From Gammaproteobacteria bacterium RIFCSPHIGHO2_12_FULL_63_22 (GTDB lineage Bacteria; Pseudomonadota; Gammaproteobacteria; Xanthomonadales; Xanthomonadaceae), in the NCBI GenBank assembly GCA_001801685.1, contig MGYJ01000088.1, positions 31,300 to 95,299 on the forward strand: a stretch of 64,000 nucleotides of DNA, written 5' to 3'. Below are positions 1-64,000 of this stretch, one piece after another. Position 1 is the stretch's first letter, and each line of letters starts with the position of its first letter. Under the pieces are notes generated by a model. The model saw nothing but the letters and a program-made list of their open reading frames with translations. It did not search any database and was not told the origin of the DNA. The translations under genes and the position numbers were made by a program.

Positions 1-512
1 GGCATGCCGGGGCCGTTCGCGAAGACGATCGCGATGTCGGCGGCGAGCCCGCCTGCTACGCCCGTTGCCGTGCCGTCGATCCGGTCGTCGGTAAAGGTCA
101 GCTTGGGGGCGGCGGGCAGGGCGTTGGCGCCCTCGGCAAAGGCGACTGCCCCGATGATCTCGCCGCTCGCCAGCCCGGGAAGCCAGCGCGTTTTCTGTGC
201 ATCGGATCCATATCGTTCGATGGCCTTCGCGGCGCCGAAGCTCGAGGTCAGAAAGGGCGCGCCGCTCAGCGTGCGTCCGGCCTGGTGCGCGATGAGGCCA
301 AGTTCGGCGAGGCCGAGGTCGAGCCCCCCATAGGCTTCGGGGAGGGCAAGCGCCGTCCAGCCTTGCTCCTTAGCCGTCTCCCAGAAGGCCGTGTGATATT
401 CGCCGCTCGCTTCGAGCAGGGGGAGCAGCTCGTCCTTGCTCACCCGGGCCTCGAGCACGCGGCGCGATTCGGTCGCGATCGCCTGCTGCCCCTCGTCGTA
501 CAAAATCGACAT
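1..512 (-). CDS. Acyl-CoA dehydrogenase, small-subunit type (partial, C-terminus outside window)
   Basis: The frame opens at an ATG at 512 and stays open to the left edge, so about 170 N-terminal residues are visible. The translation begins MSILYDEGQQAIATESRRVL and contains the ACAD N-terminal helical features LALPEAYGGLDLGLAELGLI and LTSSFGAAKAIERYG, then the start of the middle beta domain (AVAFAEG). It should oxidise an acyl-CoA to an enoyl-CoA using FAD. The loose beta-domain match and the gene-pair habit of this cluster suggest the weaker subunit of a heteromeric ACAD, with its partner perhaps just outside the window. It lies 15 bp behind the crotonase gene in the same leftward operon; a purine-rich GAAGGAACAGG precedes the ATG. 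Confidence 0.85.
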   Translation of the reverse strand, partial: MSILYDEGQQAIATESRRVLEARVSKDELLPLLEASGEYHTAFWETAKEQGWTALALPEAYGGLDLGLAELGLIAHQAGRTLSGAPFLTSSFGAAKAIERYGSDAQKTRWLPGLASGEIIGAVAFAEGANALPAAPKLTFTDDRIDGTATGVAGGLAADIAIVFANGPGM

Positions 513-527
513 AGCGGTCCTGTTCCT

Positions 528-1328
528 TCAGCGGATCGTATATTTCTTGGCCTTGTCGGCCATCAGCGCGGCGCGGTTCACCTGCGGCACGCCGACCGGA
601 TTGCCGATCTGGCAATATTTGAGCCCCTGCTGCAGCGCGACGCTGCGCGGCAGGTCGAGCGATTCCCAGATCGCCTTGACCGATCCTGCGGTCGCCGCGG
701 GCGGCTTGGCGGCGATCGCGGTCGCCAGTTCGTGCGCGCGCGGCCAGAGATCCTCGAGCGTCGTGATTTCGCTGACGAGGCCGATGCGCAGCGCGGTGCC
801 GGCACCTATCCTTTCGTCATTGCCGAGCAGCACCATGCGCAGCACGTCGTGGAGCGGCATGTGATAGGTCATACCGATCGGCTCGAGCGCGCTCGTCATC
901 CCGTAGGTGACATGCGGGTCGAAGAAGGTCGCGTCTTCGGAGCAGATGATGATGTCGCTCTCGTTGAGCCAGTAGAAGGCGCCGCCGGCGGCCATGCCGT
1001 GGACCGCGGCGATGACCGGCTTCCAGCATTTCATCGACTTCGGGCCGAGATAGTTGCCGGGATCCTCGGCGTGCCAGATATTGTCGAGATCGACGACCGT
1101 TCCGCCGGGTTTCTGCGATTCCTTGACGTCGACGCCGGTGCACCACGCTTTTCCGGGGGCCGCGCGCAAGACGCAGCAATGAATATCGTCGTTGGCGCCG
1201 ATCCACTTCCACAGATGTTCGAATTCGTCCATCATCCGCCTGGTGAAGCTGTTCATCGCGTCGGGACGATTGATCGTGATCGTCGCGACATGGTCGGCGA
1301 CCTCGAGCAGGATGGTTTCATATTGCAT
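528..1328 (-). CDS. Crotonase-superfamily protein lacking both hydratase glutamates
   Basis: A 266-residue enoyl-CoA hydratase/isomerase family protein. The N-terminal beta strand (VATITINRPDAMNSF), the CoA-binding/oxyanion segment (TGVDVKES) and the glycine loop HGMAAGGAF (about residue 110-118) fit the fold. At the two positions that hold the catalytic glutamates of classical hydratases this protein has Tyr119 and His139 (FFDPHVTYG). Simple enoyl-CoA hydration is therefore unlikely; an isomerase, hydrolase or other crotonase chemistry is possible. It is the first gene of a leftward operon with the partial ACAD, and its promoter region carries palindrome site 1. The family call is secure, the reaction is not. 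Confidence 0.88.
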   Translation of the reverse strand: MQYETILLEVADHVATITINRPDAMNSFTRRMMDEFEHLWKWIGANDDIHCCVLRAAPGKAWCTGVDVKESQKPGGTVVDLDNIWHAEDPGNYLGPKSMKCWKPVIAAVHGMAAGGAFYWLNESDIIICSEDATFFDPHVTYGMTSALEPIGMTYHMPLHDVLRMVLLGNDERIGAGTALRIGLVSEITTLEDLWPRAHELATAIAAKPPAATAGSVKAIWESLDLPRSVALQQGLKYCQIGNPVGVPQVNRAALMADKAKKYTIR

Positions 1329-1368
1329 GGCCAGCGAATCCTCTCCCGGCGTTTGTCATGGTTGACCT

Positions 1369-1380
1369 AGTTATACAACT
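1369..1380. promoter_or_regulatory. Palindromic operator, site 1 (AGTTATACAACT)
   Basis: One of ten near-identical 12-bp palindromes in the window; here 11 of 12 bases match AGTTATATAACT, with flanks ccT and Cg. It lies in the 91-bp divergent gap between the crotonase and the ACAD pair. On the plus strand it sits between a TTGACC hexamer (1362-1367) and TATGAC (1384-1389), spacing 16, so a bound protein would occlude this putative promoter. Confidence 0.75.
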
Positions 1381-1419
1381 CGCTATGACACAGAGGGCAA
1401 CAACGAGGCAAGTCCCGCA

Positions 1420-2511
1420 ATGAATTTCGACCTTAGCGATGAACAGAAAATGCTTGGCGAGCAAGCCCGGGCGCTGCTTTCCGACCTTTCGCCGTTCGAC
1501 CGGCTTCGCCACCTGATCGATTCGGGCGCCGATTGGGACGAGGAACTGTGGCGCTCGCTCGCCGAGATGGGCTTCCTCGGGGCGGCGATCCCCGAGGAAC
1601 ATGGCGGACTTGGCCTCGGCGCGCTCGACCTCGGCGTGATCATGGAGGCGCTGGGCGCCGCCAATGCCGCGGTGCCCTTCATGAGCTCGATCGTCCTCGC
1701 CGCCGAGGCCATCGCACTCGCGGGCAGCGAGGCGCAAAAGGCGGCGTGGCTCCCCAAGCTCGCTTCGGGCGAAGCGGTGGCGACCTTTGCCTATGCCGAG
1801 GGGCCGGGCCCGGTGTTTGCGGCTGGCGTGCAGCTTCGCGACGGAAGATTGACCGGCAGCAAGTCTCCGGTCGCCGATGCAGGCATCGCCGACATTGCGG
1901 TCGTACTGGTTGCGGGCGGCGGCTTCGCGCTGGTCGAACTCGATCAGCCCGGCGTGCTGCGCACGAAGCTCGAGAGCTTCGATCAGTTGCGCCCGCATTA
2001 TCGCCTCGATTTCATTGATGCGGCCGCCGAGGTCATGCCCGGTACCGGTAAACTCGACCGGCTGATCGATCAGGCGGCGGTGCAGGCGGCGTTCGAAGCG
2101 GCGGGCGCCGCCGAAGCCTGCCTGACGATGGCGCGCGACTATGCGATGGAACGGCAGATGTTCGGCCGCTCGCTCGCCGGTTATCAGGCGATCAAACACA
2201 AGCTTGCCGACGTCGCGGTCGCGACCGAGCTGGCAAGATCGAACGCATATTATGGCGGCTGGGCCGCCGAATCCTCGCCCGACGACTTGCCCGCCGCCGC
2301 CGCGGCGGCGCGCCTTTCGGGCATCAAATGCTTCGAGATGGCGGCGCGCGAAAATCTGCAGGTGCATGGCGGCATCGGCTACACGTTCGAGGCGAACTGC
2401 CATTTCTATTATCGGCGCGAGCGCATGTTGGCGGTGCATCTCGGAAACCGCGGTTTCTGGGCCGACCGCCTGCTGAACGCGCAGCCCGGCAGCCAGGCAA
2501 AGGCGGTATAA
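1420..2511 (+). CDS. Acyl-CoA dehydrogenase, small subunit of a heteromeric pair
   Basis: A 363-residue ACAD. The N-terminal helical domain contains IPEEHGGLGLGALDLGVIME (about residues 58-77). The middle domain is short and lacks the usual TEP.aGSD FAD/substrate motif, showing only TFAYAEGPGP. The C-terminal helical domain has QMFGRSLAGYQAIKHKLAD and QVHGGIGYTFE (about residue 319). It is followed after one base by a full-length ACAD, the arrangement seen for alpha2beta2 ACADs such as ChsE1-ChsE2 in sterol side-chain oxidation. I infer a heterotetramer in which this subunit contributes part of the FAD site. It is first in a rightward operon from palindrome site 1. Confidence 0.9.
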   Translation: MNFDLSDEQKMLGEQARALLSDLSPFDRLRHLIDSGADWDEELWRSLAEMGFLGAAIPEEHGGLGLGALDLGVIMEALGAANAAVPFMSSIVLAAEAIALAGSEAQKAAWLPKLASGEAVATFAYAEGPGPVFAAGVQLRDGRLTGSKSPVADAGIADIAVVLVAGGGFALVELDQPGVLRTKLESFDQLRPHYRLDFIDAAAEVMPGTGKLDRLIDQAAVQAAFEAAGAAEACLTMARDYAMERQMFGRSLAGYQAIKHKLADVAVATELARSNAYYGGWAAESSPDDLPAAAAAARLSGIKCFEMAARENLQVHGGIGYTFEANCHFYYRRERMLAVHLGNRGFWADRLLNAQPGSQAKAV

Positions 2512-2512
2512 G

Positions 2513-3736
2513 ATGGATTTCAACGACAGCCCCGAAGAAGCCGGCTTTCGCGCCAAGGCGCGCGACTGGCTCGCAGCGCACGCCCCCGCGCATGTGCTCA
2601 AGCCGGGCGAGAAGATGCCCGATACCGAAGAGGCCGATCGCGGCCGCGCGTGGATGCGCGAATTGTTCGCGGGCGGCTGGTCGGGCCTGACTTTTCCGAA
2701 AGCCCTCGGCGGCGGCGGCCTTTCGGGGGCCGAGGCAGTGATCTTCTCCGAAGAAGAGGGCAAATATCACCTCCCCAAGGGGCCTTTCACGTCGATCGGG
2801 ACTGGCATGGCGCTGCCGGTTATTGCGAAGCATGGCAATGACGAACAGCGCGCGCGCTTCATCGAACCGACGCTGAAGGGCGACATCACCTGGTGTCAGC
2901 TGTTCTCCGAACCGGCGGCGGGGTCCGATCTCGCGGCGCTGCGTACCAAGGCGGTGCGTGCCGATGACGGCTCGGGCGACTGGATCGTCAACGGCCAGAA
3001 GGTCTGGTCGAGCTGGGCGCATCTGACCGACTGGGGCATTCTCGTCGTGCGCACCGACCCGACCCTGCCCAAACACAAGGGGCTGACCTTTTTCGTCGTC
3101 GACATGAAGACGCCGGGGATCGAGACGCGCCCGATCCGCCAGATTTCGGGAGCATGCGAGTTCAACGAAACATTCCTCACCGATGTCCGGATTCCCGATG
3201 CAAACCGGCTCGGCGCCGAGGGCGAGGGCTGGGCCTGTTGCATGACGGTGCTCATGGGCGAACGCCTCGGGTCTGGCGCGCATCGCAGCGGGGTCGAACC
3301 GCTCATCGATTATGCCGCGGCGACCCCCGATGGCCGTGGCGGTACGATGCTCGACGACCGCGCGATCCGCCAGCAGCTCGCCGAGGCACTCGCCGAAGAG
3401 CAGGGCGAACGGTTCTTCCAGGCGCGCCTCAGGACGATGGTCTCGAAGGGCGAGAATCCCGGCGCGCTCGCGGGCATGGTCAAGCTCGCCTATGCGTCGC
3501 GCTACCAGAAGACCAATGGCCTCGCGCTCGAATTGCGCGGCCTCGCGGGCATCGCACCCGAGGCTGGCGATACCGCAACCGGCGACGTCCAGTACGACTA
3601 TATCTATTCGACCGTGATGCGTATCGCGGGCGGGGCCGACGAGGTGCTGCGCAACCAGATTGCCGAACGTGTGCTTGGCATGCCCGGCGAGGTGCGGATG
3701 GACAAGGATGTGCCGTTCGATAGCCTGAAGGGCTGA
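2513..3736 (+). CDS. Acyl-CoA dehydrogenase, large subunit of a heteromeric pair
   Basis: A 407-residue protein with a complete ACAD architecture. The helical N-terminus includes TFPKALGGGGLSGAEAVIFS. The beta domain carries LFSEPAAGSDLAALRTKA (about residue 128-145) and VNGQKVWSSWAH. The C-terminus ends with IAGGADEVLRNQIAERVLGMP, the FAD-diphosphate/adenine region typical of FadE large subunits. The start codon comes one base after the stop of the 1420 gene, so the two are translationally coupled and probably form one enzyme that introduces the alpha,beta double bond into a bulky acyl-CoA. The gene ends three bases before the convergent ACAD at 3740. Confidence 0.93.
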   Translation: MDFNDSPEEAGFRAKARDWLAAHAPAHVLKPGEKMPDTEEADRGRAWMRELFAGGWSGLTFPKALGGGGLSGAEAVIFSEEEGKYHLPKGPFTSIGTGMALPVIAKHGNDEQRARFIEPTLKGDITWCQLFSEPAAGSDLAALRTKAVRADDGSGDWIVNGQKVWSSWAHLTDWGILVVRTDPTLPKHKGLTFFVVDMKTPGIETRPIRQISGACEFNETFLTDVRIPDANRLGAEGEGWACCMTVLMGERLGSGAHRSGVEPLIDYAAATPDGRGGTMLDDRAIRQQLAEALAEEQGERFFQARLRTMVSKGENPGALAGMVKLAYASRYQKTNGLALELRGLAGIAPEAGDTATGDVQYDYIYSTVMRIAGGADEVLRNQIAERVLGMPGEVRMDKDVPFDSLKG

Positions 3737-3739
3737 TCG

Positions 3740-4912
3740 TCAGGCGGCGAGCCCGGCCTTCCAGTCGCGGCGGATTTTCCTGGCGAGGCTCCATTTGTGG
3801 ACCTCGGTCGGGCCGTCGTAGATGCGGAAGGCGCGAACCTCGCGGAACACCTGCTCGACGATCGTCTTGTCGGTCACGCCGGTACCGCCCATCACCTGGA
3901 CGCAGCGGTCGGCGATGCGCATCAGCGCCTCGGACACCGCGACCTTCGCCATCGAGCTTTCGACCGTGCCGAGCGATCCGGTGTCGAGCACGCCCGCGCA
4001 CCAGTCGATCATCAACTCGGCTTGCTTCAGGTCGATCATATTTTCGGCGAGCATGAAGCCGACGCCCTCATGGTCGATCAGCGGCTTGCCGAAGGCCTCA
4101 CGGCGGTTGGCATAATCGGTTGCGATCTCGTGCGCGCGGATGCACGCGCCGAGCCAGCGCATGCAATGCGACAGGCGGGCAGGGGACAGGCGCACCTGCG
4201 CGTACCGGAATCCTTCGCCCGCCTCGCCGAGCATCTGGTCGGCGGGGATGCGGAGGTTGTCGATCGTCAGCGTTGCGTGGCCGCCGGGCATCGAACTGTC
4301 GATCGTGTTCGGCACCTCGTCGATGCGGATCGCGGGATCGGGCAGGTCGACGAGGAACATGCACGCGCCCTGTTCGGACTTTGCCATCACGATGCCGACG
4401 CGCGCGCCCTGCGCGCCGGTGATGAAGGTCTTGCGGCCATTGACCACCCAGTGATTGCCGTCGAGGTGGCACGTCGTCTTCATCATCGACGGGTCGGACC
4501 CGGCGCCGCCTTCTTCGGCAGGCTCGGTCATGAAAAAGGCCGAACGGACGCGGCCTTCGACCATCGGTTTCAGGAAGCGCTCCTTGAGTTCGGGGCTGCC
4601 TTCCTTGCCGAGCAGGTACATATTGCCCTCGTCGGGCGCCATCGTGTTGCACGCGAGCGGCCCGAGCGGCGACAGGCCGCTCTTGATCAGCACCACGGCG
4701 GTCTCGCCCTGATTGAGGTGGCTGCCGTCGGCCAGGATATGCGGGGTCAGCACGCCCGCGGCGCGGGCATGTTCGCGCATCTCCATCACCAGCTCGTCGG
4801 TCGGCGCGCCATGATGATCGCGGCGCGGGTCGCTCTCGTAGGGAATGATGCGTTCCCGGACGAACGCTTCGACCCTTGCGGCTATCGCGAGCGCGCGGTC
4901 AGTCTGTGTCAT
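3740..4912 (-). CDS. Acyl-CoA dehydrogenase, ACAD10/11-like
   Basis: A 390-residue ACAD with TEPAEEGGAGSDP (about residue 135) and NGRKTFITGAQGARVGIVMA in the beta domain, then VMGGTGVTDKTIVEQVFREV and IYDGPTEVHKWSLARKI at the C-terminus. The DGPTEVH ending is typical of the ACAD10/11-like branch and differs from the YEGT ending of medium-chain ACADs. It looks self-sufficient (homomeric), in contrast to the paired ACADs. It is the second gene of a leftward operon with the acyl-CoA synthetase at 4938, starting 25 bp after it behind AAGGACA. Substrate unknown. Confidence 0.92.
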   Translation of the reverse strand: MTQTDRALAIAARVEAFVRERIIPYESDPRRDHHGAPTDELVMEMREHARAAGVLTPHILADGSHLNQGETAVVLIKSGLSPLGPLACNTMAPDEGNMYLLGKEGSPELKERFLKPMVEGRVRSAFFMTEPAEEGGAGSDPSMMKTTCHLDGNHWVVNGRKTFITGAQGARVGIVMAKSEQGACMFLVDLPDPAIRIDEVPNTIDSSMPGGHATLTIDNLRIPADQMLGEAGEGFRYAQVRLSPARLSHCMRWLGACIRAHEIATDYANRREAFGKPLIDHEGVGFMLAENMIDLKQAELMIDWCAGVLDTGSLGTVESSMAKVAVSEALMRIADRCVQVMGGTGVTDKTIVEQVFREVRAFRIYDGPTEVHKWSLARKIRRDWKAGLAA

Positions 4913-4937
4913 GAAATGTCCTTGCCGTCGGCTGCGT

Positions 4938-6425
4938 TCAAGCCGCTCTGCGCCGTTCTGCTGCGGCCTTCGCCAGCGGTCCGGCCAGATCCTTTTTCAG
5001 TATCTTGCCATTCGGATTGAGCGGCATCACGTCCATCACCAAAAGGGTGCGGGGCACCTTGTTGTCGCCGAGATGCTCCTTGCAAAAGGCGATGATATCG
5101 TCGGGCGTCGCGCTTTCGCCGGGGCGCAGCGTGACAGCGGCCGCAATGTCTTCGCCCAGCACCTCGTGCGGGACGCCGACGACCGCTGCCTGCTGGACCG
5201 CCGGGTGAAGGTGGAGCGCGGTTTCGATCTCGAGCGGCGTGATATTATAGCCGCCGCGAATTATCAGCTCCTTGGACCGTCCCGCCATGATGAGGTCGCC
5301 GTCGGCATCGACGAAGCCGAGGTCGCCGGTCTTGGTCCAGCCGCCCTTGAAGCTCGCCGCCGTCGCTTCGGCATCGTTCCAGTAGCGACGCGGATGCTTC
5401 TGCCAGCCGAAGATTTCGCCGACGACGCCGGGCTCGGTAATGACGTTTCCGGCTTCGTCGCGAAGCTGCATATGCGGCGGCAGTTTGCCGACGCAGCCGG
5501 GTTTGCGGACCTGTTCCTGGCTCGTCGTGCCCACGCCGATGCCGCCTTCGGACATGCCGTAGCTGTTGCGCATCCGGACGTGGGGCCAGAGCTTCAGCGC
5601 ACGCTCGACCGAATCATGCGGCAGGGGCGCGGTGCCGGTCATCAGATACTTGACCCCCGCAAAATCATAGTTCGCGACGTCGGGGTGATCGAGGATCAGC
5701 CGCAGCATCGAGGGAACCAGATAGACGAGGTTCGGCTGCTTTTCGCGGACGAGGTCCAGAAAGCCCTTGGGGTCGAACTTCTGCTGGGTGATGGCGGTCG
5801 CGCCGCCGCGGGCGGGCAGCATGACGATGCCGATGTTGCCACCCGACCCGGTAAGCGGAAGGGCGCTCAACGTCGAGCGCGAACGGTCCATATTGTGACC
5901 TGTGACCCCGGTCATCAGGTCGGGGTGCGACACCACGACGCCCTTGATCTTGCCCGTGGTTCCCGACGTTCCAAGGATCTCCGCGTCGGCATTGGGATCG
6001 AGGCCCGCCTGATCGGGCAGAGCGCCGATGTCGCGCGGCATGGCATCGACGTGCCAGCTGCCCGCAAGATCGAGCTCCTTCACGAGGTCCGGCGTGTCGG
6101 TCAGGCAGAAGCGCGGTTCGCATAGCGCGGCATAATCTACGATTTCGCGGGGATTGAGGCGCGTATTGATCGGGCAGGCGATGCCGCCGGCGCGAAAGAC
6201 AGCGAACACCGCGATCGCCATTTCGACCGCACGCATGTTGCTGATCGGCAGGAAGACGCGGTCGCCAGGCACGAGGCCTGCGGCTGTCAACCCGCCGCCG
6301 ACTTCATCGGCCTCGCGGTCCCACTCGGCGAAGGTGATCTGCCGCCTGACGTCGTCGTGCGCGATCTCATTTGCCTGATGCGACGCGCGCACCTTCAATG
6401 CATCGCTGATGCGGCGAACTTCCAT
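4938..6425 (-). CDS. Acyl-CoA synthetase (AMP-forming)
   Basis: A 495-residue ANL-superfamily ligase that would activate a carboxylic acid to its CoA thioester through an acyl-adenylate. The P-loop-like motif LGTSGTTGKIKG is at residues 151-162, the A5 region reads RNSYGMSEGGIG, the A8 hinge is WTKTGDLGFVDADGDL, and the catalytic lysine is in NPNGKILKK near the C-terminus. It probably feeds the neighbouring ACAD and MaoC steps. It is first in a leftward operon whose start lies 43 bp from palindrome site 2. The 495-residue length is slightly short for long-chain ligases and fits medium-chain or cyclic acids. Confidence 0.92.
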   Translation of the reverse strand: MEVRRISDALKVRASHQANEIAHDDVRRQITFAEWDREADEVGGGLTAAGLVPGDRVFLPISNMRAVEMAIAVFAVFRAGGIACPINTRLNPREIVDYAALCEPRFCLTDTPDLVKELDLAGSWHVDAMPRDIGALPDQAGLDPNADAEILGTSGTTGKIKGVVVSHPDLMTGVTGHNMDRSRSTLSALPLTGSGGNIGIVMLPARGGATAITQQKFDPKGFLDLVREKQPNLVYLVPSMLRLILDHPDVANYDFAGVKYLMTGTAPLPHDSVERALKLWPHVRMRNSYGMSEGGIGVGTTSQEQVRKPGCVGKLPPHMQLRDEAGNVITEPGVVGEIFGWQKHPRRYWNDAEATAASFKGGWTKTGDLGFVDADGDLIMAGRSKELIIRGGYNITPLEIETALHLHPAVQQAAVVGVPHEVLGEDIAAAVTLRPGESATPDDIIAFCKEHLGDNKVPRTLLVMDVMPLNPNGKILKKDLAGPLAKAAAERRRAA

Positions 6426-6467
6426 TGTGCACTATCCCCTTGCGTGACTTGTGAGGATATATTACCT

Positions 6468-6479
6468 AGTTATATAACT
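6468..6479. promoter_or_regulatory. Palindromic operator, site 2 (exact AGTTATATAACT)
   Basis: A perfect copy of the 12-bp palindrome in its full context acCT-AGTTATATAACT-Cg. It is in the 74-bp gap between the divergent synthetase (leftward) and MaoC (rightward) operons. It ends 20 bp before the MaoC start, so it overlaps or lies close to that promoter, and it is 42 bp from the synthetase start. Confidence 0.78.
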
Positions 6480-6499
6480 CGTGACAAGGGAGATATGCG

Positions 6500-7786
6500 G
6501 TGGCCGATACGAAAGAAGATATCAAGCAGAGCGACGAATGGCAGAAAGCCGTCGATTACGAGATCACCGACCATGATATCGAGCGCCAGCGCCAGCTGCT
6601 CGGATTCGATCAGGCCGCAAAGACCCGCGAATATATCCAGACGGCAACCGAAGATAATATCCGCAACTTCGCGCATGGCTGCGGTGACGACAATCCGCTC
6701 TATTGCGATCCGCATTATGCGAAGAAGACGCGCTGGGGCGGCGTTATCGCGCCCGGCATGTTCACCGGCATGATTAACCGGCCGATGAAGGGCGATCCCG
6801 TACCCGATGAGATCAAGGCGCTGCGCAAGAGCCTGTTCAAGGGCATCCACGTCTTTGTGTCGGGGTCGACCTGGGACTTCTATCGTCCCGTGCGCCCCGG
6901 TGACACGATCTACAGCTTCAACGGCGACGAGTCGGTCGAGGTGAAGAGTTCCGAATTCGCCGGCAAGTCGGTCATTTCGGTCCGCCGCGACGTCAAGGTG
7001 AACCAGCGCGGCGAAGTCGTCGCCGTCTATCGTATCCTGCGCGTTCTGACCGAACGCAAGACGGCGGCGAAGAAAGGCAAGAATCTCTCGATCCAGCCTG
7101 CGACCTACACCGAGGAGGAGTTCGCCAAGATCGAGGAAGTCTACGCGAACGAGAAGGTACAGGGCGCGGCGAAGCGCTGGTTCGAGGATGTCGAGCCCGG
7201 CGACAGCCTCGGCACGCAGGCCAAGGGCCCGCTGACCGTCACCGACGTGATCTGTTTCCATTCGGGCGGCTATGGTTTCGTGCCCTACGCGCCGACGGCC
7301 AACCGCCTCGCGCACAAGAATCGCCAGCGCATTCCGGCCTTCTACGTGAAGAACGAACATGGCATTCCCGACGTCGCGCAGCGGCTGCACTGGGATCCGG
7401 TGTGGGCGCAGGCGATCGGCAACCCGATGGCCTATGACTATGGCGTGATGCGCGAAAACTTCCTCTACCAGTATCTGTCGGACTGGTGCGGAGACGATGC
7501 GATCATCCTTCACGTCCATGACGAGATCCGCAAGTTCAACTATATGGGCGACGTCCAGACCGTGACCGGCAAAATTCTCGCCAAGCGACAGGAAGGCGGC
7601 CAGAATCTGGTCGATGTTGCGGTGGCCTTCACCAACCAGCGCGGCGAGGAATCGGTCCGCGCGACCGCGACCATTGCCTTGCCGAGCAAGGATAATGCCC
7701 TGCCGATGTATCCCGAGGTTCCGGCGGACCTCGCGCAGAAGGCGGCGAAGATGATGGCGCGGCACTGGGAACTTGGCGGCGATTGA
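6500..7786 (+). CDS. Two-domain MaoC-like dehydratase (double hot-dog)
   Basis: A 428-residue protein with two hot-dog modules. The N-terminal FAS1/MaoC-N-like half includes NFAHGCGDDNPLYCDPHYA (about residues 55-73). The C-terminal half includes DYGVMRENFLYQYLSDWCGD and HVHDEIRKFNYMGDVQT. MaoC enzymes hydrate enoyl-CoAs, and the two-domain form resembles eukaryotic-type hydratase 2 for bulky acyl groups. I start it at GTG 6500 because AAGGGAGA (6485-6492) is well spaced and an out-of-frame ATG at 6495 gives no extended product. It is first in a four-gene rightward operon with two crotonases and a hydrolase, driven from the site 2 region. Confidence 0.88.
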   Translation: MADTKEDIKQSDEWQKAVDYEITDHDIERQRQLLGFDQAAKTREYIQTATEDNIRNFAHGCGDDNPLYCDPHYAKKTRWGGVIAPGMFTGMINRPMKGDPVPDEIKALRKSLFKGIHVFVSGSTWDFYRPVRPGDTIYSFNGDESVEVKSSEFAGKSVISVRRDVKVNQRGEVVAVYRILRVLTERKTAAKKGKNLSIQPATYTEEEFAKIEEVYANEKVQGAAKRWFEDVEPGDSLGTQAKGPLTVTDVICFHSGGYGFVPYAPTANRLAHKNRQRIPAFYVKNEHGIPDVAQRLHWDPVWAQAIGNPMAYDYGVMRENFLYQYLSDWCGDDAIILHVHDEIRKFNYMGDVQTVTGKILAKRQEGGQNLVDVAVAFTNQRGEESVRATATIALPSKDNALPMYPEVPADLAQKAAKMMARHWELGGD

Positions 7787-7834
7787 TCCGGCCTCCATTT
7801 CCTTGGAAGATTGCAGGGCAAAGGGGGACCATTC

Positions 7835-8632
7835 ATGTCCGAAGTGCTGATCGACGATGATGCGGGCGTTCGCACCATCACCCTCAACCGGCCCGACCGG
7901 CTCAATGCGCTGACGGGCTCGATCATGGCGCCGCTCGCCGATGCGTGCGCCGATGCGGCGCGCGACGCGTCGGTCGGCTGCGTCGTCGTGACGGGCGCGG
8001 GCAGGGGCTTTTGCGCCGGGGGCGACCTCAAGGAGGGAGGCGCCGACAAGGCCATCGTGCCCGCCAACGCCGAGAGCGGCAGCCGTGCGGAGCAGAGCTT
8101 CGTGCGGCTGCGCGGTTTCATGGAAACTTCGCGCCTGCTCCATGAAATGGCGAAGCCGACGATCGCCATGATCAACGGCCCGGTCGCGGGCGCGGGCATC
8201 GGCATCGCCGGGGCTTGCGACCTGCGCTTCGCGGCGAAAAGTGCAAGCTTCCTCACCGCCTTCGACCGGATCGGCGCGGGCGGCGATTTCGGCTCGACCT
8301 GGTTCTGGACCAAGATCGTCGGCACCGGCGTTGCGCGCGAACTCTTCCTGCTGGGCGAGAAGCTGACTGCGGACGAGGCCTTTGCAAAGGGGCTCTACAC
8401 GCGTCTGTTCGACGATGACGCCTTGCGCGACGAGACGATGAAGGCCGCCCGCCGGCTCGCCGACGGCCCGCGCATGGGCTACCGCTATATGAAAACCAAC
8501 CTCAACAACGCCGAGGATTGGGCTTTCGAGGCGGCGCTCGATGCCGAAGCGCTCAATATGGGCCTGTCGACCAGCGCGACCGCGATGATCTGGCGCGAGA
8601 AGAAGAAGCAGGACGAACAGGGCGGTGGCTGA
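7835..8632 (+). CDS. Enoyl-CoA hydratase/isomerase family protein, PaaG-like
   Basis: A 265-residue crotonase. The start is ATG 7835, seven bases after AAGGGGGA; an upstream TTG at 7811 would lie before this site. RGFCAGGDLKEGG is the oxyanion/CoA-binding loop. The second loop reads GPVAGAGIGIAGACDLRFAA and is followed by FLTAFDRIGAGGDFGSTWFW, which resembles PaaG-type isomerases and lacks both classical hydratase glutamates. A double-bond shift or ring chemistry is more likely than simple hydration. Its stop overlaps the next gene's GTG start by eight bases, indicating translational coupling. Confidence 0.88.
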   Translation: MSEVLIDDDAGVRTITLNRPDRLNALTGSIMAPLADACADAARDASVGCVVVTGAGRGFCAGGDLKEGGADKAIVPANAESGSRAEQSFVRLRGFMETSRLLHEMAKPTIAMINGPVAGAGIGIAGACDLRFAAKSASFLTAFDRIGAGGDFGSTWFWTKIVGTGVARELFLLGEKLTADEAFAKGLYTRLFDDDALRDETMKAARRLADGPRMGYRYMKTNLNNAEDWAFEAALDAEALNMGLSTSATAMIWREKKKQDEQGGG

Positions 8633-9557
8633 GCCGCTCGACCTGCGGATCGATGTTTCGGATGCGCTGCCCGCCGCGATCACCGGCGGCGAGCCGCTGC
8701 ATATCGCCGCATGGGTGTTTATGCCCGACCTCTTGCCCGAAAAGCCGACGGTCGTCACGCTGTTCAACGGCGGGACCTACGATCGCCGCTACTTCCATTT
8801 CGAGGTGCCCGGACGCGAGGGCTATAGCTGCGCCGAATATCTGAGCGCGCGCGGCCATATCGTCATCCTTCCCGACCATCTCGGCATCGGCGCCAGCGAC
8901 CGTGCGAAGGATCAGATGCTTGCGACGCGCGAGGTCGCGGCGCTCGCGCATCACACCGCGATCGAACGGATCTACGACCAATTACGCGATGGAAGGCTGG
9001 CGACGCTTCGGGAATTCGTGAAGGTCGGTGGCGGCCATTCGATGGGCGGGTTCATGACGATCACCCAGCAGGCGGCGTATCGGACCTACGATCTCTGCCT
9101 GATCCTCGGCTATACCGCCGACGGTGTGCACCTGACGTTCGGCGACCAGCTGGTGCGTGTGCATCCCGGCGATCTCGACCCGACCCAGCCCGACTATGAC
9201 AAGCGCGACCGGTCGAAACTGCGCAAAAGCTTCCACTGGGACGATGTTCCCGAGGATGTGATCGCGGTAGATGACGCCCTGCTCGTCGAAGTGCCTTATG
9301 TGCTCTCGACGCAGTCGATCATGACCGGCATCGTTACCGCCGACGCCGCGAAGATCGACGTGCCGATCTATATCAACCTCGGCGAGCGAGATGTATCGCC
9401 GAACCCGCATGCCGAGCCCGGCTATTATTCCGCGTGCCGCGACATCACGCTGCATGTCCTGCCGCACTCGGGTCATTGCCAGAATTTCGCGACGACGCGT
9501 ATCGAGATGTACGACCGCATCGACCGCTGGGTGCGCGACCAGGCTGGAGCCCCATGA
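8625..9557 (+). CDS. Alpha/beta-fold hydrolase
   Basis: A 310-residue protein with an intact hydrolase triad: nucleophile Ser139 in GGGHSMGG, acid Asp256 in NLGERDVSPNP and His284 in PHSGHCQNF. The N-terminus starts directly with cytosolic beta strands (no signal peptide), and LFNGGTYDRRYFHFE includes the oxyanion-loop region. It could hydrolyse an ester, lactone or CoA thioester formed in the pathway; I cannot assign a named enzyme. The GTG start at 8625 lies inside the end of the upstream crotonase gene, and the stop overlaps the next gene as ATGA, so it is co-translated with two crotonases. Confidence 0.82.
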   Translation: MAEPLDLRIDVSDALPAAITGGEPLHIAAWVFMPDLLPEKPTVVTLFNGGTYDRRYFHFEVPGREGYSCAEYLSARGHIVILPDHLGIGASDRAKDQMLATREVAALAHHTAIERIYDQLRDGRLATLREFVKVGGGHSMGGFMTITQQAAYRTYDLCLILGYTADGVHLTFGDQLVRVHPGDLDPTQPDYDKRDRSKLRKSFHWDDVPEDVIAVDDALLVEVPYVLSTQSIMTGIVTADAAKIDVPIYINLGERDVSPNPHAEPGYYSACRDITLHVLPHSGHCQNFATTRIEMYDRIDRWVRDQAGAP

Positions 9558-10348
9558 CCACCGAACATATCCGTATCGACCGCCATGAGGGCGGTATCGC
9601 CGCCGTTACTGTCGCCCGCGCCGATATCGGCAACGCCTCCTCGCCCGAGATGCTCGGCGAGATACGCGACGCCTTCGCCGCGCTGTCGGTCGACCGCGAG
9701 GTCCGTGCCATCGTCTTTGCCGCCGAGGGAAAACATTTTTCTGTCGGTGCCGATTTCGCTTTTTTACAGCGACTTACGGTCCTGTCCGCAAGCGAGATCA
9801 AGGATACCGTCTACGCCAATTTCCAGGGCGCGGCGCGCGCCATCTATCGCTGTCCGAAGCCCACGCTTGCGCTGGTGCAGGGCGCCGCCGTCACGGTCGG
9901 CTGCGAGCTGGCGCTGGCCTGCGATTTCCGCGTCGCTGCCGATTCGGCGATGTTCCAGGAAAGCTGGATCAAGCTCGGCATCATGCCGCCGCTTGGTGGA
10001 ACCTTCCTGCTCCCGCGCATCGTCGGCCTCGGCCGCGCGATGGAGATGTGCCTTCGCGGCAAGCAGGTGCGTGCTGAGGAGGCGCTCGCGATCGGGCTGG
10101 TGAGCGAAGTGGTAGGCAAGGACGGGCTTGCCGCGCGCGGTATCGAACTGGCGCGCGAACTCGCCGCTTCGGCCCCGCTCGGTTATGCGACCGTGAAACA
10201 GTCGATCCAGCGTGCGCTCGAGAGCAGCATGGAGGCGGAATGGCAGGCCAATCTGCCCAATCAGGCCTTGCTCCTCGGGAGCCGGGACCATCGTGAAGGG
10301 CTGGCCGCAATCACCGAAAAGCGGGCACCCGACTTCCGCGGCGAATAG
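9554..10348 (+). CDS. Enoyl-CoA hydratase/isomerase family protein
   Basis: A 264-residue crotonase, last gene of the MaoC operon. HFSVGADFAFLQRL is the oxyanion segment. The first catalytic glutamate is present in VGCELALACD; the second position reads FQESWIKLG, with Trp in place of Glu. One-glutamate crotonases often act as isomerases. The start is ATG 9554, which overlaps the hydrolase stop as ATGA; longer upstream frames would duplicate that gene. The stop lies two bases from the convergent thioesterase gene, so there is no room for a conventional terminator. Confidence 0.9.
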   Translation: MTTEHIRIDRHEGGIAAVTVARADIGNASSPEMLGEIRDAFAALSVDREVRAIVFAAEGKHFSVGADFAFLQRLTVLSASEIKDTVYANFQGAARAIYRCPKPTLALVQGAAVTVGCELALACDFRVAADSAMFQESWIKLGIMPPLGGTFLLPRIVGLGRAMEMCLRGKQVRAEEALAIGLVSEVVGKDGLAARGIELARELAASAPLGYATVKQSIQRALESSMEAEWQANLPNQALLLGSRDHREGLAAITEKRAPDFRGE

Positions 10349-10350
10349 GG

Positions 10351-11139
10351 TCAGCGGGGGCTGCCCGGCCCCACGAAAATCGTTTGCGTCCCTTTGGCAT
10401 AGACGCCGTCGACATCGGCGAAGACCGTCTGCGCCAGCGCATGGCCGTTCCCCGCACCCTCGGTATGCGCATCGAGCAGGAACCAGTCGCCGCGCGGGAG
10501 GCGGAAGAACTGGATCGAGATGTCGAGATTGGCGTAGCTCCACTCGTGCGCGTGGGTCGCGCTGCCGACCCCGTTGCCGAAGTCGGCGAAGAGGCAGGCC
10601 TTGACGAAGGGTGACGCCGGCACGCCCGACACAATCTCGCCGTCCATGCGCATCCACGATACGCCGCGCCCGGGCTGGCGGACCCCGCCCATGATCGGGC
10701 GCGTCTTTATCGCTCCTGCCATGCTCGCGCCGATCAGGAAGACATCTTCGGGGACGTCGCCGGGAGCGGGATGGGGCTGGGGCGCCGGCAATTCGGGAGT
10801 GTCCATATGGCGCGCCAGGAGCACATGGGCTTGCGCTACGGGCTTGCCGGCGGCGAGCAGTTCGATCCGGTAGAGTTGCGCTTGCCGCCCTTGCCGGACC
10901 GGGACGATGCGCGGGGTCAGGAGAGTCTGCGGGACGATGCCGAGGATGTCGATCGTCAGCCGGCAAATCTCGAACTCGGGATCGAAGCCCGCCTCTCCGG
11001 CGACATGACCGATCAGCGCGCCGATCGGTCCGCCCGCGACAGCATTGGCGAACCATGGATTGCGGGCAAGACCGGAGGGGTCGAAGCCGGCGCCGTCGCG
11101 GACGAAATAATGGGGAATGGCGATCGTGTCGGTGCTCAT
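10351..11139 (-). CDS. Acyl-CoA thioesterase-like protein (double hot-dog)
   Basis: A 262-residue protein that fits the thioesterase-like/TesB-related double hot-dog superfamily. The N-terminal half has NAVAGGPIGALIGHVAGEAG and RLTIDILGIVPQ; the C-terminal half has SYANLDISIQFFRLPRGDWF, HTEGAGNGHALAQTVFADVD and AKGTQTIFVG. It would cleave acyl-CoA, either to recycle CoA or to release a dead-end acid; activity is inferred from the fold. The start is ATG 11139, five bases after GGGAGG; the open frame extends further upstream but would run across palindrome site 3. It is a single-gene leftward unit. Confidence 0.85.
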   Translation of the reverse strand: MSTDTIAIPHYFVRDGAGFDPSGLARNPWFANAVAGGPIGALIGHVAGEAGFDPEFEICRLTIDILGIVPQTLLTPRIVPVRQGRQAQLYRIELLAAGKPVAQAHVLLARHMDTPELPAPQPHPAPGDVPEDVFLIGASMAGAIKTRPIMGGVRQPGRGVSWMRMDGEIVSGVPASPFVKACLFADFGNGVGSATHAHEWSYANLDISIQFFRLPRGDWFLLDAHTEGAGNGHALAQTVFADVDGVYAKGTQTIFVGPGSPR

Positions 11140-11187
11140 CGGGCCCTCCCTAACCTTGGCCGTGCTGGCATACAACATATTTGACGT

Positions 11188-11199
11188 AGTTATATAACT
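11188..11199. promoter_or_regulatory. Palindromic operator, site 3 (exact AGTTATATAACT)
   Basis: A perfect 12-bp palindrome followed by Cg, in the gap between the thioesterase (leftward) and the ACAD operon (rightward). On the plus strand TTGACG (11181-11186) abuts it and CATAGG (11204-11209) follows at 17-bp spacing, so the operator fills the spacer of a plausible sigma70 promoter, as at site 1. Confidence 0.78.
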
Positions 11200-11237
11200 C
11201 GGGCATAGGATTCGCCAGAAACGAGGGAGAGCGATCA

Positions 11238-12449
11238 ATGGATTTGAGCTATGGTGAGGCCGCCGAGGCGTTTCGCGCCGAAGTTCGTGGCTTCCTGTCG
11301 GCGCACTGGCCGCCCGCACCGGATATGCGCGGCGCCGACCTCAAGCAATTTGTCCGGGAATTCCGCGCGCGGGCGACGGATGCAGGGTTCCTTTATCGCG
11401 CGATTCCGAAAATCTATGGCGGGTCGGAGCAGCCGGTCGACGTCATCAAGGCGCAGGTGATCCGCGAGGAATTCGCCCGGGCCCGTGCGCCGATGGAGGT
11501 CGGCGGCAACGGCATGAACATGACGGTGCCGACCCTGCTCGAAAAGGGAACGGAGGAACAGAAAGAGCTTTTCATCCGCAAGACGGTGTCGGGCGAATAT
11601 ATCTGGGGGCAGGGCTATTCCGAACCCGGGTCGGGCAGCGACCTTGCCAGCGTGCGCACGAAGGGCGAGCTGTCGGCGGACGGCACGAAATGGATCATCA
11701 ACGGCCAAAAAATCTGGACGTCGCAAGGCATGCAGTCGACGCACATGTTCATGCTCGTGCGCACCGAACCCGATGCGCCCAAGCATGACGGCATCACCTA
11801 TCTTCTCATCGACCTCGACCAGCCCGGGATCACGCGGCGGCCGATCCGCCAGATGACCGGCGAGGAGGGCGATCACACCTTCTGCGAATTCTTCTTCGAC
11901 AATGCCGAAACCCCGGTGTCGTGGCAGGTCGGCGAACGCGGCCAGGGCTGGTACGTCAGCCGCACGACGCTGAAGCACGAGCGCGCGAGCATCGGCAGCG
12001 CCGACGGCCTCGGGCGCCAGTTCTCGAAGCTCGTCGAGCTTGCGCAGGAGGTCGGGCGCATCGACGACCCGATCGTCCGCGACAAGCTGGCGCAGATCGA
12101 GGGCTTTGTCCTCTCGCACCGCTATACGAGCTTCCGCCTGTTCAGCTGTGCCGCGGCGGGCGAAGATCCGGGTCCGGTTTCGTTGATGATGAAGCTTCTC
12201 CTCACCGAGACCGGCCATGAAATGGCGCTGCTCGCGCAGGAACTGATCGGCGAGCATGGCTTCGTCGAACCCGCCGGCGCCGGCGGGCGCGGCAACCGCG
12301 GGCCGCGCGGCCCCGAAAAATGGATGGATCAGATCATGGGCAGTCTCGGCAATTCGATCGCGGGCGGCGCATCGAACATCCAGCGCAACATCATCGGCGA
12401 GCGCGGTCTCGGCTTGCCGCGCGATCTCGCGATGAGCGGGGAGCGCTGA
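11238..12449 (+). CDS. Acyl-CoA dehydrogenase, large subunit of a heteromeric pair
   Basis: A 403-residue ACAD with GYSEPGSGSDLASVRTKGEL (about residues 130-149) and INGQKIWTSQGMQSTHMFML in the beta domain, and GGASNIQRNIIGERGLGLP at the C-terminus, the large-subunit ending. A small ACAD follows after one base. The insertion with GAGGRGNRGPRG near residue 350 is unusual and sits in the C-terminal helical domain. It is the first of five rightward genes (ACAD, ACAD, hydrolase, DUF7064-like, flavin oxidoreductase) transcribed from the site 3 region; GAGGGAGAG precedes the ATG. Confidence 0.93.
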   Translation: MDLSYGEAAEAFRAEVRGFLSAHWPPAPDMRGADLKQFVREFRARATDAGFLYRAIPKIYGGSEQPVDVIKAQVIREEFARARAPMEVGGNGMNMTVPTLLEKGTEEQKELFIRKTVSGEYIWGQGYSEPGSGSDLASVRTKGELSADGTKWIINGQKIWTSQGMQSTHMFMLVRTEPDAPKHDGITYLLIDLDQPGITRRPIRQMTGEEGDHTFCEFFFDNAETPVSWQVGERGQGWYVSRTTLKHERASIGSADGLGRQFSKLVELAQEVGRIDDPIVRDKLAQIEGFVLSHRYTSFRLFSCAAAGEDPGPVSLMMKLLLTETGHEMALLAQELIGEHGFVEPAGAGGRGNRGPRGPEKWMDQIMGSLGNSIAGGASNIQRNIIGERGLGLPRDLAMSGER

Positions 12450-12450
12450 C

Positions 12451-13467
12451 ATGCACTTCCACCTGACCGAAGAGCAGACGGCGATCCAGGACGCGGTGCG
12501 CGGGACGCTCGCCGACAGCTGGCCGATGGAGCGCATCCACGCCTTTGCCGATGGCGATGCCGATTTCGACGGGGACAGCTGGCAGGCGATGATGGCGCTC
12601 GGGCTCGGCGGCATCTTGTTGCCGGACAGCGGGATGGGACTTCTCGACGCCGCGCTCGTCTGCGAAGTGGCCGGCGAAGCGGCGGCGGCGGGACCGCTGA
12701 TCGGGCAGCTGCTGGCGGTCGCGGCGATCGCGCGCAGCGAAAATGAAGCGGCAAAGGCCCATCTCGAAGGGCTGAGTTCGGGTACGACGGTCGCGACCTT
12801 GGCCTTTACCGCCGGCGATCCGGCGGAAGCCGAACTGATGGTGCCCTGCGCCCGCAGCGCGCAGCTGTTCCTCATCGGATCGCGCACGGGAGGGATTGCG
12901 CTCGTCGAGGCGGGCGATGCGGTGACGATCGCGCCGGTGGCGTCGACCGACCGCAGCCGGCCGGTTTCGAAGGTGACGTTCGCGGGCGCGACGATGCTTC
13001 AGCTCTTCGCGCCCGAAGATCCGATGACGGCGAAACTCTATGCCGCCGCCCTCGTACTGGCGGCGGCCGATGCGCTCGGCGGCGCACAGAAAGTTACCGA
13101 TATGAGCGTCGCCTATGCAAAGGAGCGCGAGCAGTTCGGCCAGCCGATCGGCCGTTTCCAGGGGCTCAAACACCAGCTGGCGCATATGGCGCTCGACGTC
13201 GAGCCGGCACGCGCGCTGCTATGGTACGCAGCCTATGCCTGGGACGCCGACCTGCCCGATGCGGCGCGCGCCGCGGCCATGGCGAAAGCGCATCTGTCCG
13301 ACGTCTATGTCCGCGCCACACGCGCCGCGGTCGCCGCGCATGGCGGGATCGGATATACATGGGAATATGGTCTCAATTACTGGTTCCGCCGTGCCGTGTT
13401 CGATCGCGCCTGGCTCGGCAGCCCGTCGATGCAACGCGCCCGCGCGGCGAAATTGGCGGGATGGTGA
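12451..13467 (+). CDS. Acyl-CoA dehydrogenase, small subunit of a heteromeric pair
   Basis: A 338-residue ACAD starting MHFHLTEEQTAIQDAVRGTL. The middle beta domain is reduced (no TEP-GSD motif; LAFTAGDPAEAEL stands in that region). The C-terminal domain keeps EREQFGQPIGRFQGLKHQLA, AHGGIGYTWEYGLNYWFRR and the terminal MQRARAAKL. The one-base gap to the preceding large subunit argues for an obligate partner. I infer an alpha2beta2 dehydrogenase acting on a bulky acyl chain, by analogy with sterol and bile-acid side-chain ACADs. Confidence 0.9.
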   Translation: MHFHLTEEQTAIQDAVRGTLADSWPMERIHAFADGDADFDGDSWQAMMALGLGGILLPDSGMGLLDAALVCEVAGEAAAAGPLIGQLLAVAAIARSENEAAKAHLEGLSSGTTVATLAFTAGDPAEAELMVPCARSAQLFLIGSRTGGIALVEAGDAVTIAPVASTDRSRPVSKVTFAGATMLQLFAPEDPMTAKLYAAALVLAAADALGGAQKVTDMSVAYAKEREQFGQPIGRFQGLKHQLAHMALDVEPARALLWYAAYAWDADLPDAARAAAMAKAHLSDVYVRATRAAVAAHGGIGYTWEYGLNYWFRRAVFDRAWLGSPSMQRARAAKLAGW

Positions 13468-13470
13468 TAT

Positions 13471-14208
13471 ATGGCTGTTTTCTGTCTTGTCCCCGGAGCC
13501 TGGCACGGCGCATGGTGCTGGCAACTGGTCGCTCCGCTTCTCGAAGCGCGCGGCCACTATGTATTGCTCCCCGAACTGGTCTCGCTGGGCGAAGATTCGA
13601 CAAGTCCCGCCGAAGTGACGCTCGCGCGCTGGGCCGACGATGTCGCGTCGGCCGTGCAGACGGCAGGCGAACCGGTAGTGCTCGTCGGGCATAGCCGCGG
13701 GGGTATTATAATCAGCGAGGTCGCCGAACGTGTGCCATCGGCAGTGGCTTGCCTTGTCTATCTCGCCGCTTTTCTGCTTCCCGACGGGGAAAGCGTCACC
13801 GACGTCGCGGTTTCGGCCGAGGACGAGGATGCCGGAGCTATGATGACGCCCGACGGACATGGCGGTCTGGCGATCGGTCGTGCGTTCGTGGGTCCGCGCT
13901 TTTACAATGAAACCGCAGCCGATTGGGTCGCGACCGCCGAGAAACTGGTGAAGCCCGAGCCGATTGCCGGGCTTACCACGCCGGTTCATGTGACCCGCCA
14001 GAATTTCGGGAGCGTGCCGAGGGCCTATATCGAGTGCCTGAAGGATATGGCGGTGCCGATCGCACTGCAGCGGACGATGCAGGAAGGCTGGCCGTGCGAT
14101 CCGGTCGTAACGCTCGATTCGGATCATAGTCCGTTCTTTTCAATGCCGGAAGAGCTTGCCGATAGTCTCGACCAGGTCGCTGCCCAAATTGTGCGTGCGC
14201 CGGCATGA
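13471..14208 (+). CDS. Alpha/beta hydrolase, methylesterase/hydroxynitrile-lyase-like
   Basis: A 245-residue single-domain hydrolase. It opens with VPGAWHGAWCWQLVAPLLEA, the signature of the plant MES/HNL-like branch, also found in bacterial EstC-type esterases. The nucleophile is Ser75 in VGHSRGG; the histidine is in LDSDHSPFFS near residue 219; the acid is probably the Asp in ECLKDMAVP. It would cleave a small ester or a C-C/C-O bond in a pathway intermediate. It starts three bases after the ACAD stop and overlaps the next gene as ATGA. Cytosolic; no signal peptide. Confidence 0.87.
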   Translation: MAVFCLVPGAWHGAWCWQLVAPLLEARGHYVLLPELVSLGEDSTSPAEVTLARWADDVASAVQTAGEPVVLVGHSRGGIIISEVAERVPSAVACLVYLAAFLLPDGESVTDVAVSAEDEDAGAMMTPDGHGGLAIGRAFVGPRFYNETAADWVATAEKLVKPEPIAGLTTPVHVTRQNFGSVPRAYIECLKDMAVPIALQRTMQEGWPCDPVVTLDSDHSPFFSMPEELADSLDQVAAQIVRAPA

Positions 14209-15263
14209 CCGCCGACCTTACGTTCTCGCCTGCCGATGATCGCTACCACCAGCTGTCCGACGATCCCTTTGAGACCGAGACCAACTGGTGGTCGTTCAGC
14301 ATCCCGGAGCGCAAGATCGGATGCTGGATCCATGCGCCCTATTATCCGAACCGCAAGAGCGTGACCTGGCGCATCTTCGCCTGGGACGACGAAGGCTATG
14401 ACCCGGCGCGCATGGCCTATTACCGGAAGGTCGAGGAGGCGCCGATGCCCGACGATCCCGACCTTCGCGATATTGTCTTTCCGGGCGACGCGCACGGCGG
14501 CGGCTACAGTCTCAAGATGATCGAGCCGGGGATGAAATATCACCTGCAATATGATGATCCGGCGCGGGGCTTTGCGCTCGATTTCACGCACAGCGGGCTC
14601 CACGAACCGCATCGCTTTCCCCCCGGCAAACCGCCGTTCATGGCGACCCCCCATTATGACCAGCTCGGACATGTCGAGGGCTGGATGACGCTGCGCGGGG
14701 AAAGGATTCGGATCGACGGCATCGGGGTGCGCGACCGCACCTGGGGGCCGCGCGGCGGGCCTTATGCCGCGAGCCCCAAAGTCTATGCGAGCGATCTTGA
14801 GCGCGTGAAAAATCCCGGAGGCGCGCGCTGGCGCGAGATCGAACGCGAGCGCGGGCGAGGTCGCATCCAGTATATTTTCGGTCACCGCCGCGACGGGACC
14901 GGCTTCCTGGGCTTCGTGCGCGTCGCCGACGGCGATGCCGAGGGCTGGGCGCCGATGAACGCCGGCTGGATTCGCCGCGACGGTTCGTTCGGCAGCCTGA
15001 TCCCCGCGCGTTCGCGGATGCGCTGCTTCCGCAGTCCGAAGACCGGCTGGTCGACGCATATGCAGGTCGAACTGGTCGACGAACAGGGTCGCGAAATGGT
15101 CAGCGAAGGCTTCGTCGTCAGTACGATGAGCGAAGCCGGCTATGGCGTGAACCAGCTTATGCGCTGGGATATCGACGGCGGGATCGGCTGGGGCGAAGAC
15201 CAGGACGTATGGAACCCCGCCCATTTTACGCGCATGCTCGATGCCTTGAAGACGACGGCCTGA
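14205..15263 (+). CDS. DUF7064/DUF7065-like protein (AttH/CrtC-like lipocalin fold), function unknown
   Basis: A 352-residue protein rich in aromatic beta strands: ETNWWSFSIPERKIGCWIHA near the N-terminus, GVRDRTWGPRGG in the middle and GWSTHMQVELVDEQGREMVS towards the end. The overall pattern matches uncharacterised AttH/CrtC-related beta proteins that accompany acyl-CoA catabolic genes in actinobacteria and sphingomonads. No catalytic residues can be assigned. A carotenoid-1,2-hydratase-like or lipid-binding role is possible because CrtC acts on isoprenoid double bonds, but that is speculation. Its ATG overlaps the upstream hydrolase stop, placing it firmly in the operon. Confidence 0.7.
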   Translation: MTADLTFSPADDRYHQLSDDPFETETNWWSFSIPERKIGCWIHAPYYPNRKSVTWRIFAWDDEGYDPARMAYYRKVEEAPMPDDPDLRDIVFPGDAHGGGYSLKMIEPGMKYHLQYDDPARGFALDFTHSGLHEPHRFPPGKPPFMATPHYDQLGHVEGWMTLRGERIRIDGIGVRDRTWGPRGGPYAASPKVYASDLERVKNPGGARWREIERERGRGRIQYIFGHRRDGTGFLGFVRVADGDAEGWAPMNAGWIRRDGSFGSLIPARSRMRCFRSPKTGWSTHMQVELVDEQGREMVSEGFVVSTMSEAGYGVNQLMRWDIDGGIGWGEDQDVWNPAHFTRMLDALKTTA

Positions 15264-15267
15264 TCCA

Positions 15268-16197
15268 ATGTTCAAGCGATTGTCGTTGCCGCTGATGTGC
15301 GCTCCGATGAGCTTCGCCTCCTCGGTGCCGCTCGCGGTCGGCTGTTGCCGCGCCGGGGTCATCGGCGGCTGGCAGGGCGGGTCGGCAACTTCGGCCGAAG
15401 TCTTCGAGGATTATCTGAAGGCTCTCGATACGATCGGCGGCGCGCCGCCGATCGTCAATATTCCTGCGCGCTGGGGCAGCGACCCCAGGGCCGCGCCGCG
15501 CCTCGACCTGCTCGAGCGCTACCGCGTTCCGCTCGTGCTCTCGAGTATCGGCGACCCATCGGCGCTCGTCGAGCGCGTCCATGGCTGGGGCGGGCGCGTC
15601 GTTCATGATGTGACGACGATGCGGCATGCCGAAAAGGCGATTGCCGCGGGCGCCGACGGTTTGATGCTGACCTGCGCGGGTGCGGGGGGACACACGGGCT
15701 TCCTCACTCCGATGGCGTTCGTTCCCGCCGTACGCCGCATTTTCGGCGGGCTGCTGATCGTCGCGGGCGGCATCGCCGACGCGCACGGGATCGCGGCGGC
15801 GCTTGCGCTCGGCGGCGATATCGCCTGCATGGGGACGCGCTTCATCGCGACGCCCGAGAGCGGAGTGGTCGAGGGACACCGTTCGATGATCCCCGAGGCC
15901 GGTGTCGACGACATCGTCGCATCGGCGGCGATGAACGGCGTTCCGGCGCACTGGATGCGGCAGTCGATCGAGGCGGTCGGGCTCGATACCAGCGCGTTGC
16001 CCGATGTGCGGTCGGACATGCCCGCGGGCGTGATGCCGTGGCGCGACATCTGGAGCGCCGGCCAAAGCGTCGGACTGATCGACGGGGTCGAACCGGTCGC
16101 CGATCTGGTCGCCCGGCTGCGCGGTGCCTTCGATGCGTTGCCGGCGGTTCCCGACTGGCGCGCGCGGCTTGCCGCCACGGCCGCCGGCTGGGGCTAA
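15268..16197 (+). CDS. Nitronate monooxygenase-like NAD(P)H-dependent flavin oxidoreductase
   Basis: A 309-residue TIM-barrel flavoprotein of the NMO/2-nitropropane dioxygenase family. Key segments are MCAPMSFASSVPLAVGCCRA at the N-terminus, GADGLMLTCAGAGGHTG (phosphate/FMN region, about residues 129-145), LLIVAGGIADAHGIAAALAL and GTRFIATPESG. In steroid catabolism a member of this family (IpdC) is a flavin reductase of ring C/D CoA intermediates, so a reductase role is plausible here, though not shown. It is the last gene of the site 3 rightward operon and overlaps the convergent quinone-oxidoreductase gene by four bases. Confidence 0.88.
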   Translation: MFKRLSLPLMCAPMSFASSVPLAVGCCRAGVIGGWQGGSATSAEVFEDYLKALDTIGGAPPIVNIPARWGSDPRAAPRLDLLERYRVPLVLSSIGDPSALVERVHGWGGRVVHDVTTMRHAEKAIAAGADGLMLTCAGAGGHTGFLTPMAFVPAVRRIFGGLLIVAGGIADAHGIAAALALGGDIACMGTRFIATPESGVVEGHRSMIPEAGVDDIVASAAMNGVPAHWMRQSIEAVGLDTSALPDVRSDMPAGVMPWRDIWSAGQSVGLIDGVEPVADLVARLRGAFDALPAVPDWRARLAATAAGWG

Positions 16198-17189
16198 TCC
16201 ATCGTCAGGACGATCCGGCCGGCGCTTTGTCCAGCTGCCGCATCCTCCATCGCCGGCCGGAATTCCTCCAGCCTGTACGACCGCGCGATCGCGGGACGAA
16301 GCGATCCGGCGGCGGCGAGCGCGAACAGGGTATCGCGATTGGCTTCGCTCTTGAGGGGCTCGAAGATCCCGAATTGCCGGACATCGACCCCGATCAGGCT
16401 TGCGCCCTTGAGCAGCGGCAGATTGGTTCGCAGCGCGGCAATCCCTGCCGGAAAGCCGACCACAAGATGCCGGCCGTTCCATGCCAGCGAGCGAAAGGCG
16501 GGATCGGTCGCATCGCCGCCGACGGGGTCGAAAACGACATCGATGCCCTTGCCGTCGTTCGCAGCCTTGACCGCCTCACGCCATGCCGCGCCGCGTGCCT
16601 CGACCGCCGCGTCGGCGCCGCCCGCAAGCGCAAGGGCGCGTTTCGCGTCGCTCGATGCCGACCCGATCACCCGGGCGCCCAGATGTTTCCCGATCTGGAC
16701 CGCCGCATAGCCGGTGGCGCCCCCGGCCCCGAGGACCAGCAACGTCTCGTCCGGCTGCAGCCCTCCGCGGTCGACAAGCGCGTGCCAGGCGGTGGCATAG
16801 CTTACGGGGAATACCGCCGCTTCGTCGAACGAGAGGGCGGCGGGCATTTTTCGCACCATGCGCGCTGGCAGGTTCGCCGCCTCCGCGAACAAGCCGCCCC
16901 AGCCGCTGGCAACCACCCGGTCGCCAACCGCGAAGTCCGCGACCTCGGCGCCGACGGCCTCGACCACTCCGGCACATTCGCTGCCAGGTATATAGGGCGT
17001 CGGCGGCTTGACCTGATAGCCCCCGGCGGCGGTCAGCACGTCGACGAAGCTGATTCCGGCCGCCTTGATCGCGATGCGCAATTGCGTAGGCGAGGGCGGC
17101 CCCGGATCGCGAAGCACGAGGCGATAATTTGCGGGCGGTCCCAGCGTGTCGGCGATGACGGCGCGCGATCCGGCGGTTCTGGCGTCCAT
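16194..17189 (-). CDS. Quinone oxidoreductase-like zinc-independent MDR protein
   Basis: A 331-residue medium-chain dehydrogenase/reductase of the QOR group. It has the N-terminal GroES-like fold (IPGSECAGVVEAVGAEV, VGDRVVASGWGG) and a Rossmann domain with LVLGAGGATGYAAVQIGKHL. It lacks the zinc-binding cysteines of alcohol dehydrogenases. It likely reduces a quinone or an enoyl/enone with NADPH. The start is ATG 17189, preceded by GAGGAAG; the frame continues further upstream but would cross palindrome site 4. Single leftward gene, divergent from a second NMO-like gene. Confidence 0.88.
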   Translation of the reverse strand: MDARTAGSRAVIADTLGPPANYRLVLRDPGPPSPTQLRIAIKAAGISFVDVLTAAGGYQVKPPTPYIPGSECAGVVEAVGAEVADFAVGDRVVASGWGGLFAEAANLPARMVRKMPAALSFDEAAVFPVSYATAWHALVDRGGLQPDETLLVLGAGGATGYAAVQIGKHLGARVIGSASSDAKRALALAGGADAAVEARGAAWREAVKAANDGKGIDVVFDPVGGDATDPAFRSLAWNGRHLVVGFPAGIAALRTNLPLLKGASLIGVDVRQFGIFEPLKSEANRDTLFALAAAGSLRPAIARSYRLEEFRPAMEDAAAGQSAGRIVLTMD

Positions 17190-17224
17190 AGCTTCCTCTT
17201 GTCTGTTGTGATAAAGAAGTATAA

Positions 17225-17240
17225 CTAGGTTATATAAGAG
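17225..17240. promoter_or_regulatory. Palindromic operator variant, site 4
   Basis: The sequence ctaGGTTATATAAGag keeps the GTTATATAA core of the palindrome, but has one extra G after CTAG and a G for the last C. It lies in the 67-bp gap between the divergent QOR and NMO-like genes, the same position as the other copies. This is the weakest of the ten and may be a low-affinity site. Confidence 0.55.
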
Positions 17241-17256
17241 TTGAAGGGGATAAGCG

Positions 17257-18237
17257 ATGGGATTCAAGACGCGGATTACCGAGATGCTGGGGATCGAACA
17301 TCCGATCGTCCAGGGAGGCATGCAGGCGGTCGGCACCGCCGATATGGCGAGCGCGGTGTCGAACGCGGGCGGGCTCGGGATCATTACCGCGCTGACGCAG
17401 CCGAGCCCGCAGGCGCTGCGCGACGAGATCGAGCGCTGCCGGTCGATGACCGACAAGCCGTTCGGCGTGAACCTCACGGTCTTTCCGACGATCCATTCGC
17501 CCGATTACAACGCCTATGCCGACGCGGTTGTCGAAAGCGGGGTCAAGATCATGGAAACCGCGGGCACCCCGGCAGTCCGGGAGATCTGGGCGCGGGTGAA
17601 GCCGCACGGGGTCACCATTCTTCACAAATGCACCGCCGTCCGCCACGCGCTGTCGGCCGAGAAGGCGGGCTGCGACATTATTTCGATCGACGGCTTCGAA
17701 TGCGCGGGGCATCCGGGCGAGGATGATATTCCCGGCCTCATCCTGATTCCGGCGGCCGCCGACAAGGTGAAGATTCCGATGCTGGCGTCGGGCGGTTTCG
17801 GCGACGGCCGCGGGCTGATCGCGGCGCTCAGCCTCGGCGCCGAGGGCATCAACATGGGCACCCGCTTTTGCGCGACGAAGGAAGCCCCCGTGCACGACAA
17901 TGTGAAGCAGGCCTATGTCGATAATGACGAGCGCGGCAGCTTCCTGATCTTTCGCAACTTCAAGAACACCGCGCGCGTCGGCAGGAGCGAAGTCAGCGAG
18001 GAGGTCGTTCGCCGTCTCGCTTTGCCCGACGCGAAGTTCGGCGATGTGCAGGAACTGGTCGCAGGAACCGCGGGCCGCGAACTGCTCGCAACCGGCGACC
18101 TCTCGAAAGGCGTTTTCTGGGCCGGCATGATTCAAGGGCTGATCCACGACATCCCGACCTGTCAGGAACTGATCGACCGGATTATTTCGGAGGCCGAAGC
18201 GATCCTCGACCAGCGGCTCGCGGGCTTTCGCACCTGA
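17257..18237 (+). CDS. Nitronate monooxygenase-like flavin oxidoreductase, IpdC-like
   Basis: A 326-residue FMN TIM-barrel protein, complete for the NMO family. It begins TRITEMLGIEHPIVQGGMQA, then SNAGGLGIITAL, DGFECAGHPGEDD (about residue 147), MLASGGFGDGRGLIAALSLG (FMN phosphate binding) and GINMGTRFCATKEAP. The IEHPIVQGGM opening and the ECAGHPGE loop are those of the class that includes the IpdC flavin reductase of actinobacterial ring C/D degradation; that assignment rests on general resemblance. Start at ATG 17257 behind GAAGGGGAT. It forms a single rightward unit ending two bases before the convergent SDR. Confidence 0.9.
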   Translation: MGFKTRITEMLGIEHPIVQGGMQAVGTADMASAVSNAGGLGIITALTQPSPQALRDEIERCRSMTDKPFGVNLTVFPTIHSPDYNAYADAVVESGVKIMETAGTPAVREIWARVKPHGVTILHKCTAVRHALSAEKAGCDIISIDGFECAGHPGEDDIPGLILIPAAADKVKIPMLASGGFGDGRGLIAALSLGAEGINMGTRFCATKEAPVHDNVKQAYVDNDERGSFLIFRNFKNTARVGRSEVSEEVVRRLALPDAKFGDVQELVAGTAGRELLATGDLSKGVFWAGMIQGLIHDIPTCQELIDRIISEAEAILDQRLAGFRT

Positions 18238-18238
18238 C

Positions 18239-18985
18239 CTAACGCTGTCCGCCATCGACGCGCAGCAGCGCGCCGGTGGTGTAGGACGACGCAGGGCTGG
18301 CGAGCATCAGCGCGGCGGTCACGATTTCGTCGGGGTTCCCCGGGCGACCAAGCGCGACCGGCTGCTTCTCGCGTTTGCGTTCGTCCCACGCTTCGGAGAT
18401 GTCGGTCAGGAAGGGGCCGGGGCTGATCGTGTTCACCCGCACCTTGGGGGCATATTCGCGGCTCAGCGAAACTGTCATGGCATTGAGCGCCGCCTTGGCC
18501 GAGCCGTAGGGCACGACCGTCGGCAACGCCATCAGGGCGCCCGAAGAGCTGATGTTGATGATGCATCCGCCGTCGCCCTGCGTCATCCGGTGGGCAACCT
18601 GGCTTGCGAGCCGGAAGGGGCCCTTGAAATTGAGGTTGAGCACGGCGTCGAACAGGCTCTCGGGCATTTCGTGGCTGGGACAGGCGGGCGACATGCCGGC
18701 GTTGTTGATCAGGATATCGACGCGCCCGAACCCGGAATAAGCAGCGTCGATCAGCGCGTCAATCTCGTCCCAGCGCCCGCAATGGACGCCCCACGCCATC
18801 GCCTCGCGTCCCAATGCGCGGCATTCGGCGGCGACGGCCTCGCAATTTTCGACCTTGCGGCTGGCGACGATCACATCGGCACCGCGCGCGGCCAGTGCCT
18901 TGACCATCCGGTAACCGAGCCCGCGCGACCCGCCGGTGACGAGCGCGACCTTGCCGCTGAAATCGAAGAGCGGATCGGGGATCAT
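18239..18985 (-). CDS. SDR-family oxidoreductase
   Basis: A 248-residue classical short-chain dehydrogenase. The cofactor loop is TGGSRGLG (residue 18 region), followed by NNAGMSP, a catalytic serine in NISSSGALMA and the YGSAK motif; SPGPFLTDI follows. Full tetrad, so an active 3-hydroxyacyl-CoA or alcohol dehydrogenase is expected. The start is ATG 18985, overlapping the ACAD stop as ATGA; a longer in-frame extension would lie inside that ACAD. Last gene of the leftward operon MarR - kinase-like - ACAD - SDR. Confidence 0.9.
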   Translation of the reverse strand: MIPDPLFDFSGKVALVTGGSRGLGYRMVKALAARGADVIVASRKVENCEAVAAECRALGREAMAWGVHCGRWDEIDALIDAAYSGFGRVDILINNAGMSPACPSHEMPESLFDAVLNLNFKGPFRLASQVAHRMTQGDGGCIINISSSGALMALPTVVPYGSAKAALNAMTVSLSREYAPKVRVNTISPGPFLTDISEAWDERKREKQPVALGRPGNPDEIVTAALMLASPASSYTTGALLRVDGGQR

Positions 18986-20277
18986 GCGGCATTCCTCTGC
19001 CTGATCGCCGCGAGCCGCGTCGGGATATGCTCGCTCGGGAACAGGCCGGGGGCGGGCTTCGCTTCCTTCAGATAGGCTTTCGCGACCTGCGCCTTGTGCA
19101 CCTCGGTCGGACCATCGGCGAGCGCAAGGCTGGGCAGTCCCATCCACATGTCGGCGAGCGGTGTCTCGAGCGTCACGCCGAGGCTGCCGTGGAGCTGGAT
19201 CGCGCGCTGGACGATGTCATGATAGACTTTCGCCATCTGCACCTTGCACATCGCGATATGGGTGCGCGCGGCGCCGTGCGGCTCCCGGCCGGCTTCGACT
19301 TCGTCGATGATCCATGCGGTCTTGAGCACGAGCAGGCGGAATTGTTCGAGCTCGATGATCGAATCGGCGATCGCGCCCTGCACGAACTGGTGCTCGCCAA
19401 GCTGCTTGCCCTGCGTGCTGCGCGACACGGCGCGCTCGAGCATCATGTCGATCGCGCGCTGGCACTTGCCGACGGTTCGCATCGCATGATGCACCCGTCC
19501 GCCGCCGAGCCGCGCCTGCGCGACCTTGAACCCCTCGCCGGGACCGCCGAGCATCGCGTCGAGCGGCACGCGGACCTTGTTGTAGCGGATATAGGCATGG
19601 ATGCCGTCGTTGCGCCCCTGCGCGTCGCCCATCGTCTGCGAATGGCGGATGAACTCGATTCCCGGCGTGTCCGTCGGCACGATCAGCATCGACATGCGCC
19701 CGTGCGGCGGGTTCTCGGGATTGGTTATCACCATCACGATCAGGAAGGCGGCGTAGCGGGCGTTCGACGAGAACCATTTCTCGCCCTCGATCACCCATGC
19801 GTCGCCCTCCTGCCAGGCACGGCAGGTGAATTCCTTGGGGTCGGCGCCGGCTTGCGGTTCGGTCATCGAGAAGGTCGACACGATGGTGCCGTCCATCAGC
19901 GGTTGCAGGTAGCGCGCCTTCTGTTCCTCGGTCCCGAACATCGCTAGGATTTCGCTGTTCCCCGTGTCGGGCGCGGCGGTGCCGAAGACGGTCGGCGCCC
20001 AATAGCTGCGCCCCAAAATCTCGTTCATCAGCGCAAGCGTGAGCTGGCCATAGCCCGGCCCGCCAAGTTCGGTGCCGAGATGGCATCCCCACAAGCCCTG
20101 CGCTTTCACCTGCTCCTGCAGCGGCTTCATATAAGCGCGCGATTCCCTGTTCGCGACGTCGTAGGGCGCGCCGTGCCCCGGAAAGAGCAGATCCATCGGC
20201 TCGCATTCTTCGCGGACGAACGTCGCCATCCAGTCGAGCCTGGCCTGCAGTTCGGGTTCGATACGAAAATCGATCAT
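18982..20277 (-). CDS. Acyl-CoA dehydrogenase, ACAD10/11-like
   Basis: A 431-residue ACAD, larger than its neighbours. The N-terminus has an insertion (MDLLFPGHGAPYDVANRESR). Motifs: FSMTEPQAGADPKEFTCRA (about residue 135-153), IEGEKWFSSNARYAAFLIVM, QLHGSLGVTLETPLADMW and ADGPTEVHKAQVAKAYL. It directly follows an APH-like kinase gene; mammalian ACAD10/11 fuse these two modules. This strongly suggests a joint function, perhaps on 4-hydroxyacyl-CoAs, where ACAD10/11 act through a phospho-intermediate. Translationally coupled to the following SDR. Confidence 0.93.
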   Translation of the reverse strand: MIDFRIEPELQARLDWMATFVREECEPMDLLFPGHGAPYDVANRESRAYMKPLQEQVKAQGLWGCHLGTELGGPGYGQLTLALMNEILGRSYWAPTVFGTAAPDTGNSEILAMFGTEEQKARYLQPLMDGTIVSTFSMTEPQAGADPKEFTCRAWQEGDAWVIEGEKWFSSNARYAAFLIVMVITNPENPPHGRMSMLIVPTDTPGIEFIRHSQTMGDAQGRNDGIHAYIRYNKVRVPLDAMLGGPGEGFKVAQARLGGGRVHHAMRTVGKCQRAIDMMLERAVSRSTQGKQLGEHQFVQGAIADSIIELEQFRLLVLKTAWIIDEVEAGREPHGAARTHIAMCKVQMAKVYHDIVQRAIQLHGSLGVTLETPLADMWMGLPSLALADGPTEVHKAQVAKAYLKEAKPAPGLFPSEHIPTRLAAIRQRNAA

Positions 20278-20291
20278 GCGCGTTCCTTGAT

Positions 20292-21359
20292 TTAGCCGAT
20301 GAGGCGAATGAGCTTTTCGGCCTCGGCGAAATTGCCGCGCACCAGCCGGTCGAAGAAGCGGCCGGTCTCGGCGCTCAAAATGCCCTTGGCGGCCTGCGCG
20401 ACCTTATATTCGAGGATGCAGCCGCCCTTGAACATCGCGAGGATGAGGTAATAGTCGAAGCTCGCCATGTCGCGACCGGTGCCCGCGGCATAATGCGCCA
20501 TCAATTCCTGCCGCGTCGGCCAGTCGCCGACATTGTAAAGGGCCTTTTCGGGGACATGATCGGGAAAGCGGTCGTCGCGGATGCTGTTGCAGAACCAGGC
20601 GAGGTCGAGCAGCGGATCGCCGATCGTCGACAGTTCCCAGTCGATCAGCGCCGTCAGCCTGCATGGCGGGTCGAAGGCGAACAGCGCGTTGGGGGTGCCC
20701 ACATCGCCGTGAATGATGCCGGCTTTGAAATCGTCGGGTATGTTCGCCCGCAGCCAGTCGCGCGTCAGCGCATAGCCCGGCAGCTCGCGCCAGTCGAAAT
20801 CATAGAGCTGCCTGTAACTTTTGATCTGGCCTTCCCAGCGATCGACCTGCCGCTCGAGGAAGCCGTCGGGGCGCCCGAAATCCTCGAGTCCGATGGCTTT
20901 GTAATCGACATTGGCGAGCGCGATGAGCCCGTCGACCATCGCGAAGGGCACTTCGCGAGCATGTGGAAGGGTGTCGAAAGGGGGGCGATCATGGATTTTC
21001 CCGTCGGTCAGGTCGGCGGGCCAGCCATCGACGAGATCCATGACATAGAAAGGCGCACCGATGACATCGGGGTCGGCGCAGCTGCCATGGCAGACGGGGT
21101 GGGGGACGGCGGTGCCGTTCAACGCGGTCAGTACCCGCGCTTCGCGCAGCACGCTCTTTTCGCTGCCGGGCGGCGGGACCGCGGGCGGGCGGCGAAGGAT
21201 CAGCGGCGTGCCGCCGCGGTTCAGCGACAGGATGACGTTCGACGTCCCGCCGTGAATCTTCTCGATTTCGAGCGGTCCGTTGCCGAGCGAGGGAATATGC
21301 ACATCGAGCCACGCCGTCAGTCGCACGCGATCGGCGAGCCCTTTCGCGTCGTCGCTCAC
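20292..21359 (-). CDS. Phosphotransferase-family (APH-like) kinase, ACAD10/11-type
   Basis: A 355-residue aminoglycoside-phosphotransferase-fold protein. It has the glycine-rich N-lobe KIHGGTSNVILSLNRGG, ILRRPP with the ATP-binding lysine region replaced by arginine-rich sequence, the catalytic loop IIHGDVGTPNALF and the metal-binding motif ALIDWELSTIGDPLLDLAW. This is the APH type found N-terminally in mammalian ACAD10/11. It would phosphorylate a hydroxyl on an acyl-CoA or similar metabolite, not an antibiotic. It sits between MarR (ATGA overlap) and an ACAD in the same operon. Confidence 0.88.
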   Translation of the reverse strand: MSDDAKGLADRVRLTAWLDVHIPSLGNGPLEIEKIHGGTSNVILSLNRGGTPLILRRPPAVPPPGSEKSVLREARVLTALNGTAVPHPVCHGSCADPDVIGAPFYVMDLVDGWPADLTDGKIHDRPPFDTLPHAREVPFAMVDGLIALANVDYKAIGLEDFGRPDGFLERQVDRWEGQIKSYRQLYDFDWRELPGYALTRDWLRANIPDDFKAGIIHGDVGTPNALFAFDPPCRLTALIDWELSTIGDPLLDLAWFCNSIRDDRFPDHVPEKALYNVGDWPTRQELMAHYAAGTGRDMASFDYYLILAMFKGGCILEYKVAQAAKGILSAETGRFFDRLVRGNFAEAEKLIRLIG

Positions 21360-21811
21360 CGGTCTTCTTCCCTCAGATAGGCTTCGATCCCGCTGCGGAT
21401 CGTGTGAAGCCGATCGGCGGCCTCGGCGAAGGCCGCGCTGTCGATCCGGTCGAGCACGGCCCTGGTCACTGCCTGTGCGCGATCATGGTCTGCGGTCTTC
21501 AGCGCCCGCCCCGCGTCGGTCGCGGCGATCAACGAGGCGCGCTTGTGATCGGGATTGCCCTCGAAGGATGCGAGACCGAGTTCGACGAGCCGGTTCGCGG
21601 CGCGCTGCACGACCTGACGCGGATGGCCGAGGCTGCGGCCGATCTGGGCCGCGGTCGGGGCGGTGTCCGCGTTCACCACCGCGGTGAGGACGGTCAGTTC
21701 CATCTCGGCCAGCCCGCTTGCGGCGCGCGTGTTGGCGTAGAGGGCCCGCATGCGTCCGCGCAAGCGTGCGACCTCGTCGGCGAATCGTTCGAAATCGGTA
21801 AAGCGCGTCAT
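21356..21811 (-). CDS. MarR-family transcriptional regulator
   Basis: A 151-residue winged-helix protein. LRGRMRALYANTRAASGLAEMELTVLTAV is followed by the recognition helix region TAAQIGRSLGHPRQVVQRAA and the wing LVELGLASFEGNPDHKRASL. It probably binds an aromatic or acyl-CoA ligand and controls its own operon (kinase-like, ACAD, SDR). A perfect 18-bp palindrome ends one base before its ATG, and the start codon lacks a Shine-Dalgarno sequence, so the mRNA may be leaderless. Its stop overlaps the kinase start as ATGA. Confidence 0.88.
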   Translation of the reverse strand: MTRFTDFERFADEVARLRGRMRALYANTRAASGLAEMELTVLTAVVNADTAPTAAQIGRSLGHPRQVVQRAANRLVELGLASFEGNPDHKRASLIAATDAGRALKTADHDRAQAVTRAVLDRIDSAAFAEAADRLHTIRSGIEAYLREEDR

Positions 21812-21812
21812 A

Positions 21813-21830
21813 TTGACACTATAGTGTCAA
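21813..21830. promoter_or_regulatory. Perfect 18-bp palindrome, likely MarR autoregulatory operator
   Basis: TTGACACTATAGTGTCAA is an exact inverted repeat (9+9) next to the MarR start codon. On the minus strand it contains TATAGT, placed as a -10 box seven bases before the A of the ATG, consistent with leaderless transcription. A further half-copy, TTGACAC in minus orientation, lies at about 21843-21849. MarR proteins typically bind such palindromes over their own promoter. Confidence 0.78.
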
Positions 21831-21879
21831 ATCGGAACTTTTGTGTCAATATCTTCCAGGCTCCGGTCGGAGACTGCGG

Positions 21880-22302
21880 TCAACGCGTCGCCATCGGCCG
21901 AAAGAGCGATGTCCCGGCCTGCCAGTCGACGCGCACGCGGCGATGCGCGAAGCGCCAGCCATCGGGCGTCCGGACCAGCCGGTCGTCATAGGTGCCGCTA
22001 TGATCGGGGCCATTGTCGCTCGTCACGGCAAAATAGCTGCGCGCGGTGGCATGGTCGCCATCGAGTTCGATCAGGGGAAGCGTGACATGATGACGAACGA
22101 AGCTGATCGCGGGATTGCGCGTTCCGCCCGAGAGGGCGGACGCGACGCCTGCGGGGCCGGTTCCTTCACCGCCCGGAAATTCGAGTATGCCCTCTTCGGC
22201 AAAGCAGGCCGCGAGGGCGTCGATCCGGCCGCGGTCGCCCGAATAGGTATAGCGCGCCAGAAGATCGAGGATTTCGATCCGGTCGTTGATCATATCGGTC
22301 AT
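21880..22302 (-). CDS. SnoaL/NTF2-like protein
   Basis: A 140-residue cone-fold protein: DRIEILDLLARYTYSGDRGR, IDALAACFAEEGILEF, VRHHVTLPLIELDGDHATAR and SGTYDDRLVRTPDGWRFAHR are the hallmarks of the SnoaL-like/NTF2-like superfamily. Members act as isomerases, dehydratases or binding partners; ketosteroid isomerase has this fold. The start is ATG 22302, overlapping the MaoC-like stop as ATGA, so it is co-translated with the two hot-dog genes. A dehydratase or double-bond isomerase role is inferred from the operon. Confidence 0.85.
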   Translation of the reverse strand: MTDMINDRIEILDLLARYTYSGDRGRIDALAACFAEEGILEFPGGEGTGPAGVASALSGGTRNPAISFVRHHVTLPLIELDGDHATARSYFAVTSDNGPDHSGTYDDRLVRTPDGWRFAHRRVRVDWQAGTSLFRPMATR

Positions 22303-22706
22303 CCTGCCGGAACCATTCGCATCGTCGCGGTGGTCGTCCTGTTGCCGTTTGCATCGCTTGCGTACAGGGCAAGATCGATGCTTTCGCTGTCGCGCGACAC
22401 CACGACGCCACCGCATTCGATCGGTCCCGGAAAGGTCGGCTCGAGATACCGGACCGAAAATTGCGCCATGCGCGCCCGCTCGGGCGGCAACCAGATTTCG
22501 ACCGACCGGCACATATGGGCAAAGGTCAGCCAGCCGTGCACGATCACGTCGGGAAAGCCGCTTTCGATCATGAAGGGACGGTCCCAATGTTGCGGGACAT
22601 AGTCGTCGGCGGCGCCCGCATAGCGCACAAGGTCGCCGCGCGTGACGACGACCGAGAGGCGCGGGATCTGCTCGCCCGGTGCGATCTCGCCGAACGCGCG
22701 GGTCAA
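22299..22706 (-). CDS. MaoC-like hot-dog protein, C-terminal-type subunit
   Basis: A 135-residue single hot-dog protein. It holds the hydratase-2-like helix region DYVPQHWDRPFMIESGFPDVIVHGWLTF, with Asp and His spaced as in R-specific enoyl-CoA hydratases (DxxPxHxD-like). The start is TTG 22706, which overlaps the stop of the upstream MaoC-like gene as TTGA; there is no better start. It probably forms a heteromer with the 22703 product, as ChsH1/ChsH2-type split hydratases do in sterol side-chain degradation. Confidence 0.82.
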   Translation of the reverse strand: MTRAFGEIAPGEQIPRLSVVVTRGDLVRYAGAADDYVPQHWDRPFMIESGFPDVIVHGWLTFAHMCRSVEIWLPPERARMAQFSVRYLEPTFPGPIECGGVVVSRDSESIDLALYASDANGNRTTTATMRMVPAG

Positions 22707-23134
22707 AGGCTCACCGCGCTGACGCGGACGGTTGCGACATGCGCATCGGCCTGGTTGGTCAATTTCATCTCCGCGGTCTGAAACAGCATCGGTCCGCGCT
22801 TTCCCTCGCGAAGGTACGCATCAACATAACGGGCGCTCGCCCGTATTTCGTCGCCGGCGAGGATGGGCGCGCCGAGTTCGGCAATATCGTCGCTGTGGAG
22901 AAACATCGGCAGTCCGACGTCGAGGTCGATCAATCCGGCGATGGCCTCGGCGCAAAAGGTCGAAATATAGGTGGGCGCCGCAACCGGGCCGTTGGTCCGG
23001 TCGAAATATCTTGGATCGGTCTGGCCGGTGGCTGCGGCGAATTTGATCAAGGCGCCGGCCTCGATCGTGCGCACGAGCGGCCCGCGCGTTTCGCCGATAC
23101 GCATTCTGAGTTTTTCAAGGACCGCCTCGAGCAT
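22703..23134 (-). CDS. MaoC-like hot-dog protein, N-terminal (FAS1-DH-like) subunit
   Basis: A 143-residue protein that resembles the N-terminal non-catalytic hot-dog of two-domain hydratases: LVRTIEAGALIKFAAATGQT, DPRYFDRTNGPVAAPTYIST and GAPILAGDEIRASARYVDAY. It is the first gene of a leftward three-gene operon (two MaoC-like proteins, SnoaL-like). Together the pair would equal the single 428-residue MaoC protein at 6500, so the window has both the fused and split forms. Confidence 0.82.
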   Translation of the reverse strand: MLEAVLEKLRMRIGETRGPLVRTIEAGALIKFAAATGQTDPRYFDRTNGPVAAPTYISTFCAEAIAGLIDLDVGLPMFLHSDDIAELGAPILAGDEIRASARYVDAYLREGKRGPMLFQTAEMKLTNQADAHVATVRVSAVSL

Positions 23135-23140
23135 CCACTT

Positions 23141-23159
23141 ATCTCACTTAGTATGAGAT
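23141..23159. promoter_or_regulatory. Inverted repeat ATCTCA-N7-TGAGAT in divergent promoter region
   Basis: A 6-7-6 inverted repeat just upstream of the split MaoC operon and before the divergent DECR-like SDR. It does not match the AGTTATATAACT palindrome. A TTGACA hexamer on the plus strand follows at 23163-23168. It may be an operator for an unidentified regulator; the repeat is short, so chance is possible. Confidence 0.4.
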
Positions 23160-23197
23160 GTCTTGACACCAATCGGCAGGGCGCGCAAGTTTGTCCT

Positions 23198-24079
23198 GTG
23201 GCAGTTCCATCCCATCATATCGTCGCTCGACCGCCGCCTTTCGAGCAGCCTCCGTTTCCCGGCGACATTTTTGCAGGACAGACGGTGCTTGTCACCGGCG
23301 GCGGGTCGGGGATGGGCCTCGCCATGGCGAAGGCCTTTGCGCAGGGCGGAGCCCGCGTCGCGGTAATGGGGCGCAGCATCGAGCGTGCCGAGGAAGGCGC
23401 CGCGCAGATTGCGGCGCTCGGCGCACGCACCCATGCGATGAGCTGCGACGTGCGTTCGCCCGAGGCGGTGGCGCAAGCCTTCGACGAAGCCGAAGCGGTG
23501 CTCGGGCCGGTCAGCCTGCTCGCCAACAACGCCGGGGCGAATTTTCCGGTGCTGGCGGAGAATATTTCTCCCAATGCCTGGGCGGCCGTGACCCGCATCG
23601 CGATCGACGGCACCTTTCTCTGTTCGGCCGAATTCGCGCGCCGGCGCATCGCGCGCGGAGAGGGCGGGGCGATCGTCAACAACAGCGCGCAATATATCTG
23701 GACGGGTTTCCCGGGCGATGCGCACAGCGCCGCGGCGAAAACCGCGCAGGCGACGATGACGCGAAAGCTGGCGGCAGACTGGGCGCCCCATGGCATTCGC
23801 GTCAATGCGGTCGCGGCCGGCTTTTTTCCGCACGCGGACTCGGTATCGGGACGCCGCGACGACGGCATCGAGCCGCTGCAGGCGATGATCCCGGCGGGGC
23901 GAACCGGCAGCATCTGGGAATTCGGCTGGCTTTCGGCGATGACCTGCACGCCGCTGTTCGACGACATGACTGGGCAGGTCATCGTGCAGGATGGCGGCGA
24001 GAGCTTGCGCCGGTCGCTGATGATGCCCGACTTCGTGCCGCCGCGCGAACGCGTCGACGGGCCATGGGGCTGGCAATGA
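23198..24079 (+). CDS. SDR-family oxidoreductase, 2,4-dienoyl-CoA reductase-like
   Basis: An SDR with VTGGGSGMGLAMAKAFAQGG at the cofactor site and NNAGANFPVLAENI. The normal catalytic Tyr is absent: the YxxxK segment reads HSAAAK, as in 2,4-dienoyl-CoA reductases (SASAK). NSAQYIWTGFPGD precedes it and AAGFFPHAD follows. The sister protein at 43654 shares these features, including a proline-rich N-terminal extension before the Rossmann strand, which is why I prefer GTG 23198 (293 residues); ATG 23153 is an alternative. Likely NADPH reduction of a conjugated dienoyl- or enoyl-CoA. The next gene overlaps as ATGA. Confidence 0.8.
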   Translation: MAVPSHHIVARPPPFEQPPFPGDIFAGQTVLVTGGGSGMGLAMAKAFAQGGARVAVMGRSIERAEEGAAQIAALGARTHAMSCDVRSPEAVAQAFDEAEAVLGPVSLLANNAGANFPVLAENISPNAWAAVTRIAIDGTFLCSAEFARRRIARGEGGAIVNNSAQYIWTGFPGDAHSAAAKTAQATMTRKLAADWAPHGIRVNAVAAGFFPHADSVSGRRDDGIEPLQAMIPAGRTGSIWEFGWLSAMTCTPLFDDMTGQVIVQDGGESLRRSLMMPDFVPPRERVDGPWGWQ

Positions 24080-24579
24080 CCGGCTGGCTCGCGGGAAAAC
24101 ATATATGGATCGAGGGTTCCAGCCCGGCGATTGCCGCTGCTTGCAGGGCGGCGGGCGCGACGCTGACCAGCGACGGCGATCTCGATGTATGGGTGCATGT
24201 GGTAGCGGTCGGTGCCGCGAAGCCTGCGCATGAGATCGCCCACGCCGAGTGGCGCGCCAGTCTGGGTGCCGGCCTCGACCGCCGCTTTCTCGGCGCCAAA
24301 AGCTTCGCCGACGCCTGCCGTGCGCGCGGGGTTGGCGGAGCGGTCCTCTTCGTGGGCGCGCCCGAACAGGCGCTGGGCGCCGATCAGGCGGCGGCTGCGG
24401 GCGCGCTCGGCAATCTCACCAAGACGCTCGGGGTCGAATGGGCGCGCGACGGAATTCGCGTCAATTGCATTTTGACCCGTGAAGATGGCGCGACGCTGGG
24501 AAATCTCGCCGCCTATCTGGCCAGCGATTATGCCGCCTATGTCACCGGTGCCGTGATCGGGATTGCGCTCGATGACTGA
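24076..24579 (+). CDS. Truncated SDR-like protein (half-length, no cofactor motif)
   Basis: A 167-residue protein with the C-terminal half of an SDR (LGNLTKTLGVEWARDGIRVN is the conserved helix and strand after the active site) but a shortened N-terminus (WLAGKHIWIEGSSPAIAAAC) lacking the TGxxxGxG loop and the YxxxK motif. It is probably not a standalone dehydrogenase. Its ATG overlaps the stop of the DECR-like SDR, so it may be a structural or regulatory partner of that enzyme. A decaying paralogue is the alternative, but the reading frame is clean and codon use matches its neighbours. Confidence 0.75.
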   Translation: MTGWLAGKHIWIEGSSPAIAAACRAAGATLTSDGDLDVWVHVVAVGAAKPAHEIAHAEWRASLGAGLDRRFLGAKSFADACRARGVGGAVLFVGAPEQALGADQAAAAGALGNLTKTLGVEWARDGIRVNCILTREDGATLGNLAAYLASDYAAYVTGAVIGIALDD

Positions 24580-24654
24580 CAGGCGCTCCCTGCCGGCCCG
24601 GCGACGTTGCGAGGTTGCAAGGAAGACCCTAAGGACACAAGGGTAATGCAGTTA

Positions 24655-24666
24655 AGTTAGACAACT
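24655..24666. promoter_or_regulatory. Palindromic operator, site 5 (AGTTAGACAACT)
   Basis: A 10/12 match to the palindrome, 19 bp before the start of the first GntR gene and not in a divergent gap. The flank Cc replaces Cg. Position just upstream of a regulator of the expected family suggests autoregulation. Confidence 0.65.
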
Positions 24667-24685
24667 CCGGGCAGGGGCAAGGCTT

Positions 24686-25462
24686 GTGAATATGGAAAAT
24701 GGCAGCGCGCGCATCCGGGTGCCGAAAACGTCCGAACTGGTTGCCGACCAGATCAGGGCCCAGATCGTCCGGGGCGAACTCAAGGAAGGGGATTCGCTCC
24801 CGCCCGAAGGCACGCTGATGGCCTCGCTCGGCATCTCACGGCCTACCTTGCGCGAGGCCTTCCGGATTCTGGAGGCTGAAAATCTGATCAGCGTTGTGCG
24901 CGGTTCGCGTAGCGGCGCGCGCGTGCACCAGCCATCGACCGAGCTGGTCTCGCGCTATGCCGGCTATCTTCTCGAGGCGCAGGGAACGACGATCGCGGAT
25001 CTTTATGCCGCACGTCTCGCGATCGAGCCGACGGTGGTGCGCTGGCTTGCAACGGCCAAGGGCAAGACGCCGGGCATGCCGCAACTGAAGCAGGTTCTCG
25101 CCGAGCTTGGCCAGATGATGCAGGACGAGCGCTATGAAGAGTTTATCGACAATGTGTCACGCTTTCACCAGACCGTCGTCGAGGCTGCGGGCAACAAGAC
25201 GCTCAGCTTCATGAGCCGCATGCTGCTCAATCTCGCGCGGACGCACCAGAACGACTATCAGCGCCGCCATCCGCGGACGACCGAGGACCGGCTCAAGAGC
25301 CTGCGCGTCGGGTACAAATCCTATGACAAGCTGGTGACGCTGATCGAAGCCGGCGATGTCGAGGGCGCGGTATCCCACTGGCGGCTTCACCTGCGCAATG
25401 CCAACGAAACCTGGGCGACGCGCGGCGAGGGCGAGCGGATCGTCGACTCGCTGCACGGATGA
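24686..25462 (+). CDS. GntR-family regulator, FadR/FCD type (GntR-1)
   Basis: A 258-residue regulator. The winged helix covers about residues 15-78: TSELVADQIRAQIVRGELKE, SLPPEGTLMASLGISRPTLR and VVRGSRSGARV. The C-terminal all-helical FCD ligand-binding domain includes LYAARLAIEPTVVRWLA, FHQTVVEAAGNKTLSFMSRM and HWRLHLRNANETW. FCD regulators sense organic acids or acyl-CoAs and often repress. A copy of the recurrent palindrome lies just upstream, so it is a prime candidate for the regulon's repressor. GTG 24686 or ATG 24692 could be the start. Its stop overlaps an acyl-CoA synthetase start as ATGA. Confidence 0.9.
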   Translation: MNMENGSARIRVPKTSELVADQIRAQIVRGELKEGDSLPPEGTLMASLGISRPTLREAFRILEAENLISVVRGSRSGARVHQPSTELVSRYAGYLLEAQGTTIADLYAARLAIEPTVVRWLATAKGKTPGMPQLKQVLAELGQMMQDERYEEFIDNVSRFHQTVVEAAGNKTLSFMSRMLLNLARTHQNDYQRRHPRTTEDRLKSLRVGYKSYDKLVTLIEAGDVEGAVSHWRLHLRNANETWATRGEGERIVDSLHG

Positions 25463-26967
25463 CCCCGACCTTCATCGACGCCATGATCGCCGCGGCGGCG
25501 GCCAACCCGGGTGCGTCGCTGACCGTTGCCTCCGATGTCAAACCTTGCACCGCTTCGCTGGGCGACGTCGTAGCATCGGGCCGCCGGATGGGAACGCGCA
25601 TGGCTGCGGCAGGTGTCGCGCCCGGCGATATCGTCGCCTGTATGTTGCCCAACTGGCGCGAATGGCTCGTCGTCGCCGTTGCCGCCGCGCAGAGCGGGGC
25701 GGTCCTGCTGCCCATCGTGACGATTTACGGCGCGAAGGAGCTGGGGTTCATCCTGCGTCAGTCGGCCGCCAAATGGCTGTTTACGCCCGACATGTTTCGC
25801 GGGGTCGATTATGGCCGCGTCGTTGCCGAATGCGGCGACCTTCCGGGACTCGATCGGCACGTCGCGATCGGCCAGGAATTCGACCTCCTCGAAGCCGAAG
25901 GGCCGATCGCAGATCCCGCGGCGGTCGCCGGCGAAGACCTTGCCTTGCTCGTCTATACCTCGGGCACCACCGCCGAGCCCAAGGGCGTGATGCACAGCGC
26001 GCGCGGATTTCTGGCGGAACTGGAAACGGTGCGCGCGATGCGCGGGGGAACGGACGACGAAGCGGTCATCTCCCCCTGGCCGCCGGGACATGTGGCCGGC
26101 GCCTTGTCGATGTACCGCTTCCTTTGCCAGGCGACGCCGCTCGTCCTGATGGATCAGTGGGACGCCGCGCTCGCGGCAGCGCTGATCGACCGGCACAAGG
26201 TGACCTCGACATCGGGAACCCCGTTTCACCTGAGCGGGATGATTGCCGCTGCCGACGAACATGGTCACGACCTGACCTCGCTCCGCCAGTATCTCGTCGG
26301 CGCGGCGCCGGTGCCGCCGTCGTTGATCGAGCGTTGCCAGCGGCAGGGTCTCGCGGTCTATCATTGCTATGGATCGAGCGAGCATCCGACCGTCACCTCG
26401 GGCGCTGTCGACGACCCGCTCGACAAGCAGCTTCATACCGAGGGCCGGGCGATGCCGGGGTCGCAGATGCGTTTCGTCGACGACGACGGCAACGATGTCC
26501 CGGCCGGCGAAGATGGAGAAATCTGCACGCGAGGTCCCGAACTTTTCATGGGCTATCTCGACCCCGCGCTCGATGTGAGCGCCTTCCTGCTGGACGGCTG
26601 GTATCGCACGGGCGATATCGGCCGGCTCGACGAAGGCGGCTATCTTCTGATCACCGACCGCAAGAAGGACATCATCATTCGCGGCGGCGAGAATATCTCG
26701 TCGAAGGAGGTCGAGGCCGTGCTATTGAGGCACCCCGCGGTCGCCGATGTCGCGGTCGTTGCGGCGAAGGACGAACGTATGGGCGAGGTGGTACACGCCT
26801 GCGCCGTTCTCGCGCCGGGTGCCGCGCTATCGCTCGGCGATGTGCGCGATCATTTCGGTGCCGCCGGCATCGCAAGGCAAAAGACACCCGAGCGGCTGAC
26901 GATCGTCGCCGAGCTGCCGCGCAACGCATCGGGCAAGGTGCTCAAGCATCAGTTGCGCGACACCTAG
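25459..26967 (+). CDS. Acyl-CoA synthetase (AMP-forming)
   Basis: A 502-residue ANL ligase with YTSGTTAEPKG at residues 166-176, CYGSSEHPTVTSG (A5), WYRTGDIGRLDEGGYL (A7/A8), DRKKDIIIRGGENISSKEVE (hinge) and the catalytic lysine in NASGKVLKHQL. It resembles cyclohexanecarboxylate- and medium-chain-CoA ligases. It is co-transcribed with and translationally coupled to GntR-1, so substrate activation and sensing are linked. It overlaps the convergent hydroxylase gene by three bases. Confidence 0.92.
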   Translation: MTPTFIDAMIAAAAANPGASLTVASDVKPCTASLGDVVASGRRMGTRMAAAGVAPGDIVACMLPNWREWLVVAVAAAQSGAVLLPIVTIYGAKELGFILRQSAAKWLFTPDMFRGVDYGRVVAECGDLPGLDRHVAIGQEFDLLEAEGPIADPAAVAGEDLALLVYTSGTTAEPKGVMHSARGFLAELETVRAMRGGTDDEAVISPWPPGHVAGALSMYRFLCQATPLVLMDQWDAALAAALIDRHKVTSTSGTPFHLSGMIAAADEHGHDLTSLRQYLVGAAPVPPSLIERCQRQGLAVYHCYGSSEHPTVTSGAVDDPLDKQLHTEGRAMPGSQMRFVDDDGNDVPAGEDGEICTRGPELFMGYLDPALDVSAFLLDGWYRTGDIGRLDEGGYLLITDRKKDIIIRGGENISSKEVEAVLLRHPAVADVAVVAAKDERMGEVVHACAVLAPGAALSLGDVRDHFGAAGIARQKTPERLTIVAELPRNASGKVLKHQLRDT

Positions 26968-27764
26968 CGTTTCTTCGATTCGCCGAGCGGGACGAGCGGG
27001 AAGAGAAGCTGCCGCCACCAGATGTGCTCGCCGCCGGGCAGGCCATAACGCCAGGGACGGCCCTCGGGGACATGCAGCGTCCCGAAGATGCGATCGTAGA
27101 AGCTCAGCATCGTGCAGAAATTGCGATAGGCCTTGCCGTCCTTGCCATAGCCATGATGGGTATGGTGGATGCGCGGGGTCACGAATATCCATTCGAATGC
27201 CGAGACGAAGCGCGCGCCGCCGGGGATGTTTTCGACGATCATGTCGTCCCAGCGCCAGTCGCTGTGGGTGATCGCGTTCCACGCCATGATCGTGATGTAG
27301 AAGACCGTCGTCGACGCGGTCATGCCGAGATAGAAGCCGACCGCCGCGACCCAGGTATAGGCATGGACGAAGGGCCAAAGCAGGTTGGTGCGCCACATCA
27401 GCGTGACGTTGACATAGGGGGCGCTGTGGTGGGTGCGATGCATGCCGTGGAGCCAGGGGTGGCGGATCGTGTCGTGCGCCGCGCGGTGGATCCAGTATTG
27501 GCCGAACTCCGCCACCAGCAGGAGCCCGAGGAAGCCCGCCCAGATCGGCGCGCCGGCAAGCGCGCCCTTCCCCGACGGCAAGAGAAGGCCGACGACCCAT
27601 GCGGTCAGCCAGGCCATGCCGATGCGCGTCACCTGCGATCCGACGATCACCGATCCGATGATGAGAAAATCCTGTCGGCGGTGGACGCCCTTGTGGCGGC
27701 CCGTGGCCAGTTCGATGATCAGTATCGCCGCGACCAGCACGAAGATCCAATGTTGTGGCTGCAT
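26964..27764 (-). CDS. Sterol desaturase/fatty-acid hydroxylase-family membrane protein
   Basis: A 266-residue integral membrane di-iron enzyme. Histidine boxes are HRAAHD (about residue 94), HGMHRTHH, a central NAITHSD and HHTHHGYG. Hydrophobic stretches at the N-terminus (WIFVLVAAILIIELATG), about residue 50-80 and around LLWPFVHAYTWVAAVGFYLG form membrane segments. It would hydroxylate or desaturate a lipid or isoprenoid at the inner membrane. The start is ATG 27764 behind GGGAGA; a longer frame would extend across the LysR regulatory region. LysR at 27865 is divergent and is its likely regulator. Confidence 0.87.
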   Translation of the reverse strand: MQPQHWIFVLVAAILIIELATGRHKGVHRRQDFLIIGSVIVGSQVTRIGMAWLTAWVVGLLLPSGKGALAGAPIWAGFLGLLLVAEFGQYWIHRAAHDTIRHPWLHGMHRTHHSAPYVNVTLMWRTNLLWPFVHAYTWVAAVGFYLGMTASTTVFYITIMAWNAITHSDWRWDDMIVENIPGGARFVSAFEWIFVTPRIHHTHHGYGKDGKAYRNFCTMLSFYDRIFGTLHVPEGRPWRYGLPGGEHIWWRQLLFPLVPLGESKKR

Positions 27765-27840
27765 CCCGTTTCTCCCGTTTGCGCGAGCATCGATCCCATG
27801 GCTCAGGGAATAGGTCCAATGCATAATTATTGCTGTTTCA

Positions 27841-27855
27841 ATGCAGACGCTGCAT
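27841..27855. promoter_or_regulatory. LysR-type binding box ATGCAG-ACG-CTGCAT
   Basis: A 6-3-6 inverted repeat that contains T-N11-A, the LysR-type consensus spacing. It lies between the divergent hydroxylase and LysR genes and immediately before the preferred LysR start, which it helps to fix at 27865. Confidence 0.6.
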
Positions 27856-27864
27856 GGACGGAAT

Positions 27865-28770
27865 ATGGACCTGCGCAAACTTCGTCACGCCGTCTTTGTC
27901 GCCGATTGGGGCAATTTCACCACCGCGGCCGCGCGGCTGCACCTGTCGCAGCCCGCACTCAGCCGCAGCATCCAGACGCTCGAGGACGAATTGGGGCTGA
28001 AGCTGTTCGAGCGGGTCGCCGCGGGGGTTGTGACCACCGTCGCCGGAGCGGCCGTGATCGAGGAAGCGCGCGGTCTGCTGGAACAGGCCGACGGGCTGAG
28101 AGCGCATGCGCAGCGGCTGTCGCGCGGGGAAACCGGCCGGGTGCGCATCGGGGTGGGGCCGATGTTCGCGGGTCTGCTCACCGACTATCTGCGCGATGTG
28201 TGGCAGCCTCTACAGCCCGTCGAGGTGCAGGTGCACATCCTGCCGGTCGAGCGGCTGGTCAGCCGGCTACTCGCCGACGAGCTCGATTTCTTCGTTGCCG
28301 ATGGCCGCGCGGCGCGGGATCATCCGGCGATCGCGGCCGAGAGGGTGGGCGAGATGCCGGTCGGCTATCATGTCCGGCAGGGGCATGACCTTGCGGGACG
28401 CAAGCGGCTGACGGTGGCCGATATCGCCGCATATCCGCGCGCCTCACCCAATTTGCCGGCGGTTCCGCTCGACGCGGGCGACGCGGTACGCGCATCGAGC
28501 CGTGCCGACGCGGGACGTCTCTTTTGCGAACAATTGCCGACGCTCGTCGAGCTGACCGTGCATAGCGACGCCGTCCTCCTCGCGCTTTCGGCGGCGGTCG
28601 CCGGAGAGATTGAGGCCGGGCGCCTTGTAACGCTCGACATTGCCGGGATAGCCGGCTGGTCGGCGCAGATCGTCATCGCGCGCCGCGCCCGGCTCCATGC
28701 GACGCCGACCGTCGAACGCTACGCCGCAGCGATGGCGGACCATGTCCGGCGTTGCTGGATCGAGCGCTAG
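27865..28770 (+). CDS. LysR-family transcriptional regulator
   Basis: A 301-residue LTTR. The N-terminal HTH is MDLRKLRHAVFVADWGNFTT followed by LHLSQPALSRSIQTLEDELG. The effector domain begins GRVRIGVGPMFAGLLTDYL. ATG 27865 is chosen because it gives the usual MDLRxLR start and is preceded by GGACGGA; an in-frame ATG at 27841 coincides with the operator. It is divergent from the sterol-desaturase-like hydroxylase, and its stop overlaps the convergent SDR by four bases. Confidence 0.9.
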   Translation: MDLRKLRHAVFVADWGNFTTAAARLHLSQPALSRSIQTLEDELGLKLFERVAAGVVTTVAGAAVIEEARGLLEQADGLRAHAQRLSRGETGRVRIGVGPMFAGLLTDYLRDVWQPLQPVEVQVHILPVERLVSRLLADELDFFVADGRAARDHPAIAAERVGEMPVGYHVRQGHDLAGRKRLTVADIAAYPRASPNLPAVPLDAGDAVRASSRADAGRLFCEQLPTLVELTVHSDAVLLALSAAVAGEIEAGRLVTLDIAGIAGWSAQIVIARRARLHATPTVERYAAAMADHVRRCWIER

Positions 28771-29555
28771 TTGCGCATGATGAACCCGCCGTCGACGTTG
28801 AAAGCCTGACCGGTGATCCAGTCGCCGGCGGATGAACAGAGCAGCAGCAGCGCGCCGACGAGCTCCTGCGGTTCTCCGCGCGGTTGCTTGACGACGCGCG
28901 CCATCGCCGCTTGGACGAAGGGGCTTTCGTCGGGGGTGAGGGCCTTGCCCGCGTCGGACATCGTCATCCCTGGCGCGATCGCGTTGACGTTGACGTTCAT
29001 TCGGCCAAGCTCGGTCGCGAGCGTCGTCGTGAGGCCGAGCAGCGCGACCTTGCTGATCCCGTAGGTCGTTTGCGCGGGGAAGGCGCCCGCCGAAATCTGG
29101 TTGACGATCTTGCCGCCGCCGCGTGCCTCGAACAGCGGAACGGCCGCCTTGGAACAGATCAGCGCACCGGTGAGGTTGACGCGCATCAGCCGGTCGAAGT
29201 CGGCGATGCTTGTCTGGATCGCCGGCGTGCCGACCGCTTCGACCATCAGCGCGGCATTGTTGACGAGGATGTCGAGCCCGCCGAACGCGGACATGGCGGC
29301 GTCCATCATGTCGGCAACCTTCGCTTCGTCGGTAATGTCGACCTCGACGGCGATGGCCTTGCCGCCGGCATCGTTGATCTCGCCCGCGACGCGCTCGGCG
29401 CCATCCCTGTCGAGATCGGCGACGACCACGCTTGCACCCGCATTGGCCAGCCCCACGGCATAAGCACGCCCGATGCTGTTGCCCCGCCCGCCGGCGCCGG
29501 TCACGATCGCGACCTTTCCGTCGAGACGGAAGCGGTCATTGGTGAAATCGGCCAT
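28767..29555 (-). CDS. SDR-family oxidoreductase
   Basis: A 262-residue SDR with full tetrad: TGAGGRGNSIGRAYA cofactor loop, NNAALMVEA, a serine in NQISAGAFPAQ and the YGISK motif. IAPGMTMSDAGKAL and the VDGGFIMRN end are standard. As third gene of the P450-ALDH-SDR operon it probably oxidises the alcohol made by the P450 to an aldehyde or ketone. It starts two bases after the ALDH stop. Confidence 0.9.
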   Translation of the reverse strand: MADFTNDRFRLDGKVAIVTGAGGRGNSIGRAYAVGLANAGASVVVADLDRDGAERVAGEINDAGGKAIAVEVDITDEAKVADMMDAAMSAFGGLDILVNNAALMVEAVGTPAIQTSIADFDRLMRVNLTGALICSKAAVPLFEARGGGKIVNQISAGAFPAQTTYGISKVALLGLTTTLATELGRMNVNVNAIAPGMTMSDAGKALTPDESPFVQAAMARVVKQPRGEPQELVGALLLLCSSAGDWITGQAFNVDGGFIMRN

Positions 29556-29557
29556 GT

Positions 29558-31042
29558 TCAGCCCTCCTGCTTCGGAAAGATCGGCGCGCCGACGCCGAGC
29601 GTGACGGTCTTGTAGTGCAGGAATTCGTCGATCCCCGCCTTGCCGCCTTCCTTGCCGAAACCCGAAATTCCGACCCCTCCGAAAGGCGTGTGCGGATTGA
29701 TCTGGAATCCGCCATTCGCATAGACGCCGCCGGCGTTGAGACGCTCGGAGAGGCGATGAACGCGCTGGACATCGTTCGACTGGATATAGGCGGCAAGGCC
29801 ATATTCGCTGTTGTTGGCGATCGCGACGGCTTCGTCCTCGTCGTGGAATTTGATCACCACCACAGCAGGCCCGAAAATCTCGACCTGGCTGATTTCATGG
29901 TCGGGATCGGCATCGACGATCAACGTCGGTTCGATGAAATTGCCGCTCGCGAGTTCGCCTTCGCAGCGCCCGCCGCCGAGCAGGAAGGTCGCGGCCTTGT
30001 CGGCCCTCGCGCGGTCGAACATGCCTGTGATGCGGTCGACGGCCGCCTTGTTGATCACCGGGCCGACCATTACCGACGGATCCATCGGGTCGCCGACCTT
30101 GAACTGGCCGATGATCGCCTTCAGCCGCGCGACGAAATCATCGTAGATGTCGGCGTGGACGAGCTGGCGGGTGGGAAGGGCGCAGCCTTGTCCCGACAGG
30201 CAGCCGACGGTCCAGAACACCGCGCGTTCGGCCGCCGCCTGGATGTCGCAATCGGGGAAGACGAGGCTCGCCGACTTGCCGCCGAGTTCCATCACGCTCG
30301 GCTTGATCTCCTCGGCGCAGGCGGCGAGGATCTTGCGCGCCGTGATCGGTCCGCCGGTGAAGCTGATCTTGCGGATCTTCTTGTGCCGCACGATCGCGTC
30401 GCCCGCCTCGGCGGTGCCGGGGAAAATCGAGAGGACACCGTCGGGCAGGCCCGCCTGCTTGCACAATTGCGCGAAGAGTTCGGGGGCAAAGGGCGTGATT
30501 TCGGCGGGCTTGCAGATCACGCAATTGCCGGCGGCGAGCGCAGCGCAAACCTTCATCCCGAGCGAGATCAGCGGGCCGTTCCACGTGATGATGATCCCGA
30601 CGATGCCGATCGGCTCGGGCATGGTGTACGACAGTTCGCCGCGCGTATCGAAGGTGCTGATGAGTTCGCCCGAGAGCTTGTCGCACCAGCCCGCATAATA
30701 GCGTGTCCAGCCGACCGCGGTATCGACCCCGCGCTCGCCGACCATCAGGGTGGTGCCGCCGTCGAGCGCCGCCATGCGCGCGAGGTCGGCCTTGTTCGCT
30801 TCGAGCAGGTCGGCGAGCCGGTTCAGTATGTCGCGGCGCGTCTCGGGCCGGGTGCGACGCCATTGTTCGCGCACGGCCTCGGCCTTCGCGACGGCTTCCT
30901 CGACCTCGCGGGCGCCGGCGAGGGGAATGTCCGCCTGCACGCGTTGCGAGACCGGGTGCAGATGCGGATGCGTTCCTCCGCTGCCGCTCGTCCTCTGTTC
31001 GCCGCCGAGATGGAGGTGAACCGCGGGTGCTGCGCTTGCCAT
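29558..31042 (-). CDS. Aldehyde dehydrogenase (NAD(P)+)
   Basis: A 494-residue ALDH of normal length. Motifs: ITWNGPLISLGMKVCAALAA (cofactor pocket), FTGGPITARKI, general base Glu252 in VMELGGKSASLVF, catalytic Cys287 in GQGCALPTR, and EIFGPAVVVIKF. It would convert an aldehyde to the acid, following the P450 and SDR steps and preparing the acid for CoA ligation. The start is ATG 31042 behind GGGAGA, 23 bp after the P450 stop. Cytosolic. Confidence 0.93.
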   Translation of the reverse strand: MASAAPAVHLHLGGEQRTSGSGGTHPHLHPVSQRVQADIPLAGAREVEEAVAKAEAVREQWRRTRPETRRDILNRLADLLEANKADLARMAALDGGTTLMVGERGVDTAVGWTRYYAGWCDKLSGELISTFDTRGELSYTMPEPIGIVGIIITWNGPLISLGMKVCAALAAGNCVICKPAEITPFAPELFAQLCKQAGLPDGVLSIFPGTAEAGDAIVRHKKIRKISFTGGPITARKILAACAEEIKPSVMELGGKSASLVFPDCDIQAAAERAVFWTVGCLSGQGCALPTRQLVHADIYDDFVARLKAIIGQFKVGDPMDPSVMVGPVINKAAVDRITGMFDRARADKAATFLLGGGRCEGELASGNFIEPTLIVDADPDHEISQVEIFGPAVVVIKFHDEDEAVAIANNSEYGLAAYIQSNDVQRVHRLSERLNAGGVYANGGFQINPHTPFGGVGISGFGKEGGKAGIDEFLHYKTVTLGVGAPIFPKQEG

Positions 31043-31065
31043 GTCAATTCTCCCGTTTGTTGTGC

Positions 31066-32256
31066 TCAGGCGTTCCACGCCAGATGCAGATGTTCGAGCG
31101 CCATGACGCTGCCGCCACGGCACGTTTCGTCGCCCTGTTCGATTTGTCGGAAATGGCCGATCTTCGCGAACCAGGCGCGATAGAAGACGACGAGTTCGAG
31201 CCGCGCGAGGTGCAGGCCGAGGCAGGTGTGGATGCCCGATCCGAAGGCGGCGTGACGGTAGAATTGCCGTTCGACCGACACGGTCCGGGGGTCCTCGGTC
31301 AATCCTTCGTCCCAGCCCACGAGGGGAAGCGGGGCAAGGATCGAGTCGCCGGCCCGGAGCAGCGCGCCTTCGAGTTCGATATCCTCGACGACGTAGCGCG
31401 GCGTCGCGACAAAGGCATAGCGACGCAGCAGTTCCTCGACGAGATTGGGGATGACCGCCGGATCGTCGATCGCGCGCTGACGCAGCTTTTCATCGTGCGC
31501 GAGATGCCGCATGCCGAAGCACATGGCGTTGGCCACGGTATCGAGCCCGGCGAGGAACATCAGGAAACCGATCGACATCAATTCGTCGAAGGTGGGTTTG
31601 CGTCCGTCGATGTCGCTGGCGATGATCTTCGACACCATATCGTCGCGCGGCTCGGCCATCCGCGCCTGAAACAGCTCGGCGAGATGGCCGAGGATGATCT
31701 GTGCCAGCCGGTGCCGCTCTTCGGCGCTCGCGCGGGCGTTGAAGAAGTCGACGACGAGCTGGCGAAATTCGGTGAATTTCTCCATCGGGAAGCCGAATAA
31801 TTCCATGAAGACCGCAACCGGAAGTTTCGAGGCGATGTCGGCCATGAAATCGCATTCCCCCCGGTCGATCACCGCGCCGAGAAGCTCGTCGGTCCACTCG
31901 CTCACGCGCGCTTCGAGCGGCGCGATCGCCTTCGATTCGAAAAAGGGACGAAGCATCTGCCGGTACGGTCGGTGCTCGGGCGGGTCGAGCATTTCGGGGA
32001 TCATCATCGGCTGGTTCGGATTGGGCGGGATCGAGAGGATGCGGCTCGAGAATTTCTCGGGATGCCGAAGCACCTGCGTCACCGCGGCGCCGGTGTTGCA
32101 CACCCAGTGGCCGCCGTGCGCGTTGGTCCAGAAGACCGGCGGCGCGGTGGTCTTCAGTTCCCAGTATCGCGCGTGGCAATCGGCAAGCAGGCCGGGGTCA
32201 GCGATATAATCGAATTCATGGATCGGCGAACGCGCCGGGGCCTGCGACTCGGTCAT
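31066..32256 (-). CDS. Cytochrome P450, P450cam/CYP101-like
   Basis: A 396-residue class I P450. The I-helix is FLAGLDT (residues 234-240), ExxR is EELLRR (274-279), and the haem loop is FGSGIHTCLG with Cys345. The I-helix LDTVANAM and the segment RAGDSILAPLPLVGWDE are very like P450cam, and sphingomonad CYP101 relatives hydroxylate terpenoids and norisoprenoids. It needs a ferredoxin and a reductase, neither of which is in this window. First gene of a leftward operon with ALDH and SDR; divergent TetR. Start ATG 32256 behind GGGAGAG. Confidence 0.92.
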   Translation of the reverse strand: MTESQAPARSPIHEFDYIADPGLLADCHARYWELKTTAPPVFWTNAHGGHWVCNTGAAVTQVLRHPEKFSSRILSIPPNPNQPMMIPEMLDPPEHRPYRQMLRPFFESKAIAPLEARVSEWTDELLGAVIDRGECDFMADIASKLPVAVFMELFGFPMEKFTEFRQLVVDFFNARASAEERHRLAQIILGHLAELFQARMAEPRDDMVSKIIASDIDGRKPTFDELMSIGFLMFLAGLDTVANAMCFGMRHLAHDEKLRQRAIDDPAVIPNLVEELLRRYAFVATPRYVVEDIELEGALLRAGDSILAPLPLVGWDEGLTEDPRTVSVERQFYRHAAFGSGIHTCLGLHLARLELVVFYRAWFAKIGHFRQIEQGDETCRGGSVMALEHLHLAWNA

Positions 32257-32278
32257 TTTTTCTCTCCCGTTGACACAA

Positions 32279-32294
32279 GTAAACGGTCGTTTAC
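32279..32294. promoter_or_regulatory. TetR-type operator GTAAACG-GT-CGTTTAC
   Basis: A 7-2-7 inverted repeat in the 63-bp gap between the P450 operon and the TetR gene, where an autoregulatory TetR operator is expected. TTGACA (32270-32275) precedes it on the plus strand and TACATA (32292-32297) follows at 16-bp spacing, so it fills the spacer of the putative tetR promoter. Confidence 0.78.
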
Positions 32295-32319
32295 ATATGA
32301 AGTCAACTAGGGAGCGACA

Positions 32320-32886
32320 ATGGCGACGATAAATTCCGACACGCGGACACGCGACGCCGATCGCACCCGGCAGGCAATCCTTCATGCCGCGCAGCAGATT
32401 TTCGCCGAAAAGGGTTTTGCCGAAGCGGGCATTCGCGACATCACGGCGCGGGCGGGGGTCAACCAGTCGCTGGTCAGCCGCTATTTCGGCGGCAAGCTCA
32501 AATTGTTCGAAGCCGCGCTCGAGGCGGCGCTCGATCCGCGATTGATGACCGATCTGCCCAAAGAGGATTTCGGCAAGCGGATCGTCGCGCGTTTTGCCGA
32601 CGAGCGAGCGGGGCGTATCAGCCCGTTGCCCATCATGTTCGGCGCTGCCTCGGACAGCGAGGCGCGAGCCATCGCAGCGCATCTGCTGCGCGACCGCGTG
32701 TTCGAGCCGCTCAAGACCTGGTTTGACGGTGAGACCGCGGCGGTCAAGGCGGCGCGCTTCATGATCGTGTCGCTCGGTTTTTTCGCCTATCGCGACCAGC
32801 TTCCGCTCGCCGAATTTGCCGGCGCGGTCGATCCGGGCCTGCGCCAATGGCTTGAAACCGAATTTCAGGCGATCGTCGACGAGTAG
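32320..32886 (+). CDS. TetR-family transcriptional regulator
   Basis: A 188-residue TetR protein. The HTH region is RQAILHAAQQIFAEKGFAEA, then IRDITARAGVNQSLVSRYFG, typical for TetR_N. The C-terminal ligand domain includes LRDRVFEPLKTWFDGETAAV. It faces the P450 operon across a perfect operator and is probably its local repressor, released by the substrate or an early product. Start ATG 32320 behind GGGAGCG. Single-gene unit ending 18 bp before the convergent AKR gene. Confidence 0.92.
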   Translation: MATINSDTRTRDADRTRQAILHAAQQIFAEKGFAEAGIRDITARAGVNQSLVSRYFGGKLKLFEAALEAALDPRLMTDLPKEDFGKRIVARFADERAGRISPLPIMFGAASDSEARAIAAHLLRDRVFEPLKTWFDGETAAVKAARFMIVSLGFFAYRDQLPLAEFAGAVDPGLRQWLETEFQAIVDE

Positions 32887-32904
32887 GACGGACCGCGGCG
32901 CCGG

Positions 32905-33930
32905 TCAGTATCTCGGGAAAAGCTGCGGATTCCGGTCGAGATGGTAGCTGCGCTGATGCGAATTGGGATAGCTTGGCGGCGGCTGGCTCGCGCGGTCGAG
33001 CCGTTCGATCTCTTCCGCGGAGAGCGTCCATTCCGCTGCCGCCAGATTGTCGTCGAGTTGCGCGTCGCTTCGGGCGCCGACAAGGATCGACGTCACGCCG
33101 GGCCGGGCGCGAACCCAGTTGAGCGCGACCTGTGACGGCGTCGCGCCGTCGTGGTCGGCGGCAATATCGCGGAGCACCGCGACGATCGCCTCGCCGCCGC
33201 GCCGGTGATAGGAGCCGATACGGCCCGTCTCGCCGAGCCGCGTTTTTTCCCCGCTGCTTTCCGCCCCGTCGAACTTGCCCGACAGATAGCCTTGTGCGAG
33301 CGGACTCCAGACGAGCGCACCGACCCCTTCGCTGACACCGCAGGGCAACAGCTCATTCTCGGCGTCGCGTGCCAGCAGTGAATATTGGATCTGCTGGCCG
33401 ATGAAGCGCTCTGTTCCCAGGCGGTCTGCCGTCGCCAGCGCCTTCATCAATTGCCAGCCCGCATAGTTGGAACTCCCGACATACCGCACCTTGCCCGCCC
33501 GGACGAGATCGCCGAGCGCACGCATCGTTTCCTCGAAGGGAACCAGACCGTCGTGGCAATGGACCTGATAGAGGTCGATCCAGTCCGTCCCCAGCCGCCT
33601 CAGACTGGCGTCGCAGGCATCGATGATATGGCGGCGCGAAAGCCCGCGGTCGTGCGAGCCGCGGCCTATCGCGCCGAACAGCTTGGTCGCGACGATCGCC
33701 GATGGTCGTTTGTCGCCGAGCGCCTCGCCCAGGATCTTCTCGGACTCGCCGCCCGAATATATGTCTGCCGTGTCGAACAGCGTCACTCCGGCCTCGATGC
33801 AGCGATCGACCTGACGCCGTGCACCCGCGATATCGGTCACCCCCATGCCCTTGCCGCTGCCGAAGGTCATCGCGCCGAAGCCCAGAACGGACAATTCGAG
33901 GCCGCTGTTGCCGAGAAAGCGTCGTTCCAT
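32905..33930 (-). CDS. Aldo/keto reductase
   Basis: A 341-residue AKR TIM-barrel protein. Catalytic tetrad: Asp and Tyr in LFDTADIYSGGESE, Lys in IVATKLFG, His in LYQVHCHD. NADPH binding is in the C-terminal segment WVRARPGVTSILVGARSDAQ. It would reduce an aldehyde or ketone. It begins three bases after the CaiB-like gene and is the last of the four-gene leftward operon (TonB receptor, MFS, CaiB, AKR). GSGKGMGVTDI is a normal family insertion. Confidence 0.92.
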   Translation of the reverse strand: MERRFLGNSGLELSVLGFGAMTFGSGKGMGVTDIAGARRQVDRCIEAGVTLFDTADIYSGGESEKILGEALGDKRPSAIVATKLFGAIGRGSHDRGLSRRHIIDACDASLRRLGTDWIDLYQVHCHDGLVPFEETMRALGDLVRAGKVRYVGSSNYAGWQLMKALATADRLGTERFIGQQIQYSLLARDAENELLPCGVSEGVGALVWSPLAQGYLSGKFDGAESSGEKTRLGETGRIGSYHRRGGEAIVAVLRDIAADHDGATPSQVALNWVRARPGVTSILVGARSDAQLDDNLAAAEWTLSAEEIERLDRASQPPPSYPNSHQRSYHLDRNPQLFPRY

Positions 33931-33933
33931 ATC

Positions 33934-35154
33934 CTAAATGGCCCCTTCGGCGCGCAGCGATGCGATCTGCGCTTCGTCATATCCCAATATTCCGCGCAAT
34001 ATCTCGTCGGCATGCTGGCCGAGCGTCGGCGGCGCGGCGGGCTCGCGCACCGGCGTTTCCGACATGCGGATCGGGTTGACGATCATCGGTAGCCGGTTTC
34101 CGTCGGCGTCGGTTACGGTGCGGACGAGGTCGCGGCTCACGATCTGCGGATCGCGGAAGGTCTGGTCGACGGTATAGATGGGCGCGCAGATGATATCGCC
34201 CGCGACCAGAGCTTCGTACAAGTCGCCGAGCGCCCAATTCTTCAGGCTTGTCTCGATCTCGATCTCGAGCGCATCCTTGTTGGCGAAACGGATCGCGCGC
34301 GTCGCGAAGCGCGGATCGTCGAGGAGGTCGGTGCGATCGATGATCTTGCAGAAGGCTTCGAATTTCGGTTCGGCGCTCGCCTGGATGTTGATCCTGCCGT
34401 TGCGGCACGAGTAGGTTTGCGCGGGAGCCGACCCCGATGCCGACGTACCCAGCGGCTGCGGTATCTCGCCGCTCATCAGATAGTCGATCGCGCGGTGCGA
34501 CATGGTGGCCACCGCAACGTCGAGCAGCGACATGTCGATATATTGCCCTCCGGCACCGACCATTTCGCGTGCCCGCAGCGCTGCCTGGATCGCGTTGGAT
34601 GCGTAAAGGCCGGTAATCAGGTCGGAGATGATCAGGCCGATCTTGGTCGGCGGCTGATCGGGCTCGCCGGTGATGCTCATCATCCCGCTCATCGCCTGGA
34701 ACACGCTGTCGGTGCCGGGACGGGGCGCATAGGGGCCAGTCTGGCCGAAACCCGTCACCGAGCAATAGATGATATCGGGATTGATCTCGCGGATCGCTGC
34801 ATAGTCGAGCCCGTGGCGGGCGAGATCGCCGACCTTGAAATTCTCGACGAAGATATCGCCGACGCGGGCGAGGTCGCGAACCAGCTGCCGGCCACCTGCT
34901 TTGGTGAGGTCGACCTCGATCGATTTCTTGTGCCGGTTAGCGCCGATGAAATAGGAGGAGATGGGAAGATCCTCTCCCTCTTCGTCCTTGATGAAGGGCG
35001 GGCCGTAATAGCGCATCTCGTCGCCGCGGTCCTTGCGTTCGAGCTTGATGACCTCGGCGCCGAGGTCAGCCAGCATCTGGGTCGCAAAGGGGGCGGCGAA
35101 GGTGCGGCCAAGATCGATCACGCGCACGCCCTGGAGGGGAAGGGGGGAAGTCAT
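33934..35154 (-). CDS. CaiB/BaiF family CoA-transferase (class III)
   Basis: A 406-residue class III CoA-transferase. It begins PLQGVRVIDLGRTFAAPFAT and has LGAEVIKLERKDRGDEMR, VDLTKAGGRQL and FGQTGPYAPRPGTD. The catalytic aspartate is present in GQYIDMSLLD (about residue 180), unlike in the fusion at 61537. It would move CoA between acids without ATP, for example onto a newly imported carboxylate. The start is ATG 35154, seven bases after the MFS stop; a longer frame lies inside that gene. Confidence 0.92.
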   Translation of the reverse strand: MTSPLPLQGVRVIDLGRTFAAPFATQMLADLGAEVIKLERKDRGDEMRYYGPPFIKDEEGEDLPISSYFIGANRHKKSIEVDLTKAGGRQLVRDLARVGDIFVENFKVGDLARHGLDYAAIREINPDIIYCSVTGFGQTGPYAPRPGTDSVFQAMSGMMSITGEPDQPPTKIGLIISDLITGLYASNAIQAALRAREMVGAGGQYIDMSLLDVAVATMSHRAIDYLMSGEIPQPLGTSASGSAPAQTYSCRNGRINIQASAEPKFEAFCKIIDRTDLLDDPRFATRAIRFANKDALEIEIETSLKNWALGDLYEALVAGDIICAPIYTVDQTFRDPQIVSRDLVRTVTDADGNRLPMIVNPIRMSETPVREPAAPPTLGQHADEILRGILGYDEAQIASLRAEGAI

Positions 35155-35161
35155 GATTTTG

Positions 35162-36520
35162 TCAGTCTCCGGCGGCGTGCATCGCGCGCAGTTTTTTTGA
35201 TACGAGGCCAAGCATGATCAGCACGAGGGGTGCGAACACGACCGAAACGACGATCAGCGCCATGCCGAGCTGGCCGGGATCGCGCAGCATATAGTCGCTC
35301 ACGAATGCGGTGAAGGGTGCGCCGATCCCGCTGCCGACGACGGTAACGATAGCGAGGAAAATCGCCGAGACCTGGCCGCGCAGATGCTGCGGGGTGTGAA
35401 TTTGCAACGCCGATACGGCATAGCCGAGGAAGGGGTAGCAGAGCACATAATAGATGGCGTTGAGGATCAGGAAGATCCACGGATCGCCGCTCCAGAGCGC
35501 CACGATGTTGATCGGCACCGCGATCACCACACCCCATATCTGATAGCGCGTGTGGGCGTCGGCGATGCCGCGGCGATAGAGCCAGTCGACGAGCATCGCG
35601 CCGCCCACCTGGCCGACGGCGGCCGCGAGGATGTGCTGGATACCCCATGCGAGGCCGACCTTGCCGACGTCCCAGCCGAATTCGCGGACCATGAAGGTCG
35701 GCGTCCAGGCGGCATAGGCGTTGGTGATCACGTTGAGCAAGCCGAACCCGAGCGGCAGGCCGACAAAGAGCATCGGATGGCGCTTGAACAACTGGCCGAG
35801 CGGGATGCCGTGCGGGCTCGATCCGCTCGCGGCGGCAAGACGGGCTGCTTCGCGGGCGGCCTTGCGATCATATTCGCGGACCATCAACACAAGCGGGGCG
35901 AGCAATATGGTGATGCCGCCGACGGCGATGAAAACGAGTTGCCAGGGGCGTATGTTGCCAACGACGGGCAGATGGACCTCGCCCGCCCCCGCCGCGAGAT
36001 GGACGATCGCGCCGCCGAGCACGACGGCGAGCCCGCCGCCGATCACGGCGCCCAGCGAATAGACTGCGATTGCGGTCGACAGCCTTTCTTTGGGAAATTG
36101 CTCTGCGATCAGCGAGTGCGCGGCAGGCGTCAGCGCCGCCTCTCCCATGCCGACTCCCATGCGGCCGAGCATCAGACCCGGAAAGCTGCGTGCCAGACCC
36201 GACCCCAAGGTAGCGAAACCCCACAGGGTGACACCCGCCAGCGTAATCCAGCGCCGCGAGAAACGGTCGACCAGCCAGCCCATCTGCAGGCCGCACAGCG
36301 CAAAGAACAGACCGAAGGCCGGTCCCATCATAAGGCTGATCTGGAAATCGGTAAGGTCCAGATCGCGTTTGAGCGGCTCGACCATCATGGTGATGATCTG
36401 CCGGTCGATGAAGGAGAAAATGTAGAGCAGCAGAAACAGCCAGATCATCGGCCATCCGCGAAGGAAACCCCTCGCGGCTGTGCCGGGTTCGACCGCCGGG
36501 CCGCCATCAGCAATGTGCAT
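35162..36520 (-). CDS. MFS transporter, Spinster-like
   Basis: A 452-residue inner-membrane carrier with about twelve hydrophobic segments, starting WPMIWLFLLLYIFSFIDRQI and ending ALIVVSVVFAPLVLIMLGLV. The loop 2-3 signature is GWLVDRFSRRWITLAGVTLW. FSFIDRQI at the first helix is typical of Spinster-type sphingomonad carriers that accompany TonB receptors. It probably carries the substrate across the inner membrane after TonB-dependent outer-membrane uptake. Start ATG 36520 behind GAGGAACG. Second gene of the receptor operon, with a hairpin upstream. Confidence 0.9.
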   Translation of the reverse strand: MHIADGGPAVEPGTAARGFLRGWPMIWLFLLLYIFSFIDRQIITMMVEPLKRDLDLTDFQISLMMGPAFGLFFALCGLQMGWLVDRFSRRWITLAGVTLWGFATLGSGLARSFPGLMLGRMGVGMGEAALTPAAHSLIAEQFPKERLSTAIAVYSLGAVIGGGLAVVLGGAIVHLAAGAGEVHLPVVGNIRPWQLVFIAVGGITILLAPLVLMVREYDRKAAREAARLAAASGSSPHGIPLGQLFKRHPMLFVGLPLGFGLLNVITNAYAAWTPTFMVREFGWDVGKVGLAWGIQHILAAAVGQVGGAMLVDWLYRRGIADAHTRYQIWGVVIAVPINIVALWSGDPWIFLILNAIYYVLCYPFLGYAVSALQIHTPQHLRGQVSAIFLAIVTVVGSGIGAPFTAFVSDYMLRDPGQLGMALIVVSVVFAPLVLIMLGLVSKKLRAMHAAGD

Positions 36521-36568
36521 GATCGTTCCTCGATTACGGCACCGCCAGACGGCGCGCCGGGAAGAAGG

Positions 36569-36604
36569 CTCCGTCGGGCCGGCTTGCGCCGGACCCCGAC
36601 GGAG
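36569..36604 (-). terminator. Intercistronic hairpin between TonB receptor and MFS genes
   Basis: CTCCGTCGGG pairs with CCCGACGGAG and an inner GCCGG/CCGGC stem closes a four-base loop; in the leftward direction it is followed by CCTTCTTCCC. The T tract is weak, so it may act as an attenuator or mRNA stabiliser, giving more receptor than transporter, not as a full terminator. Confidence 0.6.
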
Positions 36605-36615
36605 GAGGTGGAGGA

Positions 36616-38766
36616 TCAAAATTCAAAGGAAACCCGTCCGCCGAATGTCCGCGGCCGGCCATAGAGTGCGGAGTCCGCCGTTCCTCCGGCGAGGACGTAG
36701 ACGGTATAGGTCTCGTCGAGCAGATTCTTGCCCCACAGCGTGAAGGTGAGATTGGGGTTCGCGAGACGGAAGCCGATCTCGCCGTTCACCAGCGTTCTTG
36801 CACCTTCGACAATCCGGTTGTCGGCATCGCGATAGCTTTTGCCGGCATGATAGGCATTGGCGGACAGGAGCAGGCTGTTGCCATTGTCCAGTTCATACTC
36901 ATAGTCGAAGCCGGAATTGACCGAGAAGAGCGGCGTGCGGATGATCTTGTTGCCCGTCGCGTCGAAGGTGATGATGCGATTTCCGCCCGTCGGCAGCGGC
37001 TCGTAACCGACCGCATTCTCGAAGTCGGTAAACTCGCCCCAGAGCTTCGAAAAGCCGAGCCGCACGTTGAGGCCGCGTGTCGGGCGGCCGAACAACTCGC
37101 CTTCGATGCCATAGATTTCCGCCGCACCCGCATTTTGCAGCGTCGACAGATTGTTGATGCGGATGTTGACCTGCATGTCGGTATAGTCGGTGTAGAAGGC
37201 GGCGAAATTGGCGTTGAGCCAGCCTCCGAGCTTGAGCTTGGTGCCCAGTTCATATTGCCAGACATTTTCCGGATTGACCGGGACGGTGCTGAAGGTCGAT
37301 GCCCCGAACAGCCCGGATTTGAAGCCCTTGCCGGCCTTCGCATAGATATTGGCATCGCTGTTGATGCGATATTGCAGCGTCGCGGAGGGAGTGAAGACTT
37401 CCCAGCGATGCTCCGCCTCCAGCGTCGCGCCGCTGATATTATTCTCGATGAAGAAGTCCTTGTGCTCGTTGGTGTAGCGCCCGGCGAGCGTCAGCGAGAG
37501 GCTGTCGGTGAAATCATAGGTTCCCTGTGCATAGATGGCGACCGAATCGGTGCCGACGTTCGAGGTGACGTCGCTGGAGCCCGGACCGGCCGGATTGCCG
37601 TTGGTGATGACCTGCTGCCGCGTATAGCCCGCATCTTGGTTGAAATAGCTCCCGCCGACGATCCAGTTGAGCCGCCCGGTCTCGCCGGTCAGATAAAGCT
37701 CCTGCATGAAGGAACGCGCGAAATAGTCGACCGGCAGGCGCGACCGTTCGATGTTGGTGCTGTCGACGTCGGAATCGATGAACTGCTCGGCATTGTCGTA
37801 GGCGCTGATCGAGGTCAGGTCGGCGAAGCCGAGGTCGGCGCGAACGGTCAGCGACGCCGAATCCTGCCTCAGATTGAGCTGCCCGCCCATCCCGGACGTT
37901 TCGTTCGGCCGGGTCGGGAGGATCACCCCGGGGGTCTGCGCCGTGACGACATTGTTGAGATAGGGCTGCTGGCCCGTCGCCAGCGTATCGTCGCGCGTGA
38001 CATGCCCATAGGCGACGATCAGGTCGAGCCAGTCGGCCGGGCGGACGAGAAGCTTGGTCCGCAGCGCCCATGTGTCGACCCAGCCCTTTTTCGGGCCGCC
38101 ATTGAGGTCGGTGATATAGCCGTCGTCCTTGTTGAGGGTGAAGGCGACGTTCGCCGCGACGACATCGTCGCCGCCGTTGGCGTAAAGTTTCAGGATGCGC
38201 TCGTCGTAGCTGCCATAGCTCAGGCTGCCCCGCAGCATCTCGTCATTGTCGGGATCGAGCGTCACGATATTGATTGCGCCGCCGGTGCTGTTGCGCCCGA
38301 ATAGCGCGCCCTGCGGGCCTTTGAGGACCTCGACGCGCGAGACATTGTTGAGCTCGGTGGCGATGCTGCCGAGAAAAGGTTGATAGACGCCGTCGATGTA
38401 GACGGGGACGAGCGATTCATCGCCGGCGGCGACGCCGCGCGTGCCGAGACCGCGGATCGTCGGCTGCGGCGAGAAGGACGATTGGGTGAAGTTCAGGCTG
38501 GGGGTGATCTGGGTCAGGTCGTTGGTCGACGAAATGCCCGCGCTTTCGAGCGCCTGTCCCGAAAAGGCCGAAATCGCGATCGGCACGTCCTGCAGCCGTT
38601 CTTCGCGCCGCTGTGCCGTGACGACGATGTCGCCGGCATCCGGCGCCTCTCCGGCGGCGCTTTCGGTTTCGTCGGCCGGCGCGGTTGACTGCGCATGGGC
38701 GGCGCTGGCGCCGAACAGGCTGGCAAACACGAGCGCGCGAATGGATGTGGCGGCGATGGTCAACAT
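36616..38766 (-). CDS. TonB-dependent outer-membrane receptor
   Basis: A 716-residue receptor. A signal peptide is visible (SIRALVFASLFGASAAHAQ, cleavage after residue about 26), then the TonB-box-like DIVVTAQRR, plug motifs QDVPIAISAFSG and VEVLKGPQGALFGRNSTGG, and a 22-strand-type barrel ending in GRVSFEF with terminal Phe. It would import a large hydrophobic substrate with energy from TonB-ExbBD (not in this window). First gene of a leftward operon. Its promoter region carries two 7-9-7 inverted repeats and a divergent LysR gene. Confidence 0.93.
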   Translation of the reverse strand: MLTIAATSIRALVFASLFGASAAHAQSTAPADETESAAGEAPDAGDIVVTAQRREERLQDVPIAISAFSGQALESAGISSTNDLTQITPSLNFTQSSFSPQPTIRGLGTRGVAAGDESLVPVYIDGVYQPFLGSIATELNNVSRVEVLKGPQGALFGRNSTGGAINIVTLDPDNDEMLRGSLSYGSYDERILKLYANGGDDVVAANVAFTLNKDDGYITDLNGGPKKGWVDTWALRTKLLVRPADWLDLIVAYGHVTRDDTLATGQQPYLNNVVTAQTPGVILPTRPNETSGMGGQLNLRQDSASLTVRADLGFADLTSISAYDNAEQFIDSDVDSTNIERSRLPVDYFARSFMQELYLTGETGRLNWIVGGSYFNQDAGYTRQQVITNGNPAGPGSSDVTSNVGTDSVAIYAQGTYDFTDSLSLTLAGRYTNEHKDFFIENNISGATLEAEHRWEVFTPSATLQYRINSDANIYAKAGKGFKSGLFGASTFSTVPVNPENVWQYELGTKLKLGGWLNANFAAFYTDYTDMQVNIRINNLSTLQNAGAAEIYGIEGELFGRPTRGLNVRLGFSKLWGEFTDFENAVGYEPLPTGGNRIITFDATGNKIIRTPLFSVNSGFDYEYELDNGNSLLLSANAYHAGKSYRDADNRIVEGARTLVNGEIGFRLANPNLTFTLWGKNLLDETYTVYVLAGGTADSALYGRPRTFGGRVSFEF

Positions 38767-38781
38767 GGCTCTCCCTGCTTG

Positions 38782-38804
38782 GATCCGTTCGTTTGCGACG
38801 GATC
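38782..38804. promoter_or_regulatory. Inverted repeat GATCCGT-N9-ACGGATC
   Basis: A perfect 7-9-7 inverted repeat starting 15 bp upstream of the TonB receptor start. It has the same arm length and spacer as the LysR-like box at 38862-38884, in the same intergenic region, though a different sequence. It may be a second regulator site, e.g. an activation site near the receptor promoter. Confidence 0.5.
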
Positions 38805-38861
38805 TGACGCTCGCCTAGCTGCCATCGGCCGGAGGATTGATCATCAGCGATATTCGGGGTT

Positions 38862-38884
38862 ATCTATCACGAAACGAGATAGAT
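38862..38884. promoter_or_regulatory. LysR-type box ATCTATC-N9-GATAGAT
   Basis: A perfect 7-9-7 inverted repeat containing ATC-N9-GAT, the LTTR consensus. It ends nine bases before the LysR ATG at 38894, the position of a typical autoregulatory recognition site, and argues against the longer TTG-initiated frame starting at 38837. Confidence 0.62.
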
Positions 38885-38893
38885 GGGACTGAC

Positions 38894-39790
38894 ATGCTTG
38901 ATCTTCGACAGGTGCTGAGCTTCGTGACGATCGCCGAGAAGCGTTCGTTTACCCAGGCGGCGGAAACCCTCGAAATCGCGCAGTCGGCCGTCTCGCAGCA
39001 CATCCGGCGGCTGGAGGATCAGCTACAGCTCACCTTGCTGACCCGAAATTCGCGCTCGGTCGCCCTCTCGGCAGACGGGCAGGCTATGCTGCCGCATGCG
39101 CAGGCCCTGCTCGACTCCGAGCAGAATATCCTCGCCGCGGCCCGGGCTCTCCGCGCGGCCACCAATTCGATCCTGCGGATCGGCGCCTATTCGTTCGCCG
39201 CCGACCAGCGCATGGATGCGATCGATGCGTTCCAGAATCGATATCCCGAACTGCGACTGGAAATCGTCTACGGCACGCGCGCCGAATTGATGGCGAAGCT
39301 GCGCGACGGCACGCTCGATATTTTTTTCTCGCTGTCGGCGCCATCGGTGACCGAACCCGATCTTGCCGAAACCCACGTCGCCCGCCGCTATTGTCACATT
39401 GCCGTGCCGCCAACACACCGGCTGGCGGGGAGCGAAGGCATTTCGATCGACGATCTCGCCGACGAGCAGGTGGCCATTTCTCCGGGAAACCAGGATTCGC
39501 CGGTCGTCTCGCTCGTCTATGCCGGACTCATTGCGCATGGCGCGCAGCTGATTGCCGCGCCGGAAGCCGATCGCCGCGCCATCGCGCGCTTCGCGCGCTC
39601 GCGCGGTCTACCGCATTTGCTATGGACGACGCGGATATTGCCGCGACACGAGGAAGAAGGGGAGGAGATTTATCCCTTGCTCGGCGATGCCCCGCGCATC
39701 GATACGGTGATCTACAGCCGGCCCGGCGATCGTCGTCGCTGGGTCAGGCTGATCCTCGCCGCTTTCGCCGATCGCGACAAGCCGCGTTAG
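38894..39790 (+). CDS. LysR-family transcriptional regulator
   Basis: A 298-residue LTTR that starts MLDLRQVLSFVTIAEKRSFT, then LEIAQSAVSQHIRRLEDQLQ as the recognition helix. The effector domain starts SILRIGAYSFAADQRMDAID and is followed by DIFFSLSAPS. It is divergent from the TonB receptor operon and is its likely activator. The upstream TTG start would put 19 residues across the LTTR box. The gene ends ten bases before the convergent alcohol dehydrogenase. Confidence 0.9.
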   Translation: MLDLRQVLSFVTIAEKRSFTQAAETLEIAQSAVSQHIRRLEDQLQLTLLTRNSRSVALSADGQAMLPHAQALLDSEQNILAAARALRAATNSILRIGAYSFAADQRMDAIDAFQNRYPELRLEIVYGTRAELMAKLRDGTLDIFFSLSAPSVTEPDLAETHVARRYCHIAVPPTHRLAGSEGISIDDLADEQVAISPGNQDSPVVSLVYAGLIAHGAQLIAAPEADRRAIARFARSRGLPHLLWTTRILPRHEEEGEEIYPLLGDAPRIDTVIYSRPGDRRRWVRLILAAFADRDKPR

Positions 39791-39800
39791 CTGGCAGGGG

Positions 39801-40841
39801 TCAAAGTGTCGCCATGTCGATCACGAAGCGATATTTGACGTCCGCCTTTTCCAGCCTTTCAAAGGCCGTGTTGATGTCGTCCATGCGGATCATTTCGCAT
39901 TCGGGCAGAATATTCTTCTCGGCGCAGAAATCGAGCATCTCCTGCGTTTCGGCGATCCCGCCGATCGCCGAACCGGAAAGCGTCTTGCGCCCGCCGAGCA
40001 GCAGGCCGGTGTGCAGCTGAACCATGTCGATCGCGCCGACGATGACATGCGCGCCGTCGGGCTTGAGTAGCAGCAGATAGGGCTGCACCTCGTGCGCGAC
40101 CGGGATGGTGTCGAGGATGAAGTCGAAGCTTCGCGCCGCTGCCTTCATTTGATCCGTGTCGGACGAAATCAGGACGTGATGCGCGCCCAGCTTCTGCGCA
40201 TCGGCCGCCTTGGCGGGCGATGTGGTGATCATCGTCACCTCGGCGCCCAGACCGGCAGCGAACTTGACCCCCATATGGCCAAGGCCGCCAAGGCCGACGA
40301 CCCCGACCTTCATGCCCGGCCCGACCTTCCAGTGGCGCAGCGGCGAATAGGTTGTGATGCCGGCGCAGAGCAGCGGCGCTGCCTTCGCCATGTCGAGCGC
40401 TTCGGGCAGGCGAAGCACAAATTCCTCGCGCACGACGATGGCCGATGAATAGCCGCCATGGGTTGGCGACCCGTCTTGCCGATCCTTGCTGTTGTAGGTG
40501 CCGGTCGCGCGATAATAGCAATATTGTTCCTGATCGGCGGCGCACGCATCGCAGGTGAGGCAGCTGTCGACGAGACAACCCACCGCAACCCTGTCGCCGA
40601 CCACAAACTTCGTAACCGCCGAGCCGATGGCGCGCACGACACCGACGATCTCGTGCCCCGGAACGAGCGGGTAGGCGGTATTGTGCCAGTCGTTGTGCGC
40701 CTGATGCATGTCCGAATGACACACGCCGCAATATCGGATCTCGATATCGACATCCCCGGGACGCAGCGCGCGCCGTTCGATGGCGATCGGCGCGACGGTG
40801 TCGGTCGCCGATCTCACCCCCCATGCGGCGATTTTCGTCAT
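39801..40841 (-). CDS. Zinc-dependent alcohol dehydrogenase, YahK/CAD-like
   Basis: A 346-residue MDR protein with both zinc sites: catalytic Cys in CGVCHSDMHQ with GHEIVG (His-Glu), and the structural CLVDSCLTCDACAADQEQYC loop. The Rossmann motif is GVVGLGGLGHMGVKFAAGLG. The family mostly reduces aldehydes with NADPH (YahK, cinnamyl-alcohol dehydrogenases). It is the last gene of the six-gene leftward operon from site 6 and overlaps the upstream ACAD stop as ATGA. Confidence 0.93.
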   Translation of the reverse strand: MTKIAAWGVRSATDTVAPIAIERRALRPGDVDIEIRYCGVCHSDMHQAHNDWHNTAYPLVPGHEIVGVVRAIGSAVTKFVVGDRVAVGCLVDSCLTCDACAADQEQYCYYRATGTYNSKDRQDGSPTHGGYSSAIVVREEFVLRLPEALDMAKAAPLLCAGITTYSPLRHWKVGPGMKVGVVGLGGLGHMGVKFAAGLGAEVTMITTSPAKAADAQKLGAHHVLISSDTDQMKAAARSFDFILDTIPVAHEVQPYLLLLKPDGAHVIVGAIDMVQLHTGLLLGGRKTLSGSAIGGIAETQEMLDFCAEKNILPECEMIRMDDINTAFERLEKADVKYRFVIDMATL

Positions 40842-41743
40842 GCGGCGTCCTCCAGCAAAAGCGCCGCGTCGGCGGGTGCGATGAATTGCAGCAGATGCGC
40901 GCGCTTCAGGCAGAGGTGCGGAGCCGCTTCGTCGGTCATGCCGATGCCGCCGTGGACCTGAATATTCGCGCGGCCATTGTCGATCGCCGCCTGATCGGCA
41001 AGGCGCTTCGCGGCGGCAACATGGAACGCCGCTTCGCCATCTTTCGCATCAAGCGCGCAGGCGGCATAATAGAGCTGCGACCGGGCGACCGCGGCCCGCA
41101 CCGCCATATCCGAACAGATATGCTTCAATGCCTGGAACCAGCCGATCGGACGGTCGAACTGCTCGCGCAGCCTGGCATAATCCGCCGCCATGTCGCGCGC
41201 GGCATCGGCGCAGCCGACGGCATAGGCGGCCGACAGCAATTGCAGATGGAGCGGCGAGGTGGGGGCGTTCGACACGGCCACCGGGCTTGTGGAAGGCTGC
41301 CGCCCTTGGAGCGTCGACAGATCGATGGTCGGACGATGCGGCTGGTCGTCCGGGGCGGCGTATAGGGCGACGGATTGCGCACTCCACATCACCGCCGTGC
41401 CGGCCTCGACCGGATCGAGGATGCGCATCGCATCCGAGCCCGTGACCGGGAGCGCGAGACCTGCCTTGCCTTCGAAGCTTCCGGCGAACCAGCGGTTCGC
41501 CGCCGCGGTCGAAATGAGCCCCATCGGGGCGAGAAAGCGACCGAGTTCGGCGAACACAAGCGCCTCGGTCGCATGGTCGAGGTCCATGCCGGGCGCCGTC
41601 ATGGCGCTCCAGCCCATCGCCTCGAGGTCCTGCCAAAGTCCAGCCCGCCGCGATCGCGCCGCTTCGAGCGGCATGTTATCGCGGCACCAGTCGGCGGTCG
41701 CCGTCTGCAGGGCGAGTTGCTCGTCGTTCGGGGTCAAATCCAT
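40838..41743 (-). CDS. Acyl-CoA dehydrogenase, short small-subunit type
   Basis: A 301-residue ACAD, the shortest in the window. The N-terminal helical domain (LTPNDEQLALQTATADWCRD) and the C-terminal domain (RLREQFDRPIGWFQALKHIC, QVHGGIGMTDEAAPHLCLKR) are present, but the beta domain is strongly shortened. The start is ATG 41743; the open frame extends further but lies inside the next ACAD. Its partner at 41748 is four bases away, so I infer a third heteromeric ACAD, with this subunit mainly structural. Confidence 0.87.
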   Translation of the reverse strand: MDLTPNDEQLALQTATADWCRDNMPLEAARSRRAGLWQDLEAMGWSAMTAPGMDLDHATEALVFAELGRFLAPMGLISTAAANRWFAGSFEGKAGLALPVTGSDAMRILDPVEAGTAVMWSAQSVALYAAPDDQPHRPTIDLSTLQGRQPSTSPVAVSNAPTSPLHLQLLSAAYAVGCADAARDMAADYARLREQFDRPIGWFQALKHICSDMAVRAAVARSQLYYAACALDAKDGEAAFHVAAAKRLADQAAIDNGRANIQVHGGIGMTDEAAPHLCLKRAHLLQFIAPADAALLLEDAA

Positions 41744-41747
41744 GCTC

Positions 41748-42899
41748 TCACCTCGATTTTGGCAGGCCGAGCAGCCGCTCGCCGATGATGTCGCGCTGGA
41801 TCTGCGCCGTGCCGCCGGCAATCGTCGCCGCAAATCCGCGAAGATAGTCGCCGACCGCATTGTCGTCGCCGTAGGCGAAGTCGATCGCCGCGTCGCCCAT
41901 CAAAAGGACCGCCATCCGTTCCAGCCGCTGGCCAAGCTCCGAAGTGAACAGCCGGATCACCGATGCTTCGGGACCGGGCTGGCCTGTGCGGACGACTTCG
42001 GAAATATTCCGGTAGGTCATCGCACGCAGCGCCGCGACTTCGGCCCGCATCTGCGCAAGGCTGTCGGCGATGCGATCGTCTCCGATCATGCCGCTGCCCC
42101 GTGCGGTCGCGATCAATTCGGCGATTTCCTGGCTCTGCTTCACCTGATCGGCAATGAAGCCGGTACCGCGCTCGAAACTGAGCGTCGACATCGCGACCTT
42201 CCAGCCATTGCCCAGCCCGCCGACGACATTGGCAAGCGGAATGCGCACATCGTCGTAGAATACCTCGGCGAACTCGACCTGCCCCGACATCTTCTGGATC
42301 GGGCGGATCGTGATCCCGGGCGCATGCATGTCGCAGATCGCCCAGCTCAATCCCTTGTGCCGCTGTGACCCGTCCTCGGTGCGCAGAACCAGTTCCTGCC
42401 AGTCGGCGACATGCGCGAAGCTCGTCCAGATCTTCGATCCGTTGACGACGAGCTCGTCGCCTTCGATCCGGCCCCGCGTCTTGATGCCGGCAAGATCCGA
42501 CCCCGCGCCGGGCTCCGAAAAGCCCTGGCACCATATCGCCTCGCCCTTGAGGATGCGCGGCAGATGATAGGCCTTCTGTTCTTCGCTGGCATTGATGATC
42601 AGCGTCGGCCCGCCATGGTTCACGCCGACGAAATTGGAACCGATCCACGGCGCATGCGCCTTGGCATATTCCTCGAGCCAGATGACCTGCTCGACGATCG
42701 AAAGGCCGCGCCCGCCATAATCCTCGGGCCAGTTGATCCCGGCCCAACCGGCGTCGAACAGCCGCCGTTGCCACGCCTTGTCGAAATCGAGCGCCTCGTC
42801 CGCATTGAGCGGACGCTTCTCGGCCGGGACATTGGCATGCAGCCACGCGCGGCATTCTTCGCGAAAGCGGGTCTCTTCGGGTGAAAATCCGATGTCCAT
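41748..42899 (-). CDS. Acyl-CoA dehydrogenase, large subunit of a heteromeric pair
   Basis: A 383-residue ACAD: INWPEDYGGRGLSIVEQVIW, CQGFSEPGAGSDLAGIKTRG (about residue 124-143), VNGSKIWTSFAHVADW and IAGGTAQIQRDIIGERLLGLP. All motifs of the FAD-binding large subunit are present. Coupled to the small subunit downstream, and upstream it shares TGATG with the crotonase stop. Likely oxidises a bulky acyl-CoA before the hydratase and SDR steps in the same operon. Confidence 0.93.
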   Translation of the reverse strand: MDIGFSPEETRFREECRAWLHANVPAEKRPLNADEALDFDKAWQRRLFDAGWAGINWPEDYGGRGLSIVEQVIWLEEYAKAHAPWIGSNFVGVNHGGPTLIINASEEQKAYHLPRILKGEAIWCQGFSEPGAGSDLAGIKTRGRIEGDELVVNGSKIWTSFAHVADWQELVLRTEDGSQRHKGLSWAICDMHAPGITIRPIQKMSGQVEFAEVFYDDVRIPLANVVGGLGNGWKVAMSTLSFERGTGFIADQVKQSQEIAELIATARGSGMIGDDRIADSLAQMRAEVAALRAMTYRNISEVVRTGQPGPEASVIRLFTSELGQRLERMAVLLMGDAAIDFAYGDDNAVGDYLRGFAATIAGGTAQIQRDIIGERLLGLPKSR

Positions 42900-43657
42900 C
42901 AGCCGGTCTTTCTTGCGGCGCCGATCGGCTCGCCCTTCTTGCGCATGGCAGGATCGAATCCCGCGTTGCGCATGAGTTCATGGCTGAGGCCCGCGCCGAG
43001 CGCCATCCCGTCGGTGTCGTAGATCAGCCGCTTGTTCTCGGCATTGCTGTGCCGGCTGTTGCCGCGGATCAGGCTCGTTATTTCGGAGACCCTGGCGTCG
43101 AGCGCGTCATCGGGGACGCAATAGTTCGCCAGCCCCATCGCAGCGGCTTCCTCGCCCGTATAGGGTCTGCAGGTAAGCATCATCTCGAGCGCCTTTGCCT
43201 GACCGATGCGGCGCGGCAGGCGCTGCGAGAGGCCCCAGCCCGGGACCAGCCCCCATTTGCCGTGCGTGTCGGCGAAACGTGCACTTTCCCCGCAGACGAT
43301 GAAGTCGGCCGAGAGCGCAAATTCGAGCCCGCCGGTGTAGCAACTGCCCTGGACCTTTGCGATCACCGGCTGGGGCAGGGCGGTCAGCCTCTCGAGGGTG
43401 AGCATTTCCTGCCGCAGCCAGCCGAGCGCGTCGGGATGGGGCGGCGATTTGAGATCATGCCCCGCACAAAAATGCCCGCCCGCGCCGGTGACGACGAGAA
43501 CCGCGACATCGTCGCCATGGCTTTCGATGTCGCGGACATGTGCGCGAAACGCGCGGAAAAGGTCGCGATTGACGGCGTTTCGCTGACCCGGCCGGTTGAG
43601 GGTCAGCGTGCAGACGCCGTCCGCGTCGTCGCGCAGGACGAGAGCTTCGTCGCTCAC
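42899..43657 (-). CDS. Enoyl-CoA hydratase/isomerase family protein
   Basis: A 252-residue crotonase: LTLNRPGQRNAVNRDLFRAF, HFCAGHDLKSPP and QGSCYTGGLEFALSADFIVC, which keeps the first catalytic Glu. The second position is His (FADTHGKWGLVPGWG). This one-Glu pattern fits isomerase/hydratase variants. The start is GTG 43657, overlapping the stop of the SDR as GTGA; a longer frame would lie inside the SDR. Fourth gene of the six-gene operon. Confidence 0.88.
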   Translation of the reverse strand: MSDEALVLRDDADGVCTLTLNRPGQRNAVNRDLFRAFRAHVRDIESHGDDVAVLVVTGAGGHFCAGHDLKSPPHPDALGWLRQEMLTLERLTALPQPVIAKVQGSCYTGGLEFALSADFIVCGESARFADTHGKWGLVPGWGLSQRLPRRIGQAKALEMMLTCRPYTGEEAAAMGLANYCVPDDALDARVSEITSLIRGNSRHSNAENKRLIYDTDGMALGAGLSHELMRNAGFDPAMRKKGEPIGAARKTG

Positions 43658-44565
43658 CCGGCGTCGCCGCGGGTCTTGGCGATCGCCGCTTTCGCGCTGC
43701 CGCTTTCCACGGCGCGCTTGCCGAACTGCTCGCGGATCGGCACAAATTCGGGCATCACGAGGCTGCGGCGCAGCCAATTGGCCCCGTCGAGCACGACCGT
43801 GTGGCCCGACAGATAGCTCGCATAGGGCGAGCAGATGAACGTCGCCATCCAGCCAAGTTCGCGCAATTCGCCGACGCGCAGTCCGGGCACCGTATTGTCA
43901 CCCGTTTCGCCTTCGCGATGCCGGGTCATGTGCCCGGGCATGTCTTCATGCGGGAAACGGCCCGGGGCAAGGCAATTGACGCGGATGCCGTCGGGCGCCC
44001 ATTCGACCGCAAGACTTTGCGTCAGATTGGTCACGCCGGCCTTTGCCGCCGCCGAATGCGATGTGCCGGGGCCACCGGTCCAGCTGTAGGTCGCGCCGAT
44101 ATTGAGGATCGCGCCGGGCATCCCGGCGGCCAGCCGCCGGACGGCGAATTCGCGGCTGCAGTTATAGGTGCCGTTGAGTACGATATCGACGACGGTGCGG
44201 AATCCGTTCGGCGTCATTTCCTCGGCAGGCGCCGGGAAATTGCCCGCGGCATTGTTGATGAGCACGTCGACCGGGCCGAGCCTGGCTTCGATCTCGTCGA
44301 ACGCTCTGGCGATCGCCTCGGGATCGCGCACGTCGCAAGCCACCGCGATGGCTTCGGCGCCGACCGCATGAAGCGCGGCGAGCCCGGCTTCGAGATGCTC
44401 GGGCTTGCGGCTGAGTACCGCGATCTTTGCACCGAGCCGGGCGAATTCGACCGCCATGCCCTTGCCGAGGCCGGTGCCGCCGCCGGTGACGGCGACCACC
44501 TGTCCGTCGTAGGTGCCGTCGGGAAGCGCCTTGGCGCCAAGCGGCGGCGGAGCGGGTAACGCCAT
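43654..44565 (-). CDS. SDR-family oxidoreductase, 2,4-dienoyl-CoA reductase-like
   Basis: A 303-residue SDR. It has a proline-rich N-terminus (MALPAPPPLGAKALPDG), VTGGGTGLGKGMAVEFARLG, NNAAGNFPAPAEEM and, in place of YxxxK, SHSAAAK, as in 2,4-dienoyl-CoA reductases; APGRFPHED follows. It is the sister of the SDR at 23198. It would use NADPH to remove a conjugated double bond that blocks beta-oxidation. It overlaps the stop region of the upstream crotonase with its own Shine-Dalgarno (AAGGGG) inside that gene's end. Confidence 0.88.
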   Translation of the reverse strand: MALPAPPPLGAKALPDGTYDGQVVAVTGGGTGLGKGMAVEFARLGAKIAVLSRKPEHLEAGLAALHAVGAEAIAVACDVRDPEAIARAFDEIEARLGPVDVLINNAAGNFPAPAEEMTPNGFRTVVDIVLNGTYNCSREFAVRRLAAGMPGAILNIGATYSWTGGPGTSHSAAAKAGVTNLTQSLAVEWAPDGIRVNCLAPGRFPHEDMPGHMTRHREGETGDNTVPGLRVGELRELGWMATFICSPYASYLSGHTVVLDGANWLRRSLVMPEFVPIREQFGKRAVESGSAKAAIAKTRGDAG

Positions 44566-44566
44566 C

Positions 44567-45346
44567 TTATTTCCCCTTGTAGTTGGGCGCGCGCTTCTCG
44601 CGGATTGCGGTGCGCGCTTCCTGATAGTCGTCGGTCTTGAAGAGGTAGCTTTGCGCGTAAAGTTCGGCGCGCGTGCCCGTGCGGATGGTCGATCCGTGCA
44701 TCAGGTTGATCATTTCCTTGGCCAGCGCCAGGTTGATGGGCGGTTTGGCAGCGATGTCGCGGGCCAGTTCGAGGGCTTTTGCGTCGAGATCCTCGGGCGC
44801 GACGACGAAATCGACCGCACCCCATTCGAGCGCGGTTTCGGCATCGATACGTTGTCCGGTCATCACCATATATTTGGTGCGCGACGGGCCGATCAGCGCG
44901 GTCATCATCTGGGTGCCGCCGGTATCGGGCAGCACGCCGTAAAGTATCTCGGGCAGGGCCATCTTCAGACTGGTGTCGCTGATCCGTATATCGGCCGCGA
45001 GCGCAAGCTCGCACCCGCCGCCGATCGCGCCGCCCTTCAGCGCGGCGATGATCGGCTTGGTCGATTCCTGCATCCGGAGGCGCCCTTCCTGATGCCGCCG
45101 CACGAAGTGGAAATCGCTCTCGTCGCGGGCGCGGTGACCGAGAACATTGGTGTCGCGGCCCGAGCAGAAGGATTTACCCACGGCGCGGATCAGAATCGCG
45201 CTGGTTTCGCTTTCGTCGAGCGCTTCGCCCAGCAGTTTCTGGAACCGCTCCGACATCTCGTCATCCATCGCATTGTGCCGGTCAGGGCGGTTCAACGTCA
45301 GGATTCGCAAGGCGCCTTCGCGCTCGCTCTCGATCAAATCAGACAT
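44567..45346 (-). CDS. Enoyl-CoA hydratase
   Basis: A 259-residue crotonase and the most classical in the window: both catalytic glutamates are present, in GGAIGGGCELALAADIRISD and in ALPEILYGVLPDTGGTQMM. LTLNRPDRHNAMDDEM and FCSGRDTNVL are the N-terminal motifs. It should hydrate 2-enoyl-CoA to (3S)-hydroxyacyl-CoA. First gene of the six-gene leftward operon; its start lies 36 bp from palindrome site 6. Confidence 0.93.
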   Translation of the reverse strand: MSDLIESEREGALRILTLNRPDRHNAMDDEMSERFQKLLGEALDESETSAILIRAVGKSFCSGRDTNVLGHRARDESDFHFVRRHQEGRLRMQESTKPIIAALKGGAIGGGCELALAADIRISDTSLKMALPEILYGVLPDTGGTQMMTALIGPSRTKYMVMTGQRIDAETALEWGAVDFVVAPEDLDAKALELARDIAAKPPINLALAKEMINLMHGSTIRTGTRAELYAQSYLFKTDDYQEARTAIREKRAPNYKGK

Positions 45347-45381
45347 TCCGCCTCCCGTTCTGTTTCGATAAGGCTTGCACG

Positions 45382-45393
45382 AGTTGTATAACT
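45382..45393. promoter_or_regulatory. Palindromic operator, site 6 (AGTTGTATAACT)
   Basis: An 11/12 match whose reverse complement equals site 1 (AGTTATACAACT). It is in the gap between the six-gene leftward operon and the SDR-synthetase operon. On the minus strand it is abutted by TTGACT, as at sites 1 and 3. Confidence 0.75.
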
Positions 45394-45430
45394 AAGTCAA
45401 TTATGTCGAACACTTCGGGAGAGACGAATT

Positions 45431-46192
45431 ATGGACCTGGGCGGAAAGACGGCACTCGTCACCGGCGCGTCGCGGGGTATCGGAGCGGCGATCGCGCGTC
45501 GACTCGGCGCGGCGGGCGCGCATGTGGCGGTGAACTATTCCGGGAGCCGCGATGCCGCCGAAGCGCTCGTTGCCGAAATCGGGTCGGCGGGCGGGCGCGC
45601 GTTCGCGGTGCGGGCGGATGTTTCGACGCTGGCGGGCATCGAAGCGATGTTCTCCGCCTGCGATGCGGCATTCGGTGAAGGTCCGAACCTCGACATATTG
45701 ATCAACAACGCCGGCGTCGGACGCGGCGGCCGCGATGCGAGCCTGAAGGCGGGCTCCGAGGATCTGTTCGACGAAATGTTCGCGGTCAACGTCAAGGGAC
45801 CGCATTTCGTGACGCAGGCCGCGTTGCCGCGCCTCCGCGATGGCGGCCGGATCGTCAATATCGGCTCGATGTCGGGCAAGATCGGCCAGCCGTTCGCATC
45901 GGGCTATGCGATGACCAAGCGCGCGATCCAGAGCCTGACCTTCTCGACCGCGCTCGCGGTCGCAAAGCGCGGTATCACCTGCAATTGCATCGCGCCCGGG
46001 GCGGTCGCGACCGACTTCATCGCCGGACTGCGCGCGCAGGAAGGGTGGGACGAGGCGACCGCGAAACACACGCCGATGGGGCGGCTCGGCGAACCGGAGG
46101 ATATTGCCGGCGCGGTGATGATGCTCCTCGGCGAAGACGCGCGCTGGGTGACGGGACAGATCATCGAAGCCAGCGGCGGGCTCGCACTCTGA
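45431..46192 (+). CDS. SDR-family oxidoreductase, FabG-like
   Basis: A 253-residue SDR with complete motifs: TGASRGIGAAIARRLGAAGA, NNAGVGRGG, serine in NIGSMSGKIGQPFASG and the YAMTK motif; IAPGAVATDF follows and the end is ASGGLAL. Likely 3-hydroxyacyl-CoA (or ketone/alcohol) dehydrogenase. First gene of a two-gene rightward operon; GGGAGAG precedes the ATG, and its stop is TGATG with the synthetase. Confidence 0.92.
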   Translation: MDLGGKTALVTGASRGIGAAIARRLGAAGAHVAVNYSGSRDAAEALVAEIGSAGGRAFAVRADVSTLAGIEAMFSACDAAFGEGPNLDILINNAGVGRGGRDASLKAGSEDLFDEMFAVNVKGPHFVTQAALPRLRDGGRIVNIGSMSGKIGQPFASGYAMTKRAIQSLTFSTALAVAKRGITCNCIAPGAVATDFIAGLRAQEGWDEATAKHTPMGRLGEPEDIAGAVMMLLGEDARWVTGQIIEASGGLAL

Positions 46193-47685
46193 TGGCGCTG
46201 ATGACCGAAAAGCTTCGCGCGATCATGGCGATCGATCCCGAGCGCACCGAGATCGACTTCGAGGGCCGCGACTATAGCTGGCGCCAGATCGCCGACAATG
46301 TCCGCGCGATCGAGGCTGCTCTTGATGCGATGAACCTGCCCGAAAATGCCAGGGTCGGCATCATGCTGCGCAATCGGCCCGGACATGTCGCCGCTATCGT
46401 TGCCGTCCTTTCGACCGACCGCTGCCTTGTCACGCTCAACCCGATCCTTCCCGACGCGAAGCTGTTCGCCGATGTCGAGGGGCTGGGACTCCCCGTCATC
46501 ATCGCCGATGCGACCGATCTCGCGCGCGCCGGATTGAGCGAGGCGCTCGATCGCGCGGGTTCGGCCGTGATCGAAATCGGCCCGCGTCTCGAGGGCGTCC
46601 GCGTGCTGCAGTCGGGTGTCCGCACCGACATCCAGACCTCGCCCGGCGTCGCGATCGAGATGCTCACCAGCGGCACGACGGGATCGCCCAAGCGTATTCC
46701 GCTCAGCCGCGACGCGTTCGATGCGAGCTTTCGCGGCTTCACGAAATATGAGCGCGGCCGGAGTTTCGACGATCCGCCGAAACTGAATTCGGGCTGCACG
46801 ATGGTGGTCAATCCGCTCACCCATATCGGGGGTATTTATGGCTGCATCGCCGCACTCGCCGCGGGGCGCAAGATCGCGTTGCTCGAGAAGTTCAGCGTCG
46901 AGGCCTGGGTCGATGCGGTGAAGCGCAACCGCCCCGCCGTCGCGCCCGCGGTGCCGTCCGCCGTGCGCATGCTGCTCGAGGCCGACGTCGACCCGGCCGA
47001 TCTTTCGAGCCTGCGGTCGCTCATCTCGGGCACCGCGCCGCTGCCCGCCGATCTCGTCGACGCCTTTTTCGACAAATATGGCATCCCGATTTGCGGCAAT
47101 TACGGGGCGACCGAATTCGCCGGCGCCGTCGCTGGCTGGACGATCGACGATTTTCGTAACTTGTGGAAGGAGAAGCGCGGTGCCGTCGGCCGGATTCACG
47201 GCGACATCGAGGCACGCGTGGTCGACCCCGAGAATGGAGAGATACTGGCCGCGGGAGCGGAAGGGCTGCTCGAACTCAAGGGACGGCAACTCAACAACGG
47301 AATGCAGTGGCTGCGAACGACCGACCGCGCCGTTCTCGACGACGATCGTTTCCTGTTCATCAAGGGACGCGCCGACAATGCGATCATCCGCGGCGGTTTC
47401 AAGGTGCATCCCGACGATGTGGTGAAGATATTGAACGAGCATCCGGCGGTGCGCGAGGCCGCTGTCATCGGGGTACCCGACACGCGGCTCGGCGCGGTGC
47501 CCGCTGCCGCGATCATCCTGAAGGAAGGCGCCCAGCCGCCGCTGCTCGACGATCTCAGGACGTGGCTCAAGGACCGGCTGATCGCCTATCAGGTGCCCGT
47601 CCATATTCTCTACGTCGACGATTTTCCGCGCACCCCGTCGATGAAGCCGTCGGCGCCCGCGCTTCAGGCCCTGTTTGCGGACTGA
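46192..47685 (+). CDS. Acyl-CoA synthetase (AMP-forming)
   Basis: A 497-residue ANL ligase. The P-loop is LTSGTTGSPKR (residues 158-168); the A5 region is CGNYGATEFAGA; hinge and A8 are DRAVLDDDRFLFIKGRADNA; the terminal lysine is in PRTPSMKPS. Sequence is less typical than the other two synthetases (IRGGFKVHPDD, SPKRIPLS), pointing to a different acid substrate. ATG 46192 is within the SDR's TGATG; ATG 46201 is a second option. Its end overlaps the convergent SDR by 22 bp. Confidence 0.9.
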   Translation: MALMTEKLRAIMAIDPERTEIDFEGRDYSWRQIADNVRAIEAALDAMNLPENARVGIMLRNRPGHVAAIVAVLSTDRCLVTLNPILPDAKLFADVEGLGLPVIIADATDLARAGLSEALDRAGSAVIEIGPRLEGVRVLQSGVRTDIQTSPGVAIEMLTSGTTGSPKRIPLSRDAFDASFRGFTKYERGRSFDDPPKLNSGCTMVVNPLTHIGGIYGCIAALAAGRKIALLEKFSVEAWVDAVKRNRPAVAPAVPSAVRMLLEADVDPADLSSLRSLISGTAPLPADLVDAFFDKYGIPICGNYGATEFAGAVAGWTIDDFRNLWKEKRGAVGRIHGDIEARVVDPENGEILAAGAEGLLELKGRQLNNGMQWLRTTDRAVLDDDRFLFIKGRADNAIIRGGFKVHPDDVVKILNEHPAVREAAVIGVPDTRLGAVPAAAIILKEGAQPPLLDDLRTWLKDRLIAYQVPVHILYVDDFPRTPSMKPSAPALQALFAD

Positions 47686-48536
47686 TCCATGATGGCGCCG
47701 ATCGCGCGGTCGAGTTCGGTCAGATCCTGTCCGCCTTCGAACCGGCTTTCGTCGCCATAGGCAGCCATGCGGTCATCGAAATGCGCGGCAAGTCGCGCGC
47801 CCCAACCGCCGTGCGTGAAGATATGATAGTCGCCGGCCTTGACGCCGGCGACGACGAGGCGCGCGAACTCTTCGGGCGCCATTCCCTTGGCCAGCAGATT
47901 CTCCGTCCCCGACGGGCGCGGCGCGATGTTTGTCCGGTCGGCGATGATATTCTGTGCATTGGCGATGAAGTCGGTGCGGACAGTGCCGGGGTAAACGAGC
48001 GATACGCCGATATTGCTTCCCGCCAGTTCGCCGCGCAACGTGTCGGTCAATCCCACAAGCGCGTATTTCGACGCGTTATAGGCCGACATCGACGGCGTTG
48101 CGCAAAGCCCGGCGAGCGAGGCGACATTCACGATATGGGCTGCGCTTTCGAGTTCGCGCATGCGCGGGATGAGGAGGTTGGCGCCGAGAAACGGACCGAG
48201 GGCATTGACCTCCTGGACCAGCTTCCAGCGTGCGGGCGCGTCGGCTCCCACCGCGGCGCCGCCCCCGATTCCGGCCGAATTGACAAGCATCGAGATCGCT
48301 CCGAGGGCTTGCTCCGCCGCGTCGATCGCCTCGCGCCAACTCGTCTCGTCGGTGACATCGAGCCGCTGGGCGGCAAACCTGCCGCCGGATCGCGACACCG
48401 CATCGCCCAGCCGGTCGGTGGCCACATCGGCGATGGTGACGCGCATGCCCTCGTCCGCGAGCGCTGCCGCGATCGCGAAGCCGATCCCGCCGGCGCCGCC
48501 GGTGACGAAGGCCGCGCGGCCGGCAAGTTTGGTCAA
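47664..48536 (-). CDS. SDR-family oxidoreductase
   Basis: A 290-residue SDR: VTGGAGGIGFAIAAALADEG, NSAGIGGGAAV, serine in NVASLAGLCATPSMSA and YNASK, with YPGTVRTDF after. The C-terminus is longer than usual, with FARLVVAGVKAGDYHIFTHG as in glucose/ribitol-type and steroid-like SDRs. The start is TTG 48536, overlapping the upstream stop as TTGA; a longer frame would lie inside that gene. Second of two leftward genes from site 7; the 3' end overlaps the synthetase by 22 bp. Confidence 0.87.
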   Translation of the reverse strand: MTKLAGRAAFVTGGAGGIGFAIAAALADEGMRVTIADVATDRLGDAVSRSGGRFAAQRLDVTDETSWREAIDAAEQALGAISMLVNSAGIGGGAAVGADAPARWKLVQEVNALGPFLGANLLIPRMRELESAAHIVNVASLAGLCATPSMSAYNASKYALVGLTDTLRGELAGSNIGVSLVYPGTVRTDFIANAQNIIADRTNIAPRPSGTENLLAKGMAPEEFARLVVAGVKAGDYHIFTHGGWGARLAAHFDDRMAAYGDESRFEGGQDLTELDRAIGAIMDQSANRA

Positions 48537-49150
48537 TTGAGTGCTTCCGATGCAAGAACGGCATCCTTGGTGGAAACCGACGCGACGAGCGGCAGGTGCA
48601 TGGCGATCTGGACCTGGTGCGTCTCGGCCGTGCCGCCCGCGGTGCAATCCTCCGCGATCACGACGGTATAGCCATGACCGACCGCCTCCACCGATCCGCC
48701 CATCAGCGCGACATTGGTCGACACGCCGCAGAAGACCACCGTGTCGATCCCGAGACCGCGCAGCGTGGCGTCGAGATCGGTGCCGGTAAAGGCGGCCATG
48801 CCATGATGGCGTTCGGATATGATGTCGCTGTCGCCGACAACGATGTCGTCATGAATGGCGGCGAAACTGCTACCCGAAACCAGATTGGCTTCCTTGTGGA
48901 TGCGCGCCGCGAGGACGCAATTGCGGTTCCATCCCAGAAAATCGGGCCGCGCGGTGACGGTGCAATGCACGACAGGGAGGCCCCGCGTGCGAAAGCCGGC
49001 GGCAAGTTCGTTTATCGTGTCGACAATGCCGCGCGCTCTGACCTGCTCGGCGAGCGGCGTCTCGCGGAAAGCGGGGTCGGTGATCCCGTTCTGCATCTCC
49101 GAAATCAGCAGCGCGGCGCGCCTTCCTCGTTCGAGTCCCTTGACGGTCAT
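48533..49150 (-). CDS. Isochorismatase-family hydrolase with altered triad
   Basis: A 205-residue cysteine-hydrolase-fold protein. The nucleophile Cys141 is present in VVFCGVSTNVALMGG. The family Asp is replaced by Glu18 (LLISEMQNG) and the Lys position by His115 (SERHHGMAAF). The canonical D-K-C triad is thus not intact, so hydrolysis in the usual sense is doubtful. The remaining fold (VIAEDCTAGGTAETHQ) is normal. First gene of the leftward unit from site 7, coupled to an SDR. Confidence 0.85.
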   Translation of the reverse strand: MTVKGLERGRRAALLISEMQNGITDPAFRETPLAEQVRARGIVDTINELAAGFRTRGLPVVHCTVTARPDFLGWNRNCVLAARIHKEANLVSGSSFAAIHDDIVVGDSDIISERHHGMAAFTGTDLDATLRGLGIDTVVFCGVSTNVALMGGSVEAVGHGYTVVIAEDCTAGGTAETHQVQIAMHLPLVASVSTKDAVLASEALN

Positions 49151-49168
49151 CGCATTCTCCCTTGCTCC

Positions 49169-49180
49169 ACTTATTAAACT
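49169..49180. promoter_or_regulatory. Palindromic operator variant, site 7 (ACTTATTAAACT)
   Basis: On the minus strand it reads acCT-AGTTTAATAAGT-g, keeping the arms of the palindrome with an altered core, and the same ccTAG flank. It is in the 72-bp gap between the isochorismatase-like (leftward) and SDR (rightward) operons, as the others are. Confidence 0.6.
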
Positions 49181-49222
49181 AGGTAATAGATGTGATCCGG
49201 GAAGAGAGCAAGGGAGAGAGCG

Positions 49223-50044
49223 ATGGCCGAGTCATTTGCCGGCAAGTCGGTGATCGTTACCGGCGGCGGCCGCGGGGTCGGACGCGGGATCGGCCAGGCC
49301 TTCGCGGCGGCGGGTGCGAACGTCATGCTGGGCGCACGGACGCTCTCCTACGCGACGGACGTGAAGGCCGAGATCGAAGCAGCGGGCGGCGTGGCCGAAA
49401 TCGTCGGCGTCGACATTTCGCGGCATGACGATTGCCGTGCGCTTGTCGATGCGGCCGTTGCGGCGTTCGGCGGGGTCGATGTCATCGTCCATGCCGCCGC
49501 CGACATCCCGCACGGCGGCCTCGGACATGTCGACGACGACCGGCTCGAGGCGGGATTTGCCAGCATCGCAAAGGCAGCCTGGTGGCTGCTCGACGCAGCG
49601 CGGCCATATCTTGCCAAGGCGAACGACGGCGGGCGGTTTATCGCGATCGGGTCGATCAACGGGACATTCAACGTCGTCCCGAACATGACCGCCTATGGCA
49701 TGGCGAAGGCGGCACTCGACGCGTTCGTCCGCGCAGCCGCGGGCGATGTCGTGGGCGAGGGGATTACCGTCAATGCGGTCAATCCGGGTCTCGTCGCGAG
49801 CGACCGTGCGAAGGCGGTGCTCGGCGACGACGGCCTCGCCGCCTATGGCGCGACGGTTCCCGTCGGACGCGCCGGGACGCCCGAGGACATTGCGCACGCC
49901 TGCCTGTTCCTCGCTTCGGCGCGGTCCGACTACATCACCGGCACGACGATCAAGATGGATGGCGGCTCGACCGTCGCGGCGCCGGCAGGGCGCAACGAAA
50001 TATTGCAGGAACGGCTGAAGGCCCAGCACGGAAAGGCGAACTGA
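49223..50044 (+). CDS. SDR-family oxidoreductase
   Basis: A 273-residue SDR with VTGGGRGVGRGIGQAFAAAG, HAAADIPHGG in place of NNAG, serine in IGSINGTFNVVPNMT and YGMAK, NPGLVASDRAK and MDGGSTVA. The tetrad is complete. First of three consecutive SDR genes followed by a DUF2889 gene, all rightward from site 7; AAGGGAGAG precedes the ATG. Stop and next start share TGATG. Confidence 0.91.
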   Translation: MAESFAGKSVIVTGGGRGVGRGIGQAFAAAGANVMLGARTLSYATDVKAEIEAAGGVAEIVGVDISRHDDCRALVDAAVAAFGGVDVIVHAAADIPHGGLGHVDDDRLEAGFASIAKAAWWLLDAARPYLAKANDGGRFIAIGSINGTFNVVPNMTAYGMAKAALDAFVRAAAGDVVGEGITVNAVNPGLVASDRAKAVLGDDGLAAYGATVPVGRAGTPEDIAHACLFLASARSDYITGTTIKMDGGSTVAAPAGRNEILQERLKAQHGKAN

Positions 50045-50838
50045 TGGATCTTGGAATCAAGGGCAAGGTGGCGCTCGTCTTCGGCGGGTCGAAGGGGATC
50101 GGGCTCGGCTGCGCGCATGAATTCGCGCGCGAGGGGTGCCTGACCGTGATTGCGGCGCGAACGCAGGCGACGATCGATGCCGCGGTTGCCGAAGTGGAGG
50201 CGGCGGGCGGTCGAGCGGTCGGCGTTTCGGCCGACTGCACGACCAAAGAGGGCATCGCGCGCGCCGTACAGGCGGCCACCGACGCCTTCGGTCCGCCCGA
50301 TATTCTGATCTTCAATGTCGACTCGGGGCCCAAGGGGCCGTTTCTCGAAGTCGACGACGACACTTTCGCCGCGGCGAACAACAATAATGTCATGGCATTC
50401 CGCTGGGCAGTGCAGGCGGTTTTCCCGCATATGAAGGCCAAGGGCTGGGGGCGCATCCTGACGATCGGGACCAATTCGGTGAAGGCACCGCACCGCAAGC
50501 TCCAGCGCGCGGCGCAAAACACCTACCGCGTCGGCGCGCTCGCCTTGTCCAAGACATTGTCCGCCGAGCTCGGTCCCCATGGAGTTACCGTCAACACGCT
50601 GGGCACGGGCGCGATCGCGACGCCGCAGTTCAGGGAGGTCTTCACGAAGATCGCCGAAGCGAAGGGCCAGAGCTACGAAGAGCATATCGCCGAGCGGGTG
50701 AGCGAGTGGCCGGTGCAACGGATGGGAACGCCCGAGGATATGGCCGCGGCGGCCGCTTTTCTCTGTTCCGACCGTGCCGGCTTCATCACCGGGCAGGTGC
50801 TCATCGTCGACGGCGGCAATCTCGAAGTTCTGCAATAA
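50044..50838 (+). CDS. Atypical SDR-like protein without the catalytic lysine
   Basis: A 264-residue SDR-fold protein that resembles the 3-oxoacyl-ACP-reductase-like subgroup with incomplete motifs. The glycine loop is VFGGSKGIGLG, NNAG becomes NVDSGPKG, and YxxxK is YRVGA within QNTYRVGALALSKTLSAEL, so the Lys is missing. TNSVKAP retains a serine. Reductase activity is uncertain; a dehydratase-like or partner role is possible. Start ATG 50044 is within TGATG of the previous gene; upstream in-frame sequence overlaps that gene only. Confidence 0.85.
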   Translation: MDLGIKGKVALVFGGSKGIGLGCAHEFAREGCLTVIAARTQATIDAAVAEVEAAGGRAVGVSADCTTKEGIARAVQAATDAFGPPDILIFNVDSGPKGPFLEVDDDTFAAANNNNVMAFRWAVQAVFPHMKAKGWGRILTIGTNSVKAPHRKLQRAAQNTYRVGALALSKTLSAELGPHGVTVNTLGTGAIATPQFREVFTKIAEAKGQSYEEHIAERVSEWPVQRMGTPEDMAAAAAFLCSDRAGFITGQVLIVDGGNLEVLQ

Positions 50839-50861
50839 TCAGCAATCGAAGGAAGCAAGCA

Positions 50862-51656
50862 ATGCAATTGGGTAACAATATCGCAGCGGTGGTGACGGGC
50901 GGCGCATCGGGCCTCGGCCGCGCCAGTGCGGAAGCTCTCGCGAGCGCGGGCGTCAAGGTTGCGATCTTCGACGTCAACGAGGAGGGCGGCAAGGCAGTGG
51001 CCGACGCGATCGGCGGTATCTTCTGCAAGGTCGACATCACCAGCGAGGACAGTGTGGTCGCGGGCTTCGACGCGGCGCGCGCGGCGCATGGGCAGGAACG
51101 CATCCTGGTCCATTGTGCGCAGATTTCGAAGGGCGGCAAGACGGTCCGCTTCGACAAGACCAGCGGCGGCTATGTTCGCTACTCCACCGACGACTATGCC
51201 TTTTCGGCGCAGGGCATCCTGATCGCCAGCTATCGCCTTGCATCGCTGTCGGCGCTCGGGATGGCGAACGCCGACCCGCTCAACGACGACGGCGAGCGCG
51301 GCGCGATCGTGCTGACCGCCTCGGCGGCGGCGCAGGATGCGCAAATCGGACAGGTCGGCTATGGTTCGCTGAAAGCCGGTGTCAACGGGCTCGTCCTGCC
51401 GCTGGCGCGCGACCTCATGGACCTCGGCATCCGGGTCAATTCGATCATGCCGGGGATATTTGCGACCCCGCCGATGCTTGCGGTGAAGGACAAGGCGCCC
51501 GCCATATTCGAGGGGCTCGCCGCATCCGTGCCGTTCCCGAAAAGGCTCGGCCATCCCGAGGAATTCGGCAGCCTCGTACTGGAGCTTGCCCGCAACGGCT
51601 ATTTCAACGGCCAGAATCTGCGCCTCGACGGCGCGATCCGGATGCCGCCGAAATGA
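50862..51656 (+). CDS. 3-hydroxyacyl-CoA dehydrogenase, HSD10-like SDR
   Basis: A 264-residue SDR close to mammalian HSD17B10 and bacterial type II 3-hydroxyacyl-CoA dehydrogenases: VVTGGASGLGRASAEALASA, HCAQISKGGKT, and IGQVGYGSLKAGVNGLVLPL followed by ARDLMDLGIRV and NSIMPGIFATPPM. The YxxxK motif is YGSLK. HSD10-like enzymes oxidise 3-hydroxyacyl-CoAs and also act on steroids. Start ATG 50862 behind GAAGGAAG; a longer frame would overlap the previous SDR. Third SDR in the run. Confidence 0.92.
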   Translation: MQLGNNIAAVVTGGASGLGRASAEALASAGVKVAIFDVNEEGGKAVADAIGGIFCKVDITSEDSVVAGFDAARAAHGQERILVHCAQISKGGKTVRFDKTSGGYVRYSTDDYAFSAQGILIASYRLASLSALGMANADPLNDDGERGAIVLTASAAAQDAQIGQVGYGSLKAGVNGLVLPLARDLMDLGIRVNSIMPGIFATPPMLAVKDKAPAIFEGLAASVPFPKRLGHPEEFGSLVLELARNGYFNGQNLRLDGAIRMPPK

Positions 51657-51666
51657 GGTGCCGGCA

Positions 51667-52683
51667 TTGAGCGCGCCCCAGCAATTTCCGTTTGCGCGCC
51701 AGTCGGCGGGGACGGCGCCGCCGCGCCGTCCCGGGTCTATCCGCCGCACGACCTCGATCGATTCCGACTGGCCGGAAGGCTTCGGGCAGTCGTGGATCAT
51801 GACGGGGCGCGCGCGCGACCTGCTGACACCCTTCAACGGCGAGCCGGTCGAACTCGATCGGGGCGATTTTCGGATCAAAGCCTCGCCGATCCGCGAGATA
51901 GAGGAAATCGCGGCGAGCCCCGCCCACCCGCGAACAGGCGAGATGGTCGGGGTGCGCGCAGGGGGTGCGAGCCGTCACGCGCTTGCCGCGACGCTGGGTG
52001 ATTTGCGGGGGTCTGCGATTTTCCAGTTACTCGACGACTTCGCCGGCGCGAGCCTTGTTGCAGGTTGGATCTGGTCGCGCTGGACTCCCGACTGGCAGGA
52101 ACGGGTGAAGAATGGTGTCCGGAAGACGGCGGGCAACAAGGGGCGGATGGTCAACATCTGCACCGGGTTCACCGAAGGGGCGAGTTCGCTGTCCGAAGAC
52201 GGGAGCGTGGAGCACGCCGATCAATCATCGACCGAGGTTGGCCCGCTGGTCGATCCCGCCGACCCGATCGGCTGGCACATGCTGCCTGCTCAGGAGGGCA
52301 GGCCGCAAGCGCGCCGCGCCCGCCGCATCGACCTGTGGCGCGCCGAGGGGGTGCTGAAGGTCGATGCGGGCTTTCAGGATAGCGGGCCCAATCCGCACGG
52401 CACCCGCACAGCGATCCATGAATATCGCGTCTATGCCGAAATCGATGAGGCAAGCGGCACGCTCCTCTCGATTCAGGCGCTTCCCCTGATCCTGCCGTTT
52501 CGCGAATGTCCGGGCGCTTCGATGAAGGTGGCGCGAATGGTGGGCCAGCCGGTCGAAGCCTTTCGCCAGGCCGTCCTCGACACGCTTGCCGGCACGCTCG
52601 GTTGCACGCATCTCAACGACGTCCTGCGCGCTTTCGCCGACATCCCCTCGCTCGCGCGCCTGTTGCCGAAAGAGCACATCTAG
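51667..52683 (+). CDS. DUF2889 family protein, function unknown
   Basis: A 338-residue protein whose C-terminal half matches DUF2889: WRAEGVLKVDAGFQDSGPNP, YAEIDEASGTLLSIQALPL, LPFRECPGASMKVARMVGQP and GCTHLNDVLRAFADIP. The CP and GCTHL segments are the family's conserved residues. No activity is known. The start is TTG 51667 with GAGGTG six bases upstream; GTG 51658 is possible. It ends an SDR operon, and DUF2889 genes recur near aromatic and steroid catabolic genes in sphingomonads, so a substrate-linked role is likely. Confidence 0.83.
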   Translation: MSAPQQFPFARQSAGTAPPRRPGSIRRTTSIDSDWPEGFGQSWIMTGRARDLLTPFNGEPVELDRGDFRIKASPIREIEEIAASPAHPRTGEMVGVRAGGASRHALAATLGDLRGSAIFQLLDDFAGASLVAGWIWSRWTPDWQERVKNGVRKTAGNKGRMVNICTGFTEGASSLSEDGSVEHADQSSTEVGPLVDPADPIGWHMLPAQEGRPQARRARRIDLWRAEGVLKVDAGFQDSGPNPHGTRTAIHEYRVYAEIDEASGTLLSIQALPLILPFRECPGASMKVARMVGQPVEAFRQAVLDTLAGTLGCTHLNDVLRAFADIPSLARLLPKEHI

Positions 52684-52743
52684 CGTCATCGGCGCAATTT
52701 ACGCTGCGGAATTCGCATTCCACTTGTCTATCTTGTTAGACCT

Positions 52744-52755
52744 AGTTATATAACT
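52744..52755. promoter_or_regulatory. Palindromic operator, site 8 (exact AGTTATATAACT)
   Basis: A perfect copy with the full ccT-...-Cg flanks, 45 bp before the TonB receptor start and behind the DUF2889 gene. It is not in a divergent gap, so it serves the receptor promoter alone. Uptake would then share control with the catabolic operons. Confidence 0.78.
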
Positions 52756-52800
52756 CGGCAAGCGAGGCCGCCAGGAAGCTTCGCAGGGAGGATGTTGGCT

Positions 52801-55170
52801 ATGAATTTCAACCAGAAATACGTTTCCTACCGGATTCTCGCGGCCGCATCGCTCGCGGCTATCGCGCTGTCTTCGACGTCCGCATATGCGCAGCAGGCGC
52901 CTGCAGAGACCGAGCCAGCGGAAACCAAATATGACGACGAAGCCATCGTGGTCATCGGGATCACCAAGCAGGCTTCCAATATTCAGGACACGCCCGTTAC
53001 GATCACCGCCTTCACCGGCGAGAATCTGGAGCAGCAGGGCATCACCGACGTGGCGAGCGTCGCGAGCTTCACTCCGGGCTTCAACATTCGCGCCGGCGGC
53101 AACAACCCGACCGCGCTGAATTTCGGGATGCGCGGGCAGATACAGAACGACACGCTCGCGACGCTGGAGCCTTCGGTCGGGGTCTATCTCGACGAAATGT
53201 ATATAGCCCGCGCCTATGGCCTCAACACCGAGCTGATCGACATGCAGAGCGTGCAGGTCCTCAAGGGGCCGCAAGGTACGCTCTTCGGGCGGAACACGTC
53301 GGCAGGCGCGGTGCTCCTGCAGACGAACGATCCGGTCATGGGCGAGTTCTCGGGTTCGCTGCGCGGCACCTACGGCCGGTTCGACCAGCGCGAGGGAACG
53401 GCGATCCTCAATGTGCCGCTGGGTGACCGGGTCGCGGTGCGCGGCGCACTTTTTTACGGGAAACGCGACGACTATCAGCGCGATGTCCGCCGCGACGTGG
53501 GTTATGGCGGCCGCGAGACATGGAACGGTCGTCTCAAGATTTCTGCCGACATCACCGAGAATCTGAATCTCCTGCTGTCGGGTGAATGGTACGACAGCGA
53601 CATCAACGGGCCGGCGCGCCAGAATCTTCTGTTCCTGCTCGGCGGCAACGACGTGTCCGCAGGCGATCGTGCACTGACGGGCGGCGATCCCGACAAGGTC
53701 GCGATCACGAATCCCGCGACCTATCCGGGCTCCCCGGCATCCGACCTGTTCAACCGGGTCAAGACGCAGACCTATAGCGCCAAGCTGTCGCTCGACACCT
53801 TCTTCGGCCAGGCCAAATTCATCGGCGGGTACCGCCGGATCAAGGGCAACAACCTGATCGATCTCGACGGGGCGTCATTCCCGGGCCATTTCACCCAGGG
53901 CATCCAGGATCTCGAACAATATTCGGCCGAGGTGCAGTTCACCGGACAGGCGTTCAACGACGTGGTCGATTTCGCGAGCGGGATCACCTATTTCAAGGAA
54001 AAGGGCACCGACGTCTCGCGCTCGTCGACCAACGGCGCTTCGGCCTGGTCGGGCTTTTCGGGCGGAATCAATAACGACTCGTTCGGCCTCTACACCCAGC
54101 TCAGTATCCATGCGACCGACAAGCTCAGCATCAACGTCGGCGGGCGCTATTCGCTCGACGACAAGGGCGTGGTCACTCAGTCAGCGGTCTATCCGAACAA
54201 CGGGGATTTGCCGCAGGTCTGCTTGCCGACGTCGTTCATGATCGGAAAGTCGCGAACGCCTGCCGGCGATGGCACGCTGCTGCCGGAGGATTGCAATCGT
54301 GGCCGCTCCGACACGTTCAGCCACTTTTCCTATACGATCGGCGCCGACTATAAGGTGACCGACGACATCCTGCTCTATGCCAAATATTCGAACGGCTATC
54401 GTTCGGGTGCACAGCAACTGCGTTCGCTGACGCTGTTCGACTCGACCCCGGCCGCGCCCGAGATCGTCGACGAGCAGGAAATCGGGGCAAAGTTCCAGTT
54501 CCTCGATCGCCGCGCCACTTTCAACATCGCGGGTTTCCACAACAAGGTCAAAGGTGCGCAGCGCAGCGTCATCCTGAGCATTTCCGGCGTCCAGCAGACG
54601 ATCCTCGAAAATGCCGATACCGAGACCTGGGGGGTCGAAGCCGACGCCAGCTTCGAGATCGTCGACGGGCTGAACATCTTCGCGTCGGGTTCGATCATCG
54701 ATCCCAAATATACGCGCTACGACGGCTTCATCGCGGTAGGCGGCGTGCTCACGCCTTTCGACAAGTCGGACTCGCGCTTCGTTGCGGTAGTGAAGAACCA
54801 GTTTGCGGTCGGCGCCAATTATAGCGGCGACCTCGGCTTCGGTCGTCTCGACCTCAGCGCCAGCTATACCTGGCAGGACAAGATGAACCAGACGCAGGAA
54901 ACGGCCGCCGATTTCATCCGCAACGGAATTCCGGCGAACCAGGTCCAGAATTTCATCGACGCGACGACGAGTCCGTCGCTGGGCATTACCAATGCCCGTG
55001 CCGCGCTCGCTTTCGGCCCGGACGACAATTATGAAATCGCCGTCTGGGGACGCAATATTTTCGACGAACGGACGCCGTTTTACACGCTGTATCTCGGGGG
55101 ACTCAATTATGTCAGCGCGGCCTGGAACGACCCGGCAACCTATGGTGTGACGGCAACCGTGCGTTTCTGA
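52801..55170 (+). CDS. TonB-dependent outer-membrane receptor
   Basis: A 789-residue receptor. A signal peptide is clear (YRILAAASLAAIALSSTSAYA), then a TonB-box-like AIVVIGI, plug motifs QDTPVTITAFTGENLE and VQVLKGPQGTLFGRNTSAGA, and barrel strands ending in YGVTATVRF. The start is ATG 52801 because AGGGAGG (52785-52791) is spaced nine bases from it; ATG 52792 would overlap the ribosome-binding site. It is longer than the receptor at 36616 and lies directly under palindrome site 8, so it is probably the dedicated importer of the cluster. Confidence 0.93.
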   Translation: MNFNQKYVSYRILAAASLAAIALSSTSAYAQQAPAETEPAETKYDDEAIVVIGITKQASNIQDTPVTITAFTGENLEQQGITDVASVASFTPGFNIRAGGNNPTALNFGMRGQIQNDTLATLEPSVGVYLDEMYIARAYGLNTELIDMQSVQVLKGPQGTLFGRNTSAGAVLLQTNDPVMGEFSGSLRGTYGRFDQREGTAILNVPLGDRVAVRGALFYGKRDDYQRDVRRDVGYGGRETWNGRLKISADITENLNLLLSGEWYDSDINGPARQNLLFLLGGNDVSAGDRALTGGDPDKVAITNPATYPGSPASDLFNRVKTQTYSAKLSLDTFFGQAKFIGGYRRIKGNNLIDLDGASFPGHFTQGIQDLEQYSAEVQFTGQAFNDVVDFASGITYFKEKGTDVSRSSTNGASAWSGFSGGINNDSFGLYTQLSIHATDKLSINVGGRYSLDDKGVVTQSAVYPNNGDLPQVCLPTSFMIGKSRTPAGDGTLLPEDCNRGRSDTFSHFSYTIGADYKVTDDILLYAKYSNGYRSGAQQLRSLTLFDSTPAAPEIVDEQEIGAKFQFLDRRATFNIAGFHNKVKGAQRSVILSISGVQQTILENADTETWGVEADASFEIVDGLNIFASGSIIDPKYTRYDGFIAVGGVLTPFDKSDSRFVAVVKNQFAVGANYSGDLGFGRLDLSASYTWQDKMNQTQETAADFIRNGIPANQVQNFIDATTSPSLGITNARAALAFGPDDNYEIAVWGRNIFDERTPFYTLYLGGLNYVSAAWNDPATYGVTATVRF

Positions 55171-55195
55171 ACCAAGGGGGCTCCTAGGGAGCATT

Positions 55196-55232
55196 GGGGA
55201 AGGGACGGCACGGCCGGACCTCCCCTTTTTTT
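55196..55232 (+). terminator. Rho-independent terminator after TonB receptor
   Basis: GGGGAAGG pairs with CCTCCCC around a 15-base loop, followed by seven T residues. A smaller GCTCC-TAG-GGAGC hairpin lies just before it (55180-55192). Partial read-through into the MFS gene 20 bp later is likely, as no separate promoter is obvious. Confidence 0.82.
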
Positions 55233-55252
55233 CTCCGCGAAAGGGAATTGGA

Positions 55253-56509
55253 ATGGCTGGCTTTGTTTCGCCGACGCGTCGCAACATAACATTCGCACTG
55301 CTCTTTGTTGTCGCCATATTGAGCTACGTCGATCGGCAGATTTTCACGCTGTTCCAAGATGATATCAAGGCCGAACTCGGGCTCGGCGATGGCCAGCTGG
55401 GGATGCTCACCGGCCTGTCCTTCGCGCTCTTCTATGCGCTCGCAGCCTTTCCGATCGCGCGCTATGCCGATCGCGGCGACCGGAGGCTGGTGATTTCGGT
55501 CTGCGTGATCATCTGGAGCGCCGCGACGGCGCTTTGCGGCATGGCGCATAATTTCTGGCAAATGATGGCGGCGCGGATCGGACTCGCGGCGGGCGAGGCT
55601 GGCGCGGGGCCGGCAACAAACTCGTTGCTCACTGAAATATATCCGACCGAACGGCGGACCCTCGTCATTTCGGGGATGCTGGCTGCGAGCGCCATCGGCC
55701 TTTCGGGCGGCCTCGCGCTCGGCGGGTGGCTGTCGCAATATTTCGGCTGGCGCGATGTCTTCCTCATCCTCGGGCTTCCCGGGATCGGGATCGGTGTCGC
55801 GGTCTGGTTGTTCAGCGCCGAGCCGCGGCGCGGCCGCGGCGAGGTCACCGTCCCGGCGCGGCAGGTCGCGCTTGGCGAAGTCCTGCGAACGATGGCGGGC
55901 AATGTGTCGCTGCGATGGGTCGGCCTTCTCCTGACGATGGTTCCGCTGACCGGTTTCGCGCTTATCCTGTGGGGCGCCTCATTCTTCCAGCGCGTTCACG
56001 GCATGAGCAAGGCCGAGACCGGCTTTTGGCTCGGTGGGGCCATGGCCGCGGGGCTGGTGATCGGCAATCTGCTCGCGGGCTGGGTCAGCGACCGCTATGG
56101 CAAGGCCAACCCCGGCTTCAACGGCTGGTTCGCGGGCATCGGCCTGCTGATCGCCTTTCCGTTCGCGCTTCTTTTTGCGCTGTCGTCCAATGCCTATGTT
56201 GCGCTCGCCTGTTTCGTCGTCGTGAAGTTCATGATGACCCTCCACCTCGGCCCGATCATCTCGCTGAGTTTTGCACAGGTCCCCGTTGCGATGCGCGCCA
56301 TGATGTCGGCGACAATCAACATGTTCATCGGCCTTGCCGGTACCGGATTGGGCGGGACGCTCGCCGGCTATGTCAGCCAGTATTTTGCTGCGGATTATGG
56401 CGAGAAGTCGCTGCAGCCGGCGCTCGCCGTGCTGTCCTGCTGTCTCCTCGTCGGCGGTGTCGCCGCGATCATGGCAGGCCGCACCGCGAAACCGCTGACG
56501 GAGGACTGA
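55253..56509 (+). CDS. MFS transporter, Spinster-like
   Basis: A 418-residue inner-membrane carrier with about twelve hydrophobic segments, first ITFALLFVVAILSYVDRQIF. The loop signature is ARYADRGDRRLVISVCVIIW; SDRYGKANPGFNGWFAG is the equivalent loop in the second half. LSYVDRQI at helix 1 matches the transporter at 35162. Probable inner-membrane uptake partner of the receptor at 52801. GAAAGGG precedes the start. Confidence 0.9.
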   Translation: MAGFVSPTRRNITFALLFVVAILSYVDRQIFTLFQDDIKAELGLGDGQLGMLTGLSFALFYALAAFPIARYADRGDRRLVISVCVIIWSAATALCGMAHNFWQMMAARIGLAAGEAGAGPATNSLLTEIYPTERRTLVISGMLAASAIGLSGGLALGGWLSQYFGWRDVFLILGLPGIGIGVAVWLFSAEPRRGRGEVTVPARQVALGEVLRTMAGNVSLRWVGLLLTMVPLTGFALILWGASFFQRVHGMSKAETGFWLGGAMAAGLVIGNLLAGWVSDRYGKANPGFNGWFAGIGLLIAFPFALLFALSSNAYVALACFVVVKFMMTLHLGPIISLSFAQVPVAMRAMMSATINMFIGLAGTGLGGTLAGYVSQYFAADYGEKSLQPALAVLSCCLLVGGVAAIMAGRTAKPLTED

Positions 56510-56534
56510 CCGGCTCCACAAAATGGATTTTCCT

Positions 56535-56578
56535 GTCGCAGCGGGATGGCAGTTGCAAGGGCGCCATCCCGCTGCGAC
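56535..56578. terminator. 16-bp perfect hairpin between convergent genes
   Basis: GTCGCAGCGGGATGGC (56535-56550) pairs perfectly with GCCATCCCGCTGCGAC (56563-56578) across a 12-base loop. A second hairpin, TCCGGT-TCAAG-ACCGGA, follows at 56582-56598. They lie between the convergent MFS and amidohydrolase genes. No T tract follows on either strand, so a bidirectional Rho-assisted stop, mRNA-end stabiliser or repeat element is more likely than a standard terminator. Confidence 0.6.
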
Positions 56579-56641
56579 CAGTCCGGTTCAAGACCGGATC
56601 TGGCTGCTTTGGCTGCCCCGCATAAAGGGGGCGCAGGGAAC

Positions 56642-57757
56642 TCAGGCCGCGACCTTTTCGCTGGTCTGGACCGCGGGGTCGATGCCGAACAGGCGCGCTG
56701 CGTTGAGTCCGAGGATGTTGCGGCGAACCTCTTCGCTGACGTCCATGCCTTCGAACAGTTCGTCGACGATGCGGCGGCTGATCGGGAAGGTGCCCTCGGC
56801 ATGCGGATAGTCCGAACCCCACATCACATTCCTGGCACCGGGCAGGCCGGCGGCGGCCGACGCGATGCAGGCGCGATCGTGCTGGAAGCTCGCCCAGATC
56901 TGGTCGTCGACGATCTGGCTCGGTGCGCGGCTGAGCTTGGGAAAAACGAAATTGGAATGCGCGACCGACACTTCGTCCATGCGCTCGGCAAGCGCGACGA
57001 GCCAGCTGGCACCGCTTTCGATGAAGGCGACCTTCGCACCGGGATTGCGGTCGAGGACCCCGCCCGAAACGAGATACATGGCCGACGAGCAGGCGTCGCT
57101 CATCTGGTTGGTATAGTTGATGATGCCCGCGCCGGGCCCGCGTTCGACGACCACGGTTTCAAGTCCCGTTCCCGTGTGCATCACGAACACGATGCCGAGC
57201 GCGGCGGCCTTGGCGAACACCGGGTCCCAGAGTTCGCTGTTATATTTGGGCAGGTTCGGCGGCGACACCGCCGGCAGCATCGCGGCGGTGAAGCCCTTGG
57301 AGGCGAGATATTCGAGTTCGGCGATGGTGTTCGAGAAATCGAGCACGGGGAGCATGCCGCAGCGCACGAAACGGTTGGGGTGTTCGCCGAGGAACTTGTC
57401 GTTCCAGTCGTTGTAGAGGCGGGCGGACGCGGCTTCGGCGTCGGCGTTGTCGAGGCAGTAGAGCCAGAGGCCGAGCGAGGGAAAGCAGATTTCGGCATCG
57501 ATCCCTTCGAGTTCCATATCCTCGAGCCGCCCGGCGATTTCACGAATACCGCGCCGTTCATTGTCGCCGAGCGCCTTCTCGCGATGCTGCCCGACGCGCA
57601 ACCGGTAAATGATCTTATCCTTCGTGCCCGTGATCAGATACTCGCCCTCCTTACGCGCGTGGATCGCATGATCCTTGAGCGAGGCGGGCAAGCCTTCGAG
57701 AAAGATGTCTGCCGGCTCCATGATGTGGCTGTCGGCGCTGAAAACAAAGGACTTCAC
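56642..57757 (-). CDS. Amidohydrolase family 2 (ACMSD-like) protein
   Basis: A 371-residue TIM-barrel metal-dependent hydrolase/decarboxylase: N-terminal metal motif SADSHIMEP (Asp9, His11), a metal-binding His in FVMHTGTG, and the acid GSDYPHAEGTFP near residue 322. The WL..C..ND and NPNRFVRCGMLPVLD segments are typical of PF04909. Members cleave C-C or C-O bonds (decarboxylases, hydratases, meta-cleavage product enzymes). Single leftward gene, start 49 bp from palindrome site 9. Confidence 0.9.
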   Translation of the reverse strand: MKSFVFSADSHIMEPADIFLEGLPASLKDHAIHARKEGEYLITGTKDKIIYRLRVGQHREKALGDNERRGIREIAGRLEDMELEGIDAEICFPSLGLWLYCLDNADAEAASARLYNDWNDKFLGEHPNRFVRCGMLPVLDFSNTIAELEYLASKGFTAAMLPAVSPPNLPKYNSELWDPVFAKAAALGIVFVMHTGTGLETVVVERGPGAGIINYTNQMSDACSSAMYLVSGGVLDRNPGAKVAFIESGASWLVALAERMDEVSVAHSNFVFPKLSRAPSQIVDDQIWASFQHDRACIASAAAGLPGARNVMWGSDYPHAEGTFPISRRIVDELFEGMDVSEEVRRNILGLNAARLFGIDPAVQTSEKVAA

Positions 57758-57805
57758 GGCAATCTCCTCTCGACTCGGCGGTCAATCTTGCAATAAGAAA
57801 TACCT

Positions 57806-57817
57806 AGTTATATAAGT
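57806..57817. promoter_or_regulatory. Palindromic operator, site 9 (AGTTATATAAGT)
   Basis: An 11/12 match in the context acCT-AGTTATATAAGT-gg, between the amidohydrolase gene and GntR-2. It lies 67 bp before the GntR-2 start and 48 bp from the amidohydrolase start, so either gene or both can be controlled by it. Confidence 0.72.
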
Positions 57818-57884
57818 GGACGCAAGGATTTTGTGGATATTGGCTGCGTCTCTCGATATAGAGATACCTATTAAGGAGAGGGTG

Positions 57885-58592
57885 ATGGATATCCGTCTAG
57901 CCAATGAAACCCTGGCCAGCCGCACGGCACGCGAGCTGGCCAATCTCAGCCTTGCCGCCGATCCCGGGGCATATCTGGGCGCCGAAGACGATCTGCTCGG
58001 CCGGTTCGGAATCAGTCGTCCGACGCTCCGGCAGGCGGCAAAAATCGTCGAGCGCGACCGGCTCATCAGCGTCCGGCGCGGAACGAAAGGCGGATATTTC
58101 GCCGAACGGCCCGACGCGCGCGACGCCATCCAGTCGCTCGCCCGCTTCCTCCGGATCAAGGGCGCAACGCTTGCGGACGTCATCCACGTCGTGCGTCCGG
58201 TTTCCGAAGAGGCGGTGGTCGCCGCTGCCCGCGGCCGCACCGATGCCGATATCGAACGATTGCACATGTTCGTCGCTGCGCTCGACGCTCGTGACACCCC
58301 GCGCGAAATGATCGCTGCCGAACTCGAAATGTCGCGGCTGATCGCGGGCATGAGCGGCAACCCGGTGGTCGAGCTGGTCATGGAGATCGGATACAGCTTT
58401 GGCCGCGAAGAAAATGGCGACCTCTACGCCGACGCGAGCCGGCGCGAGCATACCCGCGACATGCAGCGCAGGATATGCCTCGCGATCATCGAGGGCGACG
58501 CGGACATCGCGCGGCTCATGATGCGTCGCAGGTCCGAACAGTTCGACGCATGGCTGGCGCCTTCGCGCGCCGCGGAGGATCGTCTGGCATGA
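57885..58592 (+). CDS. GntR-family regulator, FCD type (GntR-2)
   Basis: A 235-residue regulator. The winged helix includes DDLLGRFGISRPTLRQAAKI and LISVRRGTKGGYFAERPDA; the FCD domain includes FLRIKGATLADVIHVVRPVS and EEAVVAAARGRTDADIERLH. ATG 57885 is chosen for the well-placed AAGGAG (57873-57878); the frame could extend upstream to 57816, which would run into palindrome site 9. It shares only the family with GntR-1. Its stop overlaps the next start as ATGA. It is a second candidate for the regulon's DNA-binding protein. Confidence 0.88.
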   Translation: MDIRLANETLASRTARELANLSLAADPGAYLGAEDDLLGRFGISRPTLRQAAKIVERDRLISVRRGTKGGYFAERPDARDAIQSLARFLRIKGATLADVIHVVRPVSEEAVVAAARGRTDADIERLHMFVAALDARDTPREMIAAELEMSRLIAGMSGNPVVELVMEIGYSFGREENGDLYADASRREHTRDMQRRICLAIIEGDADIARLMMRRRSEQFDAWLAPSRAAEDRLA

Positions 58593-59815
58593 GCATCGTC
58601 GAATATCGCGGCTTCGCCGGCGTCCGGCTCGAAGCCGAGGTCATCGGGGCCGAGGAGGATCCGGCGGTCCTGCTCGTTCATGGAGCAGGGCAGACGCGCA
58701 CCGTCTGGACCAGCATCGCGGGCGCGCTCGAAAAGGCGGGCCGGCGGGTGATCAGCCTCGACCTCAGGGGGCATGGCGGGTCGGAGTGGCCCGCCGACGG
58801 CCGCTATGATTTCGAAGCCATGGTCGAGGATCTGCGCGCCGTCCTCGCGCAGATGGGGACGCGCCCCGTGGTCGTCGCCTCGACCCTCGGAGGCTGGGTC
58901 GCCAGCGCGGCGCTCGAACATGATGCCGCCGTTCTCGCCTCGGGGCTGGTGCTCGTCGATCTCGCCGTCAACCTCGACCCTGCCGTGTCGCAGCGGATCG
59001 GCGAACGATTGCGCGAGGCGGCGGCGCTCGCGCCGGGGCAGGCGCAATGGGACGTCCGGCTGTTCGATGCCTTCGATAGCAACGCCATGGCCGAAAGGCT
59101 TGGGGGCGTGGCCGCAAATCTCGCGCTCCCGGCGCTCTATGTCCGGGGGGCGATGAGCGAACTGGTATCGCACGACGAAGCCGCGGCCTTCGTCGCGCAG
59201 CTTCCCCAAGGCGAGCTTGTCGAGATCGATGACGCCGCCCTCGTGGTGACCGATGACCGTGTCGATGCGCTCGGTGCGCATCTGATAGATTTTCTCGAAC
59301 GCCGCGCGCCGCGCGGCTCGCCCGAGTATCGCGCGGGTTCGGATGCGCGCACCTTTCGCGATGCGCTCGGCTGCTTTGCGACCGGGGTGACGATCGTCAC
59401 GGCAATGTGCCCCGACGGCACGCCGATCGGTCTCACCGCCAACAGCTTTACGTCGGTCTCGCTCGACCCGCCGTTGCTGCTCGTGTGTATCGCCAACAAT
59501 GCCGGCAGTGCCCCCTATCTTCGCGACGCCGAGCGATTTGCGGTCAACGTCCTCCAGATCGGCCAGCAGCCGGCGTCGAACCGCTTCGCCGGGAAGGGCG
59601 AGGACCGGTTTGCCGCAACCTCCTGGGAAGTCGGGGAGTTCGGAACCCCCGTTCTCGGCGGAACGCTGAGCAGTTTCGAGTGCGCGCGCGACGCGGTCCA
59701 CGACGGCGGCGACCATTTTATCCTCGTTGGCCGCGTCCTCAAGGCGATCTTCGAACCGCGCCGGGACCCCTTGCTCTATTTCCGCGGCAAGTATCGCAAG
59801 CTTCATTTCGCTTGA
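58589..59815 (+). CDS. Fusion of a degenerate alpha/beta hydrolase and a flavin reductase
   Basis: A 408-residue two-domain protein. Residues about 1-240 have the alpha/beta-hydrolase fold (LLVHGAGQTRTVWTSIAG; DLRGHGGSEWPADGRYDF), but the triad is lost: the elbow reads ASTLGG with Thr99 for Ser, RGAMSELVS with Ser190 for Asp, and DDAALVVTDDR with Leu218 for His. Residues about 250-408 are a flavin reductase domain (GVTIVTAMCPDGTPIGLTAN, SLDPPLLLVCI, NRFAGKGEDRFA, GGDHFILVGRVL), likely supplying reduced flavin to a partner oxygenase. None is in this window. Coupled to GntR-2 by ATGA. Confidence 0.85.
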   Translation: MSIVEYRGFAGVRLEAEVIGAEEDPAVLLVHGAGQTRTVWTSIAGALEKAGRRVISLDLRGHGGSEWPADGRYDFEAMVEDLRAVLAQMGTRPVVVASTLGGWVASAALEHDAAVLASGLVLVDLAVNLDPAVSQRIGERLREAAALAPGQAQWDVRLFDAFDSNAMAERLGGVAANLALPALYVRGAMSELVSHDEAAAFVAQLPQGELVEIDDAALVVTDDRVDALGAHLIDFLERRAPRGSPEYRAGSDARTFRDALGCFATGVTIVTAMCPDGTPIGLTANSFTSVSLDPPLLLVCIANNAGSAPYLRDAERFAVNVLQIGQQPASNRFAGKGEDRFAATSWEVGEFGTPVLGGTLSSFECARDAVHDGGDHFILVGRVLKAIFEPRRDPLLYFRGKYRKLHFA

Positions 59816-59852
59816 CGACTGGACAAGCACGCGCCAGCATCATATCAAACCT

Positions 59853-59864
59853 AGTTAGATAACT
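59853..59864. promoter_or_regulatory. Palindromic operator, site 10 (AGTTAGATAACT)
   Basis: An 11/12 match with the flank acCT, 21 bp before the thiolase-like gene start and behind the fusion gene; not in a divergent gap. It serves the thiolase-like/DUF35/CaiB operon. Confidence 0.75.
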
Positions 59865-59885
59865 GGGAATCGGGAGAAGAAGCGA

Positions 59886-61103
59886 ATGGCCTGGGCAAAT
59901 CAGGACAAGTGCGCGATCGTCGGAGTCGGCGCGACCGACTATTATGTTCGCGGCAAAAGCTGGCCGCGCACGATCAACGACATGGCGGCCGAGGCGATCA
60001 TGAACGCCTGCGCCGACGCCGGAATCAGTCACAAGCAGATCGACGGCTTCGCTTATTATTCGACCGCGGGGGCGGGCTATCTCGACAAGTTCGACACCGC
60101 GAGCCTTATGGAAACATTGGGTATGCCGCACATCAGCTTCTCGGCAACGCTGACCAGCGGCGGCGGCGGCTGCGTCGGCGCGGTCGGCCTTGCGACCGCA
60201 GGGCTGATGAACGAAGATTGCACCTATACGGTAACGCTGATGGCGCTGCAGCAACTGCCGCAACACCGGCTCGGCGTCGTTTTCGGCGCCGCGGCGCCCA
60301 ATCCCGAGAACAGCTTTCTTCAGCCTTCGGGGCTCGTCGGTCCCGGGCATCTGATGTCGATGCTGACGCGCCGCCACATGCATCTTTACGGGACCCAACC
60401 GGAGGCGCTGAAGGAGATCGTCCAGGCGACGCGCGCGAACACGCATAACCGACCGAAGGCGGTGCGAAAGAATGCGCTGTCGGATGAGGAATATTGGGGC
60501 TCTCCGATGCTGGCCGACCCGCTTCGGCGTCTCGATTTCTGCCTCGAAACCGATGGCGCGGTCGCGGTCATCACGACGACGACCGATCGCGCGAAGGACT
60601 GCCGCCACAAGCCCGCGCTGATCCATGCCTGCGCGCACGGCGGCCAGCGCGAGTGGGGCCGCGCCTTTGCCTGGATGGGCATGCCCGACCCCTATTTCGC
60701 GAGCGCCGGCCACGAGTTCACCGCGAACCGCGTCTGGGACCAGTCGGGGCTTACGGCCAAGGACATGGACGTCGCGCTGCTCTATGACCATTTCTCGCCG
60801 ATGGTGCTGATGCAGCTCGAGGATTACGGCTTTTGCGAGCGCGGCGAAGGCAGCGATTATGTCCTCTCGGGCAAGATTCGCTACGACGCCGCAACCGGCG
60901 GCAAGGTGAATGGCGGTGTCCCGGTCAACACCCACGGCGGCAATCTCAACGAGGCCTATATCATCGGCATGACGCATATGGTCGAGGCGGTCGAACAGGT
61001 GCGCGGCACGGCGATCAACCAGGTCGCGGACGCCGAATTCGCGCTCGCCTCGGGCGGACCCGCCTCGCTTCCCGTTTCCAGCCTCATCCTGCGGAGGGAC
61101 TGA
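59886..61103 (+). CDS. Thiolase-like protein without catalytic cysteines, Ltp2/SCPx-type
   Basis: A 405-residue thiolase-fold protein. Where thiolases have the nucleophilic Cys (CxSG), it has LTSGG (Leu89); the second Cys position near the C-terminus is also absent (FALASGGPASLP). The conserved NTHGG loop is kept (VPVNTHGGNLNEAY). With a DUF35 gene two bases behind, it matches the Ltp2-ChsH2(DUF35) aldolases of sterol side-chain degradation, which cleave beta-hydroxyacyl-CoAs and not beta-ketoacyl-CoAs. Retro-aldol cleavage is inferred, not shown. Start ATG 59886 behind GGGAGAAGAA. Confidence 0.87.
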   Translation: MAWANQDKCAIVGVGATDYYVRGKSWPRTINDMAAEAIMNACADAGISHKQIDGFAYYSTAGAGYLDKFDTASLMETLGMPHISFSATLTSGGGGCVGAVGLATAGLMNEDCTYTVTLMALQQLPQHRLGVVFGAAAPNPENSFLQPSGLVGPGHLMSMLTRRHMHLYGTQPEALKEIVQATRANTHNRPKAVRKNALSDEEYWGSPMLADPLRRLDFCLETDGAVAVITTTTDRAKDCRHKPALIHACAHGGQREWGRAFAWMGMPDPYFASAGHEFTANRVWDQSGLTAKDMDVALLYDHFSPMVLMQLEDYGFCERGEGSDYVLSGKIRYDAATGGKVNGGVPVNTHGGNLNEAYIIGMTHMVEAVEQVRGTAINQVADAEFALASGGPASLPVSSLILRRD

Positions 61104-61104
61104 C

Positions 61105-61533
61105 ATGACCTATGGCCCGGCGCACCTGCTCCCCGGCGAGCAGATCCGCATCACGACAAATCCCGACACCGAACCCTTCTGGCAGGCGGCGAAGGAGCAT
61201 AAGCTGACCGCGTGCCAGTGCGGCGAATGCGACAAGTTCCGCATGCCGCCAACCGCGGTTTGTCCGCATTGCGGCAGCCGCGAAAAGAAATGGCCCGCGC
61301 TTCCCGGTACGGCGACGGTGTTCAGCTATGTCGTGTGCAACAAGAATCCGAAGAATGGCGAGGACTATGTCTATGTGCCCGTCGTCGTCGATCTCGATGG
61401 CGCACCGGGCGCGCGTCTCAACGCAAACGTCACCGGCGTCGATGCCGACGATGTCCATATCGGCATGAAAGTCAGCGTCGTATGGACCGATATCCAGGAC
61501 AATTGGGTGCTTCCCAACTTCCAGAAAGCCTAG
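61105..61533 (+). CDS. Zn-ribbon/OB-fold DUF35 protein, thiolase/aldolase partner
   Basis: A 142-residue protein with a rubredoxin-like zinc ribbon (C39, C42, C53, C56 within CGECDKFRMPPTAVCPHC; C37 is extra) followed by an OB-fold (TATVFSYVVCNKNPKNGEDY, VPVVVDLDGAPGARLNANVT). DUF35 proteins are obligate partners of SCPx/Ltp2-type thiolase-like enzymes. It starts two bases after the thiolase-like stop and is followed by the CaiB fusion, so the three genes form one unit. Stoichiometric complex formation is inferred from the family. Confidence 0.91.
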   Translation: MTYGPAHLLPGEQIRITTNPDTEPFWQAAKEHKLTACQCGECDKFRMPPTAVCPHCGSREKKWPALPGTATVFSYVVCNKNPKNGEDYVYVPVVVDLDGAPGARLNANVTGVDADDVHIGMKVSVVWTDIQDNWVLPNFQKA

Positions 61534-61536
61534 ACG

Positions 61537-63741
61537 ATGCTTGGCGCGCTGAAGATTGTCGAAATCGGCGAGGGAATGGCGGTCCAGGTCGCGGGGTTGA
61601 TGCTCGCGGAACTGGGTGCCGACGTGCTCAAGGTCGAGCGCCCTGGCGGCGACCCGGCAAGGGGAACCGCGCCTTTCGCGAACTGGAACCGCGGCAAGCG
61701 CAGCCTGGTCCTCGATCTCGACAGCGACGAGGGTCTGGCGGCGCTCAAGGATCGCCTTGCCGGTGCCGACGCGCTGCTCCACCCGTTCAAGCCATCGCGT
61801 GCCAGGGCGCTTGGTCTCGATGATGCGACGCTTGCGGCCGCCTTTCCGCAGCTTGTCGTCACCGGCATCACCGGCAGTCCGTTCGGCCACCCCGATGTCG
61901 AACGCAGCGACGACGAACTGCTCGTCGCCGCGCGCGTCGGCGCGATGTACGAGAATGACGGCCACCGTGCCGGCCCGATCGCCTATCGCTATCGCCAGGG
62001 CAGCTGGGCGGCGGCGCATCTTGCGGCTGCGGGGATGCTCGCACGGCTCGTGATGCGGCTCCAGTCGGGGCGCGGCGGCGCCGCGCACACCTCGATCTTT
62101 CAGGGTTTTCTCTCGACCTTGCCGCTCGTCTGGGCGCGCAACAGCGAAGGGCCGATGCCCAATACGCCGACCTATCCGCCCGGTCCGCGGCCGATCGCGG
62201 TCCAGTTGTTTCAGTGCCAGGGCGGCGACTGGTTGCAGATCATGGATCCGACCCGCCAGTTCGACTATGCGACGATGCCCACCATGTGGGAGGTCATGGC
62301 CGAAGCCGACGTCGATCTCGAAAGCGAAGCCGGCCAGCAGGAAGCGTTCAGGCTGCGACCGCGCGATGCTTGGCTCGCCGACCTGCGGGCCGCCGACATT
62401 GCCGCCGAACCCGCCTATCCGATGGGCGAAGTCCTGCGTCATCAAGAGGTCGAGGCCAATGGCTATGTGGTCGCGGTCGACGATCCCGATCTCGGCGCGA
62501 CGCGCCAGCCCAATGTGCCGTTCCACACCGATGCCGACCTTCCGCAGGGGCGGCCTGCGCCGCGCCTTGGCGAAGGCGGCGATCGGGACTGGACCGTAGC
62601 GACGGCCTCTGACGCGGGCGCCGCGCCGTCCGAAGTCCTGAAGGATGTGCGCGTCCTCGATCTCGGCATGTTCCTTGCCGGCCCGATGGGGCCGTCGATG
62701 ATGGGCGACATGGGCGCGAATGTGATCAAGGTCGAGGCGCTGAGCGGCGACCGTATTCGCTTCATGCACCGCTATTATCAGGCGGCGGCGCGCAGCAAGC
62801 GCAGTCTTGCGCTCGACCTGACCAACCCCGCAGCGCAGCCGATTCTCGAACGGCTGGTCCAGTGGGCGGAGATCGTGCATCACAATATGCGCTTCAAGGG
62901 CGCGGCGAAGCTTGGCCTCAGCGAGGAAGGGATTCGCCGGTATAATCCGGACGTCGTGTTCAATTATGCCAGCGCCTATGGTCAGAAGGGCGAGCGGGGC
63001 AATTGGCCCGGCTTCGATTCGATCTTCAATGCAATCGCCGGCTGGGAGTTCGAGAATGCCGGCGAAGGCAACCGCCCGGTCTTCAATCGTCCCGGTACGA
63101 TGGACGTCAGCACCGCGCAGAGCTGCCTCGTCGAACTGATGGCCTCGCTCTATGCGAAGCGGACGACGGGCAGGGGCCACACGACCCAGACATCGCTGCT
63201 CGGCATTGCCGCTTTCACGCAGGGCGAAAGGTTGATCGATGCAGATGGAGCGCTCACCGACACCTACCATCTGACAAGCGACCAGACGGGCTTTTCGCCT
63301 TGGCACCGCATTTATGAATGCGATGGCGGCGAGTGGATCGCGGTCGCTGCGCACAAGCCCGCGCAGCAAGCCGCGATGCGCGACATTTTCGGGACCGACG
63401 AGGCGGGTTTCGCCGACGCGGCGTCCGGCCGCGAGGCGGCCGGGCTGCTGGCTGCGCTCGAAAAGGCGGGCGTTCCATGCGACCGGGTCAATTGCGAGGA
63501 TGCGATGAACCGCTTCTTCGACGACCCGCTCAACCGCGAGCTCAATCTTGTGTCGGCGCTCCCGCAGCCGCTGTTCGGTATCGTCGAACAGCCGGGAGCC
63601 TTCTGGAACTTCGGCGATGTACCGATCGTCTTCAGACGTTGCTGTCCCGCCATCGGCGAACACAGCGACGAGATATTGCGCGAGATCGGCTATTCGGACG
63701 AAGAGATCGCGAACTTCCGGGCGGCGAATATCGTCGGCTGA
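61537..63741 (+). CDS. Tandem CaiB/BaiF CoA-transferase-like fusion lacking both catalytic aspartates
   Basis: A 734-residue protein with two full CoA-transferase III modules: residues about 3-350 (KIVEIGEGMAVQVAGLMLAE; LGADVLKVERPGGDP) and about 368-734 (VRVLDLGMFLAGPMGPSMMG; GANVIKVEALSGDRIR). The catalytic Asp position reads His184 in GAAHTSIFQG and Gln551 in HTTQTSLLG, so neither half carries the residue that forms the acyl intermediate. It may be a CoA-binding or dehydratase-like protein, or use unusual chemistry. Last gene of the site 10 operon, three bases after DUF35. Confidence 0.87.
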   Translation: MLGALKIVEIGEGMAVQVAGLMLAELGADVLKVERPGGDPARGTAPFANWNRGKRSLVLDLDSDEGLAALKDRLAGADALLHPFKPSRARALGLDDATLAAAFPQLVVTGITGSPFGHPDVERSDDELLVAARVGAMYENDGHRAGPIAYRYRQGSWAAAHLAAAGMLARLVMRLQSGRGGAAHTSIFQGFLSTLPLVWARNSEGPMPNTPTYPPGPRPIAVQLFQCQGGDWLQIMDPTRQFDYATMPTMWEVMAEADVDLESEAGQQEAFRLRPRDAWLADLRAADIAAEPAYPMGEVLRHQEVEANGYVVAVDDPDLGATRQPNVPFHTDADLPQGRPAPRLGEGGDRDWTVATASDAGAAPSEVLKDVRVLDLGMFLAGPMGPSMMGDMGANVIKVEALSGDRIRFMHRYYQAAARSKRSLALDLTNPAAQPILERLVQWAEIVHHNMRFKGAAKLGLSEEGIRRYNPDVVFNYASAYGQKGERGNWPGFDSIFNAIAGWEFENAGEGNRPVFNRPGTMDVSTAQSCLVELMASLYAKRTTGRGHTTQTSLLGIAAFTQGERLIDADGALTDTYHLTSDQTGFSPWHRIYECDGGEWIAVAAHKPAQQAAMRDIFGTDEAGFADAASGREAAGLLAALEKAGVPCDRVNCEDAMNRFFDDPLNRELNLVSALPQPLFGIVEQPGAFWNFGDVPIVFRRCCPAIGEHSDEILREIGYSDEEIANFRAANIVG

Positions 63742-63757
63742 GCTTCCTGGCCAGACG

Positions 63758-64000
63758 TCAATCGGGCCCGAGCGGCGCGAAGCGTGTCCCGGCAAGTCCG
63801 CCCATCGCGTCCGCCATCAGCGCCGCCGCGCGCGTTTCGTGCGCGTTGCAAAGGATGATCGCGGCCTCCGTGGCGACGCGATCGTCCGCAACCTCGTCGC
63901 GAAATGCCGACCAGGCTGCCGGATGATCCGCAAATTGAAGGCCGAGCAACGCCTCGATCTCGCGCTTCTCGCACGCCTGATATGCGGGCTCGTAGCGTTC
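63758..64000 (-). CDS. Protein of unknown function (partial, N-terminus outside window)
   Basis: The frame is open to the right edge, leaving 80 C-terminal residues. Visible sequence includes RYEPAYQACEKREIEALLGL, FRDEVADDRVATEAAIILCN and AHETRAAALMADAMGGLAGT, which looks soluble and helix-rich. I do not recognise the family. It is convergent with the CaiB fusion, 16 bases away, and belongs to a different transcription unit that continues outside the window. No conserved catalytic motif is visible in this part. Confidence 0.6.
   Translation of the reverse strand, partial: ERYEPAYQACEKREIEALLGLQFADHPAAWSAFRDEVADDRVATEAAIILCNAHETRAAALMADAMGGLAGTRFAPLGPD

Follow-up and report, generated by a model that had tools for sequence, protein, structure and literature searches.

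A conserved 16-bp promoter element outlines a candidate GntR regulon in a CoA-dependent catabolic cluster and recurs in distant bacteria

A short repeated element occupies most promoters of the catabolic cluster in the window (the whole stretch of 64,000 nucleotides analysed here), its best copies in the genome are confined to one contig, it is kept at the same promoters in Sphingopyxis-type relatives, and the same element turns up in comparable clusters of very distant bacteria, where it lies near regulators of the type we refer to as GntR-1. A single regulator almost certainly docks at these repeats and, judged from sequence, it is probably a GntR-type repressor encoded within the same cluster. 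This is a new regulon, with an unexpectedly wide spread.

The initial annotation had listed ten copies of a 12-bp palindrome, AGTTATATAACT, in promoter gaps only, seven of them between divergent operons. All ten are present at coordinates correct to within a few bases, and our gene calls place the same number between divergent genes. The match grades were also right, with three exact copies (6468, 11188 and 52744) and single mismatches at 1369, 45382, 57806 and 59853; the copy at 24655 has two mismatches to the 12-mer, and the variants given as 17225 (actually 17215-17230, on the minus strand) and 49169 have three each. One site in the window had been missed, at 23137-23152, and further sites lie outside the window on the same contig (C88:19290, 101689 and 104592). 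At up to three mismatches the window has 12 matches to the 12-mer, whereas 100 dinucleotide shuffles gave 1.35 on average and never more than 4. All 12 fall in non-coding DNA, which makes up 4.1% of the window by our gene calls, the start codons near 17215, 23137 and 24655 being our own choice. When the 26 gaps alone were shuffled, 0.005 matches were expected and 7 observed at up to one mismatch, and 0.415 expected (maximum 3 in 200 shuffles) and 12 observed at up to three.

All four exact copies of the 12-mer in the organism's own genome lie on the window's contig, as do all seven exact and two one-mismatch copies of the 16-mer defined below. Among 395 genomes of the family the exact 12-mer was found in two, this one and G278, the latter with a single copy. 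We rejected whole-genome motif counting as proof, as reversed-pattern controls were often equal or higher: at up to two mismatches the own genome gave 14 matches vs. 40 for the control, and at up to one mismatch 14 close genomes gave 5-9 vs. 2-14. The signal comes from the closest matches and from where they lie, not from loose genome-wide counts. A stop-to-stop open frame of at least 100 amino acids runs across each of the four off-cluster sites in the own genome, and these sites are therefore probably due to chance.

The conserved unit is an asymmetric 16-mer, ACnTAGTTATAYAAsT, and not the 12-bp palindrome; the term palindrome applies in part, as ACnT is strictly conserved on one side only and distant relatives have another dyad. 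Sphingopyxis-type sites superpose the half-site ACnTAGTT on a second dyad, AGTTAT/ATAACT, and apart from ties they occur in the asymmetric form only. In distant catabolic islands the element is also found in a true dyad form, ACnTAGTTAACTAnGT, an exact match to which occurred as a single copy in one of 398 genomes of the phylum sample. At position 8, the Y of the consensus, T is present in 43 and C in the other 10 of the 53 distinct Sphingopyxis-type sites. As the sites overlap promoter-like elements, repression is likely.

Table 1 Operator sites and candidate regulators in the window. The last column gives gaps with a site among testable gaps, own genome included.
Feature	Position	Strand	Flanking genes or domains	Mismatches	Gaps with site
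Operator ACCTAGTTATACAACT	1365-1380	+	Enoyl-CoA hydratase (-) / acyl-CoA dehydrogenase pair (+)	0 to 16-mer	9/9
Operator	6464-6479	+	AMP-binding CoA ligase (-) / FAS1_DH/MaoC-type hydratase operon (+)		9/9
Operator	11184-11199	+	Acyl-CoA thioesterase (-) / second acyl-CoA dehydrogenase pair (+)		7/7
Variant operator ACCTAGTTATACTTCT	17215-17230	-	Zn-dehydrogenase (-) / nitronate-monooxygenase-type gene (+)	2	
Variant site	23137-23152	-	FAS1_DH (22703-23134, -) / SDR (+)	3	
Weak, doubtful site	24655-24666		Before gntR-1	2 to 12-mer (PWM 11)	1/8
Operator ACTTAGTTATACAACT	45382-45397	-	Enoyl-CoA hydratase operon (-) / SDR/CoA ligase (+)		8/8 (3 at 2 mismatches to 12-mer)
Variant operator ACCTAGTTTAATAAGT	49169-49184	-	Isochorismatase-type gene (-) / SDR (+)	2 to 16-mer, 2 to dyad form	
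Operator	52740-52755	+	Before TonB-dependent receptor		9/9
Operator	57802-57817	+	Amidohydrolase (-) / gntR-2 (+)		10/10 (0-3 mismatches to 12-mer)
Operator	59849-59864	+	Before thiolase, OB-fold protein, CoA-transferase	1	10/10
GntR-1, FadR-subfamily GntR with FCD domain, favoured candidate binder	24686-25462	+	PF00392, PF07729		
GntR-2, FCD-domain GntR-like regulator, rival or co-regulator	57885-58592	+	PF07729 (E = 6e-8; longer frame 57816-58592)		
MarR-type regulator, disfavoured	21356-21811	-	PF12802		
LysR-type regulator, disfavoured	27841-28770	+	No match in stretches fetched from 9 relatives		
LysR-type regulator, disfavoured	38894-39790	+	No match in stretches fetched from 9 relatives		

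Conservation was assessed at the eight best promoters, chosen because the window's contig carries a site there. At these, nine Sphingopyxis-type relatives have a site in 61 of 61 testable gaps, or 69 of 69 with the window's own, and over these 69 gaps there are 0-1 mismatches to the 12-mer in 61, two in seven and three in one. Nine of 13 related genomes were fetched, G407 and G408 as contigs already known to hold matches; in the unbiased subset of seven genomes whose regions were fetched whole, which leaves these two out, all 53 gaps have a site. The site blocks are kept letter by letter while the flanks have diverged, and with sites kept at the same promoters across relatives the set qualifies as a regulon by comparative genomics. 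Because sites with up to two mismatches to the 12-mer, drawn from these genomes, served to train the PWM, its scores in them carry some circularity; the mismatch counts and shuffles are free of it. For the 17215 site, the g40-g41 interval, which also spans a dehydrogenase gene, scores at least 21 in six of six genomes including the own, and G396 and G398 have exact 12-mers 17 bp from g41. As to the 23137 site, G399 has a site before the same SDR and L034 has one ~2.4 kb before gntR-1. The gene flanking the 49169 site has no counterpart in the relatives' fetched stretches, and the gap before gntR-1 has no site in seven of seven relatives (3-5 mismatches). Of the earlier statement that both GntR genes are covered, the part on gntR-2 is thus well supported, while the gntR-1 site is weak; the wider proposal, one regulator for most of the cluster, draws good support from where the sites lie, from the restriction of the best matches to a single contig and from conservation at the same promoters in relatives.

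Outside these relatives, catabolic islands with the element are found in an Acetobacteraceae MAG, on a Sphingomonas plasmid and on two Rhodococcus plasmids. Homologues of GntR-1 (47-56%) with motif sites around them are present in Acetobacteraceae G409, Rhodospirillales G410, Novosphingobium G411 and on the Sphingomonas paeninsulae plasmid. On the first Rhodococcus plasmid 13 of 14 match places fall within 75 kb of 721 kb, and on the second 13 of 18 within 84 kb of 704 kb; the total matches, 16 and 18 vs. 11 and 13 for the reversed-pattern control, are a modest excess, and it is the clustering, not the total, that is the signal. Both plasmids carry GntRs with a common wing, RGSR[ST]GAR[VI], and the divergent gap of one of these GntR genes contains a site; the islands on these searched plasmids also hold GntRs with other wings. 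The signal was weak in M. branderi, which has a different wing: three of 11 gaps score at least 10 (0.22 expected), and the best score was reached in 16 of 300 shuffles. No site cluster was found in the Massilia, Rhodococcus DMU1 and Streptomyces relatives, gap shuffles covering Massilia. In the family sample of 395 genomes the best GntR-1 match outside the own genome by E-value has 33% identity, so co-occurrence statistics are not possible within the family.

GntR-1 combines an N-terminal GntR winged helix (PF00392, E = 2e-17) with a C-terminal FCD domain (PF07729, E = 1.6e-18), FCD proteins are also among its fold matches, and its HTH and wing (RGSR[ST]GAR) are conserved. Against phages it has distant matches only. 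The motif accompanies GntRs with the GntR-1 wing where GntR-2 or MarR was not found, a co-occurrence which supports the earlier suggestion of a GntR regulator and favours GntR-1, as a binder predicted from sequence. A regulon over most cluster promoters with GntR-1 as its putative binder and repressor is a reading we place just on the probable side. We infer the binder, its repressing action, its effector and the type of steps controlled as follows: a GntR-1 dimer would bind the 16-mer, which would overlap the -35/-10 elements of target promoters, and so block RNA polymerase, until an intermediate of the pathway, which is probably an acid or else the CoA thioester of that acid, releases it; release would jointly turn on uptake through the TonB receptor, activation to CoA esters, beta-oxidation-like steps and ring opening.

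Among solved relatives, NanR of Escherichia coli is closest to GntR-1 both by sequence profile (6on4, E = 2.4e-22) and by fold E-value (4e-9, TM 0.43). NanR, a GntR/FCD protein that represses sialic acid genes, binds cooperatively to GGTATA repeats, whereas most promoters here carry a single 16-bp element with the core ACnTAGTTA. The NanR regulon comprises several operons, and this repressor engages DNA asymmetrically (PMC8012715). The pathway and effector of NanR differ from those of this cluster, and GntR-1 falls short of NanR orthology, scoring 110.7 bits against an NCBIfam cut-off of 260, with a different operator consensus. FadR, an acyl-CoA-responsive GntR, has the same domain architecture as GntR-1 and controls CoA-dependent catabolism; however, its operator is another, identity is low (fold matches to 1hw1, 1e2x and 4p9u at TM ~0.4 and 15-19% identity), and an acyl-CoA ligand for GntR-1 is hypothetical. 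The operator consensus of the FadR subfamily, TNGTNNNACNA (Rigali 2002, quoted in PMC2230225), is fitted by TAGTTATACAA, while TAGTTATAYAA fits it in full only at Y=C (10/53 sites), the T being one base off in 43/53, and the Rhodococcus dyad TAGTTAACTA differs from it in having a two-base spacer. An NCBIfam scan of 10 window proteins led us to reject a 9,10-seco steroid degradation cluster (HsaB model 160 bits vs. a cut-off of 230, IpdE2 110 vs. 450). Among the titles listed by string searches of open-access text, none concerned such an operator; in one search, two of the 15 titles listed out of 17 dealt with regulators of mycobacterial phytosterol degradation.

Counting against GntR-1 are its own promoter, which lacks a conserved site (a site in one of eight gaps) when that of gntR-2 has one in 10 of 10, and the inexact fit to the FadR-subfamily consensus. 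The relatives were moreover gathered through GntR-1 itself, so that its presence there is by construction, which reduces its weight and raises that of the rivals and, together with the conserved site at the gntR-2 promoter, leaves GntR-2 a serious rival. That GntR-2 binds the sites of a real regulon while GntR-1 controls something else is somewhat unlikely in our judgement. A site in a regulator's own gap is a usual sign of autoregulation, although this gap is common to the amidohydrolase, and the GntR-2 recognition helix likewise reads SRPTLR in most members; PF00392 was not found in GntR-2 at 1e-5, and the NCBIfam NanR subfamily model gives 52 bits vs. a cut-off of 260. GntR-2 was found in all 13 close relatives, so these cannot separate it from GntR-1. 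However, the GntR-2 type was not seen on the two Rhodococcus plasmids (plasmids only searched) or in the G410 MAG, all with motif sites, and S. paeninsulae and G409 have a gntR-2 homologue without a site at its own promoter. No GntR-2 was seen in G395 either, the MAG of the window's own strain, so failure to find it in a MAG carries little weight. The shared SRPTLR helices and the superposed dyads of the Sphingopyxis-type sites would also suit paralogues that share the operator, competing or forming mixed dimers and so giving an asymmetric site, but the asymmetric form occurs on the Rhodococcus plasmids without the GntR-2 type (4/12 and 4/9 sites), which led us to reject a tie of this form solely to GntR-2, and we regard shared use by both as quite unlikely.

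A binder outside the cluster, the MarR or a LysR is improbable. MarR-family operators of CoA-linked aromatic catabolism are AT-rich palindromes over promoters, AT-rich as the present sites are. The local MarR belongs to the cluster, and 10 of 13 close relatives keep it at 78-82% identity; but it was not found in G401, G407, G408 or G410, where the motif persists, and the gap before it lacks a site in seven of seven genomes including the own. The MarR is disfavoured on these grounds, and the LysRs as unmatched in the stretches fetched from the relatives. A chance or composition effect of AT-rich gaps would agree with loose genome-wide counts that do not exceed the reversed-pattern control, yet it is contradicted by the gap-only shuffles, the exact copies on one contig and the conservation at the same promoters, and we give it next to no weight.

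We offer as speculation, and as an unlikely rather than an expected outcome, that a GntR with the wing RGSR[ST]GAR and its ACnTAGTTA operators travelled between Alphaproteobacteria and Actinomycetota with a CoA-dependent catabolic island, and that in Sphingopyxis the operator was reshaped into a composite of two overlapping dyads, which would let both GntR paralogues read a single site and put the cluster under two-input control. The sites provide a ready map of a ~70-75 kb regulon in Sphingopyxis, a DNA element with which related clusters and their regulator may be found in distant bacteria, a system for testing what keeps a GntR operator matched to its reader from phylum to phylum, and an inducible switch that would be usable for finding the cluster's substrate.

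The 12-bp palindrome that the initial annotation listed across the catabolic cluster was recovered much as described: 12 matches at ≤3 mismatches were present in the window versus 1.35 expected, all in non-coding DNA (4.1% of the window), and seven at ≤1 mismatch versus 0.005 expected when the gaps were shuffled alone, which keeps their AT-richness. Across the genome (4.256 Mb, 99 contigs), all four exact copies and five of the six one-mismatch copies lie on C88, the contig that holds the window at 31300-95299. Loose genome-wide counts mostly did not exceed a reversed-pattern control, and weight is therefore placed only on the best matches and their places.

The palindrome had been proposed as the unit itself. 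The 53 distinct sites gave a longer consensus, ACnTAGTTATAYAAsT, in which the left-hand ACnT (A in 51, C in 52 and T in 50 sites) has no mirror copy on the other side, and our genome carries seven exact copies of this 16-mer and two with one mismatch, all on C88. The palindrome is therefore part of the conserved element, not the whole. A second conserved stretch directly before gntR-2, AGATACCTATTA (AGATACCTGTTA in several relatives), looks like the operator's left part. Outside the window, C88 also holds a dyad-like site, ACCTCGCTTACTAGGT, with three mismatches, between a divergently transcribed LysR gene and CoA ligase.

Searching with GntR-1 found 13 close relatives (76–88% identity), the same-strain MAG aside, and cluster DNA was compared in nine of these, whole regions being fetched for seven (G403 as two contigs), whilst two (G407 and G408) are a biased sample of contigs already shown to hold motif matches. 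Proteins common to the fetched clusters share high identity (mostly 75–95%), and the site sits at the same promoters across relatives. At eight promoters, chosen because C88 has a site there, it was present in 69 of 69 gaps that were present and mappable (8 our own, 53 from the seven whole-fetched genomes, 8 from G407 and G408); 61 sites had 0–1 mismatches to the 12-mer, seven had two and one had three. A ninth interval, g40-g41, scored at least 21 in 6/6 genomes, and nine comparison gaps scored ≤2 in every genome tested. Alignments showed islands of identity at the site within diverged flanks. Judged by eye on these alignments, several sites fall within promoter-like spacers or over the −10: in the spacer of TTGACC-N16/17-TATGAC towards a dehydrogenase pair, in that of TTGTCA-N17-TAATAC towards a CoA ligase, and covering the −10 of TTGTCT-N17-TATATA at a TonB receptor, whilst certain other promoters with sites showed no clear −35/−10 pair. 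The putative operators would thus be placed like repressor sites.

By Pfam, the window holds a large CoA-dependent catabolic cluster that extends past both its ends and encodes acyl-CoA dehydrogenase pairs, enoyl-CoA hydratases, MaoC/FAS1-type hydratases, CoA ligases, SDRs, nitronate-monooxygenase-type enzymes, a thiolase with a ChsH2-type OB protein, CoA-transferases, a P450 and TonB receptors. Steroid-pathway models matched the ten window proteins scanned only below cut-offs. GntR-1 is 100% identical to that of a MAG labelled Sphingopyxis sp. WM.032. Further features are listed in the table.

Coordinates of regulators, sites and other features
Feature	Position	Strand	Observation
GntR-1	window 24686-25462	+	FadR subfamily, FCD domain
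GntR-2	window 57885-58592	+	GntR-like, FCD domain
MarR	window 21356-21811	-	
LysR genes	window 27841-28770; 38894-39790	+	
Site in g40-g41	window 17215		
Stretch before gntR-2	window 57862-57873		
Dyad-like site	C88:20257-20272		
Fused frame	window 58589-59815		single frame of alpha/beta hydrolase and flavin reductase (HsaB/FerA-like, below cut-off); 80-86% conserved among fetched relatives
Apparent insertions	window 26964-28770; 32905-39790		FA hydroxylase, LysR, aldo/keto reductase, CoA-transferase, MFS, TonB receptor and LysR genes; unmatched or <40% identity in fetched relatives; look like insertions
AtuA (acyclic terpene utilisation), S. paeninsulae cluster	L019:6801-8578		annotated as two overlapping genes; the C88 match spans the full model
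Rhodococcus plasmid island L244	NZ_CP083975.1 178000-226000		
Exact dyad L245	G652:C2:354944		

As to the binder, GntR-1, or a GntR with the wing RGSR[ST]GAR, is present wherever the motif cluster was seen, all genomes having been found through GntR-1. In Novosphingobium G411, with few sites, the wing reads RGSRTGAS, and no site cluster was seen on plasmids where the wing of the GntR-1 homologue differs (RGARGGA, RGAHGGA, RGVHGGA), although M. branderi, one of these cases, gives a weak motif signal; the Rhodococcus islands also carry GntRs with other wings. The GntR-1 structure model (mean pLDDT 83) has NanR as its best fold match by E-value. GntR-2 occurs in 13/13 close relatives, and a site is kept at its promoter in 10/10 genomes including our own, but the type is lacking on two Rhodococcus plasmids and was not found in the Rhodospirillales MAG G410. 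The same-strain MAG is also without GntR-2, so absence from a MAG means little. Taking co-occurrence, wing and absence evidence together, GntR-1 is, by a little, the probable binder, GntR-2 alone is less likely, and binding by both is more doubtful still. No MarR was found in three close relatives where the sites persist, and the LysR genes had no match among fetched clusters; both are disfavoured as binders.

The motif reaches beyond Sphingopyxis. An Acetobacteraceae MAG (4.4 Mb) has ten places within 2 mismatches of the 16-mer, five of them on its 108 kb cluster contig, and G410 has ten within 3 mismatches, five of them on a 70 kb cluster contig; many of these are ≤70 bp from mapped ends of cluster homologues. 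On the S. paeninsulae plasmid GGTTATATAACC lies between an enoyl-CoA hydratase and the GntR-1 homologue, and GGTTATATAACT precedes an aldo/keto reductase. On two Rhodococcus plasmids (W02, W03) 13/14 and 13/18 places gather in one island each, the bounds being set after the matches were seen. Eight of 12 sites in W02 and five of nine in W03 are nearer the true dyad ACnTAGTTAACTAnGT and the remainder nearer the Sphingopyxis form, the only form in Sphingopyxis-type genomes, ties aside. At ≤2 mismatches, eight and five dyads were seen in the two islands, against none in ten dinucleotide shuffles of each. On one plasmid all ten dyad matches inside the annotated stretches fetched are intergenic, one adjoining a GntR gene (3 of the 13 lie outside those stretches), and island genes resemble the window's DUF2889, phosphotransferase, CoA-transferase, thiolase and OB-fold genes. 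Among 398 phylum genomes the exact dyad ACnTAGTTAACTAnGT occurs at L245 only. The L244 island has pathway gene kinds and the operator in common with the Sphingopyxis cluster, a likeness that suggests transfer between phyla.

We found no description of this operator set or regulon in the literature searched. The proposal of one regulon over the cluster was a good one, and, judged from sequence, the predicted operator set and regulon appear real and of a known kind. The new points beyond that proposal are how the site is actually built, that it is conserved at matching promoters in relatives and that it extends into Actinomycetota.
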